Shown here: piece by piece, positions 1 through 64,000 of the stretch | How the letters are laid out: every line of letters begins with the position of its first letter | Numbering within the stretch: position 1 is the first letter of the stretch | Source: Pyropia haitanensis | Lineage: Eukaryota; Rhodophyta; Bangiophyceae; Bangiales; Bangiaceae | NCBI GenBank assembly: GCA_008729055.1 | Contig: SDUX01000002.1 | Coordinates: forward strand, 748,496-812,495 | Direction of reading: 5' to 3' | Length of the DNA stretch: 64,000 bases | The notes under the pieces: generated by a model | Told to the model about the DNA's origin: nothing | Seen by the model: the letters and a program-made list of their open reading frames with translations, nothing else | Database searches by the model: none | Translations under genes and position numbers: made by a program

Positions 1-2
1 GC

Positions 3-586
3 GGCGGCGGCGGCCGCCCGCCGCGGCTCCCCCGCACGGTCGCCGGGGCGGTGGCGGCCTTCCTGTCCACCCCCGCCACGACGGCGCTGCTGCTGCTGTC
101 GCGGTCGGGCGGGGCGGGCCTCAACCTGACCGCCGCGACGCACGTGCTGCTCGTCGAGCCCGCCCTGTCGCCGGGCGTCGAGGCGCAGGCGGTGGGGCGG
201 GTGCACCGGATTGGCCAGACCGCCCGCACCACCGTCCACCGGTACGTTGTGGCGGGGACGGTGGAGGAGACGATCGTGCGGGTGCTCCATGGGGGGGGGG
301 GGGGGACGCCACCGGCGGTGGTGGCGGCGGTGGTGGCGGTGACGGTGGCGGTGGCGGCAGCGGCGGCGGCGGCGGCGGTGGTGAAGGGGGCGGCGGCGGC
401 AGCAGCGGCGGCGGCGGCGGCGTCAACGTCGTTGAGGTGGCAAACGGTGGCGGGAGGGGTGCCGACGGTGCGGTGGTGGAGGCGCCCGCCGGGCGGGCGG
501 CGCGCGCCGACGGCGGGTGCGCTGCGCCCGCGCGCGAGGCGGTGACGCTGCGGGACATCCACGACCTGTTTTTGAGGGGCCCCTAA
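3..586 (+). CDS. SHPRH-like SNF2 helicase, C-terminal end (5' partial)
   Basis: This is the 3' end of a gene that begins left of the window. The first roughly 80 codons carry SNF2 helicase motifs V and VI: a GGAGLNLT block, then VEPALSP and the arginine-finger segment VGRVHRIGQT. The spacing and wording resemble the helicase C-terminal lobe of SHPRH, a RING-containing DNA-damage ubiquitin ligase and DNA translocase; only the C-terminal lobe is in view, so RAD5-like relatives remain possible. The frame from the left edge runs into 15 G at 291-305 and then gives nonsense up to 545. The frame one base back encodes a Gly-rich linker and a sensible tail, VTLRDIHDLF, ending at TAA 584-586. One more G (or two fewer) in the run would join them. 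Confidence 0.75.
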   Translation, partial: RRRPPAAAPPHGRRGGGGLPVHPRHDGAAAAVAVGRGGPQPDRRDARAARRARPVAGRRGAGGGAGAPDWPDRPHHRPPVRCGGDGGGDDRAGAPWGGGGDATGGGGGGGGGDGGGGGSGGGGGGGEGGGGGSSGGGGGVNVVEVANGGGRGADGAVVEAPAGRAARADGGCAAPAREAVTLRDIHDLFLRGP

Positions 587-877
587 CGCGGACGGGGAAG
601 GGGGGGGGGGGGGGGACGCGGGGGGGAGGAATGCACGCGCCGGCCGACTTGCCGCGGCCGTCGTAGGGGGATGACCGACCGATCATTGGCGGCGCCACGG
701 GCTGTGGGCGCTACCGCGTGCGTGGCAGGCGGTGTCCCAAGGAGGGGCGTGGTGCGTAGGAGCGCCGGCCGGCCAAAGCTGGGTTGGCCCCTCGCTATGG
801 TCGGTCCGTACTGCCCTCCTTGCTCGGCGGTTGCGACGCCGTCCTGCCGCCATGCACGTCCGCTGTTGACGCCCTCC
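587..877. other. intergenic, convergent gene ends
   Basis: This lies between the helicase stop and the presumed end of the minus-strand low-complexity gene. It holds a 14-G run near 601-614 and otherwise no coding signal, RNA gene or clear regulatory motif that I can support. Confidence 0.4.
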
Positions 878-1160
878 TCAACGGCACTCGCCCGGCGACG
901 ACAGCACACACACCACCGTCTCGAGCGCGTCGAGCACCCCCCCGTCGTCGCGGGCCACCCCCCGCCCGCGCCGCCGCCAGCCGCGCGCACACAGCCCCCA
1001 TCGCGTCGGCGGCGGCATCGGCGGCACCGCTGGCCGACCCACTCGGGACGGCGCGCGGCGTCGGCGCTCACCCCCCTGGGCGGCGGCGGCCAGCGCCGCC
1101 CTCCACTTTGCGGCGGCCGCCCCCCCCCCTCCCCCGCCCCCGGCGCCGGCGCCGCCGGCG

Positions 1161-1191
<31 letters not shown>

Positions 1192-1232
1192 GCCCGAGTC
1201 GCCCCGCCCGCGGCGGGGCTCCCCCCCTGGCA

Positions 1233-1295
<63 letters not shown>

Positions 1296-1550
1296 CGCCC
1301 GACCGCCGACGCGGGGGCGTCTCGGCGGCCGCCGCCGCCGCCGCCGCCGTCGGCCCGTCTCGTCGGGCGCGTGGATTGGGGGCGTCGGCCGGCCGTCGCG
1401 GCGGGGCGGGCGGTGGCGGCGGGCGGCCGCGGCGGCGGCCGCCCAGCGCGCGTCCGCGGCGGCGGCGCGCGCGCGCGCGGCGGCGCGCAGCGCCGCCGCC
1501 GCGTGCCACGCACGGCACACCCCGCGGCGGCTGCACCACCGCCGCCGTCG

Positions 1551-1619
<69 letters not shown>

Positions 1620-1759
1620 TTCCCCCGCGGGCGGCAGCCGCCGCCGCAGCGGCGAGGCGGCCGCGGCGGCGGCGGCGGCCGGGAACACGGGGCCGCCGCG
1701 GAGCGCGACCGCCGCGGGTGGAGGGCGCGCCGCGGGCGTCGTCCCCCCCCCCCCCCCGC

Positions 1760-1793
<34 letters not shown>

Positions 1794-1918
1794 CCCCCCT
1801 TCCCCCCACCAGCGGCCGCCGCCGCCACCGCGCACCCGCAGCGCCGGCAGCAGCGCACGTGCGTCGCGCCGCCGACCACACCCGACGGCGCCGCCGACGG
1901 CGCCCAGCCGCGCGGCGT

Positions 1919-1974
<56 letters not shown>

Positions 1975-2336
1975 GCGGAGCGGCGGCGGCTCCCCCCGCC
2001 CGCAACGCGCGCAGCGCCGGCGCCGGGGGGACGAGGGACAGCCGCGGCGGCGGTTTTTTGGGTCGCCGCCGCCCCGGCCGCCGCCGCCGTGCGCGGTGAC
2101 GGCGGCGGCGGCGGCGGCGGCGCGCGGCCGCCGCCCCCGTGGTGGGGGGGCGCGGCGGCGGCCGCCGCCGCCGCCGCCGCCGGCGGTGGGGTGGGACCGC
2201 CCCGCCGCCAGCACCGACCGCCGGGCGGCGCGGGGGGGGGGGAGGGCAGCGCGTCTGGCGACGCCGACGGGCGCGGCGGCGGCGCGTCGGCCGGCGTCGG
2301 CCGGCGGTTGGCCGGCGGCCGCCCGCGACGCGGGCC

Positions 2337-2382
<46 letters not shown>

Positions 2383-2613
2383 GGCCACCGCCGCTGCCGC
2401 CGCGCCGCCGCCGCGGGGCGGCACGCCGCCCGCCGCGACGCGCGGCAGCAGCGGGGACAGCAGCGCCCGCGGCGCGTCGCGCGCAACCGTGTCGCGACCC
2501 GCTGGTAGGAGCGCACCCGCGGCGGGAGCGTCATGGCCAGCACGCACGTCACCCACACGGACGCCACGGTGCGCGGCGGGGCGGGGGGGGGGGGGGGCAC
2601 CCCGCCCCCACCC

Positions 2614-2652
<39 letters not shown>

Positions 2653-2985
2653 ACGTCTGTGCCGCCGCCGCCCGCGCCCGCCGCGGCCGGGCCGGCTGCA
2701 CCTCCCCCCTCCCCCCCCCCCCCCCCCCCCCCCGCCGGCACCCCCACGGCCTGCCCCGCCGCGTCCGCCGGCAGTGCCGGCAGGTCCCGCAGGTACAGCA
2801 GCCGCGGCCGGCCGCCCGCGGCGGCGTCCGCCACCGGCGGGGGCGCCTCCACCGCCCGCTCCGCGGCCTCGTGGGAGAGGATGGAGCCGACGGCGGTGGC
2901 GGCGTGGAGGCCATTGCGCAGCGCGTCTGAGCGCGCCTGCAGCACCTCAAACGGCTCCTCCTCGGGGGGGGAGGGGACGGCGAGG
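878..2985 (-). CDS. possible low-complexity protein gene, unknown function, frame-broken
   Basis: No family is recognised. Two stretches on the minus strand look like real protein rather than repeat. One is an apparent N-terminal part near 2985-2740 (EEPFEVLQARSDALRNG, then ILSHEAAERAVEAPPP). The other is a C-terminal part ending at 878 (KWRAALAAAAQG; DALETVVCVLSSPGECR and stop). They lie in different frames, separated by Gly/Ala/Pro arrays with C and G runs up to 32 bases. No ATG opens the N-terminal part. A pyrimidine tract followed by CAG near 3030 (minus strand) could be a splice acceptor, so an upstream exon may be missing. Treat boundaries as approximate; the whole could also be noncoding repeat. 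Confidence 0.3.
1154..2400. repeat. dense GC-only simple-repeat block
   Basis: This stretch is almost entirely trinucleotide arrays and homopolymers: C26 at 1166-1191, a GGC array at about 1554-1618, C15 at 1743-1757, C32 at 1761-1792, a GCC array at about 1919-1973 and another GGC array at about 2337-2381. All six reading frames stay open here for that reason, so open length alone says nothing about coding. Confidence 0.9.
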
Positions 2986-3174
2986 GGGGGGGGGGGGGGC
3001 AGGGGGGGGGGCGCACACCCCCGCTGCGGGGGGGGGGAAGACGACGGATGAGATCGTGCGTCCTACAAAGAGTGGATGTTGACGGTACGGGCAGGTGCAT
3101 GGAATCGCCGTCTGGACCAATGAATCCACACCTGCGCGTCCGAGCCACATCCACTTTTTAGCGGAAGCACCGCA

Positions 3175-3236
3175 AGGGCGGACCGCCCACTGGGTGCGCG
3201 GCGCGCAACGATAGGGCGGACCGCCCACTGGGTGCG
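3175..3236 (+). repeat. two direct copies of a 24-bp motif with a perfect palindrome
   Basis: A 24-bp motif occurs at 3175-3198 and again at 3213-3236, 38 bp apart. Each contains the perfect inverted repeat GGGCGGACCGCCC. It lies about 400 bp upstream of the COG7 start, between two divergent genes, so a protein-binding regulatory role is plausible but inferred only from position and symmetry. Confidence 0.5.
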
Positions 3237-3618
3237 AGGGGCGCCAGCTCCGCGGCGGGATTTGCCGCCACCGGCAGGTTTCAGTGCGCGTACGCTTTTT
3301 CCCCCCAAAGTTGACCAGGCCAAATGCCACGTGTGCGCGATTTTCGTACCCGACGGCAGCCCACTGCAAGCCAGAGCCGTGGGCGCCTGGCTCGTGGTGC
3401 CATGGACGGATCGGTGGCAGTCGGCATCGGATGCCGGCCGGCGGTCTGTCTGGCCGCCTCCTCCTCCGCCTCTCCCTGCTCCTCCTCCTCCTCCTCTCCC
3501 TGCTCCTCTTCCTGTCCCCTTTCCGCGTTTGTGTGGTGTCGCCCCTTTCTAGCCGCCCTTTTCTAACCATCGACGCGGTGCGGGGGGCGCCTTGCCTCCG
3601 CCGCCGGTGGCGGTCGCG

Positions 3619-6174
3619 ATGGCGGCCGGGCGCCCCCCCCCCGGGCGCCCCCCCCCCCCCCCCAACCCGCCCCCCCGCCTCGACGCGTCGGCCTTTGCGC
3701 GGCCCGCCTTTAGCGCCGTCGCGTGGCTCAACGAGGCGTTGCCCTCCCCCCCCACCGCCACGCCCGCCACCACCGCCCGCCTCGGCGCCGCCCTCGCCGA
3801 CGCCGCCGCGACGGCGCACGCGCAGCTGGAAGCGGCCCTCGCCGACGGCGTCGCCGCCGTCCCCGCCGCGGTGCGCTCCACCGAGGTTGTCCGCCGCCGC
3901 GGCACCGCCCTCCGCTCGTCCGTCGCGGGCGTCACGCGGCGTGTCGCGGGCGTCGAGGCGGGCGTCGCGTCGTCGGTGGCGGCCATCGCCGCCGCGGACG
4001 GCGTCGTCCGCCGCGTCGAGGCGGCGCGGGCCCTCCTCCGCGCCGCGGCGGACGCGGAGCGCCTGTCCGCGCGCGCCGACACGCTGCTCGCCGCGGCAGC
4101 CGCCGCCGGTGCCGCCGACGGCGCGCTGCCGGCGGCGGCCGACGCGCTCGCCGCGCTGCGCGAGGCGCTCGCGCCGCTGGGGGGGGTGCCGGAGCTCGCC
4201 GCCGGTCGCGCCGCGCTCGCCGCGGCGGACGGGCGGCTCGACGCGGCGGCGGCGCCGCGGGTGGCGGCCGCCGTCGCCGCGCGTGACGCGGGGGGGCTCG
4301 CCGCCGTGCGGGCGGTGTTTGTGCGCGCGCGCCGGCCCGACGCGTTTTGCAAGTACTATGTGGGCGCCTCCGCGACGGCGCTGCGGCGGCTGTGGGCCGA
4401 CACGTGGGCGGCGCCGCTGCCGGGCAAGGGCGGGGACGACGCCGATGCCGCTGATGCCGTTGGGGGGGGCGCCCGCGCGGCTACGCCGGACGCCGCCGCG
4501 GGTGGCGTGGGCGCCACGGAGGGGGGGGCGGCAGCGGAGGCGGCGGCGGCGGCGGGGAGCGCCGACGCTGCCGCCGACGGCGACGGCGGCGGTGCTGGCG
4601 GCGGCCGCGGCGGCACCCCCCCCCCGCGGCGGGTGGCGGACCTGACCACCCCCGACGGGGTGGTGCGGCTGGGCGCGTTTTACGACGCCCTCACCGCCGC
4701 GCTCGCCGCCGAGGCGGCCTGGCTCGCCGCCGCCCTCCCCGACATTGCCGGCACGCTGCTGCCGCGGGCGGTGGCGGCGGCGCTGGCCGCGCTCGGCGAG
4801 CCGGCGCTCGTCTCGTCCGCGGCGGTGGAGCGCGCGGCGGTGGAGCGCCGCGGCGACGGCGCGGCCGCGGCGGCGGCCGCCGCGGCCGCCGTCGACGCGC
4901 TCTACGCGTGCGCGGGGCTGTCGCAGGCGTTTGCGGGCCGGCTGGCGCGGCTGCTGCTGCAGTCGGCGGGCGGGCATCGTGACCTGGACCTGCCGTCGTG
5001 CCGGGTGGAGGTGTGGAACCGGGCGGCGGAGGAGGGGGGGCTCGCTGAGCTCGAGGGCGTCGCGGCGGCCGCCGCGGCGGACGCGGCCGCGGCGGCAGCC
5101 GCGTCAGCGGGGGCGGCAGACGGGGGGGCGGCCACAACAGACGCGGCCGTCCCCGCCGACGCCACGGGGAATGGGGTCGCGGCGGCGGCGGCGCAGCCGG
5201 GTGGCGGCGCTTCCCCCCCCCCACCGGCCGCCCCGCACGCCGTCGACTATGTCGCGGTAGAGTGTGCGCTGACGGCGGCGCTGTGGCCGTCGGAGCTGCT
5301 GCTCGACGCGGGCGCCGCCGTCGAGGCCGCCGCCGCGCGGTCGGGCGCGTCGGCGACGGCGGCGGCGGCCGCTGCCGCTGCGGACGCGTCGTCGGCCACC
5401 ACCGGCGGCGCCGGCGACGTGGCGCGGGCGGTGGAGATGGCGGGCGCGCCGCTGCTGGCCGCCGCCGCCGCCGCGGCGGACCGGATGCGCGACGTCGGCC
5501 GCGGCGCGGGCTACGGCGGCTGGCGCGCGACGGCGGGGGTGCTGGCGGCGGTGGCGAGCCGCCGTTTTGCGACGGCCAGCCACGGCGCGGCCGGCGCAGC
5601 GGCGGGCGCCCCAGACGCGGCGGCGGCGGCGGCGGCGGCGGCAGGGGGCGTCGGCGCCGCCGCCGCGGCTGGCTGGCCCGCCCTCTCCGCCGCCCTCCGC
5701 CTCCTCCGCGCGCTGTCGTCGCTGGCGCGTGAGTGGGACGACCTCGCCGCCGCGACCGCCGCGGCGCACGTCACCACCGCGGCGCCGCTGCTGCAGCGCG
5801 CGGCCGCGGCGGCCGACGCGTCGGCGGCGGTCAAGGCGGTGGTGTACGCGGCGGCGCCGTGCGCCGCCGACGGGGCGGTGCTGTGGGCGCTGGTCATCGC
5901 GCCGGGCCGGCGGAGGCGGCTCGTCGACGACCTGTCCGCCGCGCCCGCCGCGGCGGCCGACGTCGCGGCGGGCGACTGGGCGCCGGCGCTGCGGCTGATC
6001 CAGCACCGCGTCTACGACGCGATGATGGCGGGCGTGCGGCCGCGGCTCGACGCGCTGCCGGCCATGGCCGTGTGGCGCGCGGCGGGGGGGGATGCCGACG
6101 CGGACGGTGGGGTGGGAGGTGTCGGCGGTGGTGCCGGCGGCGGCGGCGGGGAGGGCGGCGGCGGCGGCGGGGAG

Positions 6175-6209
<35 letters not shown>

Positions 6210-6815
6210 GGGGGGGGGGGAGGTGCCACGGGTGCGGACGCGCACGCCGACGGCGGCGACGGCGGCGACGGCGGCGACGGCGGCGGCGGCTTTTCCCACT
6301 CGCCGCTCGCGTACGCGACGGAGGTGGCGGAGCACCTGATGACGCTGCCGCAGCAGCTGGAGCCGTGGGTGCCCGACGCGCCCGACACCCCGTACGCCGT
6401 CCCGTGGGCGGTGGCGGTGCCGGCGGGCGGCGGCGCCGCTGGCTTGACCCCCGCGCCCGCCGCCGACGACGACGGCGGCAGCTGGGCGGCGCGGTGGATG
6501 GCCGCCGTCGCGGGCGGCACGATGGCCCTCTACGTCGAGCGGCTGTGCGGCATCCCGCGGCTGACGCCGGGGGGGGCGGCGCAGCTCGCGACGGACGTGG
6601 AGTACGTCATGACGGTGTCGGCCGCGCTGGGCGTGCCGGCGGTGCCGGCGCTCGCGCTCGCGCGGCGGCTGCTCGAGGTGGACCCGGCCGCCGACGCGAT
6701 CCGGGCGGCGGTGGAGGCGCCGGGGGGGGGGGGGGGGGGGGAGCTTGTCGAACAGGAGCGAAAGAAGCTGGGGCGCCGCGTCGCGGCCGTCCGTGGGTTG
6801 CACGTTGACCTTTGA
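3619..6815 (+). CDS. COG7: conserved oligomeric Golgi complex subunit 7 (COG7)
   Basis: COG7 belongs to lobe B of the COG tether, which captures recycling vesicles at Golgi cisternae. The N-terminus has the family's DASAF...AVAWLNEAL segment, then long Ala-rich helices matching the COG7 coiled region (TEVVRRRGTALRSSV; RPDAFCKYYVG). The C-terminus (LMTLPQQLEPWVPD; QLATDVEYVMTVSAALG) matches the family end. The start is taken as ATG 3619. The frame breaks at 13 G (6208-6220), after which the correct tail continues one base back to TGA 6815. With one extra G the gene encodes about 1,065 residues, longer than animal COG7 because of Ala/Gly inserts. No intron is evident. The minus-strand reading of the same span is repeat noise. 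Confidence 0.82.
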
Positions 6816-7188
6816 GACGGAGGGGCGGGAGCGGGAACCGGATGAGGGGAGGGGGGGGGCTGACTGGAGGGCGCGGGCGGAAGGGGCCAGTTGCCAACAG
6901 AGTTTTTGGGTCTGCTAAACACCCGTACGTGAACTGGCACCCACTCCCATCGTAGGCCGTGGGCCGGCCACGCCCGACTGGCGTCACGGAGGCTATCACG
7001 ACCTGCTGCCGCGGGCGCGGCCTCCGCGGTTGCTCCCTCGAAACATCACGTCCGGCGTCACCGCGCCGCAGAGCCACGTCGCCAGAAAGGGACAAGCGGA
7101 GCAACACAAGAGCACAAGAGACAGGCGCCCACCCCGCCGGCACATTTACGGCCCCCCTTGGCTCCCCGGTCCGCCGCCGCGCGCGCAC
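6816..7188. other. intergenic between convergent COG7 and enolase-like gene
   Basis: Noncoding as far as I can see. It contains a G9 run near 6850 and moderate-complexity sequence that should hold the 3' ends of both flanking transcripts. No RNA gene recognised. Confidence 0.5.
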
Positions 7189-7251
7189 TCACACGTTCAT
7201 GGAGCACGCTCATACGTTTATGGAGCGCGCTCACACGTTCATGGAGCGCGC
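7189..7251. repeat. 21-bp tandem repeat, three copies, overlapping a stop codon
   Basis: Three units lie at 7189-7209, 7210-7230 and 7231-7251, differing at three positions. Read on the minus strand, the first unit supplies the last codons and stop of the enolase-like gene (RSMNV then TGA). The next two units repeat almost the same ending in frame, giving three successive in-frame stops. Confidence 0.9.
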
Positions 7252-8610
7252 CCGCGCGAGCGGCTGCAGCAGCCACGGGTCGCGCCAGTACTCGCCCGCG
7301 TAGTTGGCACGGTCGCCCAGGTCCTCCTCGATCCGCAGCAGCTGGTTGTACTTGGCGACGCGCTCCCCCCGGGCAGGCGCCCCCGCCTTGAGCTGCCCCG
7401 TGCCGAGGCCGACCGCAAAGTCGGCGAGGAAGGTGTCGGCGGTCTCGCCCGAGCGGCCCGCGACGACCACCCCAAAGCCGGCGTTGCGCGCCTGGTTGTT
7501 CAGCTCAATGGCCGCCGACACGGTCGGCGCGCGGCCGAGCTCCAGGCACAGCCCGTTGACTGCGTCCTGCTGGATGGCCTCCTCCACCTTTTCCGCGTTG
7601 GAGACGAGCAGGTCGTCGCCCACAATCTGCACCATCTCGCCGAGCGCGCCGACGAGCGCGGCGTGGCCCTCCCAGTCGCCCTTGTAAAACGGGTCCTCAA
7701 ACGAGACGACGCCAAACTCGGCGGCCAGCTGCTTGTACAGCGTGGACAGCTCCTCGGTCGTCTTGACGCCGTCGCCGGTGCCCGTGTTGCGCTTGCTCTT
7801 CCGCAGGAACCGGTCCAGGTTGTAGCCGCCATCGTCGGTGCGGCGAAACAGGTCCGACGCGCCCGCGTCGACGGCCAGCTGCACCACGTCCGTCGAGTGG
7901 CCCGCCGCGGTGATGGCCTCTTGCAGGAGCGCGAGCCCCTCAGACGCTTTGGACAGCCCCGGCGGGGAGAGGCCGCCCTCGTCGCCCACCGTCGTCGCCG
8001 CGGCGCCGTACTTCTCCGTCACCAGCACCTTGAGCTTGGCGTACACCTCGGCGCCCATGCGGAGCGCCTCGGCGTACGACTCGGCGCCGGTGGGCAGCAC
8101 GAGGAGCTCCCGGAAGGGCATGCCACCCAGGCCGAGGCCGCCCTGGATCATTGCAAACGCCGGGCACGGGAGGAGCATCGTCGGGTTGCCCGCGAGCGCG
8201 TTGATGTGCTTGTACAGCGGGATGCCCTTCTTGGCCGCCCCCGCCCGGCACACCGCCATCGACACGCCGAGGAGGGCGTTGGTGCCGAGCGGCCGGCGGC
8301 CCGGCTGCCCCCCATCGTCAGCGTCGGCGTCGGCCATCGCCTGGTCAATCCCCTCTTGGTCGGTCGGGTCCATCCCGACGACCGCGTCCGACAGCTCCAG
8401 GTTCACCCGCTCCACCGCCGACGCGACGCCGCGGCCGCCATACTTGTCCTCATCCCCGTCCCGGCGGGTGCCGTCGGCCGTCTCGGCGCGGAAGCCGCAC
8501 GGGACGGCGGCGGTGAAGTCGCCGTCCGCCGTCGAGACCGTCACCTCCAGCGTCGGGTCGCCGCGGGCGTCCAAGATCTGCCGCGCGTGCAGCTCTTGGA
8601 TGCGCGACAT
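7231..8610 (-). CDS. enolase-superfamily protein, probably non-catalytic as enolase
   Basis: A full-length (459 aa) intronless enolase homologue. It opens with HARQILDARGDPTLEV and ends with the conserved KYNQLLRIEE region. Magnesium ligands are kept (D248, E305, D332), as are the acid residues corresponding to yeast E168 and E211 and the lysine K408 (yeast K396). Four elements of the enolase active site are changed: the mobile loop PSGASTG is PCGFRAE (37-43), the His159 segment is GGLGLGG, the general-base lysine (yeast K345) is Glu357, and His373 is Gly385 in VAGRSGET. By known enolase chemistry this should not dehydrate 2-phosphoglycerate; a different reaction or a structural role is inferred. 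The ATG at 8610 is chosen because family similarity begins directly after it. Confidence 0.9.
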   Translation of the reverse strand: MSRIQELHARQILDARGDPTLEVTVSTADGDFTAAVPCGFRAETADGTRRDGDEDKYGGRGVASAVERVNLELSDAVVGMDPTDQEGIDQAMADADADDGGQPGRRPLGTNALLGVSMAVCRAGAAKKGIPLYKHINALAGNPTMLLPCPAFAMIQGGLGLGGMPFRELLVLPTGAESYAEALRMGAEVYAKLKVLVTEKYGAAATTVGDEGGLSPPGLSKASEGLALLQEAITAAGHSTDVVQLAVDAGASDLFRRTDDGGYNLDRFLRKSKRNTGTGDGVKTTEELSTLYKQLAAEFGVVSFEDPFYKGDWEGHAALVGALGEMVQIVGDDLLVSNAEKVEEAIQQDAVNGLCLELGRAPTVSAAIELNNQARNAGFGVVVAGRSGETADTFLADFAVGLGTGQLKAGAPARGERVAKYNQLLRIEEDLGDRANYAGEYWRDPWLLQPLARARSMNV

Positions 8611-8826
8611 GGTGCCGCCGCCGCCGCCGCCACCGCAAGCGCGCGGATGGGGGGCGCACCTCTGGCAAGGGAAGAGGGTGGAAAGGAGCGGAGGAGGGGG
8701 GGGGGAGGGGGGGGAGGATGAGTCCAAGGAAGCAAAGAAAACAACTGGGGACGAGGCAGAGGTGGCAAGAGGGGAAAGAAGGGGAGGGGAGGCAGAGGGG
8801 GGAGGGAGAAAGCCGCCGGGACCGCC

Positions 8827-10461
8827 CTACCGACGGCGATAGACCGTGCGCCTAGACGCCGGCCACACCGCGCCGCCCGCGGCCGCGCGTATACGCGGGT
8901 GGACCCACCGCCGCGGGTGCGGGCCGGGCAGGGGAGAACCGCCCGCGGCGGGCGCCGACCGCGGCGGGCGGGACGAGCCCGACGCCCGAGCGCGCGGGGG
9001 GGCCGCCGGGAACGAGCCGCGGCCGCCGCCACCGACACCCCCAGCAGCGACGCGGCGCTCCCGACGCGGCGCTCCCGACGCGGCGACGCCACGGCCGCTG
9101 CCCGCGCTGCTCGCCGCGGCCGGGCACTTGACGCACCCACACCGACCGCGGTGCGGGCACGGCGGGCACCGCGCGGCGGTCGCGGCGGCCAGGCGGCTCG
9201 ACTCCCCCGCGGCGGCCTCTCCCCCCCACAGCCGCCCGCCCCACACCCGCGGGCCGACTCGTGGCGTGCTCGGGAGAACCGGCTCCGCCGGGAGGGGGCA
9301 GCGGGACCGCCCGCTGCTGACAGCTCTGGGCGCGGGAAGTAGCTGAAAGCACGTGTGGGAAAATTCCCGAGCCTTTTGATAGCTTTCCGCAGACTTTCCA
9401 CTGGACTTGGCCTCCGCGTGCAGCGTCGCACGACCCCGCCGGCGATCGGTCGCCCGGCGTCCCTCCCCCTTCTCCGCGTCCCCCACCTCCCCCCGCTCCC
9501 GCGCGGCCGCCGCCGTGACAGGCGTGCCAGCGCGGGCGCCCGCCACCCCCTCTGCCGCCGCCGCCGCCGCCACTGCGTCGGCACCGACGGCGAGCGCGTC
9601 GCCGCCGCGTCGAGCTGTCCCCGCGGCCGGCCTCCCCGCGGCGTGCCGCCCGCCGCGCCGCGGCCGCCGCCGCGCCGCGTCCGAGGCGGCCGCCCGCGGC
9701 GGTGGCGGTGGGACGCGGCGGCCAGCGGCGGGCGGTGGCCGCGGCGGTGGCGCCGCCCGCCGCGCGACGCGCGGCCGCCGCGCGTGGGCGGCCGGCGGCG
9801 GCGGCGGCCGCCGTGGCGCGCCGCCGGCCACGTTGGCCGCGGCGGGGTCACCACCCCGGGGGAGTGCCGCGGATGCTCCCTCTCTGCCGCGGTCATCCCT
9901 GCACGGCGTCGCTGCCGCCGGTCTGGCGGCGGCGCGCCTGGTTGCCGTTGGTGGTGGGCAACGGTGCCGGCGAGGGGAGCGGCGGACGCCTCTGCTGCTG
10001 CTGGTTCTGTCGCCGCCGCCGCTGCCGCCGCTGCCGCCACCGCCGCCGTCGTCGCCGGCCGACGACGCGGGCGCCACCGTGTGCGCCCGCCACGGCGGCC
10101 GCACCGGACGCGGCGCCGCCTGCCGCTGCTGCTCGCCGCCGCGGTCGCCCCCCCCCCCCCCGCCCACCGCCCGTGGCGGCGCCCGGCTGCCGCTGCTTCC
10201 CGCGCCGCGGCGGTCCGGCCGTGGCCGCGGCGGCTCGGCGTGGGCGGACCTGGCCAAGCGGGAGAGGGGGGGACGCCCAGACGGTGGGCGGCGCCGACCC
10301 GCGCGGGTTGCCGCAGGCGCCTCCCCGCGAGGGGTGTCCGTGCACCCCCAGCCCCGTTTGCACCCGCCAGGGATGCGCGGCGACGATGGGGAGCGCCACA
10401 AAAAGGGGCAGGCGATCCGGGGAGTGACGGCGGGCGGCGTGGCGGCCGCCGCGGCGAGCAC
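8827..10461 (-). CDS. hypothetical protein, doubtful
   Basis: An open frame of 544 codons on the minus strand with no recognised domain. In the part around 9400-9620 the first codon positions are purine-rich, as in real genes here, and the translation is balanced (DALAVGADAVAAAAAAEG; ERGEVGDAEKGEG). Elsewhere it is Arg/Pro/Gly-rich and may be noise. A Cys cluster (CPPCPHRGRCGCVKC) lies near 9110-9160. The plus strand is also open over much of the region, which lowers confidence. It ends about 215 bp upstream of the enolase-like start, so this region must also hold that gene's promoter. Confidence 0.3.
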   Translation of the reverse strand: MLAAAAATPPAVTPRIACPFLWRSPSSPRIPGGCKRGWGCTDTPRGEAPAATRAGRRRPPSGRPPLSRLARSAHAEPPRPRPDRRGAGSSGSRAPPRAVGGGGGGDRGGEQQRQAAPRPVRPPWRAHTVAPASSAGDDGGGGGSGGSGGGDRTSSSRGVRRSPRRHRCPPPTATRRAAARPAAATPCRDDRGREGASAALPRGGDPAAANVAGGAPRRPPPPPAAHARRPRVARRAAPPPRPPPAAGRRVPPPPPRAAASDAARRRPRRGGRHAAGRPAAGTARRGGDALAVGADAVAAAAAAEGVAGARAGTPVTAAAARERGEVGDAEKGEGRRATDRRRGRATLHAEAKSSGKSAESYQKAREFSHTCFQLLPAPRAVSSGRSRCPLPAEPVLPSTPRVGPRVWGGRLWGGEAAAGESSRLAAATAARCPPCPHRGRCGCVKCPAAASSAGSGRGVAASGAPRRERRVAAGGVGGGGRGSFPAAPPRARASGSSRPPRSAPAAGGSPLPGPHPRRWVHPRIRAAAGGAVWPASRRTVYRRR

Positions 10462-11072
10462 CGGTAGTGGTAGCGGTGGGGGGTGGTCGGGGCGGCGGCA
10501 GCCGAGGCGGCCGCCCCCCCCCCCCCCGCCCCAGCCGACGGTGGTAGCGACCAGCGTGGCAGGCCTTGGTTAGAGTAACAGCGGTGGATCAGGCGCAACA
10601 GTCAAGAGGGTGGCCCAGGGAGCGGTAGACCTCCTCGAGCCAGAGCAGGCGGCGAGGACAAGAGAGAAAGGCGGTCCAGCGGCGTGCGCCCCCAATGCAG
10701 CGTCGGTGGGGGGAGGGCGGCCGCTGTCGCCGCGGTGGCGGCGGCGCCACCACCAACCCCGCGCGCCCGTCACCACCAACCCCGCGCGCCCGTCACCATC
10801 TCCATTGGCAGAGGGGAGCGGAGAGGCAAAGAGGCTGACACACTCGTGGTGGCTCGTGGCGGCTCGGGAGTCCCGTTCAAATCTGGGGCGGGGGAAAATG
10901 GGATGGAATTGATCTGGGCTCTTCTTTTCTTGAGGTGCACACGTGTCGTCTGCTGGGATCCCCACCGCCAGGCGCAACGTCCAGGTCGACGAGACACACC
11001 GAGTCCCGCGACGAGGATCGTGCTGCGGCCGTGTCCCTGCCGCCGCCGCCACCGCGCCGGCGACGGGCGAGC
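10462..11072. other. intergenic
   Basis: Between the doubtful ORF and the end of the oxygenase gene. Contains a C15 run near 10515 and a short direct repeat (about 10756-10797) built from a CCCGCGCGCCCGTCACCA unit. No gene or RNA recognised. Confidence 0.4.
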
Positions 11073-14000
11073 TCACGGGCACCGGCGCTTGGCGCCACCC
11101 GCGGCCGCCGCGTCGGCGTCGGCGGCCTCGCTGGCCGCGCCCGCATCGCCGCCGCAGCAGCCGCCATGGTCGCCGCCGGCCGCACCCCCTCCAGACGGCA
11201 CCGCGTCGGCGCCGCCGCCGCTGCCGCCGGCTTCCCGCGATGCCTGCGGCGACGGCGACCGCGCGCGCTTGGCGCCTCGGCCGTCGGGGGTGCCGGCCGC
11301 GGAACCGCCGCCGCTGATGTTTGTCCCGTTGGCTGTTGCGACGGCGTCGGCGTCGGCCTTGACGTCGGCAAGCGGGGCGGAGGCCGCCGTGGCATCCACT
11401 GGCGGCGGCGCCGCCGGTACCGTCGGTGACGTCGCCGTTGACGCTGCGAGACCCCCATTTCCCGCGGCCGCCGTCGTCGTCGTCGTCGTCGCGGCCATCG
11501 GCTCGTCTGTCTTGGCCGCCTCTTTCACCAAAGCCGCCTCCACCGCCGCCACCGAATGGATCGCGCTGTCACCCGGCGGCGAGGCGGTCGACGACACGTG
11601 CTCCGGGGCCACCGGTAGTGCGGCGGCGGCGCCCTCGTCCGCTTTGGCGGGTGTGGCTACGGGCGCCGCCGCAGCGGCGCCCCCGTCTGCCTTGACGACC
11701 GGCGCCGCCACTGAGGCGGGGGTGGTGGCCGCCGCCGGTCTGGCAACCGCGGACGACCGTGGGGGCGTCCCGGCGTCTGCTGGCGGCGCAGCCGCCGTTG
11801 CGGCAGCTGCGTGAGGGGAGCTCGCCTCTGCTGGCTCAGCCGCCGCTGTGGCCGCCGTCGGCGCGGTGGCGTCTCCGGCCGGCCCATCCGTCGGGGCCGC
11901 AACCGACGGCGCCGACTCGTCGGTATCCCCCGGCAGTGCGGCACCTGCCTCCGACGCCGCCGCACCCGCTGCCGCCACGACCGCTGCCGGCCCCGCAGGC
12001 GCCACCGCCGCTGCCGACGGCACCGCCGCTTGCGCCGGGGCGTCCCTGGCTGGCCCATCGTCGGGCACGTCAATGACCTCGGCCGCCGCCGCCGCGGCCT
12101 TCGCCGCCGCCGCCGCCGCGGTCGCCGGCGGCTCGCCCGCGGCTACCGACGCGGCCACCGCTTCCGCTGCCGCCACAGCCGCGAGCATGGGCGAGTCCCC
12201 GTCCGACCCGTCGTCAGACACGTCAATGACCTCGGCCGCACACCCCTGCTGGCTGGCCGCCCCCGCAGACCCCGCGGCACCGGCCGCCGCCGCCGCCGCC
12301 TCCCCCCCCCCCCCACCTCCTCCGCCGCCTCCTCGGGGGGCAGCGACGCCAGCAGCCGGCGCAGGCTCGCCTCCTCGGCGCGCCCCGCCGCGGCCGCTTT
12401 GACCGCGGCCCCGTGGAGGGCGCGCGTCTTGCGCAGCTCGACGTACGCGTCGCGGCCGCGGCCGCCCGGCGTGGCGATCGCCGACCACCCGCCAGCCACG
12501 TCGAGGCCGCGGCCAAACGCGGCGGCGACGCGGCGGGCGGCGGGGAGGCCCGCAAGGCCCGTCAGCTGCGTGGTGACCGCGGTCGGGGAGCGAAAAAAGG
12601 CGGCCACCCCGGCGTCGGCGGTCACCGCGTACGGCAGGGACGTGGCGGGCATGGCCCAGGTAAAGGTCGGCCCGGCGCCGCCGACCGCCCGTAGGCGGGA
12701 CTTGGCGAGCGCGCGCACCAGCGCGGCGGCGCCAGGCGGGCCGCGCAGCGCCGCCGCGCGGACAGCCTTGTCTGCCAGCACTTCTGCCAGCACCGACGGC
12801 GGAGCGGCCGCGCCGATCGCGCCCGCCGGCGTGCGGCGGCCGTCGGCGCTCTCCGCGGCGGCCGCAAACGCCTTCACGCCGACGCCCGTCGCGGCGACCG
12901 CCCGCGCGAGCGTCACAGCCGCCTCGTCGCGGTGGCCGCCGCCGGAAAACGCACCGTACTGGCGGCCCGGAAAGGTCACCCCGATCGCTGCCCGAAGGAG
13001 CGCGCCAAACGCGGGCACGCCCGCCAATGCAGTGGCGGGCCCCGACGCCGACGCCGCGGTGACCGCCGCCTCCACGGCCGCCGCGCCGAGCATCGGGCTC
13101 AGTACCCGCACCGCCGCAACCGCCGCGGTCCGCCCGCCGCTCACCACGCCAGCCGCGACGCTCCCGGCGGGCGCCGCCGCCGCGGCGGGGCCGTACAGCA
13201 CCCGAAGTGCGGCGGAGAGCCCGCACAAAAAGCCCCCCCCGTCGGGCACATCCGGCACGATGGACCGCAGCCACGCGGTCACGGCGCCAGCGGCGGCCGC
13301 CAGCAGCGGCGCCACGGCGGCGGGCGTCGTGCCCGCCAGGCGGACGAGCAGCGCATCCGCCGCCTCCGCGCCGCCCTTGGACGCACTCGCCGCGACGGCC
13401 TCGGCCAGCGACGGTGCCAGCGCGTCCATGGAGAAGGCCGCCACCGCGTCAGCGACGGCCTCCCCCGCCGCAGCCGTTGGAAGGCCCCCCGGCTCAGGCG
13501 GTCGGCCGGCGTAGGCGGGCGGCTTGGCCTTGGCCAGCTCCGCCAGCACCTGCCGCGTCGCGCCGCCGCCGTCGCTGACACGGATGGCCAGGCGGAGCAG
13601 CCGTGCCACGTCGGGCCCGTGCACGTACCGCGTCGACGCGAGGCACGAGCGCAGCTGGCCGAGCATATCCGCACGGCCCGCGGGGGTGGCCGCGTCGAGG
13701 CGGTCGTCGACCACGTCCATTGCGGCGGACAGACCAGTGGCGGCCGCCACTGCGAGCGTGTGCGCGCGAGGCCAGACAAAGAGGGCGGCCAGCGAGTAGC
13801 GAAATTCAACGGTGGTGCCCTCGTTGCCAGTCGTCTCAATCTCCTCGTCCGAGGCGTCCGTGTCAAAGCCTGCGCCGTTGCCCGCGTCGATCATGTCCGT
13901 CGCGGGGTCCACGGCAAAAGGGGACAGGACCGACGGGCTGCCGTCGGGGGTCACCCACGCGTCCACCTCCACCTCCTCGTCTTGCACGTCGTCAATGCGC

Positions 14001-15337
14001 CCTATGCCGCGGCCCGACACGCCCCCCGGCAAAGCCTCTCGCGGAATGGGATTGCCGTCCGAGTCCTCCTCCCCCTCCTCGTCATCGTCTTCCCGCTCTT
14101 CAAGGTGCCGCTCCCACTCCTCGTACGGGTCCCCGTACATGGCACCCACGACACGCTTGTGCAGCACCGCCAAGCGCATCTCGAGGACCGGCGCCCCCGA
14201 CGCGTCCGTCTCGGACAGGAGGAGGTCCGCAAGCGCCGCGTCGCGCGGCTTGAGCGCCTTCATCGACAGCCGCCCGGCCGTGTACTTATGCATCAGCCGC
14301 AGCACCAGGTGGCCACACGCTGCCACCGACGCCTCCGCCGCCCACGTGCGGATGACGTGGCGGACGCGTGCCGCGGCGGGGCACCCGCGCGGCGCGCGCG
14401 GCACGGCGCTGCCGCCGCCACCCGCCGCCGTCGCGGCGGGCACCACCAGGTTGTACAGCAGGCACAGCCGCGCGCCGGCCGTCACGGGGTGCAGCTCGTG
14501 GACGCAGTCGGCAAAGAAGGCGGTGGCGTAGAGGGGCGGGCTCGGCCCCGGCGGCGGGCTCGTAAACGCCCGCCGCGGCGGGGCGGTGGCGGGGGAGCCG
14601 TCAAAGTCGAGGCGCTCCCCGCCGTGTTGGACCGACAGCACCCCGCCGGTGTGCCCGCCCACAACGGGCAGCTGCAGGACGAGCGTGCCGACCATCCCCG
14701 CCTCCTTCTCCGTGTCCGTGTGGGGCTTGAAGAAGCCGCCCTCCTCATACAGCACCAGCTTGTCCAGCCGCGGAGTCACCCCCGCAGACAGCGGGATGCC
14801 CAAGCTGCCCGCCAGCCCGCCCGCCACGTGCGCGGCGAGGCGGTCCGCCCAGGCGGCATCGCCCACCGTCACCGCCGCGGCCTTGACCTGCCGGCACAGC
14901 CGCACTTCGGGGTCCACCACCGTGTCGGCGCCGCGGCCAAACGGGGCAGCCTCAGACGCGCCCCGGAGCAGCGCGACGGCCGCCGCGTCGAGCGGCAAGG
15001 TCAGGTCGCCGGCGCCGGCAATGGCCAGCGACGGATAGGGAAAGCCAGCCAGTGGGCCGCCCACCGCAAACGGCGGGGGAGGCGCCGCGGACGACCACGC
15101 GCGGAGCGCGGCGCCGAGGTCATCGGGCACCCACCCGACCGCCGAGCTGCTGGACGACGACAGCGCCGCCGCCGACGGCGACGACGACGACGACGACGAC
15201 GGCGGCGGGCTCGCCGTGGCGGCCGCCTTGGAGGCAGTCGACACGGCGGACGGGGAGGAGACCACGCTTGCCGAGCCGCCCGCGTCAGACGACAAGGATG
15301 ACGAGGGGCACAGCCCACCGGGGGTGGGGTCTGCCAT
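11073..15337 (-). CDS. large 2OG-Fe(II) oxygenase (P4H-type) with SUMO-interacting tail
   Basis: Residues about 195-300 form a prolyl-4-hydroxylase-type 2-oxoglutarate/Fe(II) dioxygenase core: iron ligands His206 and Asp208 (HTD) in GGFFKPHTDTEKEAG, distal His280 in DCVHEL, and Arg290 in GARLCLLYN for 2OG. A long helical region of unknown role follows, with an acidic stretch near residues 390-420 (EEREDDDEEGEEDSDG). The frame breaks at 13 C (12302-12314); one extra base leads into an Ala-rich tail with two motifs, VIDVSDD and VIDVPDD, that fit SUMO-interacting motifs, and basic clusters (GAKRARSPSP and terminal AKRRCP) resembling nuclear signals. Restored length about 1,421 residues. The substrate is unknown; a nuclear hydroxylase recruited by SUMO is an inference. 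The start is ATG 15337. Confidence 0.82.
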
Positions 15338-17755
15338 GCTGGCGGTGTGCCCGCAGCGGGCCACACGCCGCCAGGACAGACTAGCCTGGTAAACACAGAG
15401 AGGCGGGGGGGGGGGAGGGGCGTCCGTGGGGAAGGGATGCAAGACGGCCGCCCGGCGGGCCCGGTGAGGGTCCCCCCCACCTGGACGCACGCGCAACGGC
15501 AGCGGAAACGACGGCGGGGGCGGTGCGGCGCGTCGGCGACGGTAGGGGAGCAGCCGCCGCGGAGGCGCAGCTGCCGAGAACGTCGGCCGCGGCCGGCAGG
15601 CCGCGGCGGGACTGACGGCCGCGGAGGACCGGCGGGTGGAGCGGGGGGTCGGCGCGGACGGAGGGTGCGACGCGGACAGGCGGCGCGGGCGGGCGGTGCA
15701 GGGATACTGTGGGGAAGTGGGAGCGAGAGGGGTGGGGGCGGGGGGGGGGGGTGGAGCGAGAGGGGGTGGCGGTCCGCACGCGGAGGGCGCCAAGGGCGCG
15801 CGGCCGCGCGGATCACGCCTGCGGCTCCTGCCTGCGCGCGCGTGGGGGGCGGCGGCCCCCTGGCTTTCTGTACGGCCCCCGTAGCGACGCCGCCAGTGGT
15901 AAGCGCAGTCCGTTACTCAAGTACACTGGAGGGCAACGGGATCGTCCCACTTGCTCCTCAAATAGATTTCGAGTGGGTAGACCTGTGCATCCAAGAAGAG
16001 CTGATGCCCGTGCGCTCCCTGCGGCGGCTGCTTCGTACTGTCGCGCCGGCCAGTCGGCCATCATCGCCTCTGGCGCGGCGTGCTCTCGGTCCGGCGCGCC
16101 GCGAGCGCGGGGGTGGCCCGCCCCAAACCGCCCCGACGCCGTCCCGCTGCGTTATCCCCTCTCCCCCGCCGCGTGCTTCCAATCCCTCGCCCGGGTCGAC
16201 GGCGGCGACGGCAGCGACGGCGGTGGCGGCGGTGGCGGGCCGCGGCGGCGACGGCGGCGACGGCGGCGGCGACGGTGGCCGTCGCGGCGGTGGTGGCGGC
16301 AGCGGCGACAGCGGTCGCGGTAGCTGAGGTGGTGGTTGCGGTGGCGGCGGCTGTGGTGGTGGCTTGGCACGCAGGCTGGCGTGGCTCGCCGGCTCCTGGC
16401 CTTCGAGCGTGCGTGCGAAATTCTTTGACGGCGCCACCCCCCTCGGGCGGCAGGTCGGGCAGGTTCGGGCAGGCACTTCCCCCCCCCCCCCCCGTCCGCC
16501 TTGACCCAGTGGCTCCCTCTTTCCCTCTCTCCCTCCTTCCCTAGACGCACCAGCTGGTGTGCTGCTGGGGGTGGTCCTTGCTGGTGCGCCGCGATATGGT
16601 GCGTGCTTGACGGGAGGATGCACTTGAATTGGGTGGGCGCTTGTCTGGCGGGGAGGGGGGAGGATGGGGTGGAGTGGTGGGGAGAGGGGGAGGCTGTTGG
16701 GGAGGGGCTTGCGGGTCACCCCGGAACTGGGGCGCCCCATGAGCAGCTGCACTACCCGCAACGCCTTCCGCTGTGAAGCGATCGGGGCACGGGGGGGGAG
16801 GACGGGGGGGGACCCGGCCCTCTCCTGGTGCGTTCCTCTCATTCAGGAGGGGGAGCTGGTCCTCTTTCGCCGGTCGATGATCTTTCCTCTGCCCGCCCCC
16901 CCGTCGATGGCCATGCAGTGGCGCGCACGACGCTCCTGGGGAGTACACCTCACGTGTGGGAGTATGAGGGGTGGGGCTTGCGGGGGCGGAGCTGGCGAGC
17001 GCAGCCGATGCGACGGAGCAGGCTGCCCCCGCTCTCGGCGCGGTGGCGGTGCTGGTCGCGTCGGCGGCGGTGAGGGACACGCGAGCGCCAGGGGCAGTCG
17101 CCAACCAAGGCGGACCGCGACGGGCGGGCCTCCAGCGGGGAGGCACCTCCGGTTACATTCCTCCAGCGCCGCCCGGGGCGCATCGGTGGGTGGGCCCTGC
17201 TGGCCGGGTCGTGCCGTCGGGGGGGGTGGGTCGGGGGGGGAGGAGCGGTTGCCGCGGACGCCGTCGCGGCTGCCGTCTTGTCCTTGGCGCCCACTCAGGA
17301 AGAGAGGCGGGGGGGGGGGAGGAAGGGTGTCGCGCCTGCGCGCCCTGCACTGCGGTTGGTGGTCGGCCTGCTTCTTGGGGGGGGTTCCGCGGAGGCGGCC
17401 GGGTGGGGGGTGCGTGGAGAGGGGTGGGGTGGGGGTAGGTGGGTAGTGGGCCCTGTTGCCATTGGTGTGGCGCCGGGGCCGACGCGGCGCCGGCGTCGGG
17501 CGGTTGCGTCGCGGCGCCGCGGCGACGCGGCCGCGGCGACGGTGTGTCCCCCTTCCCGCTCTGGTCTTCGCGGCGGCGATCGTGGCTAGCTAGGTGACGT
17601 GGTAGGGTACGTCGAGGGCAGTCTACTGCTGAGCGTCACGGTAGCTGAGAACCCGTTGTCCCTGCCCCTGCCCCCCTTCCCCTCCCCCCTCCTCCGTTTG
17701 CGCCCCACATCGCTCCCCCTCCCGCTGTGCCAGTGCACCCTCCCTGGCCGTCACG
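15338..17755. other. long divergent intergenic region
   Basis: It separates the divergent oxygenase and phosphatase genes. It holds many G and C runs (for example C14 near 16482) and GGC-type repeats at 16200-16330. Short open frames occur on both strands but none shows a family match. A stretch near 15965-16050 on the plus strand reads protein-like (DFEWVDLCIQEELMPV) without a start codon and is not called. A pyrimidine-rich stretch directly precedes the phosphatase ATG (17650-17740) and probably belongs to its leader. Confidence 0.4.
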
Positions 17756-19744
17756 ATGCGGACGTTTCGGGACATGGTCTTGCGGCGCAACCGCAAGGCC
17801 GGCGGCCTCCCGCCGGCGGCGGCGTCGGGCCCCGCGTCGACGCCCGGCTCCCGCCCCGTGATGCGGCGGGATGACAGCGCCGGGTCGGTGGCGCTGATGG
17901 AGGATTCGTCGACCAGCGGTGGCCGGGAGCCCCCCGACTCGCCGCCCCCGCCGACGAGCGCGCGGCCGCCGCGCGCGGTGCCGGCGGTCTCCACCGACGG
18001 TGGCGGTGGCGGCGAGGACGAGCTGTGCGCGGAGCTCGGGTTTAGCGAGGACAGCGGCGCGAATAGCAGCGCCAAGTCGGGCGACATGGTCGTGCCGACG
18101 AGCATGATCGTGCGGGTGCAGCCCGACGGGTCGGCGCGGAGCGTGAATGGCAAGGTGATTAGCGGGCAGCGGACGGCGAGTGTGCCCAAGAGCATCTCGG
18201 CGCTGCGCAACGTCTTGGGCGGCAGCCGCCACGGTAGCCGGTCGATGCGGAGCGGGAGCGTGGACAACACCGTGCCGGGCAGTGAGCGGCTGTCCATTGA
18301 CGGCGACGGCCGGCCACCGCCCGCGGCGGAGCGGAGACAGGCGCGGAGCAAGCGACCCAGCGGCCAGCCGCTCGAGGCAGGTGCGGGCGGCGTGTCGCTG
18401 GCTGCGTCGGAGGCGCGTTCGTTGGCCAGCACGGAGAGCAACCAGAACGCGTCGGCGGCGGCGGCGGCGAGGAAAAGCCGCGCCTCCCGCCTGTCTGCCC
18501 TATCCTCGATGGGCCTCAACACGGGGGAGGGCGTCATGGCGCTCACCGAGGCGAGCCAGCTGCTCGTGCAGGTGGGCGCGTCGTCCAAGGCCGGCTCGGA
18601 GCCGGTCCCGCCCGGGCAGCCTGGCGACGCACGGGAGACCCAAAAGGAAAACCAAGACGCGTACTGCGTGCACGCGCCGTTTGCGGGGCGGCCCGACCAG
18701 CTACTCGCCGCCGTCTTTGACGGCCACGGCGCGGTGGGGCGGCCCATCTCGCACTGCACCCGCGACGTACTGCCGACGTTACTGGAGCGGGAGCTGGGTG
18801 GGGACCCGCCGGGCGCGGCCACGGCCGCGGCCGCGGCGCCGCCGCCCGCGACCGCCGACCACGCGCGGCGGGTGGCGGCACTGGTCGGCTCCTTTATCGA
18901 GGCCGAGGCGGTGCTGTGTGACGAGGACCGGCGGATTGACCACGTCTTTTCCGGCACGACGGCCGTGATGGCGTGGATGACGGGCCAGCAAGACCTCTAC
19001 TGCGCGTGGGCGGGCGACTCGCGGTGCATCCTCGGCCGGCGGCTGCCGCCCGCCATCCCCGGCGGCAAGGACCGCTTCGCCGCCATTGACTGCACGTTTG
19101 ACCACAAGCCCGGGCGGCTCGACGAGAAGCGGAGGATCAAGGCGGCGGGCGGCCGCGTCGCGCGGTGGCGCAAGAACATTGGTCCCGAGCGCGTCTGGCT
19201 GCCGCGCGACTGGCTGCCCGGCCTGGCCATGACCCGCTCCGTCGGGGACACGGTGCTCAGCGACTACGGGGTCGAGCCGCGGCCCGACGTGACGTACACG
19301 CGGCTGCAAGCCAACGACTCGTTCCTGGTGCTCGCCAGCGACGGGGTGTGGGAGTTCATGCCCTCCCAGGAGGTGGCCGACTTTGTTGGCCGCCTCCGCC
19401 GGGAGGGCGTCGCGCCCAAGGAGGCCGCCGACGCGCTGGTACGCGAGAGCGTCCGCCGCTGGCGCCGCAACGAGGTCGTCGTCGACGACACGACGGCGGT
19501 GATTGTGTACCTCGACGCGGCGGGGCGGCCCGCATCGCCGACCGGCCACGCCGCCTCGTCAATGGACTGGGGGTCCGCGGGCAGCGACGACGCGCTGGAC
19601 GTGGCCGCGCCGCGGTCGACGCTGGCCAAGCTCCTCGGCAAGGCCGCCGTGCCGCCGGGCAGCCGGCCAGCGCAGCTCGACGCCGCGGGCAAGCTGCTCC
19701 CGTTTGCCCCAAAACACGAGGACGTCAACCCGGGAAAAGGATAG
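17756..19744 (+). CDS. PP2C-family Ser/Thr protein phosphatase
   Basis: A 662-residue intronless metal-dependent phosphatase. The first 290 residues are a Ser/Gly/Pro-rich regulatory extension. The catalytic domain carries the PP2C motifs in order: KENQDAY, VFDGHGAVG (metal Asp), SGTTAVMA, WAGDSRCILG, FDHKP, RIKAAGGRV, LAMTRSVGD (metal Asp), LASDGVWEF and VDDTTAVIVYL (metal Asp). PP2Cs reverse stress and developmental kinase signalling; a specific substrate cannot be read from sequence. The start ATG 17756 follows a pyrimidine-rich leader and the MRTFRDMVLRR start looks natural. The frame is unbroken, consistent with the absence of long G/C runs inside the gene. Confidence 0.93.
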   Translation: MRTFRDMVLRRNRKAGGLPPAAASGPASTPGSRPVMRRDDSAGSVALMEDSSTSGGREPPDSPPPPTSARPPRAVPAVSTDGGGGGEDELCAELGFSEDSGANSSAKSGDMVVPTSMIVRVQPDGSARSVNGKVISGQRTASVPKSISALRNVLGGSRHGSRSMRSGSVDNTVPGSERLSIDGDGRPPPAAERRQARSKRPSGQPLEAGAGGVSLAASEARSLASTESNQNASAAAAARKSRASRLSALSSMGLNTGEGVMALTEASQLLVQVGASSKAGSEPVPPGQPGDARETQKENQDAYCVHAPFAGRPDQLLAAVFDGHGAVGRPISHCTRDVLPTLLERELGGDPPGAATAAAAAPPPATADHARRVAALVGSFIEAEAVLCDEDRRIDHVFSGTTAVMAWMTGQQDLYCAWAGDSRCILGRRLPPAIPGGKDRFAAIDCTFDHKPGRLDEKRRIKAAGGRVARWRKNIGPERVWLPRDWLPGLAMTRSVGDTVLSDYGVEPRPDVTYTRLQANDSFLVLASDGVWEFMPSQEVADFVGRLRREGVAPKEAADALVRESVRRWRRNEVVVDDTTAVIVYLDAAGRPASPTGHAASSMDWGSAGSDDALDVAAPRSTLAKLLGKAAVPPGSRPAQLDAAGKLLPFAPKHEDVNPGKG

Positions 19745-20169
19745 CAGCGGGGGGGGGGGGGGGGGGGGCGCACTGGCGGCACGGGCGGGGGGGGGAGGGT
19801 GGAGGGTGGGGGGTGGGGAGGGAGCCGGGCGGGAAGCGGGGCATTGGGGGGGGGTGAGCGCGCGTGGGCGCGAACAAAAGCTGTCGTGACTGTAACCAGC
19901 AGCTGCCGGTCGTGGCGGCACGGAGGCCCGTCGTGGTGGTCGCGCCCCTGCGCCGCGGGGGCCGTGTTGGGCCCGCCGCCGCCAGCCCGCACGCCTCCCA
20001 CACGAGGTCCCCCTCGTTGAACTGCGATGTGTTGCTCCGCAGGACCAGCCCCACCGGTCATGAGGCCGAGATTGTTGTTGACCGCCCAACCAGGCGTCGT
20101 CAAGGCTACCGGAGCCGTTGGCGGTCGCGTCCTAGCGCAGAGTTCCACGGCCGTACACCCCACCCACCC
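19745..20169. other. intergenic between convergent genes
   Basis: It starts with an uninterrupted G run of about 19 bases just after the phosphatase stop and contains further G runs. Only 3'-end sequence is expected here; no gene recognised. Confidence 0.5.
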
Positions 20170-23058
20170 TCAACCCGACGGCATCGGGCGCATGCGCCCC
20201 CCCCCCTCCTCCCCCACCTCCACCAGCCACTCGTGCCAGCGGCGGAGCCCCCCCCCGTGCGCAACGGTTAGCCCCGCGCCCGCGGCGGACCGGAGCGCCG
20301 CCATCACCGCGTCCGCGGCGGCCGCGTCGAGCGGCGCGGTCGGCTCGTCCGCGACGAGCAGCGCCGGCCGGTGGTAGACGGCGCGGGCGGCCGACAGGCG
20401 GGCGGCCTCGCCGGGCGTGAGCACGTCCGCCCACATGTCGCCGGCGGCACCGGCCGCGGCGGCGGCGGCGTCGGTGGCGACCGCGGCGGGGGGGGCGGCG
20501 GCGCCGCCACCAGCGCTTCCGGGCGACCCCGCCCGCGACGAGGCGCCCCCGCCGCCACCCGACGCGCGCGCCGCGGGGACGTCAGCAGCGGCGGCGGCCG
20601 CCGCCGCCGCCACGTCGGCCGCCACCGCCCCCGACAGGGGCACGTCCAGCAGCCGCCGGGAGAGCGCACGCGGGAAGCCCACCGCGTCGACGGCGGCGAG
20701 GACGGCGCGCCGCTCGGCGGCGGCGGCGGGGGTGGCGCCCGCGGCGGGCGCGTCCGGGTAGACAATCATCTCACGCAGGCTGCGGGCGGTGCCGAGGTAG
20801 GGGCGCTGGGGGAGGAACAGCACGCCCCGCCGGCCGCCGCGGCGGCGGGGCGGGGGGGGGGGGGGTGCAACAGACGACGGCGCGCCGCCCGCGTCGTCGC
20901 TGGCAACGGCCAGCGCCACGTGGTCGGGCGTGCCGCCGCGGCTGACCGCCCGCCCGGCGGCGGCCGTGTCCGCGCCGTCGTCGTTGCGGACAGCGTGGTG
21001 GCCATGTTTGTCGTCGTCGGGCAGCCACGCGTCGCGGCGGAGGAAGACCTCCCCCGACGCGGGTGGCCACAGCCCCGCCAGGACGCGGAGCAGGCTGGTC
21101 TTGCCCACCCCCGACGGCCCCTGCAGCAGCACCCACTCGCCGGGGTGGACGGACAGCGAGACGGGCGTGGCGGCGAGGAGTGGCGTGCCCCGCGGTGCCG
21201 ACGCGCTCGGCAGCGTCTGCACCGTCACGGCGGCGAGCGCGGCCAGGACGGGCGCGGGGGGGGGCGACGCACCCCCGCTGCTGGCGTCGGCGGCCGAGCC
21301 CGCCACCCCCAACGCCCGTTCCGTAGCGTCGCCCGAGACGGGGGACGGCACCCGCGAGCAGCGGGGCGACAGCGACACGGCCGTAAGGTCATAGGGGGAC
21401 GTGCCAGGCGAGGCCGTGCCGGCCGCCGCACCCGGCGACGCCACCTCCTCGTCGCTGCTGTCGTCCACACCCGCGGCGTGGCCGCCGCCGCCTCCCCCGT
21501 GGGGCCCCCTAAATGCGCGGTCAACCGACGGCGGCAGCTGCACCAGCTCCTCAGCCTCCTCCCCACCGGCGGGCGGGCGCACCCGTCCACCCCGTCTGCC
21601 GCCGCCCTCCGCGTCGCGTGCCGCGGCCACGACGACGCCGCCGCCGCGGCCGCCGCCGCTGCGCCGCCCCCCCCCCTTGACGCCCCCCCGTGACTCCATC
21701 GCCGCGGCCACCCCCGCCACCCGCGCGGCGTAGGCGGCGAGGTCGGCAACGTGTGTGCCCAACTGGATGAGCGTCGTGAAGCTATACAGCAGCTGCATAA
21801 AGACGCTGCCCGTCTGGGACACCCACCGCGCGCGGCCGGGGCCGTCGGTGGGCACGCCCCACGCGCCGCCGCCCCCGCCGCCACCACCGTCGTCACCGTG
21901 TGCGCCCGCGACAAAGAGCGCGTACCCCAGCGCCCCGTACATGACGCCGCTGACGTAGTAGCCGTACCCATACTCAAGCGTGTTCAGCCGCACGTGCGCG
22001 GCAATGACCGCCCACACGCGGTCGACGGCGGCGGCGAGGAGGCCGTCCAGGCGGCGGCGCTCCTCCGCCTCCCCGCCCGTAAACGCGACGCCCTCGGCGG
22101 CCCGCCGGAGCGCCACGTGCTCGTTGCGGAGGCGCGCCTCGGCCGCCTCAGCGGCCGCCACCCGCGGCGCCGCCACCGCCGCCGCGCCGACCGTCACCGC
22201 CGCCGCAGCGGCCGACCACGCGACGGCCACACCAAGGGCGGGCCACCCGGCACGGACGGCCGTCTGGACGGCGTACCATCCGACGCTGCCGCCGGCTTCG
22301 AGCGCCCCGCCCGAGCCAGTGTCCCCGCCCGCCAGGACGGTGAGGAGGGTGGCCGTCCCGTCGCGCACGTCCGTCACCATCCGCTGGTCGGGCGCGTCGA
22401 GGGCGCCGCCGTCGGCCAGCGCCACGAGTGGCGACACCACGTGCCACGCAGGGGTGCCGTCGGCGTCGGCGGCACCGCCGCCGTCGCCGCCACCCCCGTC
22501 CCGCCCCCTAGCCTCACGCGGCACGCGCAGGTAGCGCGCGTGGAGCGCGCGCGTCAGCGCGGCGCGGCCGCCGACCGCGGCGGCCTCGCGGAGGTACGCG
22601 CGCCCCACCTTGGCCGCCACCGTCGCGGTGGCGAGCACGAGCAGCCACGCGAGGGCGCGCCGGAACGCGGCTGCGTCGGCGGCGACGAGCGCGGCGTAGA
22701 GGTCGCCGGGCGCGAGGATGAGGTAGTAGCCCAGCGCCGCGTACGCGGCGATCGCGGCGGGCAGCGCCGCCGCGACGCGGCGGTCGGATGGGGTCGCGTA
22801 CGGGAGCGCCAGCCGCGTGAGGTAGGCCAGCTGGGCGAGGAGGGGGCGGCCGACCGTGGCCTGGGGGGAGGGGGGGGAGAGGGCAGGGGGGGGCGCCACC
22901 GCGTGTGCCCAGCCACTGCCGTCACCGTCACCGCTGCCGCTGCCGCCACTGCCGCTGCTGCCGCCGCTGTCGCGTCTTCCACCAAAGGCGCCGCCGCCAC
23001 CGCTGCCACCGTCCATCAGCGGGGCGCCCTCGGCAGCGGCAGCGGTAGCAGTCTTCAT
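20170..23058 (-). CDS. ABC half transporter, ABCD (peroxisomal/lysosomal) type
   Basis: A 962-residue half transporter: an N-terminal membrane domain with about six hydrophobic segments (residues about 80-470) followed by one nucleotide-binding domain. Subfamily D traits are present: [10 protein letters not shown] (the NPDQR motif), an EAA-like segment before the NBD ([16 protein letters not shown]) and [23 protein letters not shown] motifs are Walker [12 protein letters not shown], signature [14 protein letters not shown] in place of LSGGQ, Walker [13 protein letters not shown] with the catalytic Glu, and H-loop His in [12 protein letters not shown] proteins dimerise to move acyl-CoAs or cobalamin; the substrate is undecided here. 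Ala/Gly inserts enlarge the NBD between the Q-loop and signature. The start is ATG 23058 and no frame break is needed. Confidence 0.88.
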
Positions 23059-23925
23059 GACAGAGAGACAGTCAGAGTCAAGCGGCAATGGCGGCACTCA
23101 GCCAGCGGCAGCGGCGCAGCGGCAGAAGAAGGGTAGCTGCCGATGGGTGCTCATGCCCTCTAGCACAGCCGAGAGGGATGCCGGGGGGGGGGCAGTCGAC
23201 GAGGGGGTGGCGACAGCTAGGAGGTGGGCTGATGCGGGGGGGGTTCGCGGCGGCCACGCGGTGGTGGTGGGGAGCGAGGGTGGCGGCGGTCGAGGACAGC
23301 CATAAATAGCTCTGGTGCTTCCCAGCTCCTCGCCCGCACCGGCCCACGGATCCAATCCTATTGGCAGGTGTCCCTCGCCTGTCGATTTCCAGCGGACTTT
23401 CTGCGAACATTCCCACGTGTTCGAGTCACGTAGCAACATTTAAAATTATTTTGTACACGTGTCCGAGCGACGTCGGGATGAGGGCTGCAGTCTGTGGTCG
23501 ATGCCTGCGCAATCTGGGCAAGCGCGCGGCGCGACCTTCGTGTTGACAAGGGGGCAGCCCGTGCGCCACGCGCCCCCCGTGTTGACCTGGCGGCTCGTTG
23601 TCCAACAGACGTAGTACCCGCTGGTCTGGTCTCCTCCCGGGAGGACCTGTTCGCCACGGGCGCCATGGCGCCCGGGTCGCGGCCGACCATATATCGTGGG
23701 GGCGGTCCCGACCCCTGACCACTGTGGCTGGCTGTTGTCTGCTGCTGGTCTCTCTGTCTGATCCCGCGGTGTGGCTCTGGTCCCCCCAAGCTGAGCACTT
23801 CTTCTGCTTGGTCGGTGGACGTCCCGGTGGTCGACGCGCGCTGGTGGGACGCGAGGCGGTGGGACGGGAACGCCCGCCTGGCAGCGCTGCTGGCACGGCG
23901 AGAGCGACTGTGGGAGCTCGCAGGG
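23059..23925. other. divergent promoter region, ABC gene / DUF262 gene
   Basis: It serves the ABC gene to the left and the DUF262 gene to the right. GC falls near 23440 in a short AT-rich patch (TTTAAAATTATTTTG). A TATA-like element lies at 23689-23694. The open frame leading into the DUF262 gene starts at 23719 without an ATG before 23926, so additional untranslated or spliced leader is possible. Confidence 0.4.
23689..23694 (+). promoter_or_regulatory. TATA-like element before the DUF262 gene
   Basis: ATATAT within CCATATATCG stands out in GC-rich surroundings and lies about 235 bp upstream of the proposed ATG at 23926, compatible with a short 5' leader. The assignment is positional only. 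Confidence 0.3.
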
Positions 23926-26226
23926 ATGGCGTTTGCCATTGTCCCCGCCGATGCGGTCGCCTTGCCAACAGCCCGTGGCGGCTTGCTGAGCGGCCGGCCG
24001 TGGGTGTCTGGCAAGCCGCCGACGAGGCGGGGCGCCTCAGGCGTGTGCGCCCGCCCCCTGCGGCATGCGGCGGTCCGCTGCAGTGCACTGCCTGTGTCAG
24101 CAGAGAGCGATTACAAGCTGAAGGAGGTATGACATTGTGGCCTCCGTTCGTGTGTTTGTTTCATCTGTCCGTTGTTCGTGTGGGGTAGGTGCAGGTTGCT
24201 GACGCAAGCATGTCTGTGGAACGTGTGGCCTGCTCTTGCTTCCTGTTGCCTGCTATTTTTTTCCTGTTGCTCTGTTGTGTCACCTCTTCTCTCCCCCCCT
24301 TAGTTGTTTGGCGAAGACGTGCGCTACTTTCTTCCCGCCTACCAGCGCAACTACTGTTGGAAGCAGGACACGGCCATGGGGTTCCTCACGCAAATTCTGG
24401 ACCGCGTCCGCGACGGGCACGACGAGCTGCACGCTGCGCTGGAGGTGGCACCCGCGGGCCACGAGGCGCGGCTGCCGACCGACGCGATCCAGCGGTGGAC
24501 GCGGGAGCAGATCCCAGAGAGCATTGGCTTTGTCGTGCTCTACCGGGGCCGCGAGGATGGCCAGTTTGGTGTCATTGATGGGCAGCAGCGGATGGTCACG
24601 CTCGGCTTTATCTTTGCGGCTCTCCGCGAGTGCTTCCTGCAGTCGGGCAACGCTGTCGACGCGGCGTGCGCGGACGAGATGCACGACCGTATCTGGCAGC
24701 GGCCGCACTTGTCCCGCGGCCTGGCCGCGACGGCCCGCCTCACGGTGCGCCGCGTTGACCAGGACCTGTACCATGAACTATGCCTTGTCCCTGGTGGCAT
24801 GCGGGCGCTGCTGGACCGAGACGCGGACCACGAAAACGTGGCGTCCTCCGAGTCCCACACCAAAATGCTGGGTGCCCAGCGCGTCATCCTCGACACGCTG
24901 ATGGACCAACCGCCATGCATCTGGCGTATGCTCGCCAGCTACCTGCCCGAGTGCAAGTACAACATGCTGCTGTCGCAAGACGCGATTACGGCGCTCAAGA
25001 TGTTTGGGAGCCTCAACTTTAAGGGCGCAGAGCAGATGGGAGCGGTCGACCGCTTTCGGAGCGCCATCGTCATGGAGGACGAAACGGACCTGAACACCAG
25101 CGCCGTGGTTGCGGCCCGAGCTCGGCCGTCCGCGACGGGACGGGCGCCGACCCGCGTGGGCTCCCTGCTCGAGCCAGTGTGGGACGAGTTGCAGTCAGCC
25201 TATGGCCGCCCGTTCATCGCGACCGCTGTGTTGCGTGCCATCCAGTGCCGGCTGGGGTTGCTTGAGGGCAAGCACAACTACTGGCAGGACCCGTTTAGCC
25301 TCACGCTGGCTGACAAGTACGACACCGAGGCGCGGTTGATGCTCGCCGAGGCCAACGTGCCTGCTTCCGCGTTTTTCTGCGGGCCGTTTTCCCGCCTGCT
25401 GAAGCAGTACCGCGTCGTGGAGCGGGCTTCTCTCCCCGGTGGGGTGAACGGCAGCACCATCGGCCGTCTGCTGCAGTCGCTCAAGGGGTGCACCCTGGTG
25501 GCGTGGGAGCCCGTTGCGTTTGCCTACCTGCGGTCCCGGCTTGACGACGACGGCGTGCCTCTGCCTGGTGTGGTGCCCGAGATTGAGGTGTTCCTGGCCA
25601 CCTTGGACCGGTTTGTGTTCTTTGTCTTGGTTGTCGAGGGCGGTGTCCAGCGGTTGTCGCGCCTCAACGCGGTTCTGGAGGCGGTCACGGCCGGGAAGGA
25701 CCCCCTCAAGCTGATGGTCCTTGGCACCAAAAGCCTGGAGAAGCTGGAGGCGGCGCTCTCTTGCCCGCGCCTGGGCGGTCGTGACTCGGCGCTGGTCAAG
25801 GCGGTGCTGCTGCGTGTGAGTTCGGCCGTTCACACAACATCCATCTCGACGGTGGATGGAGCTGCCGCTGTCGCGCCCACGCTGGACAGCACCGAGTGGT
25901 CGATTGAGCACGTGCTGCCAGCCAAACCGGCGGCCAAAGGCGCCTGGGTGCGGGCATTCCCGGATGAAGTCGAGCGGAAGGGCCTCGTCAACCTGCTGGG
26001 CAACCTGGCCTTGCTGACTCCGTCGGCGAACAGCTCTGCTGGCAACGTGGGCTTTGCCAAGAAGAAAGACAAGTACCAGCGGCTGCTTGGCGACAGCATG
26101 CCGCGGGTTACGGCGGACGTTGTCGCCGCCGACGTATGGGACAAGCGGGCTATTCTCCGGCGCCAGGCGCATTACGTGCAGTTGCTCATGCAGCCGTACT
26201 GGGATTGCTCCCGGCCTGCGGCATGA
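23926..26226 (+). CDS. DUF262-DUF1524 (GmrSD-type) protein with one intron
   Basis: Two exons, 23926-24126 and 24304-26226, give about 707 residues. The intron starts GTATGA after KLKE and ends in a pyrimidine tract plus TTAG; phase 0 joins KLKE to LFGEDVRYFLP. The N-terminal domain has DUF262 hallmarks: LPAYQRNYCW (77-86) and VIDGQQRMVTL (157-167), the ParB-like nucleotide-binding motif. The C-terminal domain is DUF1524: IEHVLP with His603, a Trp, then VNLLGNLALLTPSANSS and GFAKKKDKY, an HNH/His-Me-finger-like nuclease layout. In bacteria this pair makes NTP-dependent enzymes that cut modified phage DNA. Its role in a eukaryote is unknown; defence against foreign modified DNA is an inference. 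GC is lower and codon choice more relaxed than in neighbours. GTG 23815 is an in-frame alternative start. Confidence 0.85.
24127..24303 (+). other. spliceosomal intron, 177 bp, phase 0
   Basis: Donor GTATGA at 24127 and acceptor CCCCCTTAG ending at 24303, preceded by a long T/C-rich tract. Reading straight through meets a stop at 24130-24132, whereas splicing rebuilds the conserved DUF262 N-terminus. Confidence 0.85.
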
Positions 26227-27464
26227 CCACCTCCGCCCATCCCTGTGTGCCTCTTTTTTCCCCCCCATGTGTAGTTTTTCCTTCCGTCGTGCCCCGCGTT
26301 TTGGACGACTGTGCTTTTGTGTTTTCTTATTTCGTTCACAGTTTGTTGCTGTCTCGTTAGCTACCTGCCACTGGCTCCACTCTCTGTACGTGAACCATCA
26401 CTCCCCGCCCCCCTCCTCACCACCGCCGCCAGCGGCCGAGTTGAGGGACGCTGGCGATGTCGATTGCTTGGGCACTGGGACGTGTTGGCACGCCGCAACA
26501 GCCGCTCTGGCCTTCACCGCACCAGAAAGTGAAACTGGCCATGGCCGGTGGCGACGGCACCGTTGGCCGTCCCATCCCCCACCCTAAATACCGCAACCGT
26601 CTGTTGTTGGGCGTTCCTGCTGGTTGTTGCGACAGGCGCCACAGCAGTAGCGCTGGCGTGGAGCGGTGCGGCCAGCGTGGCGGTGCGCAGCTGGCAGGCG
26701 CACTCCCCCCCCCCCTCCCGTCACGCGCACTGGCGGCTGTGGCAAGCGGCGGCGGTGGCGGCGGCGGTCGGCGGAAGCAGCGGTCAGCGACAGTGGCGGT
26801 GGCGATAGCGCGCCGCTGCGCTGACGGCCTGCCGGCGTAGCGGTGGCGGCGTGACCCGCACGCCACCAGGCTGCCGGGGGACACGGCCGCCGCGGCGGGC
26901 GACGGCGGCTTTGCGGGAGGGGGGGTGCCACCTCGCTGCTGACCCTTCGCCGCACCCGCCCACCTGCCCGCGCCGCGCTCGCGCAGCAGCTGTCACTGCG
27001 TCGTTGCGACAGAGCTCGCACGCTCTCCGCTGAGGCTGGGCTCTTCGGGCGGCCCCCCTGGCGGCTGGGTGTAGTGGAGTGGGGGGTGCGACAGACAGGG
27101 GTCGACAGTCTCCTTCCCAACTGCCGCTGACATGACCACTGCCGCGTCGGCCGCTGGCGCTCGGGGGTGTCGGGGGAGCACCCTTTTGGACGTCAGCATC
27201 CCCTTTGCCACTACTCGCATCCGCCCCTGCCGGAACAGGGGAGGGAGAGTTCAGTTGACGACGACAGACAGTGAGTGAGGAGACAATGAAGCGCGCCACT
27301 TCAGTGGCTACGTACATGACAAGCACTGCGTACCTGTACGCGGGAGTATCATGTTGGCTGTGTTGGTGCCCGTGCTGGACAAACTGGCTCGTGCGTTTGA
27401 CTGATACCTGTTCACACAAAAAAAATCGAAATATCATATTGTAATTTCCAGGTGGTGCGCATGT
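26227..27464. other. intergenic between DUF262 gene and tRNA
   Basis: T-rich sequence follows the DUF262 stop (26250-26350), as expected for a 3' UTR. A short plus-strand frame at 26548-26808 would encode one hydrophobic segment (AFLLVVATGATAVALAW), but it lacks a clear ATG and is not called. An AT-rich patch at 27417-27443 lies directly before the tRNA. Confidence 0.4.
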
Positions 27465-27561
27465 GGGGTTGTAGCTCAGTGGTAGAGTGCGCGCTTCGCA
27501 TGAGTGACCGTGAGTGCGCGAGGTCCAGGGATCGATCGTGCCGATAGCCCCTGCTGCTCCA
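27465..27561 (+). tRNA. tRNA-Ala(CGC), with anticodon-loop intron and an 11-nt T-loop insertion
   Basis: The acceptor stem pairs 27465-27471 with 27554-27560 and keeps the alanine identity pair G3:U70; discriminator A is 27561. The D arm with A-box is TAGCTCAGTGG (27472-27482). The anticodon stem CGCGC (27490-27494) pairs with GCGCG (27516-27520); anticodon CGC is 27497-27499. Fourteen bases after A37 (27501-27514) sit at the canonical intron position. The T stem CAGGG (27526-27530) pairs with CCCTG (27549-27553), but its loop has 18 instead of 7 bases, so 11 extra bases lie in the T loop. This could be a second, ectopic intron as known in red-algal tRNA genes, or a degenerate gene; T54 is also A. 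TTTT follows at 27571. Confidence 0.72.
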
Positions 27562-27570
27562 TTCCATCAC

Positions 27571-27574
27571 TTTT
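27571..27574 (+). terminator. RNA polymerase III terminator
   Basis: TTTT ten bases after the tRNA discriminator base, the usual Pol III stop. It supports the proposed 3' end and that the gene is or was transcribed. Confidence 0.6.
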
Positions 27575-27911
27575 GTCTCCTGGACGTCTGTAAACATCTT
27601 GTTGCAGGCATGACAAGCCAATCAACCACTGCACAGGTCACTCGTTATCCTTTTCACGATGAGTATTGGCGCAGACACCGCACAGGTGGACGACTGCAGC
27701 ACGCAAGCAACGGTGGAGATGAAGGAGTTTTATACACATCCCTCAGCGGGGCGGGTCATCCGTCGTGAGTGGCCGCGTCTCTGGGAAGATCCACCTTCTT
27801 TTTTCGTTTGTTTTCCTCTCTTTGGGGTCGCGCTATTTTTGATTAGCGTTGTGTCGCCTCCGTGACCATCCTTCCCTCCCTCCCCTTCGCATCACTCTGC
27901 GGCGGCGCACG

Positions 27912-28763
27912 ATGGGCTCCTCCCCCCCCCCGGCCCCTTCCCCCCCCCGCCGGCACCTCCTCCTCTTCACCAAACACCCCACCCCCGGCCACGCCAAGAC
28001 GCGCCTCATCCCCGCGCTCGGCGCTGCCGGCGCGGCGGCGCTGTCGCGGTCGCTGTCGGAGCACGCCCTCGCCGTCGCGCGCGCGTTTGTCGGGGGGGCG
28101 GCGGCCACCGCGCCCACCGATCTGGTCGTCTGGTACGCACCGGCGGCGGGAAAGGGGCGGACAGACGGCGGGGAGGGGGGAAGGGGGGGCGGGGATGGCG
28201 ACACCGACGCCCACGCCGACGCCGCGGCGATGGTGGCGTGGCTGGGCGCGCCGCGGGAGGGGGAGGCGTACCGGCGGCAGCCGGCGGGGAACCTTGGCGA
28301 CCGCCTCGTGGGCGCCTTGACCGCCGCCCTCAGCGGCCACGACGCCCGTGACGACGACGACGACGGCGGCGGCGGCGGCGGCCGCCCGCCGCGGCCGCCC
28401 GCCACGGCGGTGGTCATGGGCGCCGACATCCCCGGCATTACCCCCGCGGACCTCGAAGCGGCGTTTGCCGCGCTCGAGGCCCCCCCCACGCGCGGCGCCC
28501 CCCCGCCCCCGCGGGCGGTGCTCGGCCCTGCCGCCGACGGCGGGTTTTACCTGCTCGGCGTTGCCGCGCCGCCGCCGCCGCCGGGGTGCCTCGACGGCGT
28601 GCCGTGGGGGGGGGCCGACGCGCGGGCGGCGACGGTGGCGCGGCTGGGGGGGGGGCGGCCGTCGTCGGGCGCGTGCTGCGGGATGTGGACGAGCCGGCGG
28701 ATGTGGCGGTGTGGGAGGCGGTGCGGCGGGCGACCGCGGGGGGGGGTGCCGGCGGGGGGGTGA
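27912..28763 (+). CDS. DUF2064 glycosyltransferase-like protein (TIGR04282 type)
   Basis: This matches the DUF2064 family of GT-A-fold nucleotidyl/glycosyl transferases. LLLFTKHPTPGHAKTRL at the start is the nucleotide-binding segment, GNLGDRL lies mid-protein, VVMGADIPGITPADLEAAF holds the metal-binding Asp, and AVLGPAADGGFYLLG is the acceptor-side motif. In bacteria members often sit beside a GT2 enzyme; here the gene stands alone. The frame breaks at 10 G (28646-28655). One base back it continues with the expected VLRDVDEPADVAVWEAV end. The stop is uncertain because further G runs follow; TGA at 28761-28763 is used as an approximate end. Asp/Gly inserts lengthen the loop near residues 80-100. 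The precise substrate is unknown. Confidence 0.72.
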   Translation: MGSSPPPAPSPPRRHLLLFTKHPTPGHAKTRLIPALGAAGAAALSRSLSEHALAVARAFVGGAAATAPTDLVVWYAPAAGKGRTDGGEGGRGGGDGDTDAHADAAAMVAWLGAPREGEAYRRQPAGNLGDRLVGALTAALSGHDARDDDDDGGGGGGRPPRPPATAVVMGADIPGITPADLEAAFAALEAPPTRGAPPPPRAVLGPAADGGFYLLGVAAPPPPPGCLDGVPWGGADARAATVARLGGGRPSSGACCGMWTSRRMWRCGRRCGGRPRGGVPAGG

Positions 28764-29630
28764 GGGGGGGGGGGCGCCCACGCCGCAGCCCTGACGGCGA
28801 CGAGGCGGAGGGGGGGGGGGGTTGCGGCGCCCGGTGGGAGGGCGGGGGGGAGGGGGTCGCTGTTGCCGCGGCGCCCGCGGCGCTGTGGGGCGCGGGGGGG
28901 GGGGGGACGGCAGCGGGCTGGCCGCCAACGTGCCGGGCCGCCGAACGGGTGCTGCCCGTCGCGCCGGGCGGGGGGGGCGGGAGGCGGTCGGCCTGGCGGC
29001 CCCGTCCGGCTCGGCTGGGGCGTGTGCGATTTCCTTTTTCTTGGCGCCGCCGCGCCGCCGCGCCCGCCCGCCGCGCCGGCGGCACCGCACGGCAAGGCGT
29101 GGACGCGGCGCGGCGCGGCGCGGCGAGCTTCTTCCTCCCCCCCACCGCTGTCCCTGCTGCGCCGCTCCTTGCCCCTACCACTGCCTTCCCCTGTTCCAGC
29201 AAGCGAGACGCCACCCCTATGCACCCGCGCGCCGACGGACGCCCCGCGCCTGCCGCCCCCCCCCCCCGGCGACCCCACCGCGGCGGCGCGGCCCGCCCCC
29301 TCCCCTTTGGCCGCGTTGCCAGCGTTGCCTTCCCCCCTCGGCGGTAGCGTCCAGCCGCCGGTAGCGCCCGTAGAGGGCCTCCCCCTGACGTGGTAGCTGT
29401 AGGGGAAAAGACCGGCTTGTCCGGCCGATGGCCGCGTCACCCACTCGCACCCCCCCCCCTCCCCCCCGCCACCCCTCCGTCGGTATTCCCCCCCCCCGCC
29501 GTTGGCGGCCGCCGGTGCGGCGCCAGCCGCACCCTATGAGGCCGGCTGGCGGAGAACGCGCAGGCGCGCCGCGCCGGCCATGGCCATGGCAACGCGCAGG
29601 CGTGGAGTGGGCGCCGCAGGCGCGCCGAGC
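28764..29630. other. repetitive intergenic region
   Basis: Very G-rich, then C-rich sequence with many runs. Open frames on both strands are Arg/Gly/Pro/Ala noise without family resemblance. No RNA gene recognised. Confidence 0.4.
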
Positions 29631-30194
29631 CTATGGCTTGACGTACGGCAGACACACCTGAACCGCGTTGGTGCTCGCCCGCCGCACGGCGCCATCGACG
29701 GGCCAGGCCGACCCGACGCGGTGGACGCTCCGCTCGTGGCCGCCACCGTCGCACGCCACTGCCCGACGGACGGTAGTCGGGCACTGCGCGGCGGCGGTGC
29801 GGGTAGTCGAGCAGTCATGCCGGGTGAGGCAGGGGGCGGGCATGGGGATGGACAAGCCCGCCGTCGGCGCCGCCGTCCACGCCTCGGTGGGCGGCGCCGG
29901 CGGCAACGGCGACGGTGAGGCAGTCTGCCCTGCCGTCGGCGCGACCGTGGCGGTACGGGTGGCGGAGAGAGGTGGGCAGGGTGCTACAAAGCGGGTGGCC
30001 TCGACACGGAGCGTCGGGTACCGGCGGCGGCAACGGCAGCGCGCAGCGGGTTGCACGGGAGAGACAGGGTCGGGGGGTGGGCGCTGAACGTGGAACGCAC
30101 GTCGCTCAGCCCGTCCACTGTCGGCTACCGCCTGTGGATACCGCCCATGCGAGTGGCGGTGGCGGACCAGGCGGGGGGCGGAAGGTTGTGCCAT
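29631..30194 (-). CDS. hypothetical small protein, doubtful
   Basis: A 187-codon frame that begins with a true ATG and has mostly G or C in third positions. The last 70 residues are less repetitive and carry spaced cysteines (PCLTRHDC, QCPTTVRRAVAC, VCLPYVKP), as in extracellular domains. There is no signal peptide and no known family. The opposite strand is also open over part of this span. Confidence 0.28.
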   Translation of the reverse strand: MAQPSAPRLVRHRHSHGRYPQAVADSGRAERRAFHVQRPPPDPVSPVQPAARCRCRRRYPTLRVEATRFVAPCPPLSATRTATVAPTAGQTASPSPLPPAPPTEAWTAAPTAGLSIPMPAPCLTRHDCSTTRTAAAQCPTTVRRAVACDGGGHERSVHRVGSAWPVDGAVRRASTNAVQVCLPYVKP

Positions 30195-30646
30195 CAGTCA
30201 ATCGGTACGGAGAAGCACTCGGATGACGGCGACCGGCCATCGCCACGACCGACCGTGGCGGATGGCGGGCGCGCCAGGGTTCGCCCGCTGTTCTACGGGT
30301 GCCGGCACAGCAGCGCATCGGCAACGTCCCGACAGGGTCCTCGGCCTGCCGAATGCGTCCTTCCCACTTTGTCAGCCACAGTCGGCCGGCTGCATCCGCT
30401 TTGGTCCGCCCCCATCACGTCAGTGACGAGCTCGACATGGGCAGAGCCCGATTGAGGGCGCCACATGACGGGAGCACGTGCGAAGGGGAGACCCCAGTTG
30501 ACTGAGAGAAAGACAGAGAATGGGAAGAAAACGCGACGGACTCAGCCGCGAAATCCCGCAGCGCGCGGACGCGGGTAAAGGAGTTGAGCAGGTCAGCGGA
30601 AGCGGGGGGAAGTCTTTCTGACAATTGCAGTTCCGGGCGTGGCCAA

Positions 30647-30686
30647 TCGCCCATGACGCCCTATAGTCGCCCATAACGCCCTACAG
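30647..30686. repeat. 20-bp tandem repeat, two copies
   Basis: Units 30647-30666 and 30667-30686 share TCGCCCAT.ACGCCCTA.AG with two differences. No coding or RNA context. Confidence 0.8.
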
Positions 30687-31514
30687 TTGGCCACGTTTCG
30701 TAAGCCATGGTCTATTTGGGCGCGCACTTAAAGGGGCGATCCACGGAGGCTACTCTTGACGTGTGACCTGCGTGCCTCGGCTGTCATGACCAAAGCGCCT
30801 CCCCGGCCGATGAGCCACACTTGACCTCTGCGTCCCGCCTGCAAAACCGGCAAGGTTGCGCCGCATCGGCACATTCGCCCAGGTACCCCCTCTTTCGCCT
30901 TGTCTGTGTAGTGGCAGTCAGCGAAGACACAGCTGACGAGCGGAACCGCACGCGCGTGGCTGCTGCGCGTCCTTGCGTCGGTGGTGTTGGCTGTGGCCCC
31001 AAAGCCAATACCTCCATGCGCTGGCCGACTTCAGGAAAACGCGAGAGAAAAACGGGTGAGAAATAACGGGAGAGAAAACGGCGGCTGCGAGTCTCAGACG
31101 CGCCGACTGCCCACGAAAAATGGCCCGCTCCACACCCGTCACTCGACTGTGGGGTGCTACTGAAAGCGGGAGGGCGCCACAGGCGACCGGGAACCCTCGC
31201 CAGCGTCATTGAGCACGTATATCTCTTTCTTTATCATACTCATCGATGATACGCACACACATAAGCAGGGCAACGAACGGTCTCCTGTCCTGCGGTGTCA
31301 GATGCAGGCAGAGGCGGCAGCCGCCAGTGTATAACGCTGGCAAGCCAGGGACGACGCCGTGGAAGTACATCACCGGCGACCTACCGCCCCCAGCAAGGAC
31401 GGACACAACAGGAGACCACCACTTGCCTGCGCGTGGCAGCAAGCTGCCCCCACCCACACCCAAAGCACACGCACAAAAACATACACCAGACAGGCGGCCT
31501 GCACACCACGGCAG

Positions 31515-31575
31515 CAACACCCTTAACATACACTCAAAAACACACACATGCACGCACACACATACACGCGGGCGC
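31515..31575. repeat. CA-rich low-complexity stretch
   Basis: Imperfect ACACAC-type sequence in an otherwise GC-rich region, located 3' of the histone H1 gene, which is on the other strand. Confidence 0.7.
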
Positions 31576-31818
31576 ACAACACGCATCGCGTCAACGCAGC
31601 CACAAGAAAAAAAACGACACCCACACCCCGTTGCCCCCAGCATCCAGGGAGCGAGCACCCGCTGGAACCAACGGGGTCCGACAACGGGTGCCACCGCAAA
31701 CCCCGTCGCACAGCCAAGAGAGGAAGAACCGCTACGCAAAACAGATGCATGGGGGCAGCCCTGCATTCACCCCGCTGCAGGGGAGCACACGATGAACCCC
31801 CACGCATAGGCGCGCAGC

Positions 31819-32643
31819 TTACTTGGTGGCCTTCGCTTTCTTGGGCGCCTTGGCAGTCGGCTTGGCCTTCTTCGCGATAACCTTCTTCGGTCCTGTCGCT
31901 GCAGCTGCCTTCTTGCTGGGCGCCTTGGCCTTGGTTGCCGCCGCCTTCTTCGGCTTGGCAGCCGCCGCGGGCGCCGCTGCCTTCTTAACCGTCTTTTTCT
32001 GAGGAAGGAGGAACGGCATCATAAGAGATCATGAAAGGTACAACAAAAGCAACACGCAAAAGAACAAGGGGGGAGCACTCAGTCAGAATAAGCGCACCAG
32101 CAATGGCAAATGCCAGGATATGGCCACGGCTGACACGAGGCCCCACCTGCGGGCAGCGACCGACCACCCTCAAAGCATCAAGTCACCCCTGGGCCCCGCT
32201 CTCACATGACCCGACGTCATGGGCACGACGTGCACACCGACCAACGTGCCACGAGCACGCAATGCGCGCGGGCCACACCCGCCCACACCAACCCATCCCA
32301 CCCACCACAGAGCGCGACAGACACCAAGCCAACATACCTTGGGCGCCGCCCTCGCAGCCGCCGCGGGCGCAGCCTTCTTCTTCTTCTTGGGCGCCTCCTT
32401 CGCGGCAGCCGGCAGCTTGTACGACGCCTTCACCTTGATGAGCTTCCCGTCGCTGACGCTGTCCCGCAGCGCCTTGTTGAGCGCGTGCTTGTTCACGTCA
32501 ATCGAGTAGGTGGTGGTGATGTACTTGGTCAGCGCGGGCAGGCTGCTGCCGGACCGCTCCTTCAGCGCCTTGACCGCCTCAGCGGTCATGACCGAGTAGG
32601 TGGGGTGGGTCTTCTTGGCCGACTTGGCCACTTTGGAGGCCAT
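31819..32643 (-). CDS. linker histone H1, one intron
   Basis: Two exons: 32643-32338 and 31998-31819. Exon 1 encodes the winged-helix globular domain (HPTYSVMTAEAVKALKER, then HALNKALRDSVSDGKLIKV) and the start of the tail. The donor is AAG/GTATGT, the acceptor CTTCCTCAG; the 339-bp intron is phase 0. Exon 2 is the Lys/Ala/Pro tail ending PKKAKATK and TAA. The protein of about 161 residues binds linker DNA at the nucleosome dyad and compacts chromatin. The start ATG 32643 is clear. Core histone genes are not seen nearby, and the gene has an intron, so it is not part of a replication-dependent histone cluster in this window. No frame break is needed. Confidence 0.92.
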
Positions 32644-34630
32644 CGCGGCTCACGTTGGGGGGGGAGGGGAGACCAGCAGGAGGCAACGGCCGGAGCGGCA
32701 GCTGCAGGCAGAAGCGCACAGGCAAAGCACGAGAGGGCAAGAGGGGACGGGAAACGATTGAGCAGGCAGCACAGACAAGATGCGCGACAGGTGGGCGGGT
32801 CGGACCAGAAGTCGGGGGCGCAACGGTCAGAAACAGCCGTCGGCGGGTGCACGCACGCGCGCCAGCCTTGCGGGGCCCCTCGTCACAAGAACCGCCCGCC
32901 ACACCCACAGCAGCGGCCCAGCAGGTCTTTCTTTGCCCCTTCAACACCAGCACCCTCCAGCCAGCAGCATCCGCCTCGCCGTCGGCGACACGCGCGCGCG
33001 CGCGCGCGCGTGACCCCCCCCTCCCCCACGCCCCAAACGGCCCAAATTCGTCGCGAAACCCCCCCGCTCTAGCGCCCCCCCCCGCCGCAACGGCCTGGCT
33101 CCCAACGTACAGAGCACAACGACGGGGACGACGGACGCGTCGACAACAGCGGGTGCGGGGTGGTCAGTGGCACAGGTGACGCCGGCGGCGAAGCAGGTGG
33201 CGCGCGCTGCGCGCGAGCGCGGGCGGGCGCGTGGCGCACGACGCCTATATTCCCCTTTTGCCGGCCGCCTCGGGGGGGGGCTGCCGGGGCAGAGTCAAAC
33301 GGGCCCTGGGGGGGCCCAGACGCACCCCCCCCAGCCAGCCGCCCCGCGCACCGCCCTCAGCAGGGTGCGGTGAGGGGGGGGGGGGGGGGGGACTGCGTGC
33401 CCGCCCGCCCAACCAGGCGCCGGGGCCCCCCAACCCGCGGCAGCCTGTACTGGCGGCTGCCCGCCCAGCGCCAGCCCATGCTGCGAGGGAAGCCCCCCCC
33501 CCCCCCAACCCTTCCAACTTCTCACGCCCCCGCTCCCTCCCACACCGAGCCCGCGCGCGCCCAGCAAGCAAATCGGGCATTGGCCAGCCAACCAGCTCCA
33601 CCCCCCCCCGCTCCCCGGCCTCGCGCCGCCACCGTGACGGTCCGCGTCGCGGTCGCGGGGCACGGCAGATTTGGCGCACTTTCTGTGGGCGTGGCGCGGC
33701 GGCTGGCTGTCGCCTCCTCTCCGCGCTGGCCCCCCGCGGGCCCGCGCACCCGCGCTCCCCTCGCCAAAGCGCGCGCGCGCAAGGGTGAACCATCCGCGAA
33801 GGCGCCCGTGAGGGGTGTGGAAGGGGGGGGGAGGCGAGAGGACGAGAAGGCCGAGGTCGTTGTTGCATGCAGGATGAGCTTCCCGCGCGATCCGACGCTA
33901 ACGGGGGGTGAGGGGGGGACGGAGTCCAGATGGGAGGACGAGCGCTCGCCGTGGTCGTTGTCGTGGCGCGAGCGCGGCAGCCGTAGCCGCACCCGCGCGT
34001 ACGCGCCCATAGGAGGGGGGGGTAGGGCGCGCACAGGCGGGCCACTTATCACGCTGACAATTTGTAGGCGGGGCGGAGCACTGCGACCGCGCGCGCTCCT
34101 TTGGGCGCGCGATGGGCAGGCGCTTGGGCGGCGGCGCGGTGAGTGCGGGTGGATCGTCGACCGCCGCGGCTGCGACAAGTTCTCGACATGGGCCAATCAG
34201 AGGCTTCTGCTGCTGCGACGGTGCGATGTGGATCAAGTGGTTTCCCGCGTGCATCTTGCAAGCAATGACCAAATCTTTAGAGAATCAGCTGGCGGGGACA
34301 GCAAATTTGAGCTGTCTGGGGAGCTGACGTGCAAAGAGACCACGGGGTCGCAGAGCTGCCAGGGCTGGAGGTGGTCTTCGGGCGTGCAGAATAAAAGAGG
34401 GGGGAAGCCACACCTCTCCCAGCTGGGTACTCGCCCACGCTTGCGTTGTGGGGGCGCTTGCGGCGGGGTGGCTCACGCCACGTACATGCACCCTTGTCCA
34501 CCTCCGCCCCCTCCCTTCCCACCCTGTGGCACTTACTTTCTGTTCAAGAGCTACCCAATCAACAACACAGCAACGGGCAGAGAGGGGGCTGGGCGAAGGG
34601 ATGAACTCCCTCCGCCGTCGCCCTGGCGGC
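32644..34630. other. intergenic upstream of H1 and downstream of the hydrolase gene
   Basis: It holds the H1 promoter and a (CG)10 microsatellite at 32991-33010. A 523-codon plus-strand frame (33160-34731) is present but reads like noncoding sequence: Arg/Pro-rich with no domain, interrupted by G and C runs that happen to stay in frame, and overlapping the hydrolase end. Not called. Confidence 0.4.
32991..33010. repeat. (CG)10 microsatellite
   Basis: Twenty bases of perfect alternating CG upstream of histone H1, a sequence able to form Z-DNA under supercoiling. Confidence 0.9.
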
Positions 34631-35752
34631 TCACCCCAGGTAGCGCCGCAGCACCCCAACTACCGCCTTGGCGTCGGCGCCCGCCAAGAAGAAGCTCCAA
34701 TGGTCGAGCCGTGGGAGCTCCGTGTACTTGACGCGCGCCACCTCTCGCAGCAGCCGCCGCCCAATCGCGGCAGAGGCGGCGACCAGCGGCGGCGGCACCG
34801 ACGTGTCCGCACCGCCTGCCACGAGCTCCAGCGTATACCCCCGGCGGTGAGTGCGGTCGTACGTACCCGGCACGCGCGACAAGCGGCGCACGTCGGCGAC
34901 GAACCCCTCGAGGGCGACGACGCCGGCTAGGCGGGCGGTGGACGTTAGCGCCACGTGCGTGGCCATCACCGCGCCAAGGCTGTGGCCGGCCAGCACCACC
35001 CGCCCGGCGGGCGGGTCACCGCCGCCGTGGCGGCCACCGCGCGCTCGGCACAGCACCCTCTGCTCGGCGACGATGATCGCCTCGATGCGACGGGTGGAGA
35101 GGAAGAGGCCCAGCCGGTCCACGTCCGACGTGTCGGAGAGGAGCAGACGCTCCGTGGCGCCCACGTCGGCGGAGCCGCCCGCCGCCGCAGCCGCCCCGAT
35201 GGTGCTGTTGATCTGCGTGCTCGGGTCGTACCACGCGTAGACGTCCGACAGGGGCGCGTCCACCAGCTGCACGGGCACCCGCGGCGCAAACGGCACGACT
35301 AGCCGCACGGTCGACCACATCGCTGGCGCCGACGACAGCAGCACCTGCACCAGCGGCAGGTACACGTGTGGCGTGTCGGTGTAGCCGTGCAGGAAGACGA
35401 CCGACGCGGTCGCGCGGCGGGGCGGCTCCAACACCATCCCGCCGAGCGGCGGGCCCGCGTAGCACCGCACCGTGTGGGCGGTGCCCTGCACGCGGCGGCC
35501 GCAGGAGACGGGCGCGGGGCGCGGCATCTTGTCCGCCGGCACGCCGCCCGTCGGGTCAACCAGCGGCGTGTCGGCGGCGAGCAGCGCGTCCAGCTGCGAG
35601 GCGGAGACGAACGGGTGGCGGCCCAACGAGGGGGGCGTGTGGGGGGTGTGAGGGTAAACTACCGGCTCGGTGGGGGCGGTGGCAGCCGCGGGTGTGCCCC
35701 CAACGAGGGCGGCCACCAGCAGCACCACCACCGCGAGCGCCACGGTCGCCAT
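34631..35752 (-). CDS. secreted alpha/beta hydrolase, carboxylesterase/thioesterase type
   Basis: A 373-residue protein. Residues 1-26 form a signal peptide (MATVALAVVVLLVAALVGG, then AAATA). The hydrolase fold shows the oxyanion segment ASVVFLHGYTDTP, the nucleophile elbow AGHSLGAVMATH (Ser), an acid in VAGGADTSVPPP (Asp) and a final His in LPRLDHWSFFLAG, the order seen in phospholipase/carboxylesterase and acyl-protein thioesterase families. It is larger than cytosolic acyl-protein thioesterases because of a loop near residues 150-230. With the leader it probably acts in the secretory pathway or outside the cell; the substrate is unknown. The start is ATG 35752. No intron and no frame break. 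Confidence 0.82.
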   Translation of the reverse strand: MATVALAVVVLLVAALVGGTPAAATAPTEPVVYPHTPHTPPSLGRHPFVSASQLDALLAADTPLVDPTGGVPADKMPRPAPVSCGRRVQGTAHTVRCYAGPPLGGMVLEPPRRATASVVFLHGYTDTPHVYLPLVQVLLSSAPAMWSTVRLVVPFAPRVPVQLVDAPLSDVYAWYDPSTQINSTIGAAAAAGGSADVGATERLLLSDTSDVDRLGLFLSTRRIEAIIVAEQRVLCRARGGRHGGGDPPAGRVVLAGHSLGAVMATHVALTSTARLAGVVALEGFVADVRRLSRVPGTYDRTHRRGYTLELVAGGADTSVPPPLVAASAAIGRRLLREVARVKYTELPRLDHWSFFLAGADAKAVVGVLRRYLG

Positions 35753-36641
35753 CGTGGCGCGACTACCGACGCCGAGCGGCGCACCGCGGTGGTGCGGGTG
35801 GCGGGTGTCGAGGGTGGAGAGGGGATGGGGTGAGCGGCGGCTCTGCCACCGTGGGTGGCCGGCTTGCGCAGCTCGCGCCGCTTGGTGGCGAGCAACCACG
35901 ACGAGCTCCAACCGACTTGCCCCTACCCCCCGAGATGGTGTGGCCACCCAGCCCCCATCAACTGATTTGGGCGGGGCCAGCGCTTGCTTGGCATACCATG
36001 CCGTCCTCGCGCCCTACAGCGGCGAGGCAGCTGACGGCGACCGCGGTGGGCATGCCTGGAGCTCACCCACGGAGCCGTGGCCGCACCGCGCGAGGTGGGG
36101 GCCCCCCGGCCAAGTGCGCCCATGACCTGCGCCCCGTGATGTTCCCGCTGTGATTGAGCAGCCCAGCCCCGCGGTTCGTCCAGGACCTCGTTGAAGTGCA
36201 GTCAGTCGATATTGCGATGCTGCGATCCATTGGTCCAACAGCCGGTTTTCTGCATGTCTCAGTATTCTCACGTTCGCTTTTTGTGAGACGCGCCATATCG
36301 AACGAGATTCCTGGGCCCAAACGCACAATATAGTCAATCTCGTGACGCCGTGGATCTACGTGGACACCGCGCTGCCAGCCCGGTGGCGGCAGCAGGACAC
36401 CGCCGCTGTCTTCGCCCAGTCTGGTGGCCTACCCGCCTGCCGACATGCGTGCGGGGTGTTGCGGTGGTCTGCACATCGGCTGACCGGGTGGTGGTGCCCA
36501 CCGCGGTGCAGTGCGGCGCGGTGCGCTGGCTGGCGCAAGCCGTCGGTCGGGGGTGGAGCGGCCGCGGCGGTGGCGGTGGCGGTAGCAGCGGCGGCAGCGG
36601 CGGCGACAGCGGCTGCGGCGGCGGCGGCGGCGGCGACGATG

Positions 36642-36673
<32 letters not shown>

Positions 36674-36988
36674 GATGGTGGCGACGGCGGTGGCGGCGCC
36701 TCCCCGCCTCTGGAAGCAGAGGTGGGGAGGCAAGACGCGGCTCTGGCCGCCGCGGCAGCGCTGCCCTTGCACCGGAACGGGCGGCCGCTGCGGCGGGCGC
36801 CGCACCCCGTCGGCTGTCGCGCCGCGGGCGTCCATCTCCGTCCACACCACCGGCACTGCCGGTCGGGCCCTCGGCCACGGAGAAAGACAGAGGAAAAACA
36901 AAATAGGGTGTGGAGGGGATGAGGAGGGTGGCAACGGCGGGGAGGGAGAGTTTGGGGAGAAAGGGGGGAGGATGGAAGGTTCTGGGCG
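35753..36988. other. intergenic
   Basis: Upstream of the hydrolase. At 36160-36345 composition drops to moderate GC and includes a short hairpin (36266-36288). From 36540 to 36720 GGC/GCG-type repeats follow. A plus-strand frame at about 36350-36922 has coding-like codon structure (VVVPTAVQCGAVRWLAQAVG) but no ATG and no known domain; not called. Confidence 0.35.
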
Positions 36989-37778
36989 CTACCTAGCGGG
37001 CGTTGTTGCCTCGAGGCGGTACGGGCGGGTGCCCCCATGTAGCGCTGCAGCCACAGTTACCATCTCTGTAGCCGCCGCCACCGCCGCCGAGGCGGGATGG
37101 CGGCGTCGAACCGGACCGGACGGCGACGACAGAGGGGCGCCGCGCGCACCACCGCCAACGCGCGCGGCCGGGTGGCCGCATGGTCCTCCCGACCGCCCAT
37201 GGTCGGTGGCGGCCTCCTGGGGTGGGGGGGCGGCGTGGCGCCGCGTGCCGGCCCCGCCGGCGGCCGGTCGTATCCCCAGGGTGGGGGAGAGGGGGAGGGT
37301 GGCCTTCGCGGTGCGCCACGCTGCCCGGCCGCGGGAAGGTGGGACAAGCGCCGGGGGGGGGGAAGGACGGCCGCAGCGCGGTTCCGCCGCACTGTGGCGG
37401 CGGCGGCGGCGGCGGCGGCGGCATGCCGCAGGCGGCCGATAGCGGGGGGCGACTCGACGGCGGCAGGAGTGGCATCCCCGCCAACACAGCCCGGTCCAGG
37501 TGGCCGTGGGCATCCAAGGTGTTCCGCACCGCCGCCTTGCCGTGCTGCGCCACCCATCCGGCGGGAAGAACTTCCCAGAGAGGCGGGGGGGGGGCGCGGG
37601 CAGCGGCGTCCGCGGCGCTCTCGGAGATGGCACCCCAGAGCGGAACGGGCGCCCCATCGGGGGCTAAGAGGAGGGGAAGTTGGGGGGGGCGTGAATTGAG
37701 CGCCAGCGCCAGCGTCAGCGCCGAGCTGATGGGCAAGGCGGCCAGGCATAGGCGACCCAGGCGGAAAAAGAGACGCAA
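36989..37778 (-). CDS. hypothetical protein, frame-broken, doubtful
   Basis: The 5' part reads like a secreted or membrane protein: a hydrophobic leader (LGRLCLAALPISSALTLAL) followed by DGAPVPLWGAISESAAD and WEVLPAGWVAQHGKAAVR. No ATG precedes it in frame; the frame opens near 37910 and the first possible initiator is TTG 37778, so an exon may be missing. After a run of 9 G (about 37353-37361) the sensible frame changes, ending at 36989 with TEMVTVAAALHGG. No family is recognised. Confidence 0.27.
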
Positions 37779-38168
37779 CGGGGAGGGAACCGCGGACTCA
37801 ACGGGGGGGTCCCAAGGCGACGGCGAAGAGGGTAGGAGAAGGGCGGGACAGAGTTGAGCCGTCAGGTGGCGTGGCTCATTGTGGCGGCGATTCGGCCGAC
37901 GAGGCCCTGGTCAGTTTGCGTGAGGTCGGAGGCGCAGTGACACAACGTCATTCCCCCATCCAGGAGTCCTACAGCAGGTTGCGTGCCCCTCTTTTTTCGG
38001 TTGCGGTGTCCAAAGCGGTCGAGTGGCGGCGGCAGTCCCGCCACGGCGCCGGTCTCCTCAAGTGTGGCGACGACCGCCTCCACGACGGATGAGTTAGGGC
38101 GGCAGCACGCCAGAAACCCCCCCCCCTCCCTTCCCCCCCGCTACCCCCATCGCCCCCCGCCCTCCAAC
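37779..38168. other. intergenic
   Basis: Between the doubtful ORF and the 3' end of SPC25. Ends in C runs (38117-38160). Nothing recognised. Confidence 0.4.
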
Positions 38169-38975
38169 CTACTGCCGCTTTTTTCCCTTGAGCGCCCGCA
38201 GTACCTCGGCCACGTCTGCGGCGAAGCGCGCCTCCAGCAGCACGCCCTCCGCCGTAAAGTACTCCTCGTACGGCCGCTGCATCGACGCCACCGCCCGAGA
38301 CCGCCCGCCGCTGCGCAGCGTCAGGCAGTACATGCTGCGGCACGCCGACGACGCGGGCGGCACGGCGCCACCGCCCGCCACGGGCACCCCCGCCACGGGC
38401 TTGCCCACCACCGACGTTGCGTACACGCCGCCGGGGAGCGGGGCGGGGAGGCCGCTCGAGCCCGAGCCGGCACCGGCGGCGCCGCCCGCCCGCCCCTTCT
38501 TCCCCCGCCGCCGGCCGCCGCTGCCCGCCGGCCGCCGCGGGCGCACCGCCGGGACGGCGCAGAAGAAGGCGTCGCGCTCGACGATGAAGCCGATGGCGAG
38601 GATGGCGACCACGGCGGTCACGTAGATGGCAACGCAGACGAGCAGGAACCGCCGGGTGTCGGGGTAGGTGCCCGGCGCGAGGTGCGAGTAGAGGGACGCG
38701 CCAATCGCCACGACGGCGAGGCCCAGCTTGACGTCGATGGGGCCGGTCCGCTCCACGTAGCCGCTCCCCTCCAGCAACACAATGAGTTCATCATCCAGTG
38801 CCCGCTTTACCGTATGCGCATCGTAGAGGGCGTCGGGCAGGACGGCGGGGGTGAGAGGTTCGTCGTCACCGGCGGCCGCGGCGGCCGCGGCGGCCGCCGT
38901 CGGGGCGGCAGACGTCGAAGGAGCAGCAGCACTGGCGGCTTCCGCACCCGGGGCGGACGATGAGACAGCCGGCAT
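38169..38975 (-). CDS. SPCS2: signal peptidase complex subunit 2 (SPC25/SPCS2)
   Basis: A 268-residue ER membrane protein. After a 45-residue Ala/Ser/Pro leader come the family hallmarks: YDAHTVKRALDDELIVLL, then YVERTGPIDVKLGLAVVAIG containing the first membrane helix, and FLLVCVAIYVTAVVAILAI as the second. The C-terminal cytosolic domain ends AEVLRALKGKKRQ. SPC25 helps the signal peptidase complex engage the translocon and supports removal of signal peptides. Compared with animal SPCS2 it has an added Gly/Ser/Ala insert of about 50 residues after the second helix. The start is ATG 38975; no introns or frame breaks. Confidence 0.86.
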   Translation of the reverse strand: MPAVSSSAPGAEAASAAAPSTSAAPTAAAAAAAAAGDDEPLTPAVLPDALYDAHTVKRALDDELIVLLEGSGYVERTGPIDVKLGLAVVAIGASLYSHLAPGTYPDTRRFLLVCVAIYVTAVVAILAIGFIVERDAFFCAVPAVRPRRPAGSGGRRRGKKGRAGGAAGAGSGSSGLPAPLPGGVYATSVVGKPVAGVPVAGGGAVPPASSACRSMYCLTLRSGGRSRAVASMQRPYEEYFTAEGVLLEARFAADVAEVLRALKGKKRQ

Positions 38976-39469
38976 CGCTATCCGAGGGAAACGAGAGAGT
39001 AGGGGAGGACAACGCGGGCTGGGAAAGGCGGTAGAGGGTCGGGACAGCCGTGTCCAAGAAGAGGGGAGGGCGGTCGGAGAAGGGGGCAACACAGCGTTGG
39101 GTAAGGGCCCCGCATCAACAAGCCTTGTCAACTTGACACTGACAGCAGAGCAGAGGTGGATTTACGGATCAGATCATGCGACACTGTACACAGGCTACTT
39201 GAGCATGGTAGCGGCAGCCCATACTGCCAAAAGCACTCGACCGTGCTCCTCAGCCAAGTTGACATGGCCCAGCTGGGTGATGTTGCCCCGCCACCCCCCC
39301 CCGCCCACAATGCCAGCTGCGCGAAACAAAGTCGAGGCCCTCCGGCATGTGGAACAGAATGAGCGCGGAGGAGCCCAGAAAGATGGAGAGGGAAGCGAGA
39401 TAGCAGGAAACAAACAGTCCAGGCGGGGGGGGCATGACCCGCCGGCCCAGCACCACGCTGGCGCCGCCG

Positions 39470-41273
39470 TCATGGCACCCGCGCGGCCATCAGGCCCGCG
39501 GCGTCCATCTCGGAAAACATGTACCCGTTGGCCTTGTCCACCACCTTGACCAGCGCACCGACGCTGTCTTGTGACTGCGCCGAGCACCGGCAAGCGCCGC
39601 CCGACCAGAGAAAACAAACCAAGATGCATGCCAGACAAGAGCACAAGGGAAGCACCGGCAGCGGTTAATGGGATACCAGGCCACACCCTTCCCACAGTCG
39701 CGGCAGTAGCAAGCCCACAGCACGAAAAGAGTGCCCAGCGACAGCCAGCCGGGGCTAAACCGCGAGTCCCACACCGCCCCTGCCGTTGCTCGTCACATAC
39801 CGTGATGCTCAACAGCTGAAACCGCACGTGGGAATAATCATCCACGAGGCCCACCAGCGCACGGTTGAGCGCCGCGTACTTGGCTAACCGTGGGTCATCG
39901 TCGAGGGCGCCGAGCAGGTACTCCAGGTCCATGCCTTCCGCGTACTGTTCAATGTTCTCTGCGGGTCGAGCAGAGCCTCACCCTCGTGCGGGGGGAGGTA
40001 ACGGCCACCACCGAGGCACCACAGGGACGGACCAGGGCCATCAGACGGTGGTCAGCATCCAAACTGCTCTCCGACGGACACCCCCATCAACGGCGTGCGC
40101 ACGGACACGAGCAACGGACAACCAGGGCAGCTGACAGCTCGCTCTCCAGACACTTTGCCACAGCTGCCAGTGCCGTGGAACCTGCTCGACACGGGCGCCG
40201 GCAACTCGCCTGGCCAGCGCATGCCCCCCCACGTACCTATCCCCCCGTACGCCTCGACCAGGTCCACCTTGGACAGCACGTTGACAATCGGCAGCTCCAC
40301 CTGGAACATGACGGTGATGGACACGAGCAGCGCGGCGACCCACTTGCCAACGTCCGCGCAGTGGGCGGCGTCGACCAGGTTGACCGCCGCCAGGCGCACC
40401 CCCCCCCCCCGCGTCAGGGCGGCGAGGAGCCCCCGGATGGCGTCGTTGTGCGTCGACAGCTCCACCTGCCCCGGCATGTCAAACAGCCAGTACTTGCCGC
40501 GGTGCGGGCGGAGCGCCGCGACCAGCCAGTCCGTGTTGGCGGCCAGGTACTCAAACGCGTAGATGAGCGCGCCATTGGGGCCGAGCCCGTGGGCGGCCGC
40601 CACCGCGGGGGTGGTGACGAGCGCGGCGATGTCAATGGCGGCGTCGTAGGGGGTGGACGGCGCCGCGGGGTCCAGGTTGATGATGGCCACATCCCTGAGG
40701 GAGGCGCGGGGGAGAGAGGACACAGCACCAGGGCCCGCAGCGTGGGGCAGGTGGGCAGAGTAGACATGCCACTCGCAGCGGGCGCATGCTACGGCAACCA
40801 TGATGGGGGTGTCCGTCAGCCAGCAGCCCAGTGCCAGCCCAAGGAGGTGCCCGCCCGACGTGGCACCCACCCACACGTGGTGCTGCGCGCCTCGGCCAGG
40901 CCGTGGCTGGCGCCGCCGACAAGGCGCAGCGCCAGGCGTACCCCCCAGCCCACCAAAGTGGGCTCGGGAGTCCCAGCCGGCCCTGCGTCCCCGCCACGAC
41001 CTCACCCTGGCAGCTCCACCTGCCTCCCCGCTCCCCCTTCCTCCCCACGAATTAGTGCGCCTCCCCCGCCCCCCCGCTAGCGGCGAAACGCGACTCCATC
41101 CCCCCTTTGCCCTCCCCCCTCCTCCTCAGCGCACGGCCGTCGACGCCGCTGCCGCTCACGTACCGCCCAAGCCCCCGCAGGTACTCGGCCATGCCTTTGC
41201 AGTAGGTGGTCTTGCCGCTGCCGGGTGGGCCGAGCACCAGCTGCGCGTACGTCGTCAGGGGTGGATTCTCCAT
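39470..41273 (-). CDS. GPN2: GPN-loop GTPase 2 (GPN2), four exons
   Basis: Exons 41273-41164, 40694-40237, 39958-39801 and 39574-39470, joined by GT-AG introns (donors GTACGT, GTACGT, GTATGT; acceptors ending CAG) in phases 2, 1 and 0, give about 285 residues. Motifs: P-loop [11 protein letters not shown], Switch-region INLDPAAP, the GPN signature [10 protein letters not shown]3 DMPGQVEL, G4 LSKVDL and the C-terminal [11 protein letters not shown] GTPases are chaperone-like factors for assembly and nuclear import of RNA polymerases. Splicing restores family alignment at every junction. The C-terminus (MAARVP, stop) is shorter than animal GPN2; a possible fifth exon after TTCGCGCAG near 39320 (GWRGNITQLGHVNLAEEHGR) cannot be excluded. 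The start is ATG 41273. Confidence 0.92.
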
Positions 41274-41899
41274 TGCGAGGGGGGGGAGGTCCTTGCGCTG
41301 GGAAGGGCGGAGGGGGCGGGCGGGGGGGGCAGGTGTCGGTGACCCGCGGCGAGGCACCTCCGGCGTGGGCGGAACAGGCACGCGCTGCAGCCACCGACGT
41401 CCGCGCGACGAAGGCGACGCCCAAGACCCTCTCGCACGAATCACGAACAGGTCAAGAAAAAGGTGTGACGAGGAAGAATTGAGCACACACTTCGATATAA
41501 GTACATTCATGCACATGGGATTGAGGGTGAGCTGTGCGTCCAGGAAGCGGGCGGCGGAGTCTGGATGGACACGGGCGGCCACGCTGGACGATGGCCGTCG
41601 TCCAGGAGGCCAACGACGGCACCCCCTACCTCGGGGAGAATTCGAAGCAGTACGTGCCGCCGCTACTGGTATCGGCCTTTCCGTGCGGCTGAGTCGCGCT
41701 GAACCATGTGAGCGCCGCTTTAATAGCTGCGGGTGCGGGTAGCGGCGGTGTGAGGATGGCTGGCCACTCCCAGCGATGGACCATGGAATACGAACGCAAG
41801 CAACCAAAGAACGAAACAGCATAGAACACACAACACAACAAGAACAAAAGACGTGAAACAAACGGGTGCTGACGCCCCTTGCCGGACAGATCCGCCCCT
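41274..41899. other. intergenic, GPN2 upstream region
   Basis: Upstream of GPN2 and downstream of the MAPEG gene. A TATA-like TTATATCG (minus strand, about 41494-41501) lies 220 bp before the GPN2 ATG. The 41740-41870 part is A-rich and probably holds the MAPEG 3' UTR. Confidence 0.4.
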
Positions 41900-42352
41900 C
41901 TACACCGTCGCCGCGGCGGCCGCCTCGAGCCACAGTCGCACCGGCGGGGGCACACAGCCCGCCCAAAAGATGGCCGTCCGTAGGAAGCCCTTGGTCTTGA
42001 TGCGCTCCTCCCCGGCCACGTAGACGACGTTGTACAGGGCGCGGCTGCAGATGTACTGGGTGGCCAGCCGCCCAATGACGACCGGGTTCACCCCCGCCAT
42101 GATGGCCATGGCGATGCCGCTCGCGTACACGCCGAGCGACTCGAGGTTGTTAAAGTGCGCGTTGCGCGCGCGGCGCACCCAGCCGGGCAGAATGACCGCC
42201 GCGTCGGGGCGCTCGTGGCACTCTCGGGGGTTGGCATTGTTAAAGGGTCCCTTGCGGATCAGCCACGGCACAGCCGCCACGATGGGCGAGAAGGCCAGCG
42301 CAGAGGCGGCGAGGACCGACTGGATCGGCCAGCGGAGGGCGCGAACCAACAT
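41900..42352 (-). CDS. MAPEG-family membrane protein
   Basis: A 150-residue protein with about four hydrophobic segments. The MAPEG signature occupies the middle: [13 protein letters not shown] followed by [13 protein letters not shown], then [18 protein letters not shown] and [16 protein letters not shown] proteins (membrane-associated proteins in eicosanoid and glutathione metabolism) work in ER-type membranes as trimers; this short form is closer to bacterial-type members than to animal leukotriene synthases, so the substrate is open. The start is ATG 42352, preceded by a G/A-rich leader. A decayed second copy of its C-terminal part lies at 57336-57468. Confidence 0.82.
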
Positions 42353-42899
42353 GGTGAGGAGAGGGGGGCAGGCAACGGGGGATAGGCGGAGATGGGCAAG
42401 GAAGAGAAGAGGAGGGAGAATTGAAGAAGAAGCTGGCGCGGGGGGGGCACGATGAGACGAAGGGGGCGCGGGTGACAGGTCACACAAAGTGTGGTCGAAG
42501 GGGAGGTTGGTCCGTGGGTCACTCTCCGGATGATCGTCTTAAACTAGTGCAAGGCCAGCAGAGCCTCTGCGAGATGTCCGGATCTGCGAGGAGGCCCTGT
42601 GAGCAGTGATCTGTGAGATTCAAGCTTAGCCCCACAGTCATGCGGCGACATCATGGAGAGATCCCCGCGGGGGATGACGCTGCTTCAATGACCGCTCCAG
42701 GAGCGGTGGCTCGCTGCCACCGGGCCAGGGATGGACTGGAGCACACTGTTATGCTGCCACCCGTCTCGAGACTAGCTTATCTCCAGCTCAAGATATCTCT
42801 CCACGGTGGGTGTCCTCTGTGGGCTCACGCTGCGAGATTCATTCCGGTTCGAGACTCTGTCGTTCACCCTTGGAAATTACACGTTCAACTGCTGTGAAG
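42353..42899. other. moderate-GC intergenic block with clustered hairpins
   Basis: GC is clearly lower than in flanking genes from about 42500. Perfect or near-perfect hairpins cluster at 42558-42570, 42661-42675, 42691-42707 and 42705-42721, the last two sharing three bases. No tRNA, snRNA or SRP signature is recognised. It directly abuts the Enhancer-of-polycomb exon. Confidence 0.4.
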
Positions 42900-43162
42900 C
42901 GCTCCTTCCTCCGCATCCACCAGTCGCCCGTGCCGACGGGCAACACGGACCCGTCGCTGGCGTTCCGCCCGCGCGACGGGGCGGCTGGGGGCGGGGGGCG
43001 CACCGGCCGGGGACGCCAAAGCACGTACGAAAACTACAAGCGGGCGGTGCTGCTGCAAAAGGAGCTGGTCCAGGCGCGGAGCTTGGTGGTGACGATGCTG
43101 CGGCGGGAGCGGCTCAAGGCGGAGCTGGCATCGCTCGACGCGGCCTCGCACGTCTGCGTCAA
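42900..43162 (+). pseudogene. isolated Enhancer-of-polycomb-like (EPL1) exon, incomplete gene
   Basis: The translation carries the second half of the EPL1 domain: RIHQSPVPTGNTDPSLAFRPR, a Gly/Arg spacer, then STYENYKRAVLLQKELVQAR and LRRERLKAELASLDA. This corresponds to the DPYVAFRRR...SYEKMLKLRRDLSRAR part of Enhancer of polycomb, a scaffold subunit of NuA4/Tip60 histone acetyltransferase. No ATG precedes it, and the first half of EPL1 is not found in the preceding 500 bp. Downstream, protein-like but frame-changing sequence continues to about 43460 (PPPAPGQLKLLCRYSGG). It may be a middle exon with distant neighbours or a truncated copy. Confidence 0.5.
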
Positions 43163-43793
43163 GGGTGCCCCAGTGGGCGGTCGGCGGCGGCGGGGGCGGG
43201 CGGGGTCGATGGCGTGGCGGAGCGACTTTAGAAAGGGGCGGGAAGCGAGTCGGGGGAGGGGGGGATCCCCTCACCTCGCAGCCTCACCACCGACGTGGCT
43301 GCCCTGGCGCGCAGCCCGCGCATGTCACCGCCGCGCGCGCGCGCCGCGGATCGTGCCGCCCCCGGCGCCGGGCCAGCTCAAGCTGCTCTGCCGGTACAGC
43401 GGGGGGCGCAGGGGAGGACGTACAGAGAGAGGGGAGCCGCCGACCTCCGCAGCCATGGTATAGGAAAGAAGCACAAAAACAACACGGTGGCCGCCCCGCC
43501 ACCCGCCGCGTCCATACCCGCGCGGGGGTACGCACCATCCTACCACACCCCGCCCTCCCGCCACAGCCACCGCACCCCTTTGGGCCGCCGCGGGCCACCA
43601 CGGCGTCCGTCTGCACGGGGATGCCCCGCGTCCCACGAGGCGATCCGCCACCGCTGGCCCGCCCGCTCGCCCGCTCGCCCGTTCCCCCACCGCGCCGCGA
43701 ACGCGCGCGCCCCCTTTCACCGCCCCCTCAGCAGCGAGACGGCCCTGGACGAGGGCCACCCCCACACCCCACCCCCGCCCGCGACTGCGCGCC
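43163..43793. other. ambiguous region after the EPL1 exon
   Basis: Open on several frames. A possible acceptor (CACCTCGCAG near 43281) could begin another exon of the EPL1-like gene, but no domain confirms it. Otherwise noncoding in appearance. Confidence 0.3.
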
Positions 43794-44646
43794 CTAGCTG
43801 CCACCCGTAGGCGCGTCTGAGCCGCTGGGCGTGACCGTCTCCCAAGTGTAAAGCAAACCAGATGGCAATTGGGGGGGGGGCCGGGGGTAGGTATTGGGAT
43901 GGGCCGACCCCCCCCGCCGCCGCCGCTGCCTGCTGGGACATGGGGGGGGGGCGTAGGGCGGCGGGGGAGCCATCGCCAGCGCGGGCGGGCCCCCTGCTGC
44001 CGACGGCCGCGGCGAGCGGGCCGGCGGCTCCGCCGCGGGTGTCCCGGACGAGGCACCACCTACCGAGGGCGCGCCGCCGATACCACCTCCACTTGCGGTA
44101 CCATCGCCGCTGCCGCCGCCGCCAACGCCGCCGCCGCCCCGCGTTGCCGACCACCGGCGGTAGCCGAGCCCCACCGCCGCAGCGGCGGCCACCGCCACCA
44201 CCGCCGCCCCGATGGCAACGCCCACCACTGGACCAGCCGATAGTCCGCCACCGTCGCCAGACCCGTCCGAACCCGACCCCTGCGTCGAGCTGTCGGCCGG
44301 CGGCGGCTTGGGGCCCCTCAGCGCGCACTCTACGCTCCCCGAGTTCGTGTTGACAATCAACCCGTCCTCAATGACCAAGGTCTGTCGCCACGCGCCGTTG
44401 GACCACATGCGAAACAAGAGCCACCGGTCGTCCCCGTTGCGGGCGCCCCGCTCCCGGCCCGGTTCGGTCGGCGCGCCGACGCCCGGCGGCGCGGTGAGCG
44501 CGGAGGGCAGCAGCACGACCGTTGGCGCCGGGGGCTGGGCCCCGACGGGAACCACACCCACCTCAACGTGTCGGGGGAAGGGGGGGAGGTGGGAGATGGG
44601 GGGGTGATGGGGTGGGGAACGGCGGGGGGTGGGGGGACGGGGGGTG

Positions 44647-44682
<36 letters not shown>

Positions 44683-45100
44683 CGGGGGGTCGCACGACAG
44701 CGCCGGGGGGGGTGACGGCGGGTGGGGTGGCGGTAGGGGGGACGACGGCTGGGGGGGCACCCACTGGGGGGGGGGGGGGGCGCCCGCCGGTGGGGGCCTC
44801 GTCGAGCCGAGGCGCTGCGCACGTCGTGGCGGCGACGTCGACGGCGGCGGCAGCGGCGTCGATGAAGGCGGTGGCGGCAGCGGCGGCGGCGGCGGTGGTG
44901 GTAGCGGCGCTGGCGGCGGCGGCGCGCCCACGGTTGGCGCCATCACCGCCCGCGCGCGGGTGGTAGCGGCCGCCGCCCCCGCCGTCGGGGTGGTGGCGGT
45001 GGCCCGCCGCGGGGGTGCCCCCCCCCCCCCCCCCCCCCCGCGGGTCGCGGCAGGCGTCCCCCTGCTGTCCATTGACGCGGAGACGGCGGCGGTGGCGGAA
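43794..45100 (-). CDS. putative type I membrane protein, frame-broken
   Basis: The best-supported part (about 44560-43794) reads DDRWLLFRMWSNGAWRQTLV, IEDGLIVNTNSGSVECALRG, a Ser/Gly linker, one membrane helix ([20 protein letters not shown]) with a basic stop-transfer YRRW, and a Gly/Pro/Ala-rich cytoplasmic tail ending at TAG 43794. Upstream the protein-like frame (SATAAVSASMDSRGTPAAT, then ATATTPTAGAAAATT) differs and is separated by Pro arrays and a G35 run, so at least two homopolymer breaks are needed. No ATG can be fixed and no family is recognised. It reads like a receptor-type wall or surface protein. Confidence 0.4.
44648..44682. repeat. G35 homopolymer
   Basis: Thirty-five consecutive G on the plus strand, inside the proline-coding part of the putative membrane-protein gene on the other strand. 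Confidence 0.95.
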
Positions 45101-45370
45101 GGGCTGGGTGCCACCCACGGCAGCGCGCTCTCTACCTCCCTGCCCCCCCCCCCCCCTCCCCCCCCCCTCCCCCGCTCCGGCCCCCCCTTCCCCCCCGCCC
45201 AGCCGTGGGTGGCACCCGGAAGGGCTGGGTGCCACCCGCGGCAGCGCGCTCTCTACCGCCCTGCCCCCCCCCCCCCTCCCCCCCCCCTCCCCCCGCTCCG
45301 GCCCCCCACTTCCCCCCCGCCCAGCCGTGGGTGGCACCCGGAAGGGCTGGGTGCCACCCGCGGCAACGCC
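45097..45370. repeat. minisatellite, about 121-bp unit, 2.2 copies
   Basis: Copies start at 45097, 45218 and 45340, each opening with GGAAGGGCTGGGTGCCACCC, followed by a C-rich middle. The first two copies are complete; the third ends near 45370. Copies differ by a few bases and C-run length. Confidence 0.9.
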
Positions 45371-45680
45371 GCACCAAACAAGGGGCGGTCCCGCCGACCC
45401 CCGTGGCTGCGGGCTGGCCGCGCGTCGGCAGGCAGTGGTTGAGGCCGGCGGTTGCCTTTATTAGGCGGCCGCCTGTGCTCTGGTTGAGCACACACCTCTG
45501 CAGCCAACGACCACCTCACCGGCCGCCCCCCCCCCCCCCTCCCACATACCCCCTTCCTCCCCCCGCCCCCCCAACCCCCCCCCCCTTCCCGCCCTGCTTC
45601 CGTCGCCTCCCTCCCCACCCCCCCCCCCCCCCCCCCCACCCCCTCCCCCAACCCCCCCCCCCCAACCCCCTGGCCCATCG
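45371..45680. other. intergenic with C-rich runs
   Basis: Between the minisatellite and the transferase start. From 45525 to 45670 it is almost pure C interrupted by A or T. No gene recognised. Confidence 0.5.
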
Positions 45681-47195
45681 ATGTTGGTGGCGGCGGCGGG
45701 GGGGTGCCACCAGCCGCCGACGGCGGCGCCCTGTCTGTGGAGCGGGCGGCGGCGCTCGAGGCGGCCGTCGCGGCCGCGCGGGAGGCGGTCGCGGATCGCG
45801 CCGCCGCGGCGGTGGCGGGCAGGGGGGGGTGGCGTGCGGGCGTGGCCGACGGCAGTGACGTCGGTGGCGGCGGCGACGGTGGCGGCGGCGGCGGCCGCCG
45901 CGGCGGCGGCGGCGGCGGCGACGGTGGCGGGGGTGGTGACGACGGCGGTGGCGGCGGCGGCGACGGCGGCGACGGCGGCGGCGGGCGGCGGTGGGACGAT
46001 GGACTGACGTCCGCCCCTGCCACGCGGCACGCGCCGGCCGCCGCGTGGGTCACCGCCCCTGCCGCGAGCGGCGCGGCCGGCACGCGCGGCGGCCCGTCGG
46101 CGCTCATCCCCGCCGTGCAGCAGCTGTTTGCGGCGATAGGGGATGGGGGAGGCGCCGGCGGCGACGGCGGCGGTGGGCCGCTCGGTGGCCGCTACGCCCC
46201 CGCGCCGCTACCCGTGGCCGCTGGCGGCGGCGGCGGCGGCAGCGGCGGCGGTGGTGGTGGCGGCGGCGGCGGCGGCGGTGGCGGCGGTGGCGCGTGGCCG
46301 CCCCCTCCCCCCACTGGCGAAAGTGGGGGCGTCGGCAGCGGCGCGGGCGGCGCTACCGAGCGGCGTGGTGGGCTTGTTGAGGTGTCCTCGTGGGGGGTCG
46401 CCGGGGGCCGCGGTGCCGACCCGGGTGGCCTCGGTGCGTGGCCGTCTCCCCCGACCGAACCCCGAGAGGGGCACGCCGGCGGCCGTGGAAATGGCAGCAG
46501 CGGTGGTGGCGGCAGCGGTAATGGTGGTGGTGGTGGTGGTGGCGACGGCGGCGGCGGCGGTGGTGGCGGCGATGGTGGTGACCGTGGCGGCGGCGGCAGC
46601 GTCGGTGGTGCCAGTGGAGGCGGCGCCGCCGTCGTCGTGGGTGGCGGTAGCGGCGTGCCCCCGCCGCCGTCGATGCCCCTTGACGCAGGTCCCGGTGGGC
46701 CACGGCCGCCGCTGCCCGGGGCGTACCCTCCGCTAGCGGCCTATCCGCCTCCCCATCCATGGGGAGGCGCGCGGGGTGGCAGGGGCGCCGATGCGGGCGG
46801 CGGTGACCGCGGCGTCTACCCGCACCCGCACGGCCACGGCCACGGCCACGGTCATGGTCACGGCCACGGCCACCCGGCGCAGCAGCACACGGTGGTGCAA
46901 CCACACCCGTCCGGGCACCCGGCGGCGCACCCGCACCGGCACACCCATGCAGGGGGACCCCACCCGCTCGGCGGGCCGCACGCGCTCGGCGGGCCACGAC
47001 CCCACGCGGGCGCTCCGCCCCACCCGCACCCACATCCGCACCTGCCGCGGCACCCGCACGCGGCGGGGCCGGCTGGCCCGCCAGGTCCGGCGGGCGTGGG
47101 CCCACCGCCAGGGGCGGCGGGCGTGCATCCGCCCCACGGGCGGGGGCCGCCGCCACCTCCCTACCGGGGTGGCTCGCCAGGCCCGCCCGGCGGCA

Positions 47196-47235
<40 letters not shown>

Positions 47236-49441
47236 AGCGTTGGGGTATAGGGAGCACGGGCACCCCCCCCCCCGGCGTCCGCCCCGCCGGGGATGGTCGT
47301 CCCCCCTGGGGGCCCCCCTGGGATGCCCCCTCCCTGGGTTCCCCCCGGGATGGGCCTCCCTGGCGTTCCGCCGGGGATGGGCGGCCTGCCGGGTGCCCCG
47401 CCGCCTGGCTCCCCCGCGTATGCCGCCCTCCACGCGTCGTTTGTGGCCGCCCGGCAGCAGCACCTGCAGCACCTGATGATGCTGCAGCAGTGGCGGGTGG
47501 CCGAGGCGGCCCGCTGGGCGGCCGCCGAGGGCGGCGCCGCCGCCGCCGGGGGGGGGGCGCCCCCGCCGGGCGGCCGGCCGGCACCGCCACCTGGCGGAGC
47601 TGCCAGTGGAGGAGGGGGGGGCGGGGGGGACCTCCCGGTCGCGGCGGCGGCAGTGCCTTCGACGCTGCCGCTGGATGCGACCGTGGGCGGGGGCGGTCCT
47701 GGTGCGGGTGTTTTTGCGGCCGAGCCGCCGCCGCCATTGGGGGCGCCGCCATCGGCACCGCACGGTTTAGGCGGTCACCGTGATGGAGATGGCCACGGCG
47801 GGAGCGGCGGGAGCGGCGGGGGCGGGGGCGGCGGTGGCGGGGGCGGCGGTGGCGGCAGTCATGAGGCCCGGTCAGCGCCCGTCGCCAGTCTGCCGACGCC
47901 ACCACCAATCCAGGGAGTGGCGGCCTTGTCGCTCACGGCCACGCCGGCTGCGCCTCCGCCTCCGCTGCTTGCCGCGCCCGCCGCGGTCGCCCCGCCTGCA
48001 GGCACGCCCGTCACGAGTACCCCGCTTGCGGGCGTGCCCGCTGTGACCGCTGCCAACGGGCCAGTGCCGGCGCGGGTGGCCAATGGCGGCGGGGGCGGCG
48101 GCGGCGCGGTCGCGGTGGCGGCGCCAGTGGCTGGCGTTGGTCGGCAGGCAACCGCGGCTGCCGCGCCTGGCGGCGGCGGGGGCGGCGCCCCGCCGGGCCG
48201 CCGCGAGTGGCGGGTGCCGGGCCGCGCGGGCGGTGCCGCGGCCGGCACGGCTGGGGGCGGTGGCGCCGGCGCCGGCGCCGGGCGGCTCAAGCGGGTGACC
48301 CCCCGCACGACCGAGCCACTGCCGACGGCGGCGGTGACGACGACCGTGTCGGTGGCGTTGCTGCAGCTGCTGGACGAGGCGGTCGCCGCGATGGACGCGG
48401 CGGTGCGGCCCGCGGCGGCGGACGGGGAGGCCAAGGCCGCGCTCCTCGCCGCCATTGGGCGCATCTGCCGCGCGGACTTTCGGCTCGCGACCGTGTGGAT
48501 GTTTGGGTCGTCGGGCTCGGGGCTGGGCCTCCGCGGCTCGGACGTGGACTTGTGCATCAGCGTGCCTGCCGCGGCGGCGCGGCACCCCCAGTCGGGCTCC
48601 CTTCTCAGCCGTGCGGGCATCATTCGGCGGCTCGCCTACACCCTCCGCCGCGCGCAGATGGGGGCGGTGGAGGAGCGCCTCCACACGCGTCAACAGCTCG
48701 CCGCTGGTGTGATACAACACGGAACTCCTCGCCACGTACGCGGCGCTCGACGGGCGGGTGCCGCCGCTGGCGCGGTTGGTCAAGGCGTGGGCACGGGGGC
48801 GGGTGATCAACCAGCCTTACCGGGGGACGCTCAGCTCGTACGCTTACGTGCTGCTGCTGCTCTTCTTCCTCCAGACCCGCCCCGTGCCAGTCGTGCCGTG
48901 CCTCCAAGCGCGCGCACGGGAGGTCGCGCTGGCGGATCCGCTCGAGAGCGGGGGGGGTGGCGCCGCCGCCGCCCCCGCGCCGGCCGCCGACCCTGGCGCC
49001 GCTGGCACCGCCGACGTGCCCGTCGTCGTGCACGAGGACGGAAGCCGCTCGCGGATGGTCGACGGGTGGAACACGTACTTTGACACCGACCCGACGGTGC
49101 TGCCCGGCGGCGCCGCCTCCGGCGGGGGCGGCGCCCGCAACACAGACAGCATTGGCCAGCTCTTCCTCGGCTTCCTCCACTACTACGCGTTTGAGTGGGA
49201 CTATGACGCGGCGGTCGTGTCGGTGAGGGCGGGACGGCCGCTGGCCAAGACGTCCAAGGCATGGGACGAGGCGTCGGTGGCGCGCCTCCTCGAGGCGCAG
49301 GCCGCCCAGGCGGTCGCAGACAAGGAGGCCCACGAGGCGTCGGTGGCGCGCCTCCTCGAGGCGCAGGCCGCCCAGGCGGTCGCAGACAAGGAGGCCCACG
49401 AGGCGCGGGCGGCGGCCAACAAGGCACGTGAAGCGGAAGCG

Positions 49442-49474
<33 letters not shown>

Positions 49475-49657
49475 GAGGAAGTGGTGGCGGCCGTCGACGA
49501 CCAGACGGCGGCCGGTGGCAGAAAACACGGCGACGGGCCCGCAGCGGGGGCCACAGACCGGGAGGTGGGGGATCGCGGCGGCGGTGGCCACGGCACCCCC
49601 CCGGGCGGCCGCTGCTGCCCTCCTGGGATGGTGCCGCCGCGTTTGGCCGTCCGCTGA
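45681..49657 (+). CDS. non-canonical poly(A)/uridylyl transferase-like gene, frame-broken
   Basis: The N-terminal half is Gly/Pro/His-rich low complexity. The nucleotidyltransferase core begins near 48350 and shows FGSSGSGLGLRGSDVDLCI, the Pol-beta GS...DxD motif with two metal carboxylates. Further on, TELLATYAALDGRVPP, LVKAWARGRVINQ and TLSSYAYVLLLLFFLQ match the PAP/OAS1-associated domain of TRF4/Cid1-type enzymes, which add A or U tails to RNA. Frames change at C11 (47263-47273; one extra base restores it) and between 48660 and 48716, where the segment expected to hold the third catalytic Asp is not seen. The helical C-terminus has two 22-residue repeats. The start ATG 45681 needs one more base in a nearby G7 run; 45704 GTG is the open alternative. 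Possibly a pseudogene. Confidence 0.6.
49269..49400 (+). repeat. 66-bp in-frame tandem repeat, two copies
   Basis: Nearly identical units encode EASVARLLEAQAAQAVADKEA-type 22-residue helices twice in the transferase C-terminus. The period is a multiple of three, so it lengthens a coiled segment without breaking the frame. Confidence 0.9.
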
Positions 49658-49659
49658 CG

Positions 49660-49851
49660 GTGTTGGAGGTGGCGGTGCCGCCGGGGGGGTGCGGGGGGGT
49701 GTGGGTCGTCGACGCGCTCGTGTGGGGGGGGGGTGCGGCCGGATGGGGTGCCGGCAGAGGCGCGGCTGTTTTTTTTTGGGTGGGGGGGAGGGGGGGGGGG
49801 GACGCGGCTGACTCGGACGTTGACGGCGGCGGCGGTGGCGGCGGTGGCGGT

Positions 49852-49883
<32 letters not shown>

Positions 49884-51112
49884 GTCGTCCTCGACGGACA
49901 CGTCGTCGCCGCCGCGGCGGCACGCGGCGGGCGGCCGCCGCGGCCGCTCCGGCGGGCGGCCACGGCGGCCGTCGGCAGGTGGCCGCGGCGCGTCTCCCCC
50001 CCCCCCGCGGCGGCGGGCGGGCGGTCGGCCAAGCGGCAGCGGTGGCGGCGGGGGGTGCCGCGGCCGACCCGCTCGACGGCTTCCTCGTCGACGATGGCGC
50101 CCGCTGGCCCGCCGCCGCGGGGGGGGCGGCCCGCCGCCCGCGGCTGCGGGGGGGGGGGGGGGAGCGCGCCCGCCGCCGCCGCCAGCGGTCATTGCCGGGG
50201 GCGTCTGGTGGGGGTGGTGGGGGGGTGGGGGGGGGGGGGGCGCCTGGCCGCGGCTGGCACGCCGATACCGGCGGGGGCGGGGGGGGGAGCGAAGATGACT
50301 GGGCGTGGGTGGGTGGGAGGGGGGGGGGGGGGGGTGGGGTAGCTCAGGCGGGTCGGACGCCGACGCTGCCGCCGCGGCGGCTGCTGACGCTGCGCCGCTC
50401 TACCCGCCGCCGTCGCTCGCGCTGACGCCGCTGACGCCGCTGACGCTGCTGGGCGGTAGGGGCGGCGGCGGTGGTGGTGGTGGTGGTGGTGGTGGTGGGG
50501 GAGGGGAGGTGGTGGTGGTGGGGGGGGGAGGTATGGGGGGGAGGAGCGGCGGCGGCGCCGTCGGCGCCGCCTGTCACCCGTGGCCCGCGTCTGCCGCGGC
50601 GGCGGCGGCGGCGGCGGCCGCCGCCGCCACCACCGCCCGCGTCGTGGTGCGGCGGCCCGACCGGGCGGACGAGTGGGTGGTCATCCTCATCCCCGCCGGG
50701 TCCCCCCCCGCCGGCGCGGCCGCCGCGGCGGACGCGGCCACCCCCGGCACCACCGCGTGGCTCACCGCCCGCGTCACCGCCGCGCTCGCCGACGTGCACA
50801 GGGCGGCGGTGGCGGTCGCGCCGCCGGCGGTGGTGCGCGTCGGGCCGCCGCCGCCGCCTGACACGTCCGCGGGGGGGGTCTACGCTGCTGAGGTGGGGGG
50901 GGTGCGCCGGCTGGGGCTCGCCGCCGCGTACGCGGTGACGTGCCGCCGGGGGGGGGGGGGGCGGGGCTGCCGGCCATCGCGGCAGCGTGTTCGGTCGCGG
51001 ACGCGCCCGCCGCTGGCATGGGGGGGGGGGGGGGGGCGCCGCGTGCGCAGAGCCGGGCGGGTCGGAGGAGGCCGCCTCGCAGGAAGAGGCTGCCCGCAGC
51101 GGCGGCGGCGGC

Positions 51113-51153
<41 letters not shown>

Positions 51154-51383
51154 CGACGGCGGCGGCAGCGCGGCGGCGGCCCCCCCCCGGCGGCGGCCCG
51201 TGTGGGGTGGTGGACCTGACGGGTGCCAACGTGGCCGACGCGGACGTTAGGCGGCTGCTCGACACGGCGGCGCGGGCGGCCACGCCGCTGCGCGTGCTGC
51301 GGCTAGCCGCCAACGTGCGGCTGACGGACGCGACGGCGGCGCGGCCGGTGTCCGCCGCCTCCGCGTGCGCTGCCGCCGCGCGA

Positions 51384-51424
<41 letters not shown>

Positions 51425-52150
51425 CGTTGGTGAAGGGGGTGGCGGCTTTGGCGTGGGCGGTACCGGCCTGGGCGGTGGTGCTGGTGGTGGTGGCAATGGT
51501 GGTGCTGGTGCTGCTGGCAGCGACGGCGACGGCACCGGCGACGGCGACGGTGACGGCGACGGTGACGGCGACGGTGAAGGCGACGGCGCCGGCGACGGCA
51601 CCGGCGACGTCCTCGGCGACGACGGCACCGGCGGCGGCGGCGCGGCCGGCGGGGGGGGGGGGGGGTATCCACACGTGCACGCAGGCTGGCGCTGTGGAGG
51701 GGGCGGGGGGGGGAGAGGGGGAGAGGCGGCGGCCCCCCCCGCGGCCGCCGCGCACCCCGCTGCTGCTGCTGCTGCTGCTGCCACCGCCGCCGCGGCGGCC
51801 GCGGGGGTAGAGCCAGTCCCGCCGCCACCGCCGCTGCTCGCGGCTGCGGCGGCGGCGGCGGCGGCGGCCGCGGCGGCGGCGGTTGCCGCCACCGGCGCGC
51901 CGCGTCGGCGGCGGGCGGCCGCGGCGGCGGCGGCGGGTGACCTCGCGCACCTCCGGGCGGCCGCGCGGCGGCGGCCGCGCGGCGGCGGCGGCGGGCGCCC
52001 CACGTGGGTCGGGGGTGTGGCCAGCGCGGGGCGGCGACGGATCCGCCGCGTCGGCGGCGTCCGTCCCCCTCCCACGCTTCCCCCCCGCCCCTCCCGGCGC
52101 GGCCGCCCTCTCGCCACCCCCCGTGGCCGTGCCACGCCGTGTGCCGCGGT
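49660..52150 (+). CDS. LRR-like low-complexity protein region, frame-broken
   Basis: Coding-like codon structure continues after the transferase stop but jumps between frames at G runs. Recognisable pieces: LTVLEVAVPPGGCGGVWVVD (about 49650), DPLDGFLVDDGARWP (about 50070), DEWVVILIPAGSPPAG (about 50670), LADVHRAAVAVAPPAVVRVG (about 50790) and VVDLTGANVADADVRRLL then LRVLRLAANVRLTD (51210-51345). The last resembles one leucine-rich repeat of the RNI/cysteine-containing type. A G40 run (51385-51424) follows. Whether this is one gene, a continuation of the transferase, or two genes cannot be decided. No start codon is proposed. Confidence 0.35.
51385..51424. repeat. G40 homopolymer
   Basis: Forty consecutive G, the longest run in the window, in the LRR-like gene just after the repeat-like segment; strong G-quadruplex potential. 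Confidence 0.95.
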
Positions 52151-52458
52151 TGATCCTTTGGCCGCGGCGCCCGTCTTGCCCTGCCGCCCCTCGCCCCACA
52201 CCCCCCGCCCCTCCACTTGGCCGTCCTCCCCGCCTCCCTCCCTCTCCCCTCCCCCCCACTCTCCCCTCGTCCCCCCCCCTCCTCCCCCCCGCCCTCCCTC
52301 CCCCCTCCCCCCCACACTCTCCTCGTCCTCCCCCCTCCTCCATCCCTCCCTCGCTCTCTCCTCTTCCTCCCCCCTCTCCCCCCCCCCCCCCCCCACCTCA
52401 CCCCCCGGGACCGTTACGGGGACCGTTACGGGCAACCGCCGCGACGGGGCGGCGCACG

Positions 52459-53260
52459 ATGCCCCCCCCCCCCCCCCCCATGGCGGTCACCGCCGTCGTG
52501 CGGGTGCACCCCCACCCGCACCCCGCCGACCCACCGCTGCGCATTGAGCGCCCCCCCCCCAACGGCGGCGCGCCGGTGGTGTGGCTGCCGCCGCCCCCCC
52601 CCCCCCTCAGGCCCACCGCCACCGGTCTCGGCGGCCGCGTCGCGGCGGCGGCGGCGGCGGCCGCCGCGGCGGGCCGCCGCCACGCCGTCGACGCGGTCAT
52701 TACGGGCGGCACGGCGGCGCTGTACGCGGCGGCGGGTGCGCCGGCGGTGGCGGCTGTTGCGGGGGGGGCCGACGCGACGGTGCTGGCGGTGGGGGCGAGC
52801 GGGTCGGGCAAGACGACCGCGTTGATGGGGGGGGTGGGGGGGGGGGGGACGGGGAGGATGGGGGTGGCGGTGCCGCCAACGGGGGGCTCGTGGGGGGGGT
52901 CATCAAGGGGCTTTTTGCGGCCGCCGCGACGGCGGCGGCCGCCGACGCGGCGGTGGCGGCGGCGGCCGACGGCCGCCGTGCCGGGTGGCGAGCCGGTGGG
53001 CGGGGGGGACGCGGAGGTGAACATGGACGTGGTTGACAGTGACGCCGCCGACGACGACGGCGGCGGCATTGCGGGGTGGCGGCCTGTGTCGTGGCCGCTC
53101 GACGACGGGCGGCTGCTCGCAAGGTGGCCGTTGGGTTGTCGTGGCCGCTCGACGACGGGCGGCTGCTCGCAAGGTGGCCGTTGGGTGCTGGGGCGATGGC
53201 GTTGGGCAGCTGCTGGCGTTGGTGCGAGAGTCGGCGCGGCTGCCGACGAGCTCCTCCTGA
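52459..53260 (+). pseudogene. kinesin motor-domain fragment, truncated
   Basis: After ATG 52459 or 52480 the protein resembles the N-terminal third of a kinesin motor: AVTAVVRVHPHP, GRRHAVDAVITGGTAALY, GADATVLAVGASGSGKTTAL with the P-loop, then, after a frame change at the G8/G13 runs (52827-52848), NGGLVGGVIKGLFAAA, which fits the helix following the P-loop. The switch motifs (SSRSH, LVDLAGSE) are not found before the sequence changes character at about 53261. A 50-bp frame-shifting duplication (53089-53186) lies in the rest. The last open frame ends at TGA 53258-53260 after GQLLALVRESARLPTSS. It is probably an interrupted or decayed gene. Confidence 0.52.
53089..53186 (+). repeat. 50-bp tandem duplication
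   Basis: The unit beginning TCGTGGCCGCTCGACGACGG starts at 53089 and again at 53139, nearly perfect over 48 bases. The period is not a multiple of three, so it shifts the reading frame in the kinesin fragment. Confidence 0.9.
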
Positions 53261-53511
53261 AAACCTCCAATCATGTCGAATTTTCAACCCTGAAATTACC
53301 ATATCGTGTCAATTTTGAACAACCAACTACATCTGTTCGATCTGTTCTTTGGAACAATGAAGCAGAACCATGGAATGGTGATGACAGAAGTCATTGGGTA
53401 CTCGAAACTGATGAAGCCACGCATGGAAGATGAAAAGAGTTACAAATATTCATGTATTGGCCCGGTAGGCGGACAAACGGCGCCGAGGAAGGCAAGGAAA
53501 ATTTTTTTTCG

Positions 53512-53520
53512 TATAAAAAA
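53512..53520 (+). promoter_or_regulatory. TATA box of the island genes
   Basis: TATAAAAAA, about 170 bp upstream of the first ATG at 53689, preceded by a T8 run. It is the clearest TATA sequence in the window. Confidence 0.45.
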
Positions 53521-53688
53521 AGGCGCTTGCCGCCCCCCCAGACCCCCACCACTGAGTCGGCAACCGTCCACAGCTCCCACCACGGCCTCCCCACCACCCC
53601 AGTACCTCCCCTTTTACCTCTGGACCCACCCACGACCTGCTCCGCCCCCCACCCCCCGCCCTATACCCCGCCACGCGCCGACGCCATT

Positions 53689-54003
53689 ATGGGCAAGAAG
53701 CTGAACCTGACGCCGGAGGAGAAGCTGGCTCGGCGCCGTGAGCAGGTTCGTCGGAATATGGCGGCCATGCGCTCCCGGCGGAAGACTAATGCGGACGCCG
53801 GCGGCCGCGCTACGGAGGGGTCGCACGCCATCGACGAGGAGGCGTCGGTGGCTGCGGCCGTGGCGGCGGCGGTGGCCCTCTGTGGCGCGCCCGCCACGGT
53901 CGCCCGCTCCGCGCCCGACGCCGGGGCGGTCGCGGCTCACCAAGAGGCCATCCGGACGGGGGCTGAGCGTTGTACTCAGTGCCCCCGGCGCTACAAGACC
54001 TGA
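53689..54003 (+). CDS. small protein with bZIP-like basic region
   Basis: 104 residues from ATG 53689. The N-terminus, TPEEKLARRREQVRRNMAAM followed by RSRRK, resembles a bZIP basic region in its Asn, Ala and Ser-Arg pattern, but no leucine heptads follow. The rest is Ala-rich and ends with a CTQCPRRYKT Cys pair. The stop TGA 54001-54003 is followed by nine bases and then the ATG of the nuclease ORF in the same frame. The two may therefore be one protein interrupted by a stop, with this part as DNA-binding head. Function unknown. Confidence 0.5.
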   Translation: MGKKLNLTPEEKLARRREQVRRNMAAMRSRRKTNADAGGRATEGSHAIDEEASVAAAVAAAVALCGAPATVARSAPDAGAVAAHQEAIRTGAERCTQCPRRYKT

Positions 54004-54012
54004 GCCGCGCGG

Positions 54013-54570
54013 ATGGCGCACGAGCGCGAAGCCCACGGGTTGGTTTTCAAGCATGGCTTCGAGATCAAGGTAAAATCGTTTTTGGAGTCGGCGGGGTGGC
54101 GGCCCATGACTTCGTGGACCGGCCACCCCGAAGTTGGGACTTCCGCAGCCCAATGGTCGTTCCAGGAGCGTGGGGGGGCTTTGCGTGCGGATTTTGTGTG
54201 GGCTGTTCGGGGGGGTTGGTTTATTTTTGAGGTGGACGAATCAGCTCACCGTGAGTATCCACGTGAGACTGAGATCTCCAGGGAGGTGGTGATGGGAGCC
54301 TCATTTGAGTACTACGCTAAGCCGGCGTTGCGCTTGATTAGGTTTAACCCAGACGCCTTTGTGGTTGGGACGACGTACGTCCCTCCGGCGTTTGAGTCTC
54401 GGGCCAATCATTTGGCTAGATGGCTGTGGGAGCACCGTTTGGAGGGGGGGCGGGAGTTTTCTACTGATTATTGGTATTACGATAGGGTGAGTCGAGAGAG
54501 CGAGGGGCCGACGGTAAGGACTAACCCCCAGGGGCGTCCTGGCTGGGGTGAGGAGCTCATCTCGTGGTAG
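54013..54570 (+). CDS. PD-(D/E)XK-like nuclease
   Basis: 185 residues. The pattern fits a restriction-endonuclease-like fold: an N-terminal helix with FEIKVKSFLES, a strand-turn with GGALRADFVW (metal Asp), GGWFIFEVDESAHREYP holding the ExD pair, and a following Glu/Arg helix (ETEISREVV), then ALRLIRFNPDAF. This EVDE.H..Y...E..R...IRFNPD arrangement recurs in small nuclease-like proteins of algae and large DNA viruses; the exact family name cannot be fixed without a search. Codon choice is relaxed compared with neighbouring genes, suggesting transfer. It is in the same frame as the preceding ORF, one TGA apart. A lysine expected in some PD-(D/E)XK sites is not evident, so activity is unproven. 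Confidence 0.6.
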   Translation: MAHEREAHGLVFKHGFEIKVKSFLESAGWRPMTSWTGHPEVGTSAAQWSFQERGGALRADFVWAVRGGWFIFEVDESAHREYPRETEISREVVMGASFEYYAKPALRLIRFNPDAFVVGTTYVPPAFESRANHLARWLWEHRLEGGREFSTDYWYYDRVSRESEGPTVRTNPQGRPGWGEELISW

Positions 54571-54640
54571 TATGTAGGAGGGATCGACCTCTAGGTAGAT
54601 TGATCATATTTTCGTTTGTGCCTCACTTCGATGGGAGTAC

Positions 54641-54880
54641 GAGTGAACGACACCGATGGCCGGCGAGAGTGTCCACCACCCCCCCCGCACCCCACCCCCC
54701 CCCCCCCCCCCCGCCCCCCCCCCCCCCCCCGACCCCGCGCCCCCCCCCCCCTACCCCGCGCCCCCCTCCCCCCGTTTTCATCACGTGGAGGCTGCGCTTT
54801 TTTCCTGTGGTAGTAGGCTGCAAGACGTGCTTCGACGGGCGTGACGCTGGCGTCGGCCTGCCGTGCTCTCCGAAGGCACC

Positions 54881-54882
<2 letters not shown>
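54641..54882. other. C-rich spacer
   Basis: Mostly C runs interrupted by A or G, then a short moderate-GC patch (54780-54870). No gene recognised. Confidence 0.5.

Positions 54883-54913
<31 letters not shown>
54883..54913. repeat. C31 homopolymer
   Basis: Thirty-one consecutive C immediately before a membrane-protein-like reading frame. Confidence 0.95.
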
Positions 54914-54914
<1 letters not shown>

Positions 54915-55103
54915 ACGCCCGGCGGTCCAAGACCATCACCGCTGGCGGGCCTCGTCATTGGCGGCGCGTCGCTACTGCTTGGGCTCACCCGGCCGGCGGT
55001 GACCGCGTCTTTCCTCGTCGTCCAGACGCTGCTGTCCATCTACGTCTCCTTGTACGTGTTTGTGCAGCCGGCGGTGCGGGCGTCGGCAGCAGCCGCTTGC
55101 TGA
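54914..55103 (+). CDS. C-terminal part of an unknown membrane protein (5' not found)
   Basis: After the C31 run the plus frame encodes LAGLVIGGASLLLGLTRPAV and FLVVQTLLSIYVSLYVFVQP, two likely membrane helices, and ends RASAAAAC at TGA 55101-55103. No initiator or upstream exon can be assigned; the C run may separate it from its start. No family is recognised. Confidence 0.33.
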
Positions 55104-55126
55104 TTTCTATGGGGTAGGCCGCCGCG

Positions 55127-56036
55127 TCAGGGGGGGGGGGGGAGCAGCCGCAGCAGGTCCCCGACGGTGGGCGCGGCGGCGCCGCCGGGGGGGCAGTCGC
55201 CGCTGGCGCCCGCCGCCTCCGCCGCCGCCGCCGCCGCCGCCGGCGGGGCTCCAGCCGGTGGGGTTGGCGCTCGCTCCCCCCCCCCCCGTCCCCCCTTTCA
55301 CCCCCCGCCGTTGCCCCGCCACGGCCCACACAGGCAGACACTGGCGTGCACAACCCGGTGGCGGGGCGTGCATGTCGCTGCCATTGGCTTCCCGCCGACC
55401 GCCCCCCACCCTCCCCACCCTCCCTATTCCGCCGCGCTTTTCGCGGTCGCCCGACCCGCCCACCAACCGCTGCCCGGTGTCCCACCGCGGGACGCTGCTG
55501 CCGCACGTCCAGCTTTCCATGCCGATACCCACCGAGTCAGACCACTCGAGCTGATGGCGCTCAACCTCCGTGCGGTTGAATCGGAGGATCGCGTCGCTCA
55601 GCTGGAAGTCCCTGGCATAGAGCGCGTTCATCAGCGCGAGTGTGCGGATGACCGTCAGGCCGCCGCCCGTGCAGGCCTTGCCGTCTTGGACAATGTTCTC
55701 GCCGGGGAAGCGGACCAGCTCAATCGGATCCGCCCGCGACACCTTCACGGGGCTGCTCAGCGTCAGCGTGCGGGGGCACAGGCCCAACTGGCTGTATAGG
55801 CTCCCGAACAGGCTGTATGTCCCGACCACGTTTTCGGCCCGCAGCCGCCGCGACGAAGCGGTGGAGAGGGCGCCGTCGGCAGCGTCGTGGGTGACGAGAC
55901 CGCCTCGGCCTGTGCTGCCGGGGGTGCTCGCTGGCTCGGGGATTGGGCCACCCGCCGCGGCCGGCCGTGGAGGAGCGGCCACGAGCGCCAGCGCAGCTCC
56001 AAAGGCGGCCAGCAACCGACACATAGGGGACCTCAT
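55127..56036 (-). CDS. hypothetical secreted protein
   Basis: From ATG 56036 (or 56024) a signal peptide (CRLLAAFGAALALVAAPP, then AAAG) is followed by a folded-looking domain: NVVGTYSLFGSLYSQLGLCP, LSSPVKVSRADPIELVRFPG, DGKACTGGGLTVIRTLALMN and DSVGIGMESWTCGSSVPRW, with four spaced cysteines. At about 55470 the frame becomes low-complexity. A different frame close by ends with a convincing tail, PTVGDLLRLL, at TGA 55129-55127, so either an intron (candidate donors near 55470) or a homopolymer break lies between. No family is recognised. It is probably exported or vacuolar. Confidence 0.45.
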
Positions 56037-57335
56037 GGCTGGCAGTGGTGCTGCCCGGCCGCTGTGTGGGCGTCTTACCGTTGTCTGCGGGATGAAGCGG
56101 GGCGGGGGGGTAGACAGATTTCGCCGCGGCCGTATTGGTGCGCCTCAGGGGGCGTGGCGGCGACCACGGAGATGACAGGGAGGAGAGTATGGGAGGGGCT
56201 GGCCCCCACCTGCAGTGGCTTGAACAGGCTCGCGATGAGCTTGTGCGCCGATGAACGGTGCTCTTGGTAGCAGGGGGAAGAGGGAGCCGCACACGCGGCC
56301 GCAGGCGAGGGCGGCGCTGGCGGCGGGACACGGGAGGGAGCGTCCCACTCGCCGCGCGCGCGGTGAACGACGCGCGAGGGCGGCCCGCTGGCCAGACGGT
56401 GGGCTGCACGAGAAGGCCGGGTCGAGGGTGCGACGCGTGGTCGCCACCGCTAGGCGTCACGGGCCCGTGCCCACCCTTTTGCTGCTGTGTCAGCTCTATG
56501 CCCCTCCCCCCCCCTATTGGTTCTAGGTTCCCCTCGTCACCATCTCCGTCGGTGTGCGGTGTGTGCGCCGTGCGTACCAAGAGGGGGTGGAACGGCACAC
56601 CCTGCTCCAGCACGTGCTCCCATGGCCGCCACAACACGGCCGATGCGGGTGCTGTGGGAGGGTGCGCTGGCACGGCAAGGTGCGTGTGGGAGGCCTGTCC
56701 ACCGCACCGGGCGTCCACCGCACTAACGGACGAGGTGCGGGTGGGGACGGCAACGAGGCGCACGCCCCGCGCCCACGGCCAGCGCTCCCGGCAAGCAGGT
56801 TCCAGGCGCGGGGCCCCGCACGAGCGTAACGAGACCGAGCCAGTCCCCAGCGCCTGCCCCTGACCAACTGAGACAAGTTTTCAACATCCGACAAATTTTC
56901 GGCCGTGTCGGGCGCGCTGCGCCTGGACCGACACGTCACGGCGCAGGCGCACGCCGCGGCCCACCCCCCGTACTGTGCCGCACCGCGTCTACCGGCGGAG
57001 ACGCGGCGATGGGAGTGTGGGTGCAACTGGATGCACAGGCGGCGGCTCTGGGCAGAGGCTGGTGAGGCCTCCTCGCCCGCGGGGGTGGCGATCGCTCGAA
57101 CCTGGACGACACCGCGCCGCCCGCGACAGACGGCGCGGCGCTCGACGGCGCCGGCTATGCGGTGCCGTGTTTCTTTCCTTTCTTTTTCTTTGGCGGCTCC
57201 CGCGCTTTGGCCATGGCGTGGCTCGCCGCGCCACCGTGCCCGTGCGCCGAGCTACGCAGACGGAGCCCGCGGGCACCTGGCGCGGCGGACGCTCGCGGTA
57301 TCGACGATACAGACCACGAACTCCGGATGAACTGT
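56037..57335. other. intergenic
   Basis: Moderate to high GC with short open frames on both strands and no recognised family. A small patch near 56875-56905 is AT-richer (AAGTTTTCAACATCCGACAA). A T-rich patch at 57168-57193 lies near the MAPEG remnant. No RNA gene identified. Confidence 0.4.
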
Positions 57336-57468
57336 AGGACAGCCGCGGAGGCCGCATCGAGCCACAACAGCACCGGCGGGGGCACGTAGCCCGCAAAAGA
57401 GACGGCCGTCCGCAGGTACCCCCGCATCAACGTGGTACATACAGTACGTACGGCGCGCGGCTCCACAC
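57336..57468 (-). pseudogene. decayed MAPEG fragment
   Basis: On the minus strand, GYLRTAVSFAGYVPPPVLLW then LDAASAA parallels the end of the intact MAPEG gene at 41900-42352 ([27 protein letters not shown]). Just upstream, in a shifted frame, WSRAPYVLYVP corresponds to [11 protein letters not shown]. The stop codon at the equivalent place is missing and the frame is broken, so it is a remnant of a paralogue about 15 kb from the intact copy. Confidence 0.6.
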
Positions 57469-58029
57469 AAGTTCCCATCCAGTTTGGCTTCCGGATGACG
57501 ATGCGTACGGACGATCGCTCGAGCCCGCCGAGCCGCGTCGCGCGGCGCGCCTGCATTGTCTGGGGCGATCAGCTGCCCCCCCCTCCCCGCGCAGAGCCGC
57601 CGCACCGGCAGGGAACGCCTGCTCCTTCCCATGCCGCGTCGGTCCGGAGCGGCGCCCCTCTCACGTACCGCGAGGCGAGACGCCCGAGGAGCAATTTTGG
57701 CCTAAGCGGCCCCCCAACTACGCGCCGACGGGGAGACGGCACGCCGCCAGCTGGAGGTCGGCGGCCGCTGCGGCGCGCGCGGCGCGGCCGCCGCGGCGCG
57801 CGCGGCGCGGCCGCCTGGGGGGGTCGGCGGCGCCGCTGCTGGCAAAGAGACGCAGACACACGGGAAGGGGCGTCGCGGCTGATGGTGGGCCGGCGGCGTG
57901 GCCGCTGGACAAGGGCGGAGGGGCCACCAACACTCCCACCCCCTCAAGACTCCCCGTCGCCGCCGCCACCATCCTCTGCGCTCGCGCCACGGGGCCGGAA
58001 AGGGCGTGCGGGGCGCTCGCGGTCATGCC
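57469..58029. other. intergenic
   Basis: GC-rich without a recognised gene. It contains an imperfect 22-bp direct repeat of GCGCGCGCGGCGCGGCCGCC at about 57773-57815. Confidence 0.4.
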
Positions 58030-58410
58030 AAGCCGCTGCCCTGAGCGGACGAAACTATCAACAGAAAAGAAACGATGAAATTTCGGCAAAATTTTCAAAA
58101 CGCTGAGAGGACGAACCGAAACTATCATTTCCCATGACATAAAACTTCATTTCAAATACACTCGACACGACAGTCACCGGGACGTCGACGGGTGAGTGGA
58201 TGGCCCACATCCGGCGCCCCCCCCCCCCCCGCGCCACCCCCTGCCGACGGCCGCCCCAGCGCGTTACTAATTCAATCCCACCGAATGCTACTTACAAGAA
58301 GTTAGTCGTATTAAATCTTAACAAGTCATTTCGATAGTTTCGGTGAAACGTTTCTCATGACTTCGCATAGAAAACGAAACGCAGATAGATTTCGCGAAAT
58401 GTCTCATCCC
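58030..58410. mobile_element. AT-rich island with inverted repeats, MITE-like candidate
   Basis: A sharply AT-rich stretch in GC-rich DNA. ACCGAAACTATC at 58115-58126 recurs inverted and perfect at 58333-58344, and CGAAACTATC occurs again at 58050-58059. CTGAG.GGACGAA is repeated directly at 58041 and 58103. No ORF. A small non-autonomous transposon is one reading; a promoter-like or matrix-attachment island is another. Ends and target-site duplications were not resolved. Confidence 0.3.
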
Positions 58411-59591
58411 TCCGTCGCGCGACCCCGGGGATCCCCCCGAAAGATGCCACGTCACCGAAGAGCGCGACCCGACCACGCAGGCCCGCGCGTCCTGCGGTCG
58501 GCGCTCTTCAGCGCCAGCGTGACGCCAGCTGCGGTCGACGCGTGCGCCTGTCCGTGCACTTGCGCCGCCCCGCGACACCAGTGCGCGGGGTCCTGACGGC
58601 GCGGCTCCGCACGGCCGCGTACGGCGGTGCGTTCGCTTCCGCCCCCGCACCGGGGCGTGCACCGCTGCCACCATCGAGCGCGGCATTGTCGTCCGCCCCG
58701 GAGGCGGCACCGGCGACGTCTGGCCCGTGCAGCTCGCGCACCCGCGCGCCCTGTGCACCGCCACTGGCGGCAACGTCCGTGCACGGAGCTGGCGTGGACG
58801 AGCACATGGAAGCGGATAAGGACCCAGTCGGAGGAGCGGCTGCTTTGGCTGCTGGTATGTCCTTGAGGGTTGCTGGCCGCACGGCCACATCGGCCGCCAG
58901 CGGCAGCGCCACCGACCCGCATGACCATGTCACCACCGCCACCGCCACCACCGCCAGGCGGCGACGGCGGTGGCGGCGGCGGCGGTGGCGGCGGTGGCGG
59001 TCGCAGTGGGCCCCGCCGCGGTGGCGGTGACGGAGGGGAGCACCGCGGCAGTGAGGGTGCGGCGGAGGAGGTCCCGCTTCGGGAGCGAGGCGGGGCAGGA
59101 GGGGAGGGGAGGGGCGCCTGGGGGGGGATCCGCCTCGACGGTGGGAAGGTAGCACAGGCGTTTGAGCGTCCACGACAGTAGCGGAGGCCGCTGCCGCCGT
59201 CGCCGGCGGCAGACGTATAGGCGGCCTCCCCAGAGACGGCGGGGGTAAACGGCCCAGGCGGGGACCTCTCGCCCCCCTCCGCGTGAACCCCCCGCCCGCC
59301 CGCGTCGTCCCCCTCCCACCCCCCGCGCCAGCCCCCCCCCCCACCCGCGTCGCCCCCCCCCCTCCCCCCCGCGTCATCTTCCACCCTCCCCTTCTCTCCC
59401 ACGCCCCCCCCCCTCAACTCCCCCCGCCCCCCCCACCGTACCGTCACGGCGCGTCGGCGGCGGCCACCACGCACCCCACCCCCACCACAGCCGCCACCCC
59501 CCCCCCCATACCACCCACCGCAACACCCCACCCCGGGTTGCGGCCCCCCCGGACCCCCCCCTCGCCACCCGGCGGCGCCAACGCCGCCGCG
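58411..59591. other. repetitive region, no assigned gene
   Basis: Gly/Arg/Pro-rich open frames on both strands, GGC-type repeats at 58960-59000 and C runs at 59280-59520. The plus strand just before 59592 is Pro/Thr-rich and could be the upstream part of the next ORF. Confidence 0.35.
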
Positions 59592-59876
59592 ATGTGCTCG
59601 ATGGCGGGCGGGGCGGCGGGGGGGGTCGCCGCCGCCGCGCCGGCGCTCCTCGACGGTCTCGCCGCCGCGGCAGCCGCCCCGCCGGGGACGCCCGGTCGGG
59701 AGGAGGAGGTCGCCGCAACGGCCGCGGTAGTGGGGGCGGTGGAGCGGCTGGCGGCCGCGTCGCCGGCGGCGACGGCGGCCGAGGCAGCCGCCGCGGAGCT
59801 CCCGCCGCTCGTCACCCACCCGCCGGCGCGCGGGGGGGGGGGGGGCGGCGGGGGGGGGGGGGAGGGGGGAATGTGA
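59592..59876 (+). CDS. hypothetical Ala-rich protein or 3' exon, doubtful
   Basis: From ATG 59592 the frame has the purine-first, GC-third codon pattern of local genes and reads [36 protein letters not shown] and AEAAAAELPPLVTHPPA, probably helical. It runs into two long G tracts and a nearby TGA at 59874-59876. No family is recognised. The open frame extends back to 59283 without an ATG, so this may be the end of a longer gene. Confidence 0.3.
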   Translation: MCSMAGGAAGGVAAAAPALLDGLAAAAAAPPGTPGREEEVAATAAVVGAVERLAAASPAATAAEAAAAELPPLVTHPPARGGGGGGGGGGEGGM

Positions 59877-60524
59877 GACGCGGCCGGGGAAGGGCGTCCC
59901 CAAGGGGGGGGGGGGGGGCGTGCCGGGTTCCTCAGCGCTGCGAGGGCGCGGCGAGCGCCAAGACGATGGGGGGGGGGGAAAAGACGGTCGAGAGCGGAGC
60001 TGTGCACGCCCCCCCCCCCCAGTGGCCAGAACCAGCGATTGCCTTGATGCAGACAACGCCAGCATCTCAGCCTACGCGGGAGCCTCGTGGCACCGTAAAG
60101 TCGGCTCGTCGCACTTGTTGGACACCCGCCACGCCCTGGGCTCCACTGCGGGACTTGAGGGGTCATGTACCGATGTACGGCCAAATCCTTCGCTAACATG
60201 GACTTGGATCAGCTGGTCCCCTTACGCTTAGGGGCGAAAATCCCAGGGGACCAGGGGGGGGGCCGATTCCAGGCAATCCAGGGGGGGGGGTGGTCCCCTC
60301 AGCGCTGTGGTGCTTCAAGGGAGGTTCAGGAAAAGTCTCTTTTGCCCTGTTGCGGGGCCCGCAGACGAGTCCAAAGACGGTGGCCAGGATGGCTGTGGAA
60401 CGCGTTTTTTCTCGGATTTTGCGGATCCGCTGTGGGCCATATGCAAAACTTTGCGGAGCACCGCGCGGCACTTTAGTGCATCAGCCAATTATCACTCAGC
60501 ACGCGTGGTGCCCTCGGTCACAAG

Positions 60525-60544
60525 CCAATCAGTACTCTTTATAG
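60525..60544 (+). promoter_or_regulatory. CCAAT plus TATA-like pair
   Basis: CCAAT at 60525-60529 followed by TTTATAG at 60538-60544, about 1 kb upstream of the beta-propeller ATG. The long distance means either a long or spliced leader or an unrecognised transcript. Confidence 0.25.
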
Positions 60545-61293
60545 GCCCGGCGGCTTCCAGGGAGAATGCGTATGCTGAGGGCCTGTCCACAGGTTTTGTG
60601 TGGATTCAACAATTTTCTGCGGGGTGTTTTTGACAACTGCTCTGGGGCGCACAGGACGGTGACGGTCGGGCGACATACGCCCTGCTCTCTGACATGCTCT
60701 TGTAGCTCTGCTCACGATGCTTCACGTACTGGTGGTACGCAGGGTGTATGTCGACCGACGGCACGACCACAGGAGATAGGCAAAAAAAATAGAGAAAACT
60801 GGGGCGCATCGTACCGTGAGAGGGGGTCCACAAACGAGTGCGCAGCCCGCAAACACGATTTCGGGCCGATTCCTGAACCTTGCTTTAAGCACCACCGCGC
60901 AGGCCAAGTGGATACTGCTTTCCTCAGCGGATCGGGGGGGAGCACGGTGACGACGGCACGAGCATCGCCAACCGCAACACCAAGAGCTGCGGCGGCCGCC
61001 ACGTGCGCTGCGTGCCGCCCGCCGCGGGGTGTGGCGGCGCGCCGCCCTCTCAACGCGCCCGCCGTCCCGGTGGGGTGCCCGGAATGGCCACCGCGCAATG
61101 CCGGTAACGCGGGAGAGGTGGCGGGGTGGGGGCGGGTAGGGCTGCAGGGGACGGGGAGGGCACGCATGGGGAGGGGTGGGCAGGGGAGGGGGAGAGGGGC
61201 GCAGGGGGGGGTGCGCCGGTTGCGGTGCGCCGCGGTGGGCGGCGCGCCTCGCTCGCCGCTCGTGTAGGTGGGAGCGGCCGAGCAACGGGAGCG

Positions 61294-61366
<73 letters not shown>
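61294..61366. repeat. (GGC)24 array
   Basis: Near-perfect GGC trinucleotides in the presumed 5' leader of the beta-propeller gene; it will encode poly-Ala, poly-Gly or poly-Arg in different frames. Confidence 0.9.
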
Positions 61367-61369
<3 letters not shown>

Positions 61370-61564
61370 GCCGCGCCCTGCGTGGCTGGGGGTGTGCGTC
61401 CGCTGTGGCGCCGACGCGGCGGCCGCGGTGGTCGCGGCCGCCGTGCTTTGACCCGTCCCCGCCCCCGCCGCAGCACCCGCGGCCACTGCCTACCCGCCGT
61501 CTCCCTATCCCCCCCTCTTTGTCCCCTCCCGCGGCGTCTTGCCGACGCCGCTGCCGCCGTCGCG

Positions 61565-63145
61565 ATGGCCTGGCCGTTGCGGCGACGCCGCCCCCCCCCC
61601 CCCGGTGGCGCGCCGCCGCGGCGGCGGCGGTGCTGGCCGCCGCGGCGGGGGCCCCCCTCCTCCGTTGCCCCCTTGCGGTGGCGGCGGCACCCGCGCTGAC
61701 CAAGGCCACCCCCGGTGACCTGACCGTCACCACCGTTGGCGCGCCCACCGGCAATGACGAAGGCCGCTCCGTGGCCGTCGACGCGTATGGCAACGTGTAC
61801 GTGCTCGCCGTCACCGCGTCGCGGTACGGCGCGGCCGACGTGGCGGGCCTCGACGGGCCCGACACGGACGTGCTGCTCGTCAAGCTGTCCGCGTCGGGGC
61901 GGCTGCTGTGGCGCCGCCGGACGGGCTCCCCGGCCGACGACCGGCCGGTGGGGATGGCGCTGGTGGGTGGCTGGCTGGTCGTCGTTGGCCAAACGTACGG
62001 CGACGTGACCAGAGGGGGGGACGCCGCGGCTGGCCACCCCGCCGCCGCCGCCGCCGCCGCCTCTGCCTTTGTGCTGTGCTATGACGCGGACAGCTCGCGG
62101 CGGGTGTGGGCGCGGCAGTGGGTGCCGCCGGCGGGCGGCGGCCACCACAGCTGGAACGCGGTCACGGCGGGGGCGGACGGGGAGGTGTGGGTGGCGGGGC
62201 ACTCGGGCGCGGGGCTGTTTGCGTCGGCCGCCGACGCGGCGGCAGCCGCCGACGGCGGCGGCCGGCCGCCGCCCGTGGCGGTGGTGGTGGCGCGCCTCGA
62301 CGGCGCGACGGGCGCGACGCTCCAGGCGGGCTCGGTGGTGCACCCGGCGGGCGCGGACGCGAGCGCGGTGGGGGTGGCCCTCACCCCAGACGGCGTCGTC
62401 GTGGCCGCCCAGACGCGGTCGGCGGCGGCGGGGGTGGCCGCGGGCGCGCCCACTGTCGTGGTGGAGGACCTGCTGCTGGTGCGGCTCGCGCTCGACGAGC
62501 GGCTGGGGAGCGGCGGCGGCAGCGGCAGCGGTGGCGGCGGCGGCGACTACCCGCCGGCGCTGCGCGCGACGGGGGTGCGGGTGGTGTCGACGGCCAGCCG
62601 GTACTATGTGCGGGGCGTGGCGGCGGGCCCCCCCGGCAGTGGCCTCGTCTACGTGGTGGGCTCGGAGCACCGCGCCGAGGCGACCGCCCACGACGTGTCG
62701 GTGCGTGCCTACACCACCGCGGGCCTCGACGACGGGCCGCTGACGCTGGTGCACGACACCGCAGCGGGCGGCCGCGGCGGCCGCGACGGCGGCGACGAGA
62801 CGGCCACGTCCGTGGCGGTACTCCCGGGCGGCCGCCTCGTCGTGGGCGGCGCGGTCAAGGCGGTGGGCGGGCCGACCGGCGGCGCGGCGGTTGTCGTCAC
62901 GCCCAGTGTGTGGGTGGTGGACCCAGACACGGGCGGCCTCGTCCGGTTTACGACCGCCGCCGCCGCGGCGGGTGCCGGCGGCTGGGCGGAAGTGACGGCC
63001 GTGGCGGTCGACGCGGACGGGGACGTGGTCGTGGCGGGCTACGTCAATGCCGGCCGCGAGACGGACGTGCTGGCGGGGCTCCTCGGCCTTCCCACGGCGG
63101 TCAAGGCGCCGGCCACCGCGGGCGGCGGGCGGCTCCCGACAGGGA

Positions 63146-63179
<34 letters not shown>

Positions 63180-63534
63180 GGGTGCCCCCCCCGCGGGCAG
63201 CCTGTTTGTGTCTGGCACCGATGGGTTGGGCGGCGGCGGCGACACCCTGGCGGCGGGCGGCGGCGGTGGCGGCGGCGGCGGCGGCGGCACGAGCCCCGCG
63301 ACCGACCGCGCGTACCGGGTGGCGGTGTGGGCGGCGGTGGGCGCGGCGGCGGCGCTGGGCGTGGCGGCCGCGGCCAGCTGCGCGCTCAAGGTGCGCCGCG
63401 ACCGGGCGTACGTGCCGGCGGCGGGGCTGGCCAAGCTGCCGGGGGGGGCGGGGCTGCTGTCGCCAAAGGGGTCGCGCGCTGGCGGCGGCCGCGGCGCGTA
63501 CCGCGAGCTGTACGACGGGGTGGACGTGGACTGA
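61565..63534 (+). CDS. membrane-anchored beta-propeller (SBBP-like) protein
   Basis: ATG 61565 begins MAWPLRRRRPPPP. One base back, across 13 C (61591-61603), the frame continues AAAAAAVLAAAAGAPLL, completing a signal peptide. The ectodomain (residues about 50-560) repeats a blade pattern such as SVAVDAYGNVYVLAVT, AVTAGADGEVWVAGHSG, SVAVLPGGRLVVGG and AVAVDADGDVVVAGYV, typical of SBBP/NHL-like propellers. A Gly-rich stalk leads to one membrane helix (VAVWAAVGAAAALGVAAA) and a short basic tail ending ELYDGVDVD at TGA 63534. It is probably a surface or secretory-pathway protein; the ligand is unknown. With one extra C it has about 656 residues. Confidence 0.7.
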
Positions 63535-64000
63535 GGGGGTCGAGAGGGGGGGCGGAGGGGAACAGCGGCGCGGAGTTGGGGCGGAGTTGACCCGGGACGG
63601 GGAAGGGGGGGTTGGTTACGTGCCACACGCTGCGGGAGCGTCCACCCCAAGGACTGTCTGGGGGTGTGGCGCCACGACCGGGTCGGCCCTGCGCACCGGC
63701 GCATTGTTTTTCCCTTGTGCAGAGGCTTTCTCTATCTGTGCGTCTACTGCCGTGCTGCCCTCTCGACCCCCACGATCCCAACGGGCTTCTTTGCGGAGGC
63801 TTCCCCCTCTCCTCGCCCCCTATCCCCCCCCCCCCCGACAGCGCGGGACGAAAAACACACGGCGCCGCCCCTGGCGTTCCCCGACGCGGCGGTGGCACCC
63901 CCCCCCCCAAGTCGCCCCGGCGACCGTGCGGTGGCCACTCGGTCACAGCGGGCCATCCCACACCCGGCACCATCGCCAGGGGCCGCGGGGGCAGCCGCTG
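63535..64000. other. right-edge intergenic sequence
   Basis: Downstream of the beta-propeller stop. It holds a C14 run near 63823 and moderate GC. No gene recognised; a minus-strand open frame is Pro/Arg-rich noise. Confidence 0.4.

Follow-up and report, generated by a model that had tools for sequence, protein, structure and literature searches.

When a gene loses its reading frame at a long run of G or C, does the fault lie in the assembled sequence or in the way the cell reads it? We addressed this question in a window of 64,000 nucleotides (the whole stretch of DNA that was analyzed), which comes from the nuclear genome of a red alga of the Bangiales; among the matches listed, the nearest named proteins belong to Pyropia vietnamensis and P. 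yezoensis. A preliminary description had placed breaks in seven genes at G/C runs, each repaired by adding one base or removing two, and had offered two readings, under-counting of runs in the assembly or slippage during expression. All seven runs are present at the stated positions, and the observation as a whole was partly confirmed. The broken genes most likely reflect a known sequencing problem and not new biology. We refer to the prevailing step as add-one, in which a one-base deletion is indistinguishable from a two-base insertion, and to the other as add-two.

Three of the seven breaks, in the COG7-like, DUF2064, and beta-propeller genes, have support from relatives, in which the protein continues across the run (Table 1). 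The COG7-like gene matches P0098, a deposited P. vietnamensis protein, in one frame before G13 and in a different one after it. Window positions 6291–6812 match residues 872–1050 of P0098 at 84%, and the glycine-rich linker is present in P0098 with no gap. This comparison supports a putative break at G13. An intron holding the run would be difficult to accommodate here: after the GTs on the side of the run, no AG occurs before the conserved part restarts, and an intron that uses the AG immediately past the run is unlikely, the P. vietnamensis protein retaining the linker. The public P. yezoensis COG7 model skips the linker along with a conserved block, a hint that this model may suffer from a similar problem.

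For DUF2064, the two closest relatives among the matches listed, one of them from P. vietnamensis, are continuous across the position of the run. No intron fits beside G10, and a predicted break at this run is supported. For the beta-propeller gene, a single protein contains an arginine-rich start and then RWR in each of three relatives, as does the joined window protein. Only about 13 codons precede C13, and the upstream frame scores do not reveal the frame of the gene; by comparison with the relatives, a probable break at C13 is supported. Among the matches listed for relatives of these three genes, there were no same-species proteins from another assembly.

The evidence for the oxygenase-like and kinesin-like sites comes mainly from coding-frame scores, together with weak homology at the latter. 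The oxygenase-like site showed a step of one at four of four flank lengths; its upstream piece had no Pfam match, and the putative 2OG-oxygenase label follows the preliminary naming and a reading by eye. At the kinesin-like site, the scores gave a step of one for flank lengths of 60, 100, and 150 bases and no step at 240, because a second, opposite frame change occurs farther on, near 52971. Joining the two halves raised the Pfam Kinesin score from 19.2 to 22.6 bits, still under the cut-off. This gene is ragged past the break. In the SNF2-family gene, the frame change stands, with frame scores of +2 and then +1, but the break more likely lies in the triplet repeats up to 422 than at G15, because the 60–100 unmasked bases past G15 score best in the upstream frame. 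The upstream SNF2 piece has a Pfam Helicase_C match and the downstream piece none. The frame scores gave no support to the transferase break at C11, as those of the plus strand single out no frame upstream and one frame is distinct downstream at 240 bases only.

The step had been described as never the opposite. However, kinesin L036 needs two added bases, add-two cases occurred in every scan, and the window itself contains two changes of the opposite kind, the one near 52971 and another at 48680–48725. No long run lies at 48680–48725; homopolymer under-counting does not explain this change, and we count it against the artifact reading. Intact genes had also been described as lacking long runs, which is wrong for the ABC transporter gene, whose open frame of 975 codons crosses C14, G10, G10, C9, and G9. 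A PRP28 helicase gene likewise holds a G17 in frame.

Table 1. Features of the window and homology-backed frame breaks outside it
Feature	Position	Strand	Run	Step	Remark
SNF2-family gene, 3' part, frame change	291..422	+	G15 (291-305)		from G15 to GGC/GCG repeats ending 422
COG7-like gene, part before G13	3619..6207	+			predicted start
In-frame run in COG7-like gene	5213-5222		C10		in frame
COG7 frame change	6208..6220	+	G13	add-one	frame kept by one base more or two fewer
COG7-like gene, part after G13	6222..6812	+			match to P0098
Frame change in 2OG-oxygenase-like gene	12302..12314	-	sense-G13		frame scores either side
ABC transporter gene, single open frame	20170..23097	-			in-frame counter-example
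In-frame runs of ABC gene	20852-20865; 21667-21676; 20197-20206; 21256-21264; 20248-20256	-	sense-C14; sense-G10; sense-G10; sense-C9; sense-G9
DUF2064 gene, part before G10	27912..28645	+			predicted start
DUF2064 frame change	28646..28655	+	G10	add-one	relatives, frame scores
Upstream of nucleotidyltransferase gene	47263..47273	+	C11		claimed break not supported
Frame change in kinesin-like P-loop region	52827..52848	+	G8/G13	add-one	frame scores, Pfam
Beta-propeller gene, run separating start from signal-like N-terminus	61591..61603	+	sense-C13	add-one	three relatives
PPTase L019			G12	add-one
Beta-galactosidase L018			G9	add-one
ATP12 L013			C23 and C17	add-one
Kinesin L035			G16	add-one
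Kinesin L037			G14 and G7	add-one
UCH L041			G9	add-one
Kinesin L036			G24	add-two	longest single run of the homology-backed set

Across the 18 genome stretches examined, GC content is about 72%. In the first setting of a composition scan, 20 of 52 scored run clusters changed frame versus 9 of 939 run-free positions, with further strand changes at 1 cluster and 12 run-free positions. Frame changes at runs exceed chance. Sorted by longest run, the changed clusters in this setting numbered 1/19 at lengths 8–9, 10/17 at 10–12, and 5/6 at 13–16 (15/23 for lengths 10–16 pooled); at lengths of at least 17, 4/9 changed frame, and one strand change was seen. The rise up to 13–16 recurred in the other three settings of the same scan.

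Add-one exceeded add-two in all six settings, by 15:5, 12:1 (the strictest), 13:5, and 17:5 in the first scan and by 17:8 (two-sided p = 0.11, the weakest) and 16:3 in the second; outside the window alone, the first setting gave 10:5. The frame scoring has no built-in direction, and artificial changes were called correctly 77 times out of 77 each way. The skew toward one direction is genome-wide, though not absolute. In the first setting, 2 of 11 sense-C clusters changed versus 18 of 40 sense-G clusters, small numbers whose tendency was the same in the other settings. Simple miscounting that is blind to strand would not predict this imbalance.

Eleven breaks are backed by homology, ten add-one and one add-two. 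Those of the window, all add-one, lie in the COG7, DUF2064, beta-propeller, and kinesin-like genes; outside it, the split is six to one (p = 0.125). Joined halves scored higher for ATP12 (71.3 to 81.7 bits), BetaGal (37.7 to 45.3), and kinesin L035 (51.0 to 69.6). Sites with no two-sided homology were left out of the 11, namely L005 (two), L010, L013 2453, L014, L017 (two places), L023, L024, L027, L030 159 and 253, L031, L032, and L033 (several), as were window positions 2583, 12302 (oxygenase), and 59332, which were counted in the composition scans only. Pfam showed nothing convincing on either side of L013 2453, and at L017 3837 it showed a Hint module downstream and nothing upstream. Family searches also brought up neighboring domain hits that lay in different open frames, of which seven were read closely (three kinases, three kinesins, and one UCH). 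Of six further pairs (one UCH and five SNF2), five were add-one and one add-two by coordinate arithmetic, and introns are possible there; one of the five SNF2 pairs lies in the gene entering the window. A degenerate SNF2 copy on C27 was noticed as well.

We consider it very probable that the frame breaks are an assembly artifact, in which G/C homopolymers were under-counted, usually by one. This GC-rich genome is full of G and C homopolymers, some of them within loops of ordinary proteins that are rich in glycine, proline, and alanine, and the assembly would shorten many of the long ones, mostly by one base and at times by two. With runs reported too short, in-frame genes would seem to need one added base per affected run, and the missing base would exist in the real DNA. 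The under-count reading fits the skew, the rise with run length, the fact that runs of equal length occur in some genes that are broken and in others that are intact, and the continuous relatives. The preliminary interpretation was thus partly supported: its under-count reading fits the data, its slippage reading gained no positive support, and neither the strictly uniform step nor the run-free intact genes survived.

Homopolymers mutate fast, and the assembled lengths could be real, through true mutations in the strain, pseudogenes, or cell-to-cell length variation with one state assembled. The raggedness of the window's kinesin-like gene would agree with this. However, true mutations should run in both directions, and simultaneous breakage of this many conserved genes would not be expected. 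High identity to relatives on either side of the run argues against decay, and no near-identical second COG7 copy for comparing run lengths was found among the matches listed (40 of 1271 candidates scored). We judge real lengths to be very unlikely.

Less likely again, in our estimate, is that the assembled lengths are right and that slippage by RNA polymerase or by ribosomes supplies one base, or passes over two, so that the whole protein is made. Homopolymers are known sites of slippage, as described in the excerpted texts of PMC5009743, PMC4256274, and PMC8254509. Apart from the breaks, conservation is good in the affected genes (COG7, UCH, PPTase, and ATP12), and a process acting on RNA could explain the imbalance between sense-G and sense-C. 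Yet the same slippage would break the ABC gene at its C14 and G10 and the PRP28 gene at its G17, all in frame, an argument that context-dependent slippage escapes. Sense-C runs are affected too, one G24 takes the other step, and the DUF2064 and beta-propeller relatives are continuous in protein with a shorter stretch. As regards conservation of a slippery site, P. vietnamensis also has a glycine-rich COG7 linker, at the protein level. We find it harder still to credit that the alga tolerates out-of-frame runs in ordinary cellular genes through regular gains of one base's worth of frame, made by Pol II or the ribosomes at some poly-G and, more rarely, poly-C runs, with the flanks deciding which runs slip.

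Least probable of all are spliceosomal introns that hold the runs and by chance have lengths of 2 modulo 3: three kinase genes do have GT...AG introns at DLK^PEN/PDN, with runs of at least 12 in two of them, but by coordinate arithmetic these give mixed steps (one add-one and two add-two), and conserved residues adjoin the run and leave no room at DUF2064, beta-propeller, UCH, and kinesin L035. We rejected a general role for introns at these close-flanked sites, although introns may be present at SNF2 and ATP12.

If the breaks are an assembly artifact, the assembly falsely breaks a measurable share of its genes, and for GC-rich algal genomes the number of genes, the calling of pseudogenes, and the prediction of introns would be distorted. 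Slippage, if true, would mean that a eukaryote has a new, genome-wide habit of recoding. The main use of our result is caution in annotation.

Nothing relevant on homopolymers in Bangiales appeared among the literature matches listed. The closest likeness to the under-counting proposed here is found in long-read homopolymer errors. The excerpted part of PMC12007338 describes indels at runs, mostly false deletions that break the frame of intact genes; these are nanopore data from small genomes, with deletions in runs two to eight bases long, A/T being affected more than G/C, whereas our breaks concern G/C runs of 9–24 in a GC-rich eukaryote. In transcriptional slippage, as described in the excerpted sources for bacterial insertion sequences, the interrupted tssM, and potyvirus PIPO, a base gained at a homopolymer also joins two frames. 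There, expression uses or rescues the site, whereas here the runs are of G or C, the outcome is mixed at equal length, and the breaks are known from DNA alone. Finally, in bacterial phase variation, the length of a homopolymer tract sets the frame, according to the excerpted parts of PMC8808543 and PMC5953494; by contrast, the breaks described here lie in ordinary eukaryotic cellular genes and have one prevailing direction.

A frame break at a G/C run was classed by the number of bases to be inserted for restoring the reading frame, add-one being equivalent to removing two. The preliminary description had claimed seven breaks in the window, all add-one, and this observation proved sound at about five sites, although the uniformity and the negative control were overstated. 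At the COG7 G13, the window matches P0098, a P. vietnamensis protein with a gapless glycine-rich linker, in different frames before and after the run. The DUF2064 proteins P0001 (metagenome) and P0002 (P. vietnamensis) are continuous, running from RLGG or RLGA straight to VV.GR.LRDVDEP, and no AG to end an intron lies near the G10 of the window gene. For the beta-propeller gene, the related proteins P0100, P0101, and P0102 each begin with a basic or short segment that is followed by the RWR motif within one protein, as does the joined window protein; frame scores before the run are uninformative or favor another frame because only about 13 codons precede it. At these three sites, the continuity of relatives was read from protein models. 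Frame scores bore out the claimed step in the oxygenase-like gene whichever of the four flank lengths was used, and in the kinesin-like gene with flanks of 60–150 bases but not of 240, because an opposite-kind frame change follows near 52971. The SNF2 break had the claimed step, but 60–100 unmasked bases after G15 still favor the upstream frame. The transferase break at C11 was unsupported by frame scores.

Frames on either side of runs were scored in 27 sequences (317,013 bases, runs and simple repeats masked) with a second-order codon-position model, whose training started from window genes and continued label-free on the window and other stretches; seven of the 27 (L028 to L034) were not in the training data. 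The seed genes were partly those picked in the preliminary description, which may favor the window sites. Artificial frame changes were recovered in 77 of 77 cases in each direction. In the first setting, with 150-base flanks, run clusters gave 31 unchanged, 15 add-one, and 5 add-two frames and 1 strand change, and control positions gave 918, 5, 4, and 12, respectively. The other three settings gave 21/12/1, 20/13/5, and 26/17/5 (unchanged/add-one/add-two) at runs, with 1, 0, and 2 strand changes, and 853/1/2, 681/3/0, and 767/5/2 at controls, with 6, 8, and 16. Outside the window, add-one exceeded add-two by 10 to 5 in the first setting and by 8 to 1 in the strictest; many composition calls fall in low-complexity DNA that is not known to be genic. 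Restricting the scan to runs of at least 9, merged within 80 bases, gave 15/16/3 (two-sided p = 0.004 for direction); the least favorable result, 15/17/8 (p = 0.11), came from merging within 40 bases, where neighboring runs of one stretch are counted separately. In the 150-base setting, each of the five add-two clusters contains at least two runs. This is the expectation under additive under-counting, but it also holds for many add-one clusters, and single-run add-two cases arise under other groupings.

Three composition hits were backed by Pfam, their halves being scored singly and then joined (see table). Whole-genome profile searches (kinase, kinesin, SNF2, sugar-transporter, UCH, and tRNA-synthetase) gave adjacent partial matches in differing frames, and seven such pairs were read. 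Of the three kinesins, one breaks at G16 (add-one), one at G14 plus G7 (add-one), and one at G24 (add-two); a UCH gene breaks at G9 (add-one). Each of the three kinase pairs is split by an ordinary intron (GT...AG) at DLK^PEN. The kinase genes in L038, L039, and L040 share the intron position DLK^P(E/D)N; one intron carries G15 and T14, another G8 and C12, and the third no run of at least 7. Of the 11 homology-backed breaks, 10 are add-one and one is add-two (two-sided binomial test, p about 0.012). They include four window sites chosen in the preliminary description (COG7, DUF2064, beta-propeller, and kinesin-like); the seven others alone split 6 to 1 (p = 0.125). Support is weak for two of the 11, namely the window kinesin-like gene, with a modest joined Pfam score, and the G24 kinesin, L036 (22.6 and 25.4 bits joined, cut-off 29.3).

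Features located in the window, other stretches (L), and genome contigs (G000:C)
Feature	Location	Observation
PPTase	L019 4289-4300	AASDHPPT_N 13.1 to 18.3 bits on joining, below cut-off of 27; ACPS domain (54.5 bits) entirely downstream of break
Beta-galactosidase	L018 665-673	37.7 to 45.3 bits on joining; no hit for downstream half alone
ATP12	L013 8752-8811	71.3 to 81.7 bits on joining; no hit for upstream half alone
Poly(A)/U-polymerase-like gene	Window 48680-48725 (+)	Frame change in opposite step, no long run nearby; lies between an upstream nucleotidyltransferase palm domain and a downstream PAP_assoc domain
Repeat	Window 53060-53250 (+)	Repeated WPLDDGRLLARWPLG-like readings directly after kinesin-like fragment
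Kinesin-like group	G000:C3:1194356-1204283	Three partial matches about 5 kb apart
Kinase group	G000:C3:3606001-3614311	Two equal-score matches about 7.5 kb apart
SNF2 matches	G000:C11:742377-744388	Two different open frames, upstream of window

The frame change in the polymerase-like gene, in which part of what we take to be the usual middle seems missing, could stem from a small intron, from sequence lost locally in the assembly, or from decay. The repeat resembles a minisatellite, and the two C3 groups are perhaps recent tandem copies, usable for run-length comparison. The upstream SNF2 matches probably belong to the gene entering the window; since they use two frames, one or more additional frame changes or introns must be present.

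The genome comprises 52.9 million bases in 136 contigs, at least two of them over 7 Mb, with a GC content of about 72% (mean over 18 sampled stretches). Within the window, 96 G/C runs reach at least 10 bases and 48 reach at least 13; a 13-G pattern occupies 62,726 and 61,905 overlapping positions on the two genome strands, and runs of at least 8 occur at 0.5 to 6.4 per kb in 18 sampled 10-kb stretches. Such runs are abundant genome-wide and thus not peculiar to the breaks. Among named proteins in the search tables, the best relatives of three window genes come from Pyropia vietnamensis and P. yezoensis (65–81% identity), which places the genome in a Bangiales red alga. The COG7 and beta-propeller locus numbers are close in both (MMPV_002572/MMPV_002557 and I4F81_001972/I4F81_001956), so gene order is probably conserved. 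The public P. yezoensis COG7 model (P0099, I4F81_001972) leaves out two blocks, one of them the glycine-rich linker with its conserved FSHSPLAYATEVAEHLMTLP residues, as would be expected if annotation software had spanned frame breaks there as well.

Slippage during expression, adding a base at G/C runs, would break genes carrying a run in frame if it acted at every such run. The window ABC gene, presented earlier among the run-free intact genes serving as negative control, keeps one frame over 975 codons while crossing both C14, between the Walker A region and what we take to be a Q-loop-like motif, and G10, between the membrane and ATPase parts. A PRP28/DDX23 gene (L030) holds G17 within an uninterrupted frame, with a 269-bit helicase region after the run and a short 4.4-bit match before it, insignificant alone; the COG7 gene has an in-frame C10. 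Mixed outcomes at equal run length are what measurement error gives, although flank-dependent slippage could likewise produce them. Frames changed in 2 of 11 sense-C clusters versus 18 of 40 sense-G clusters (first setting), the sole result leaning toward slippage, and the numbers are small; sense-C runs are broken as well, in ATP12 and the beta-propeller gene.

Together, these data indicate that the breaks are most likely an assembly artefact, the first alternative of the preliminary description, and we infer that the real DNA is longer than the assembled runs. They show no new biology; such an artefact is an error of a known kind.
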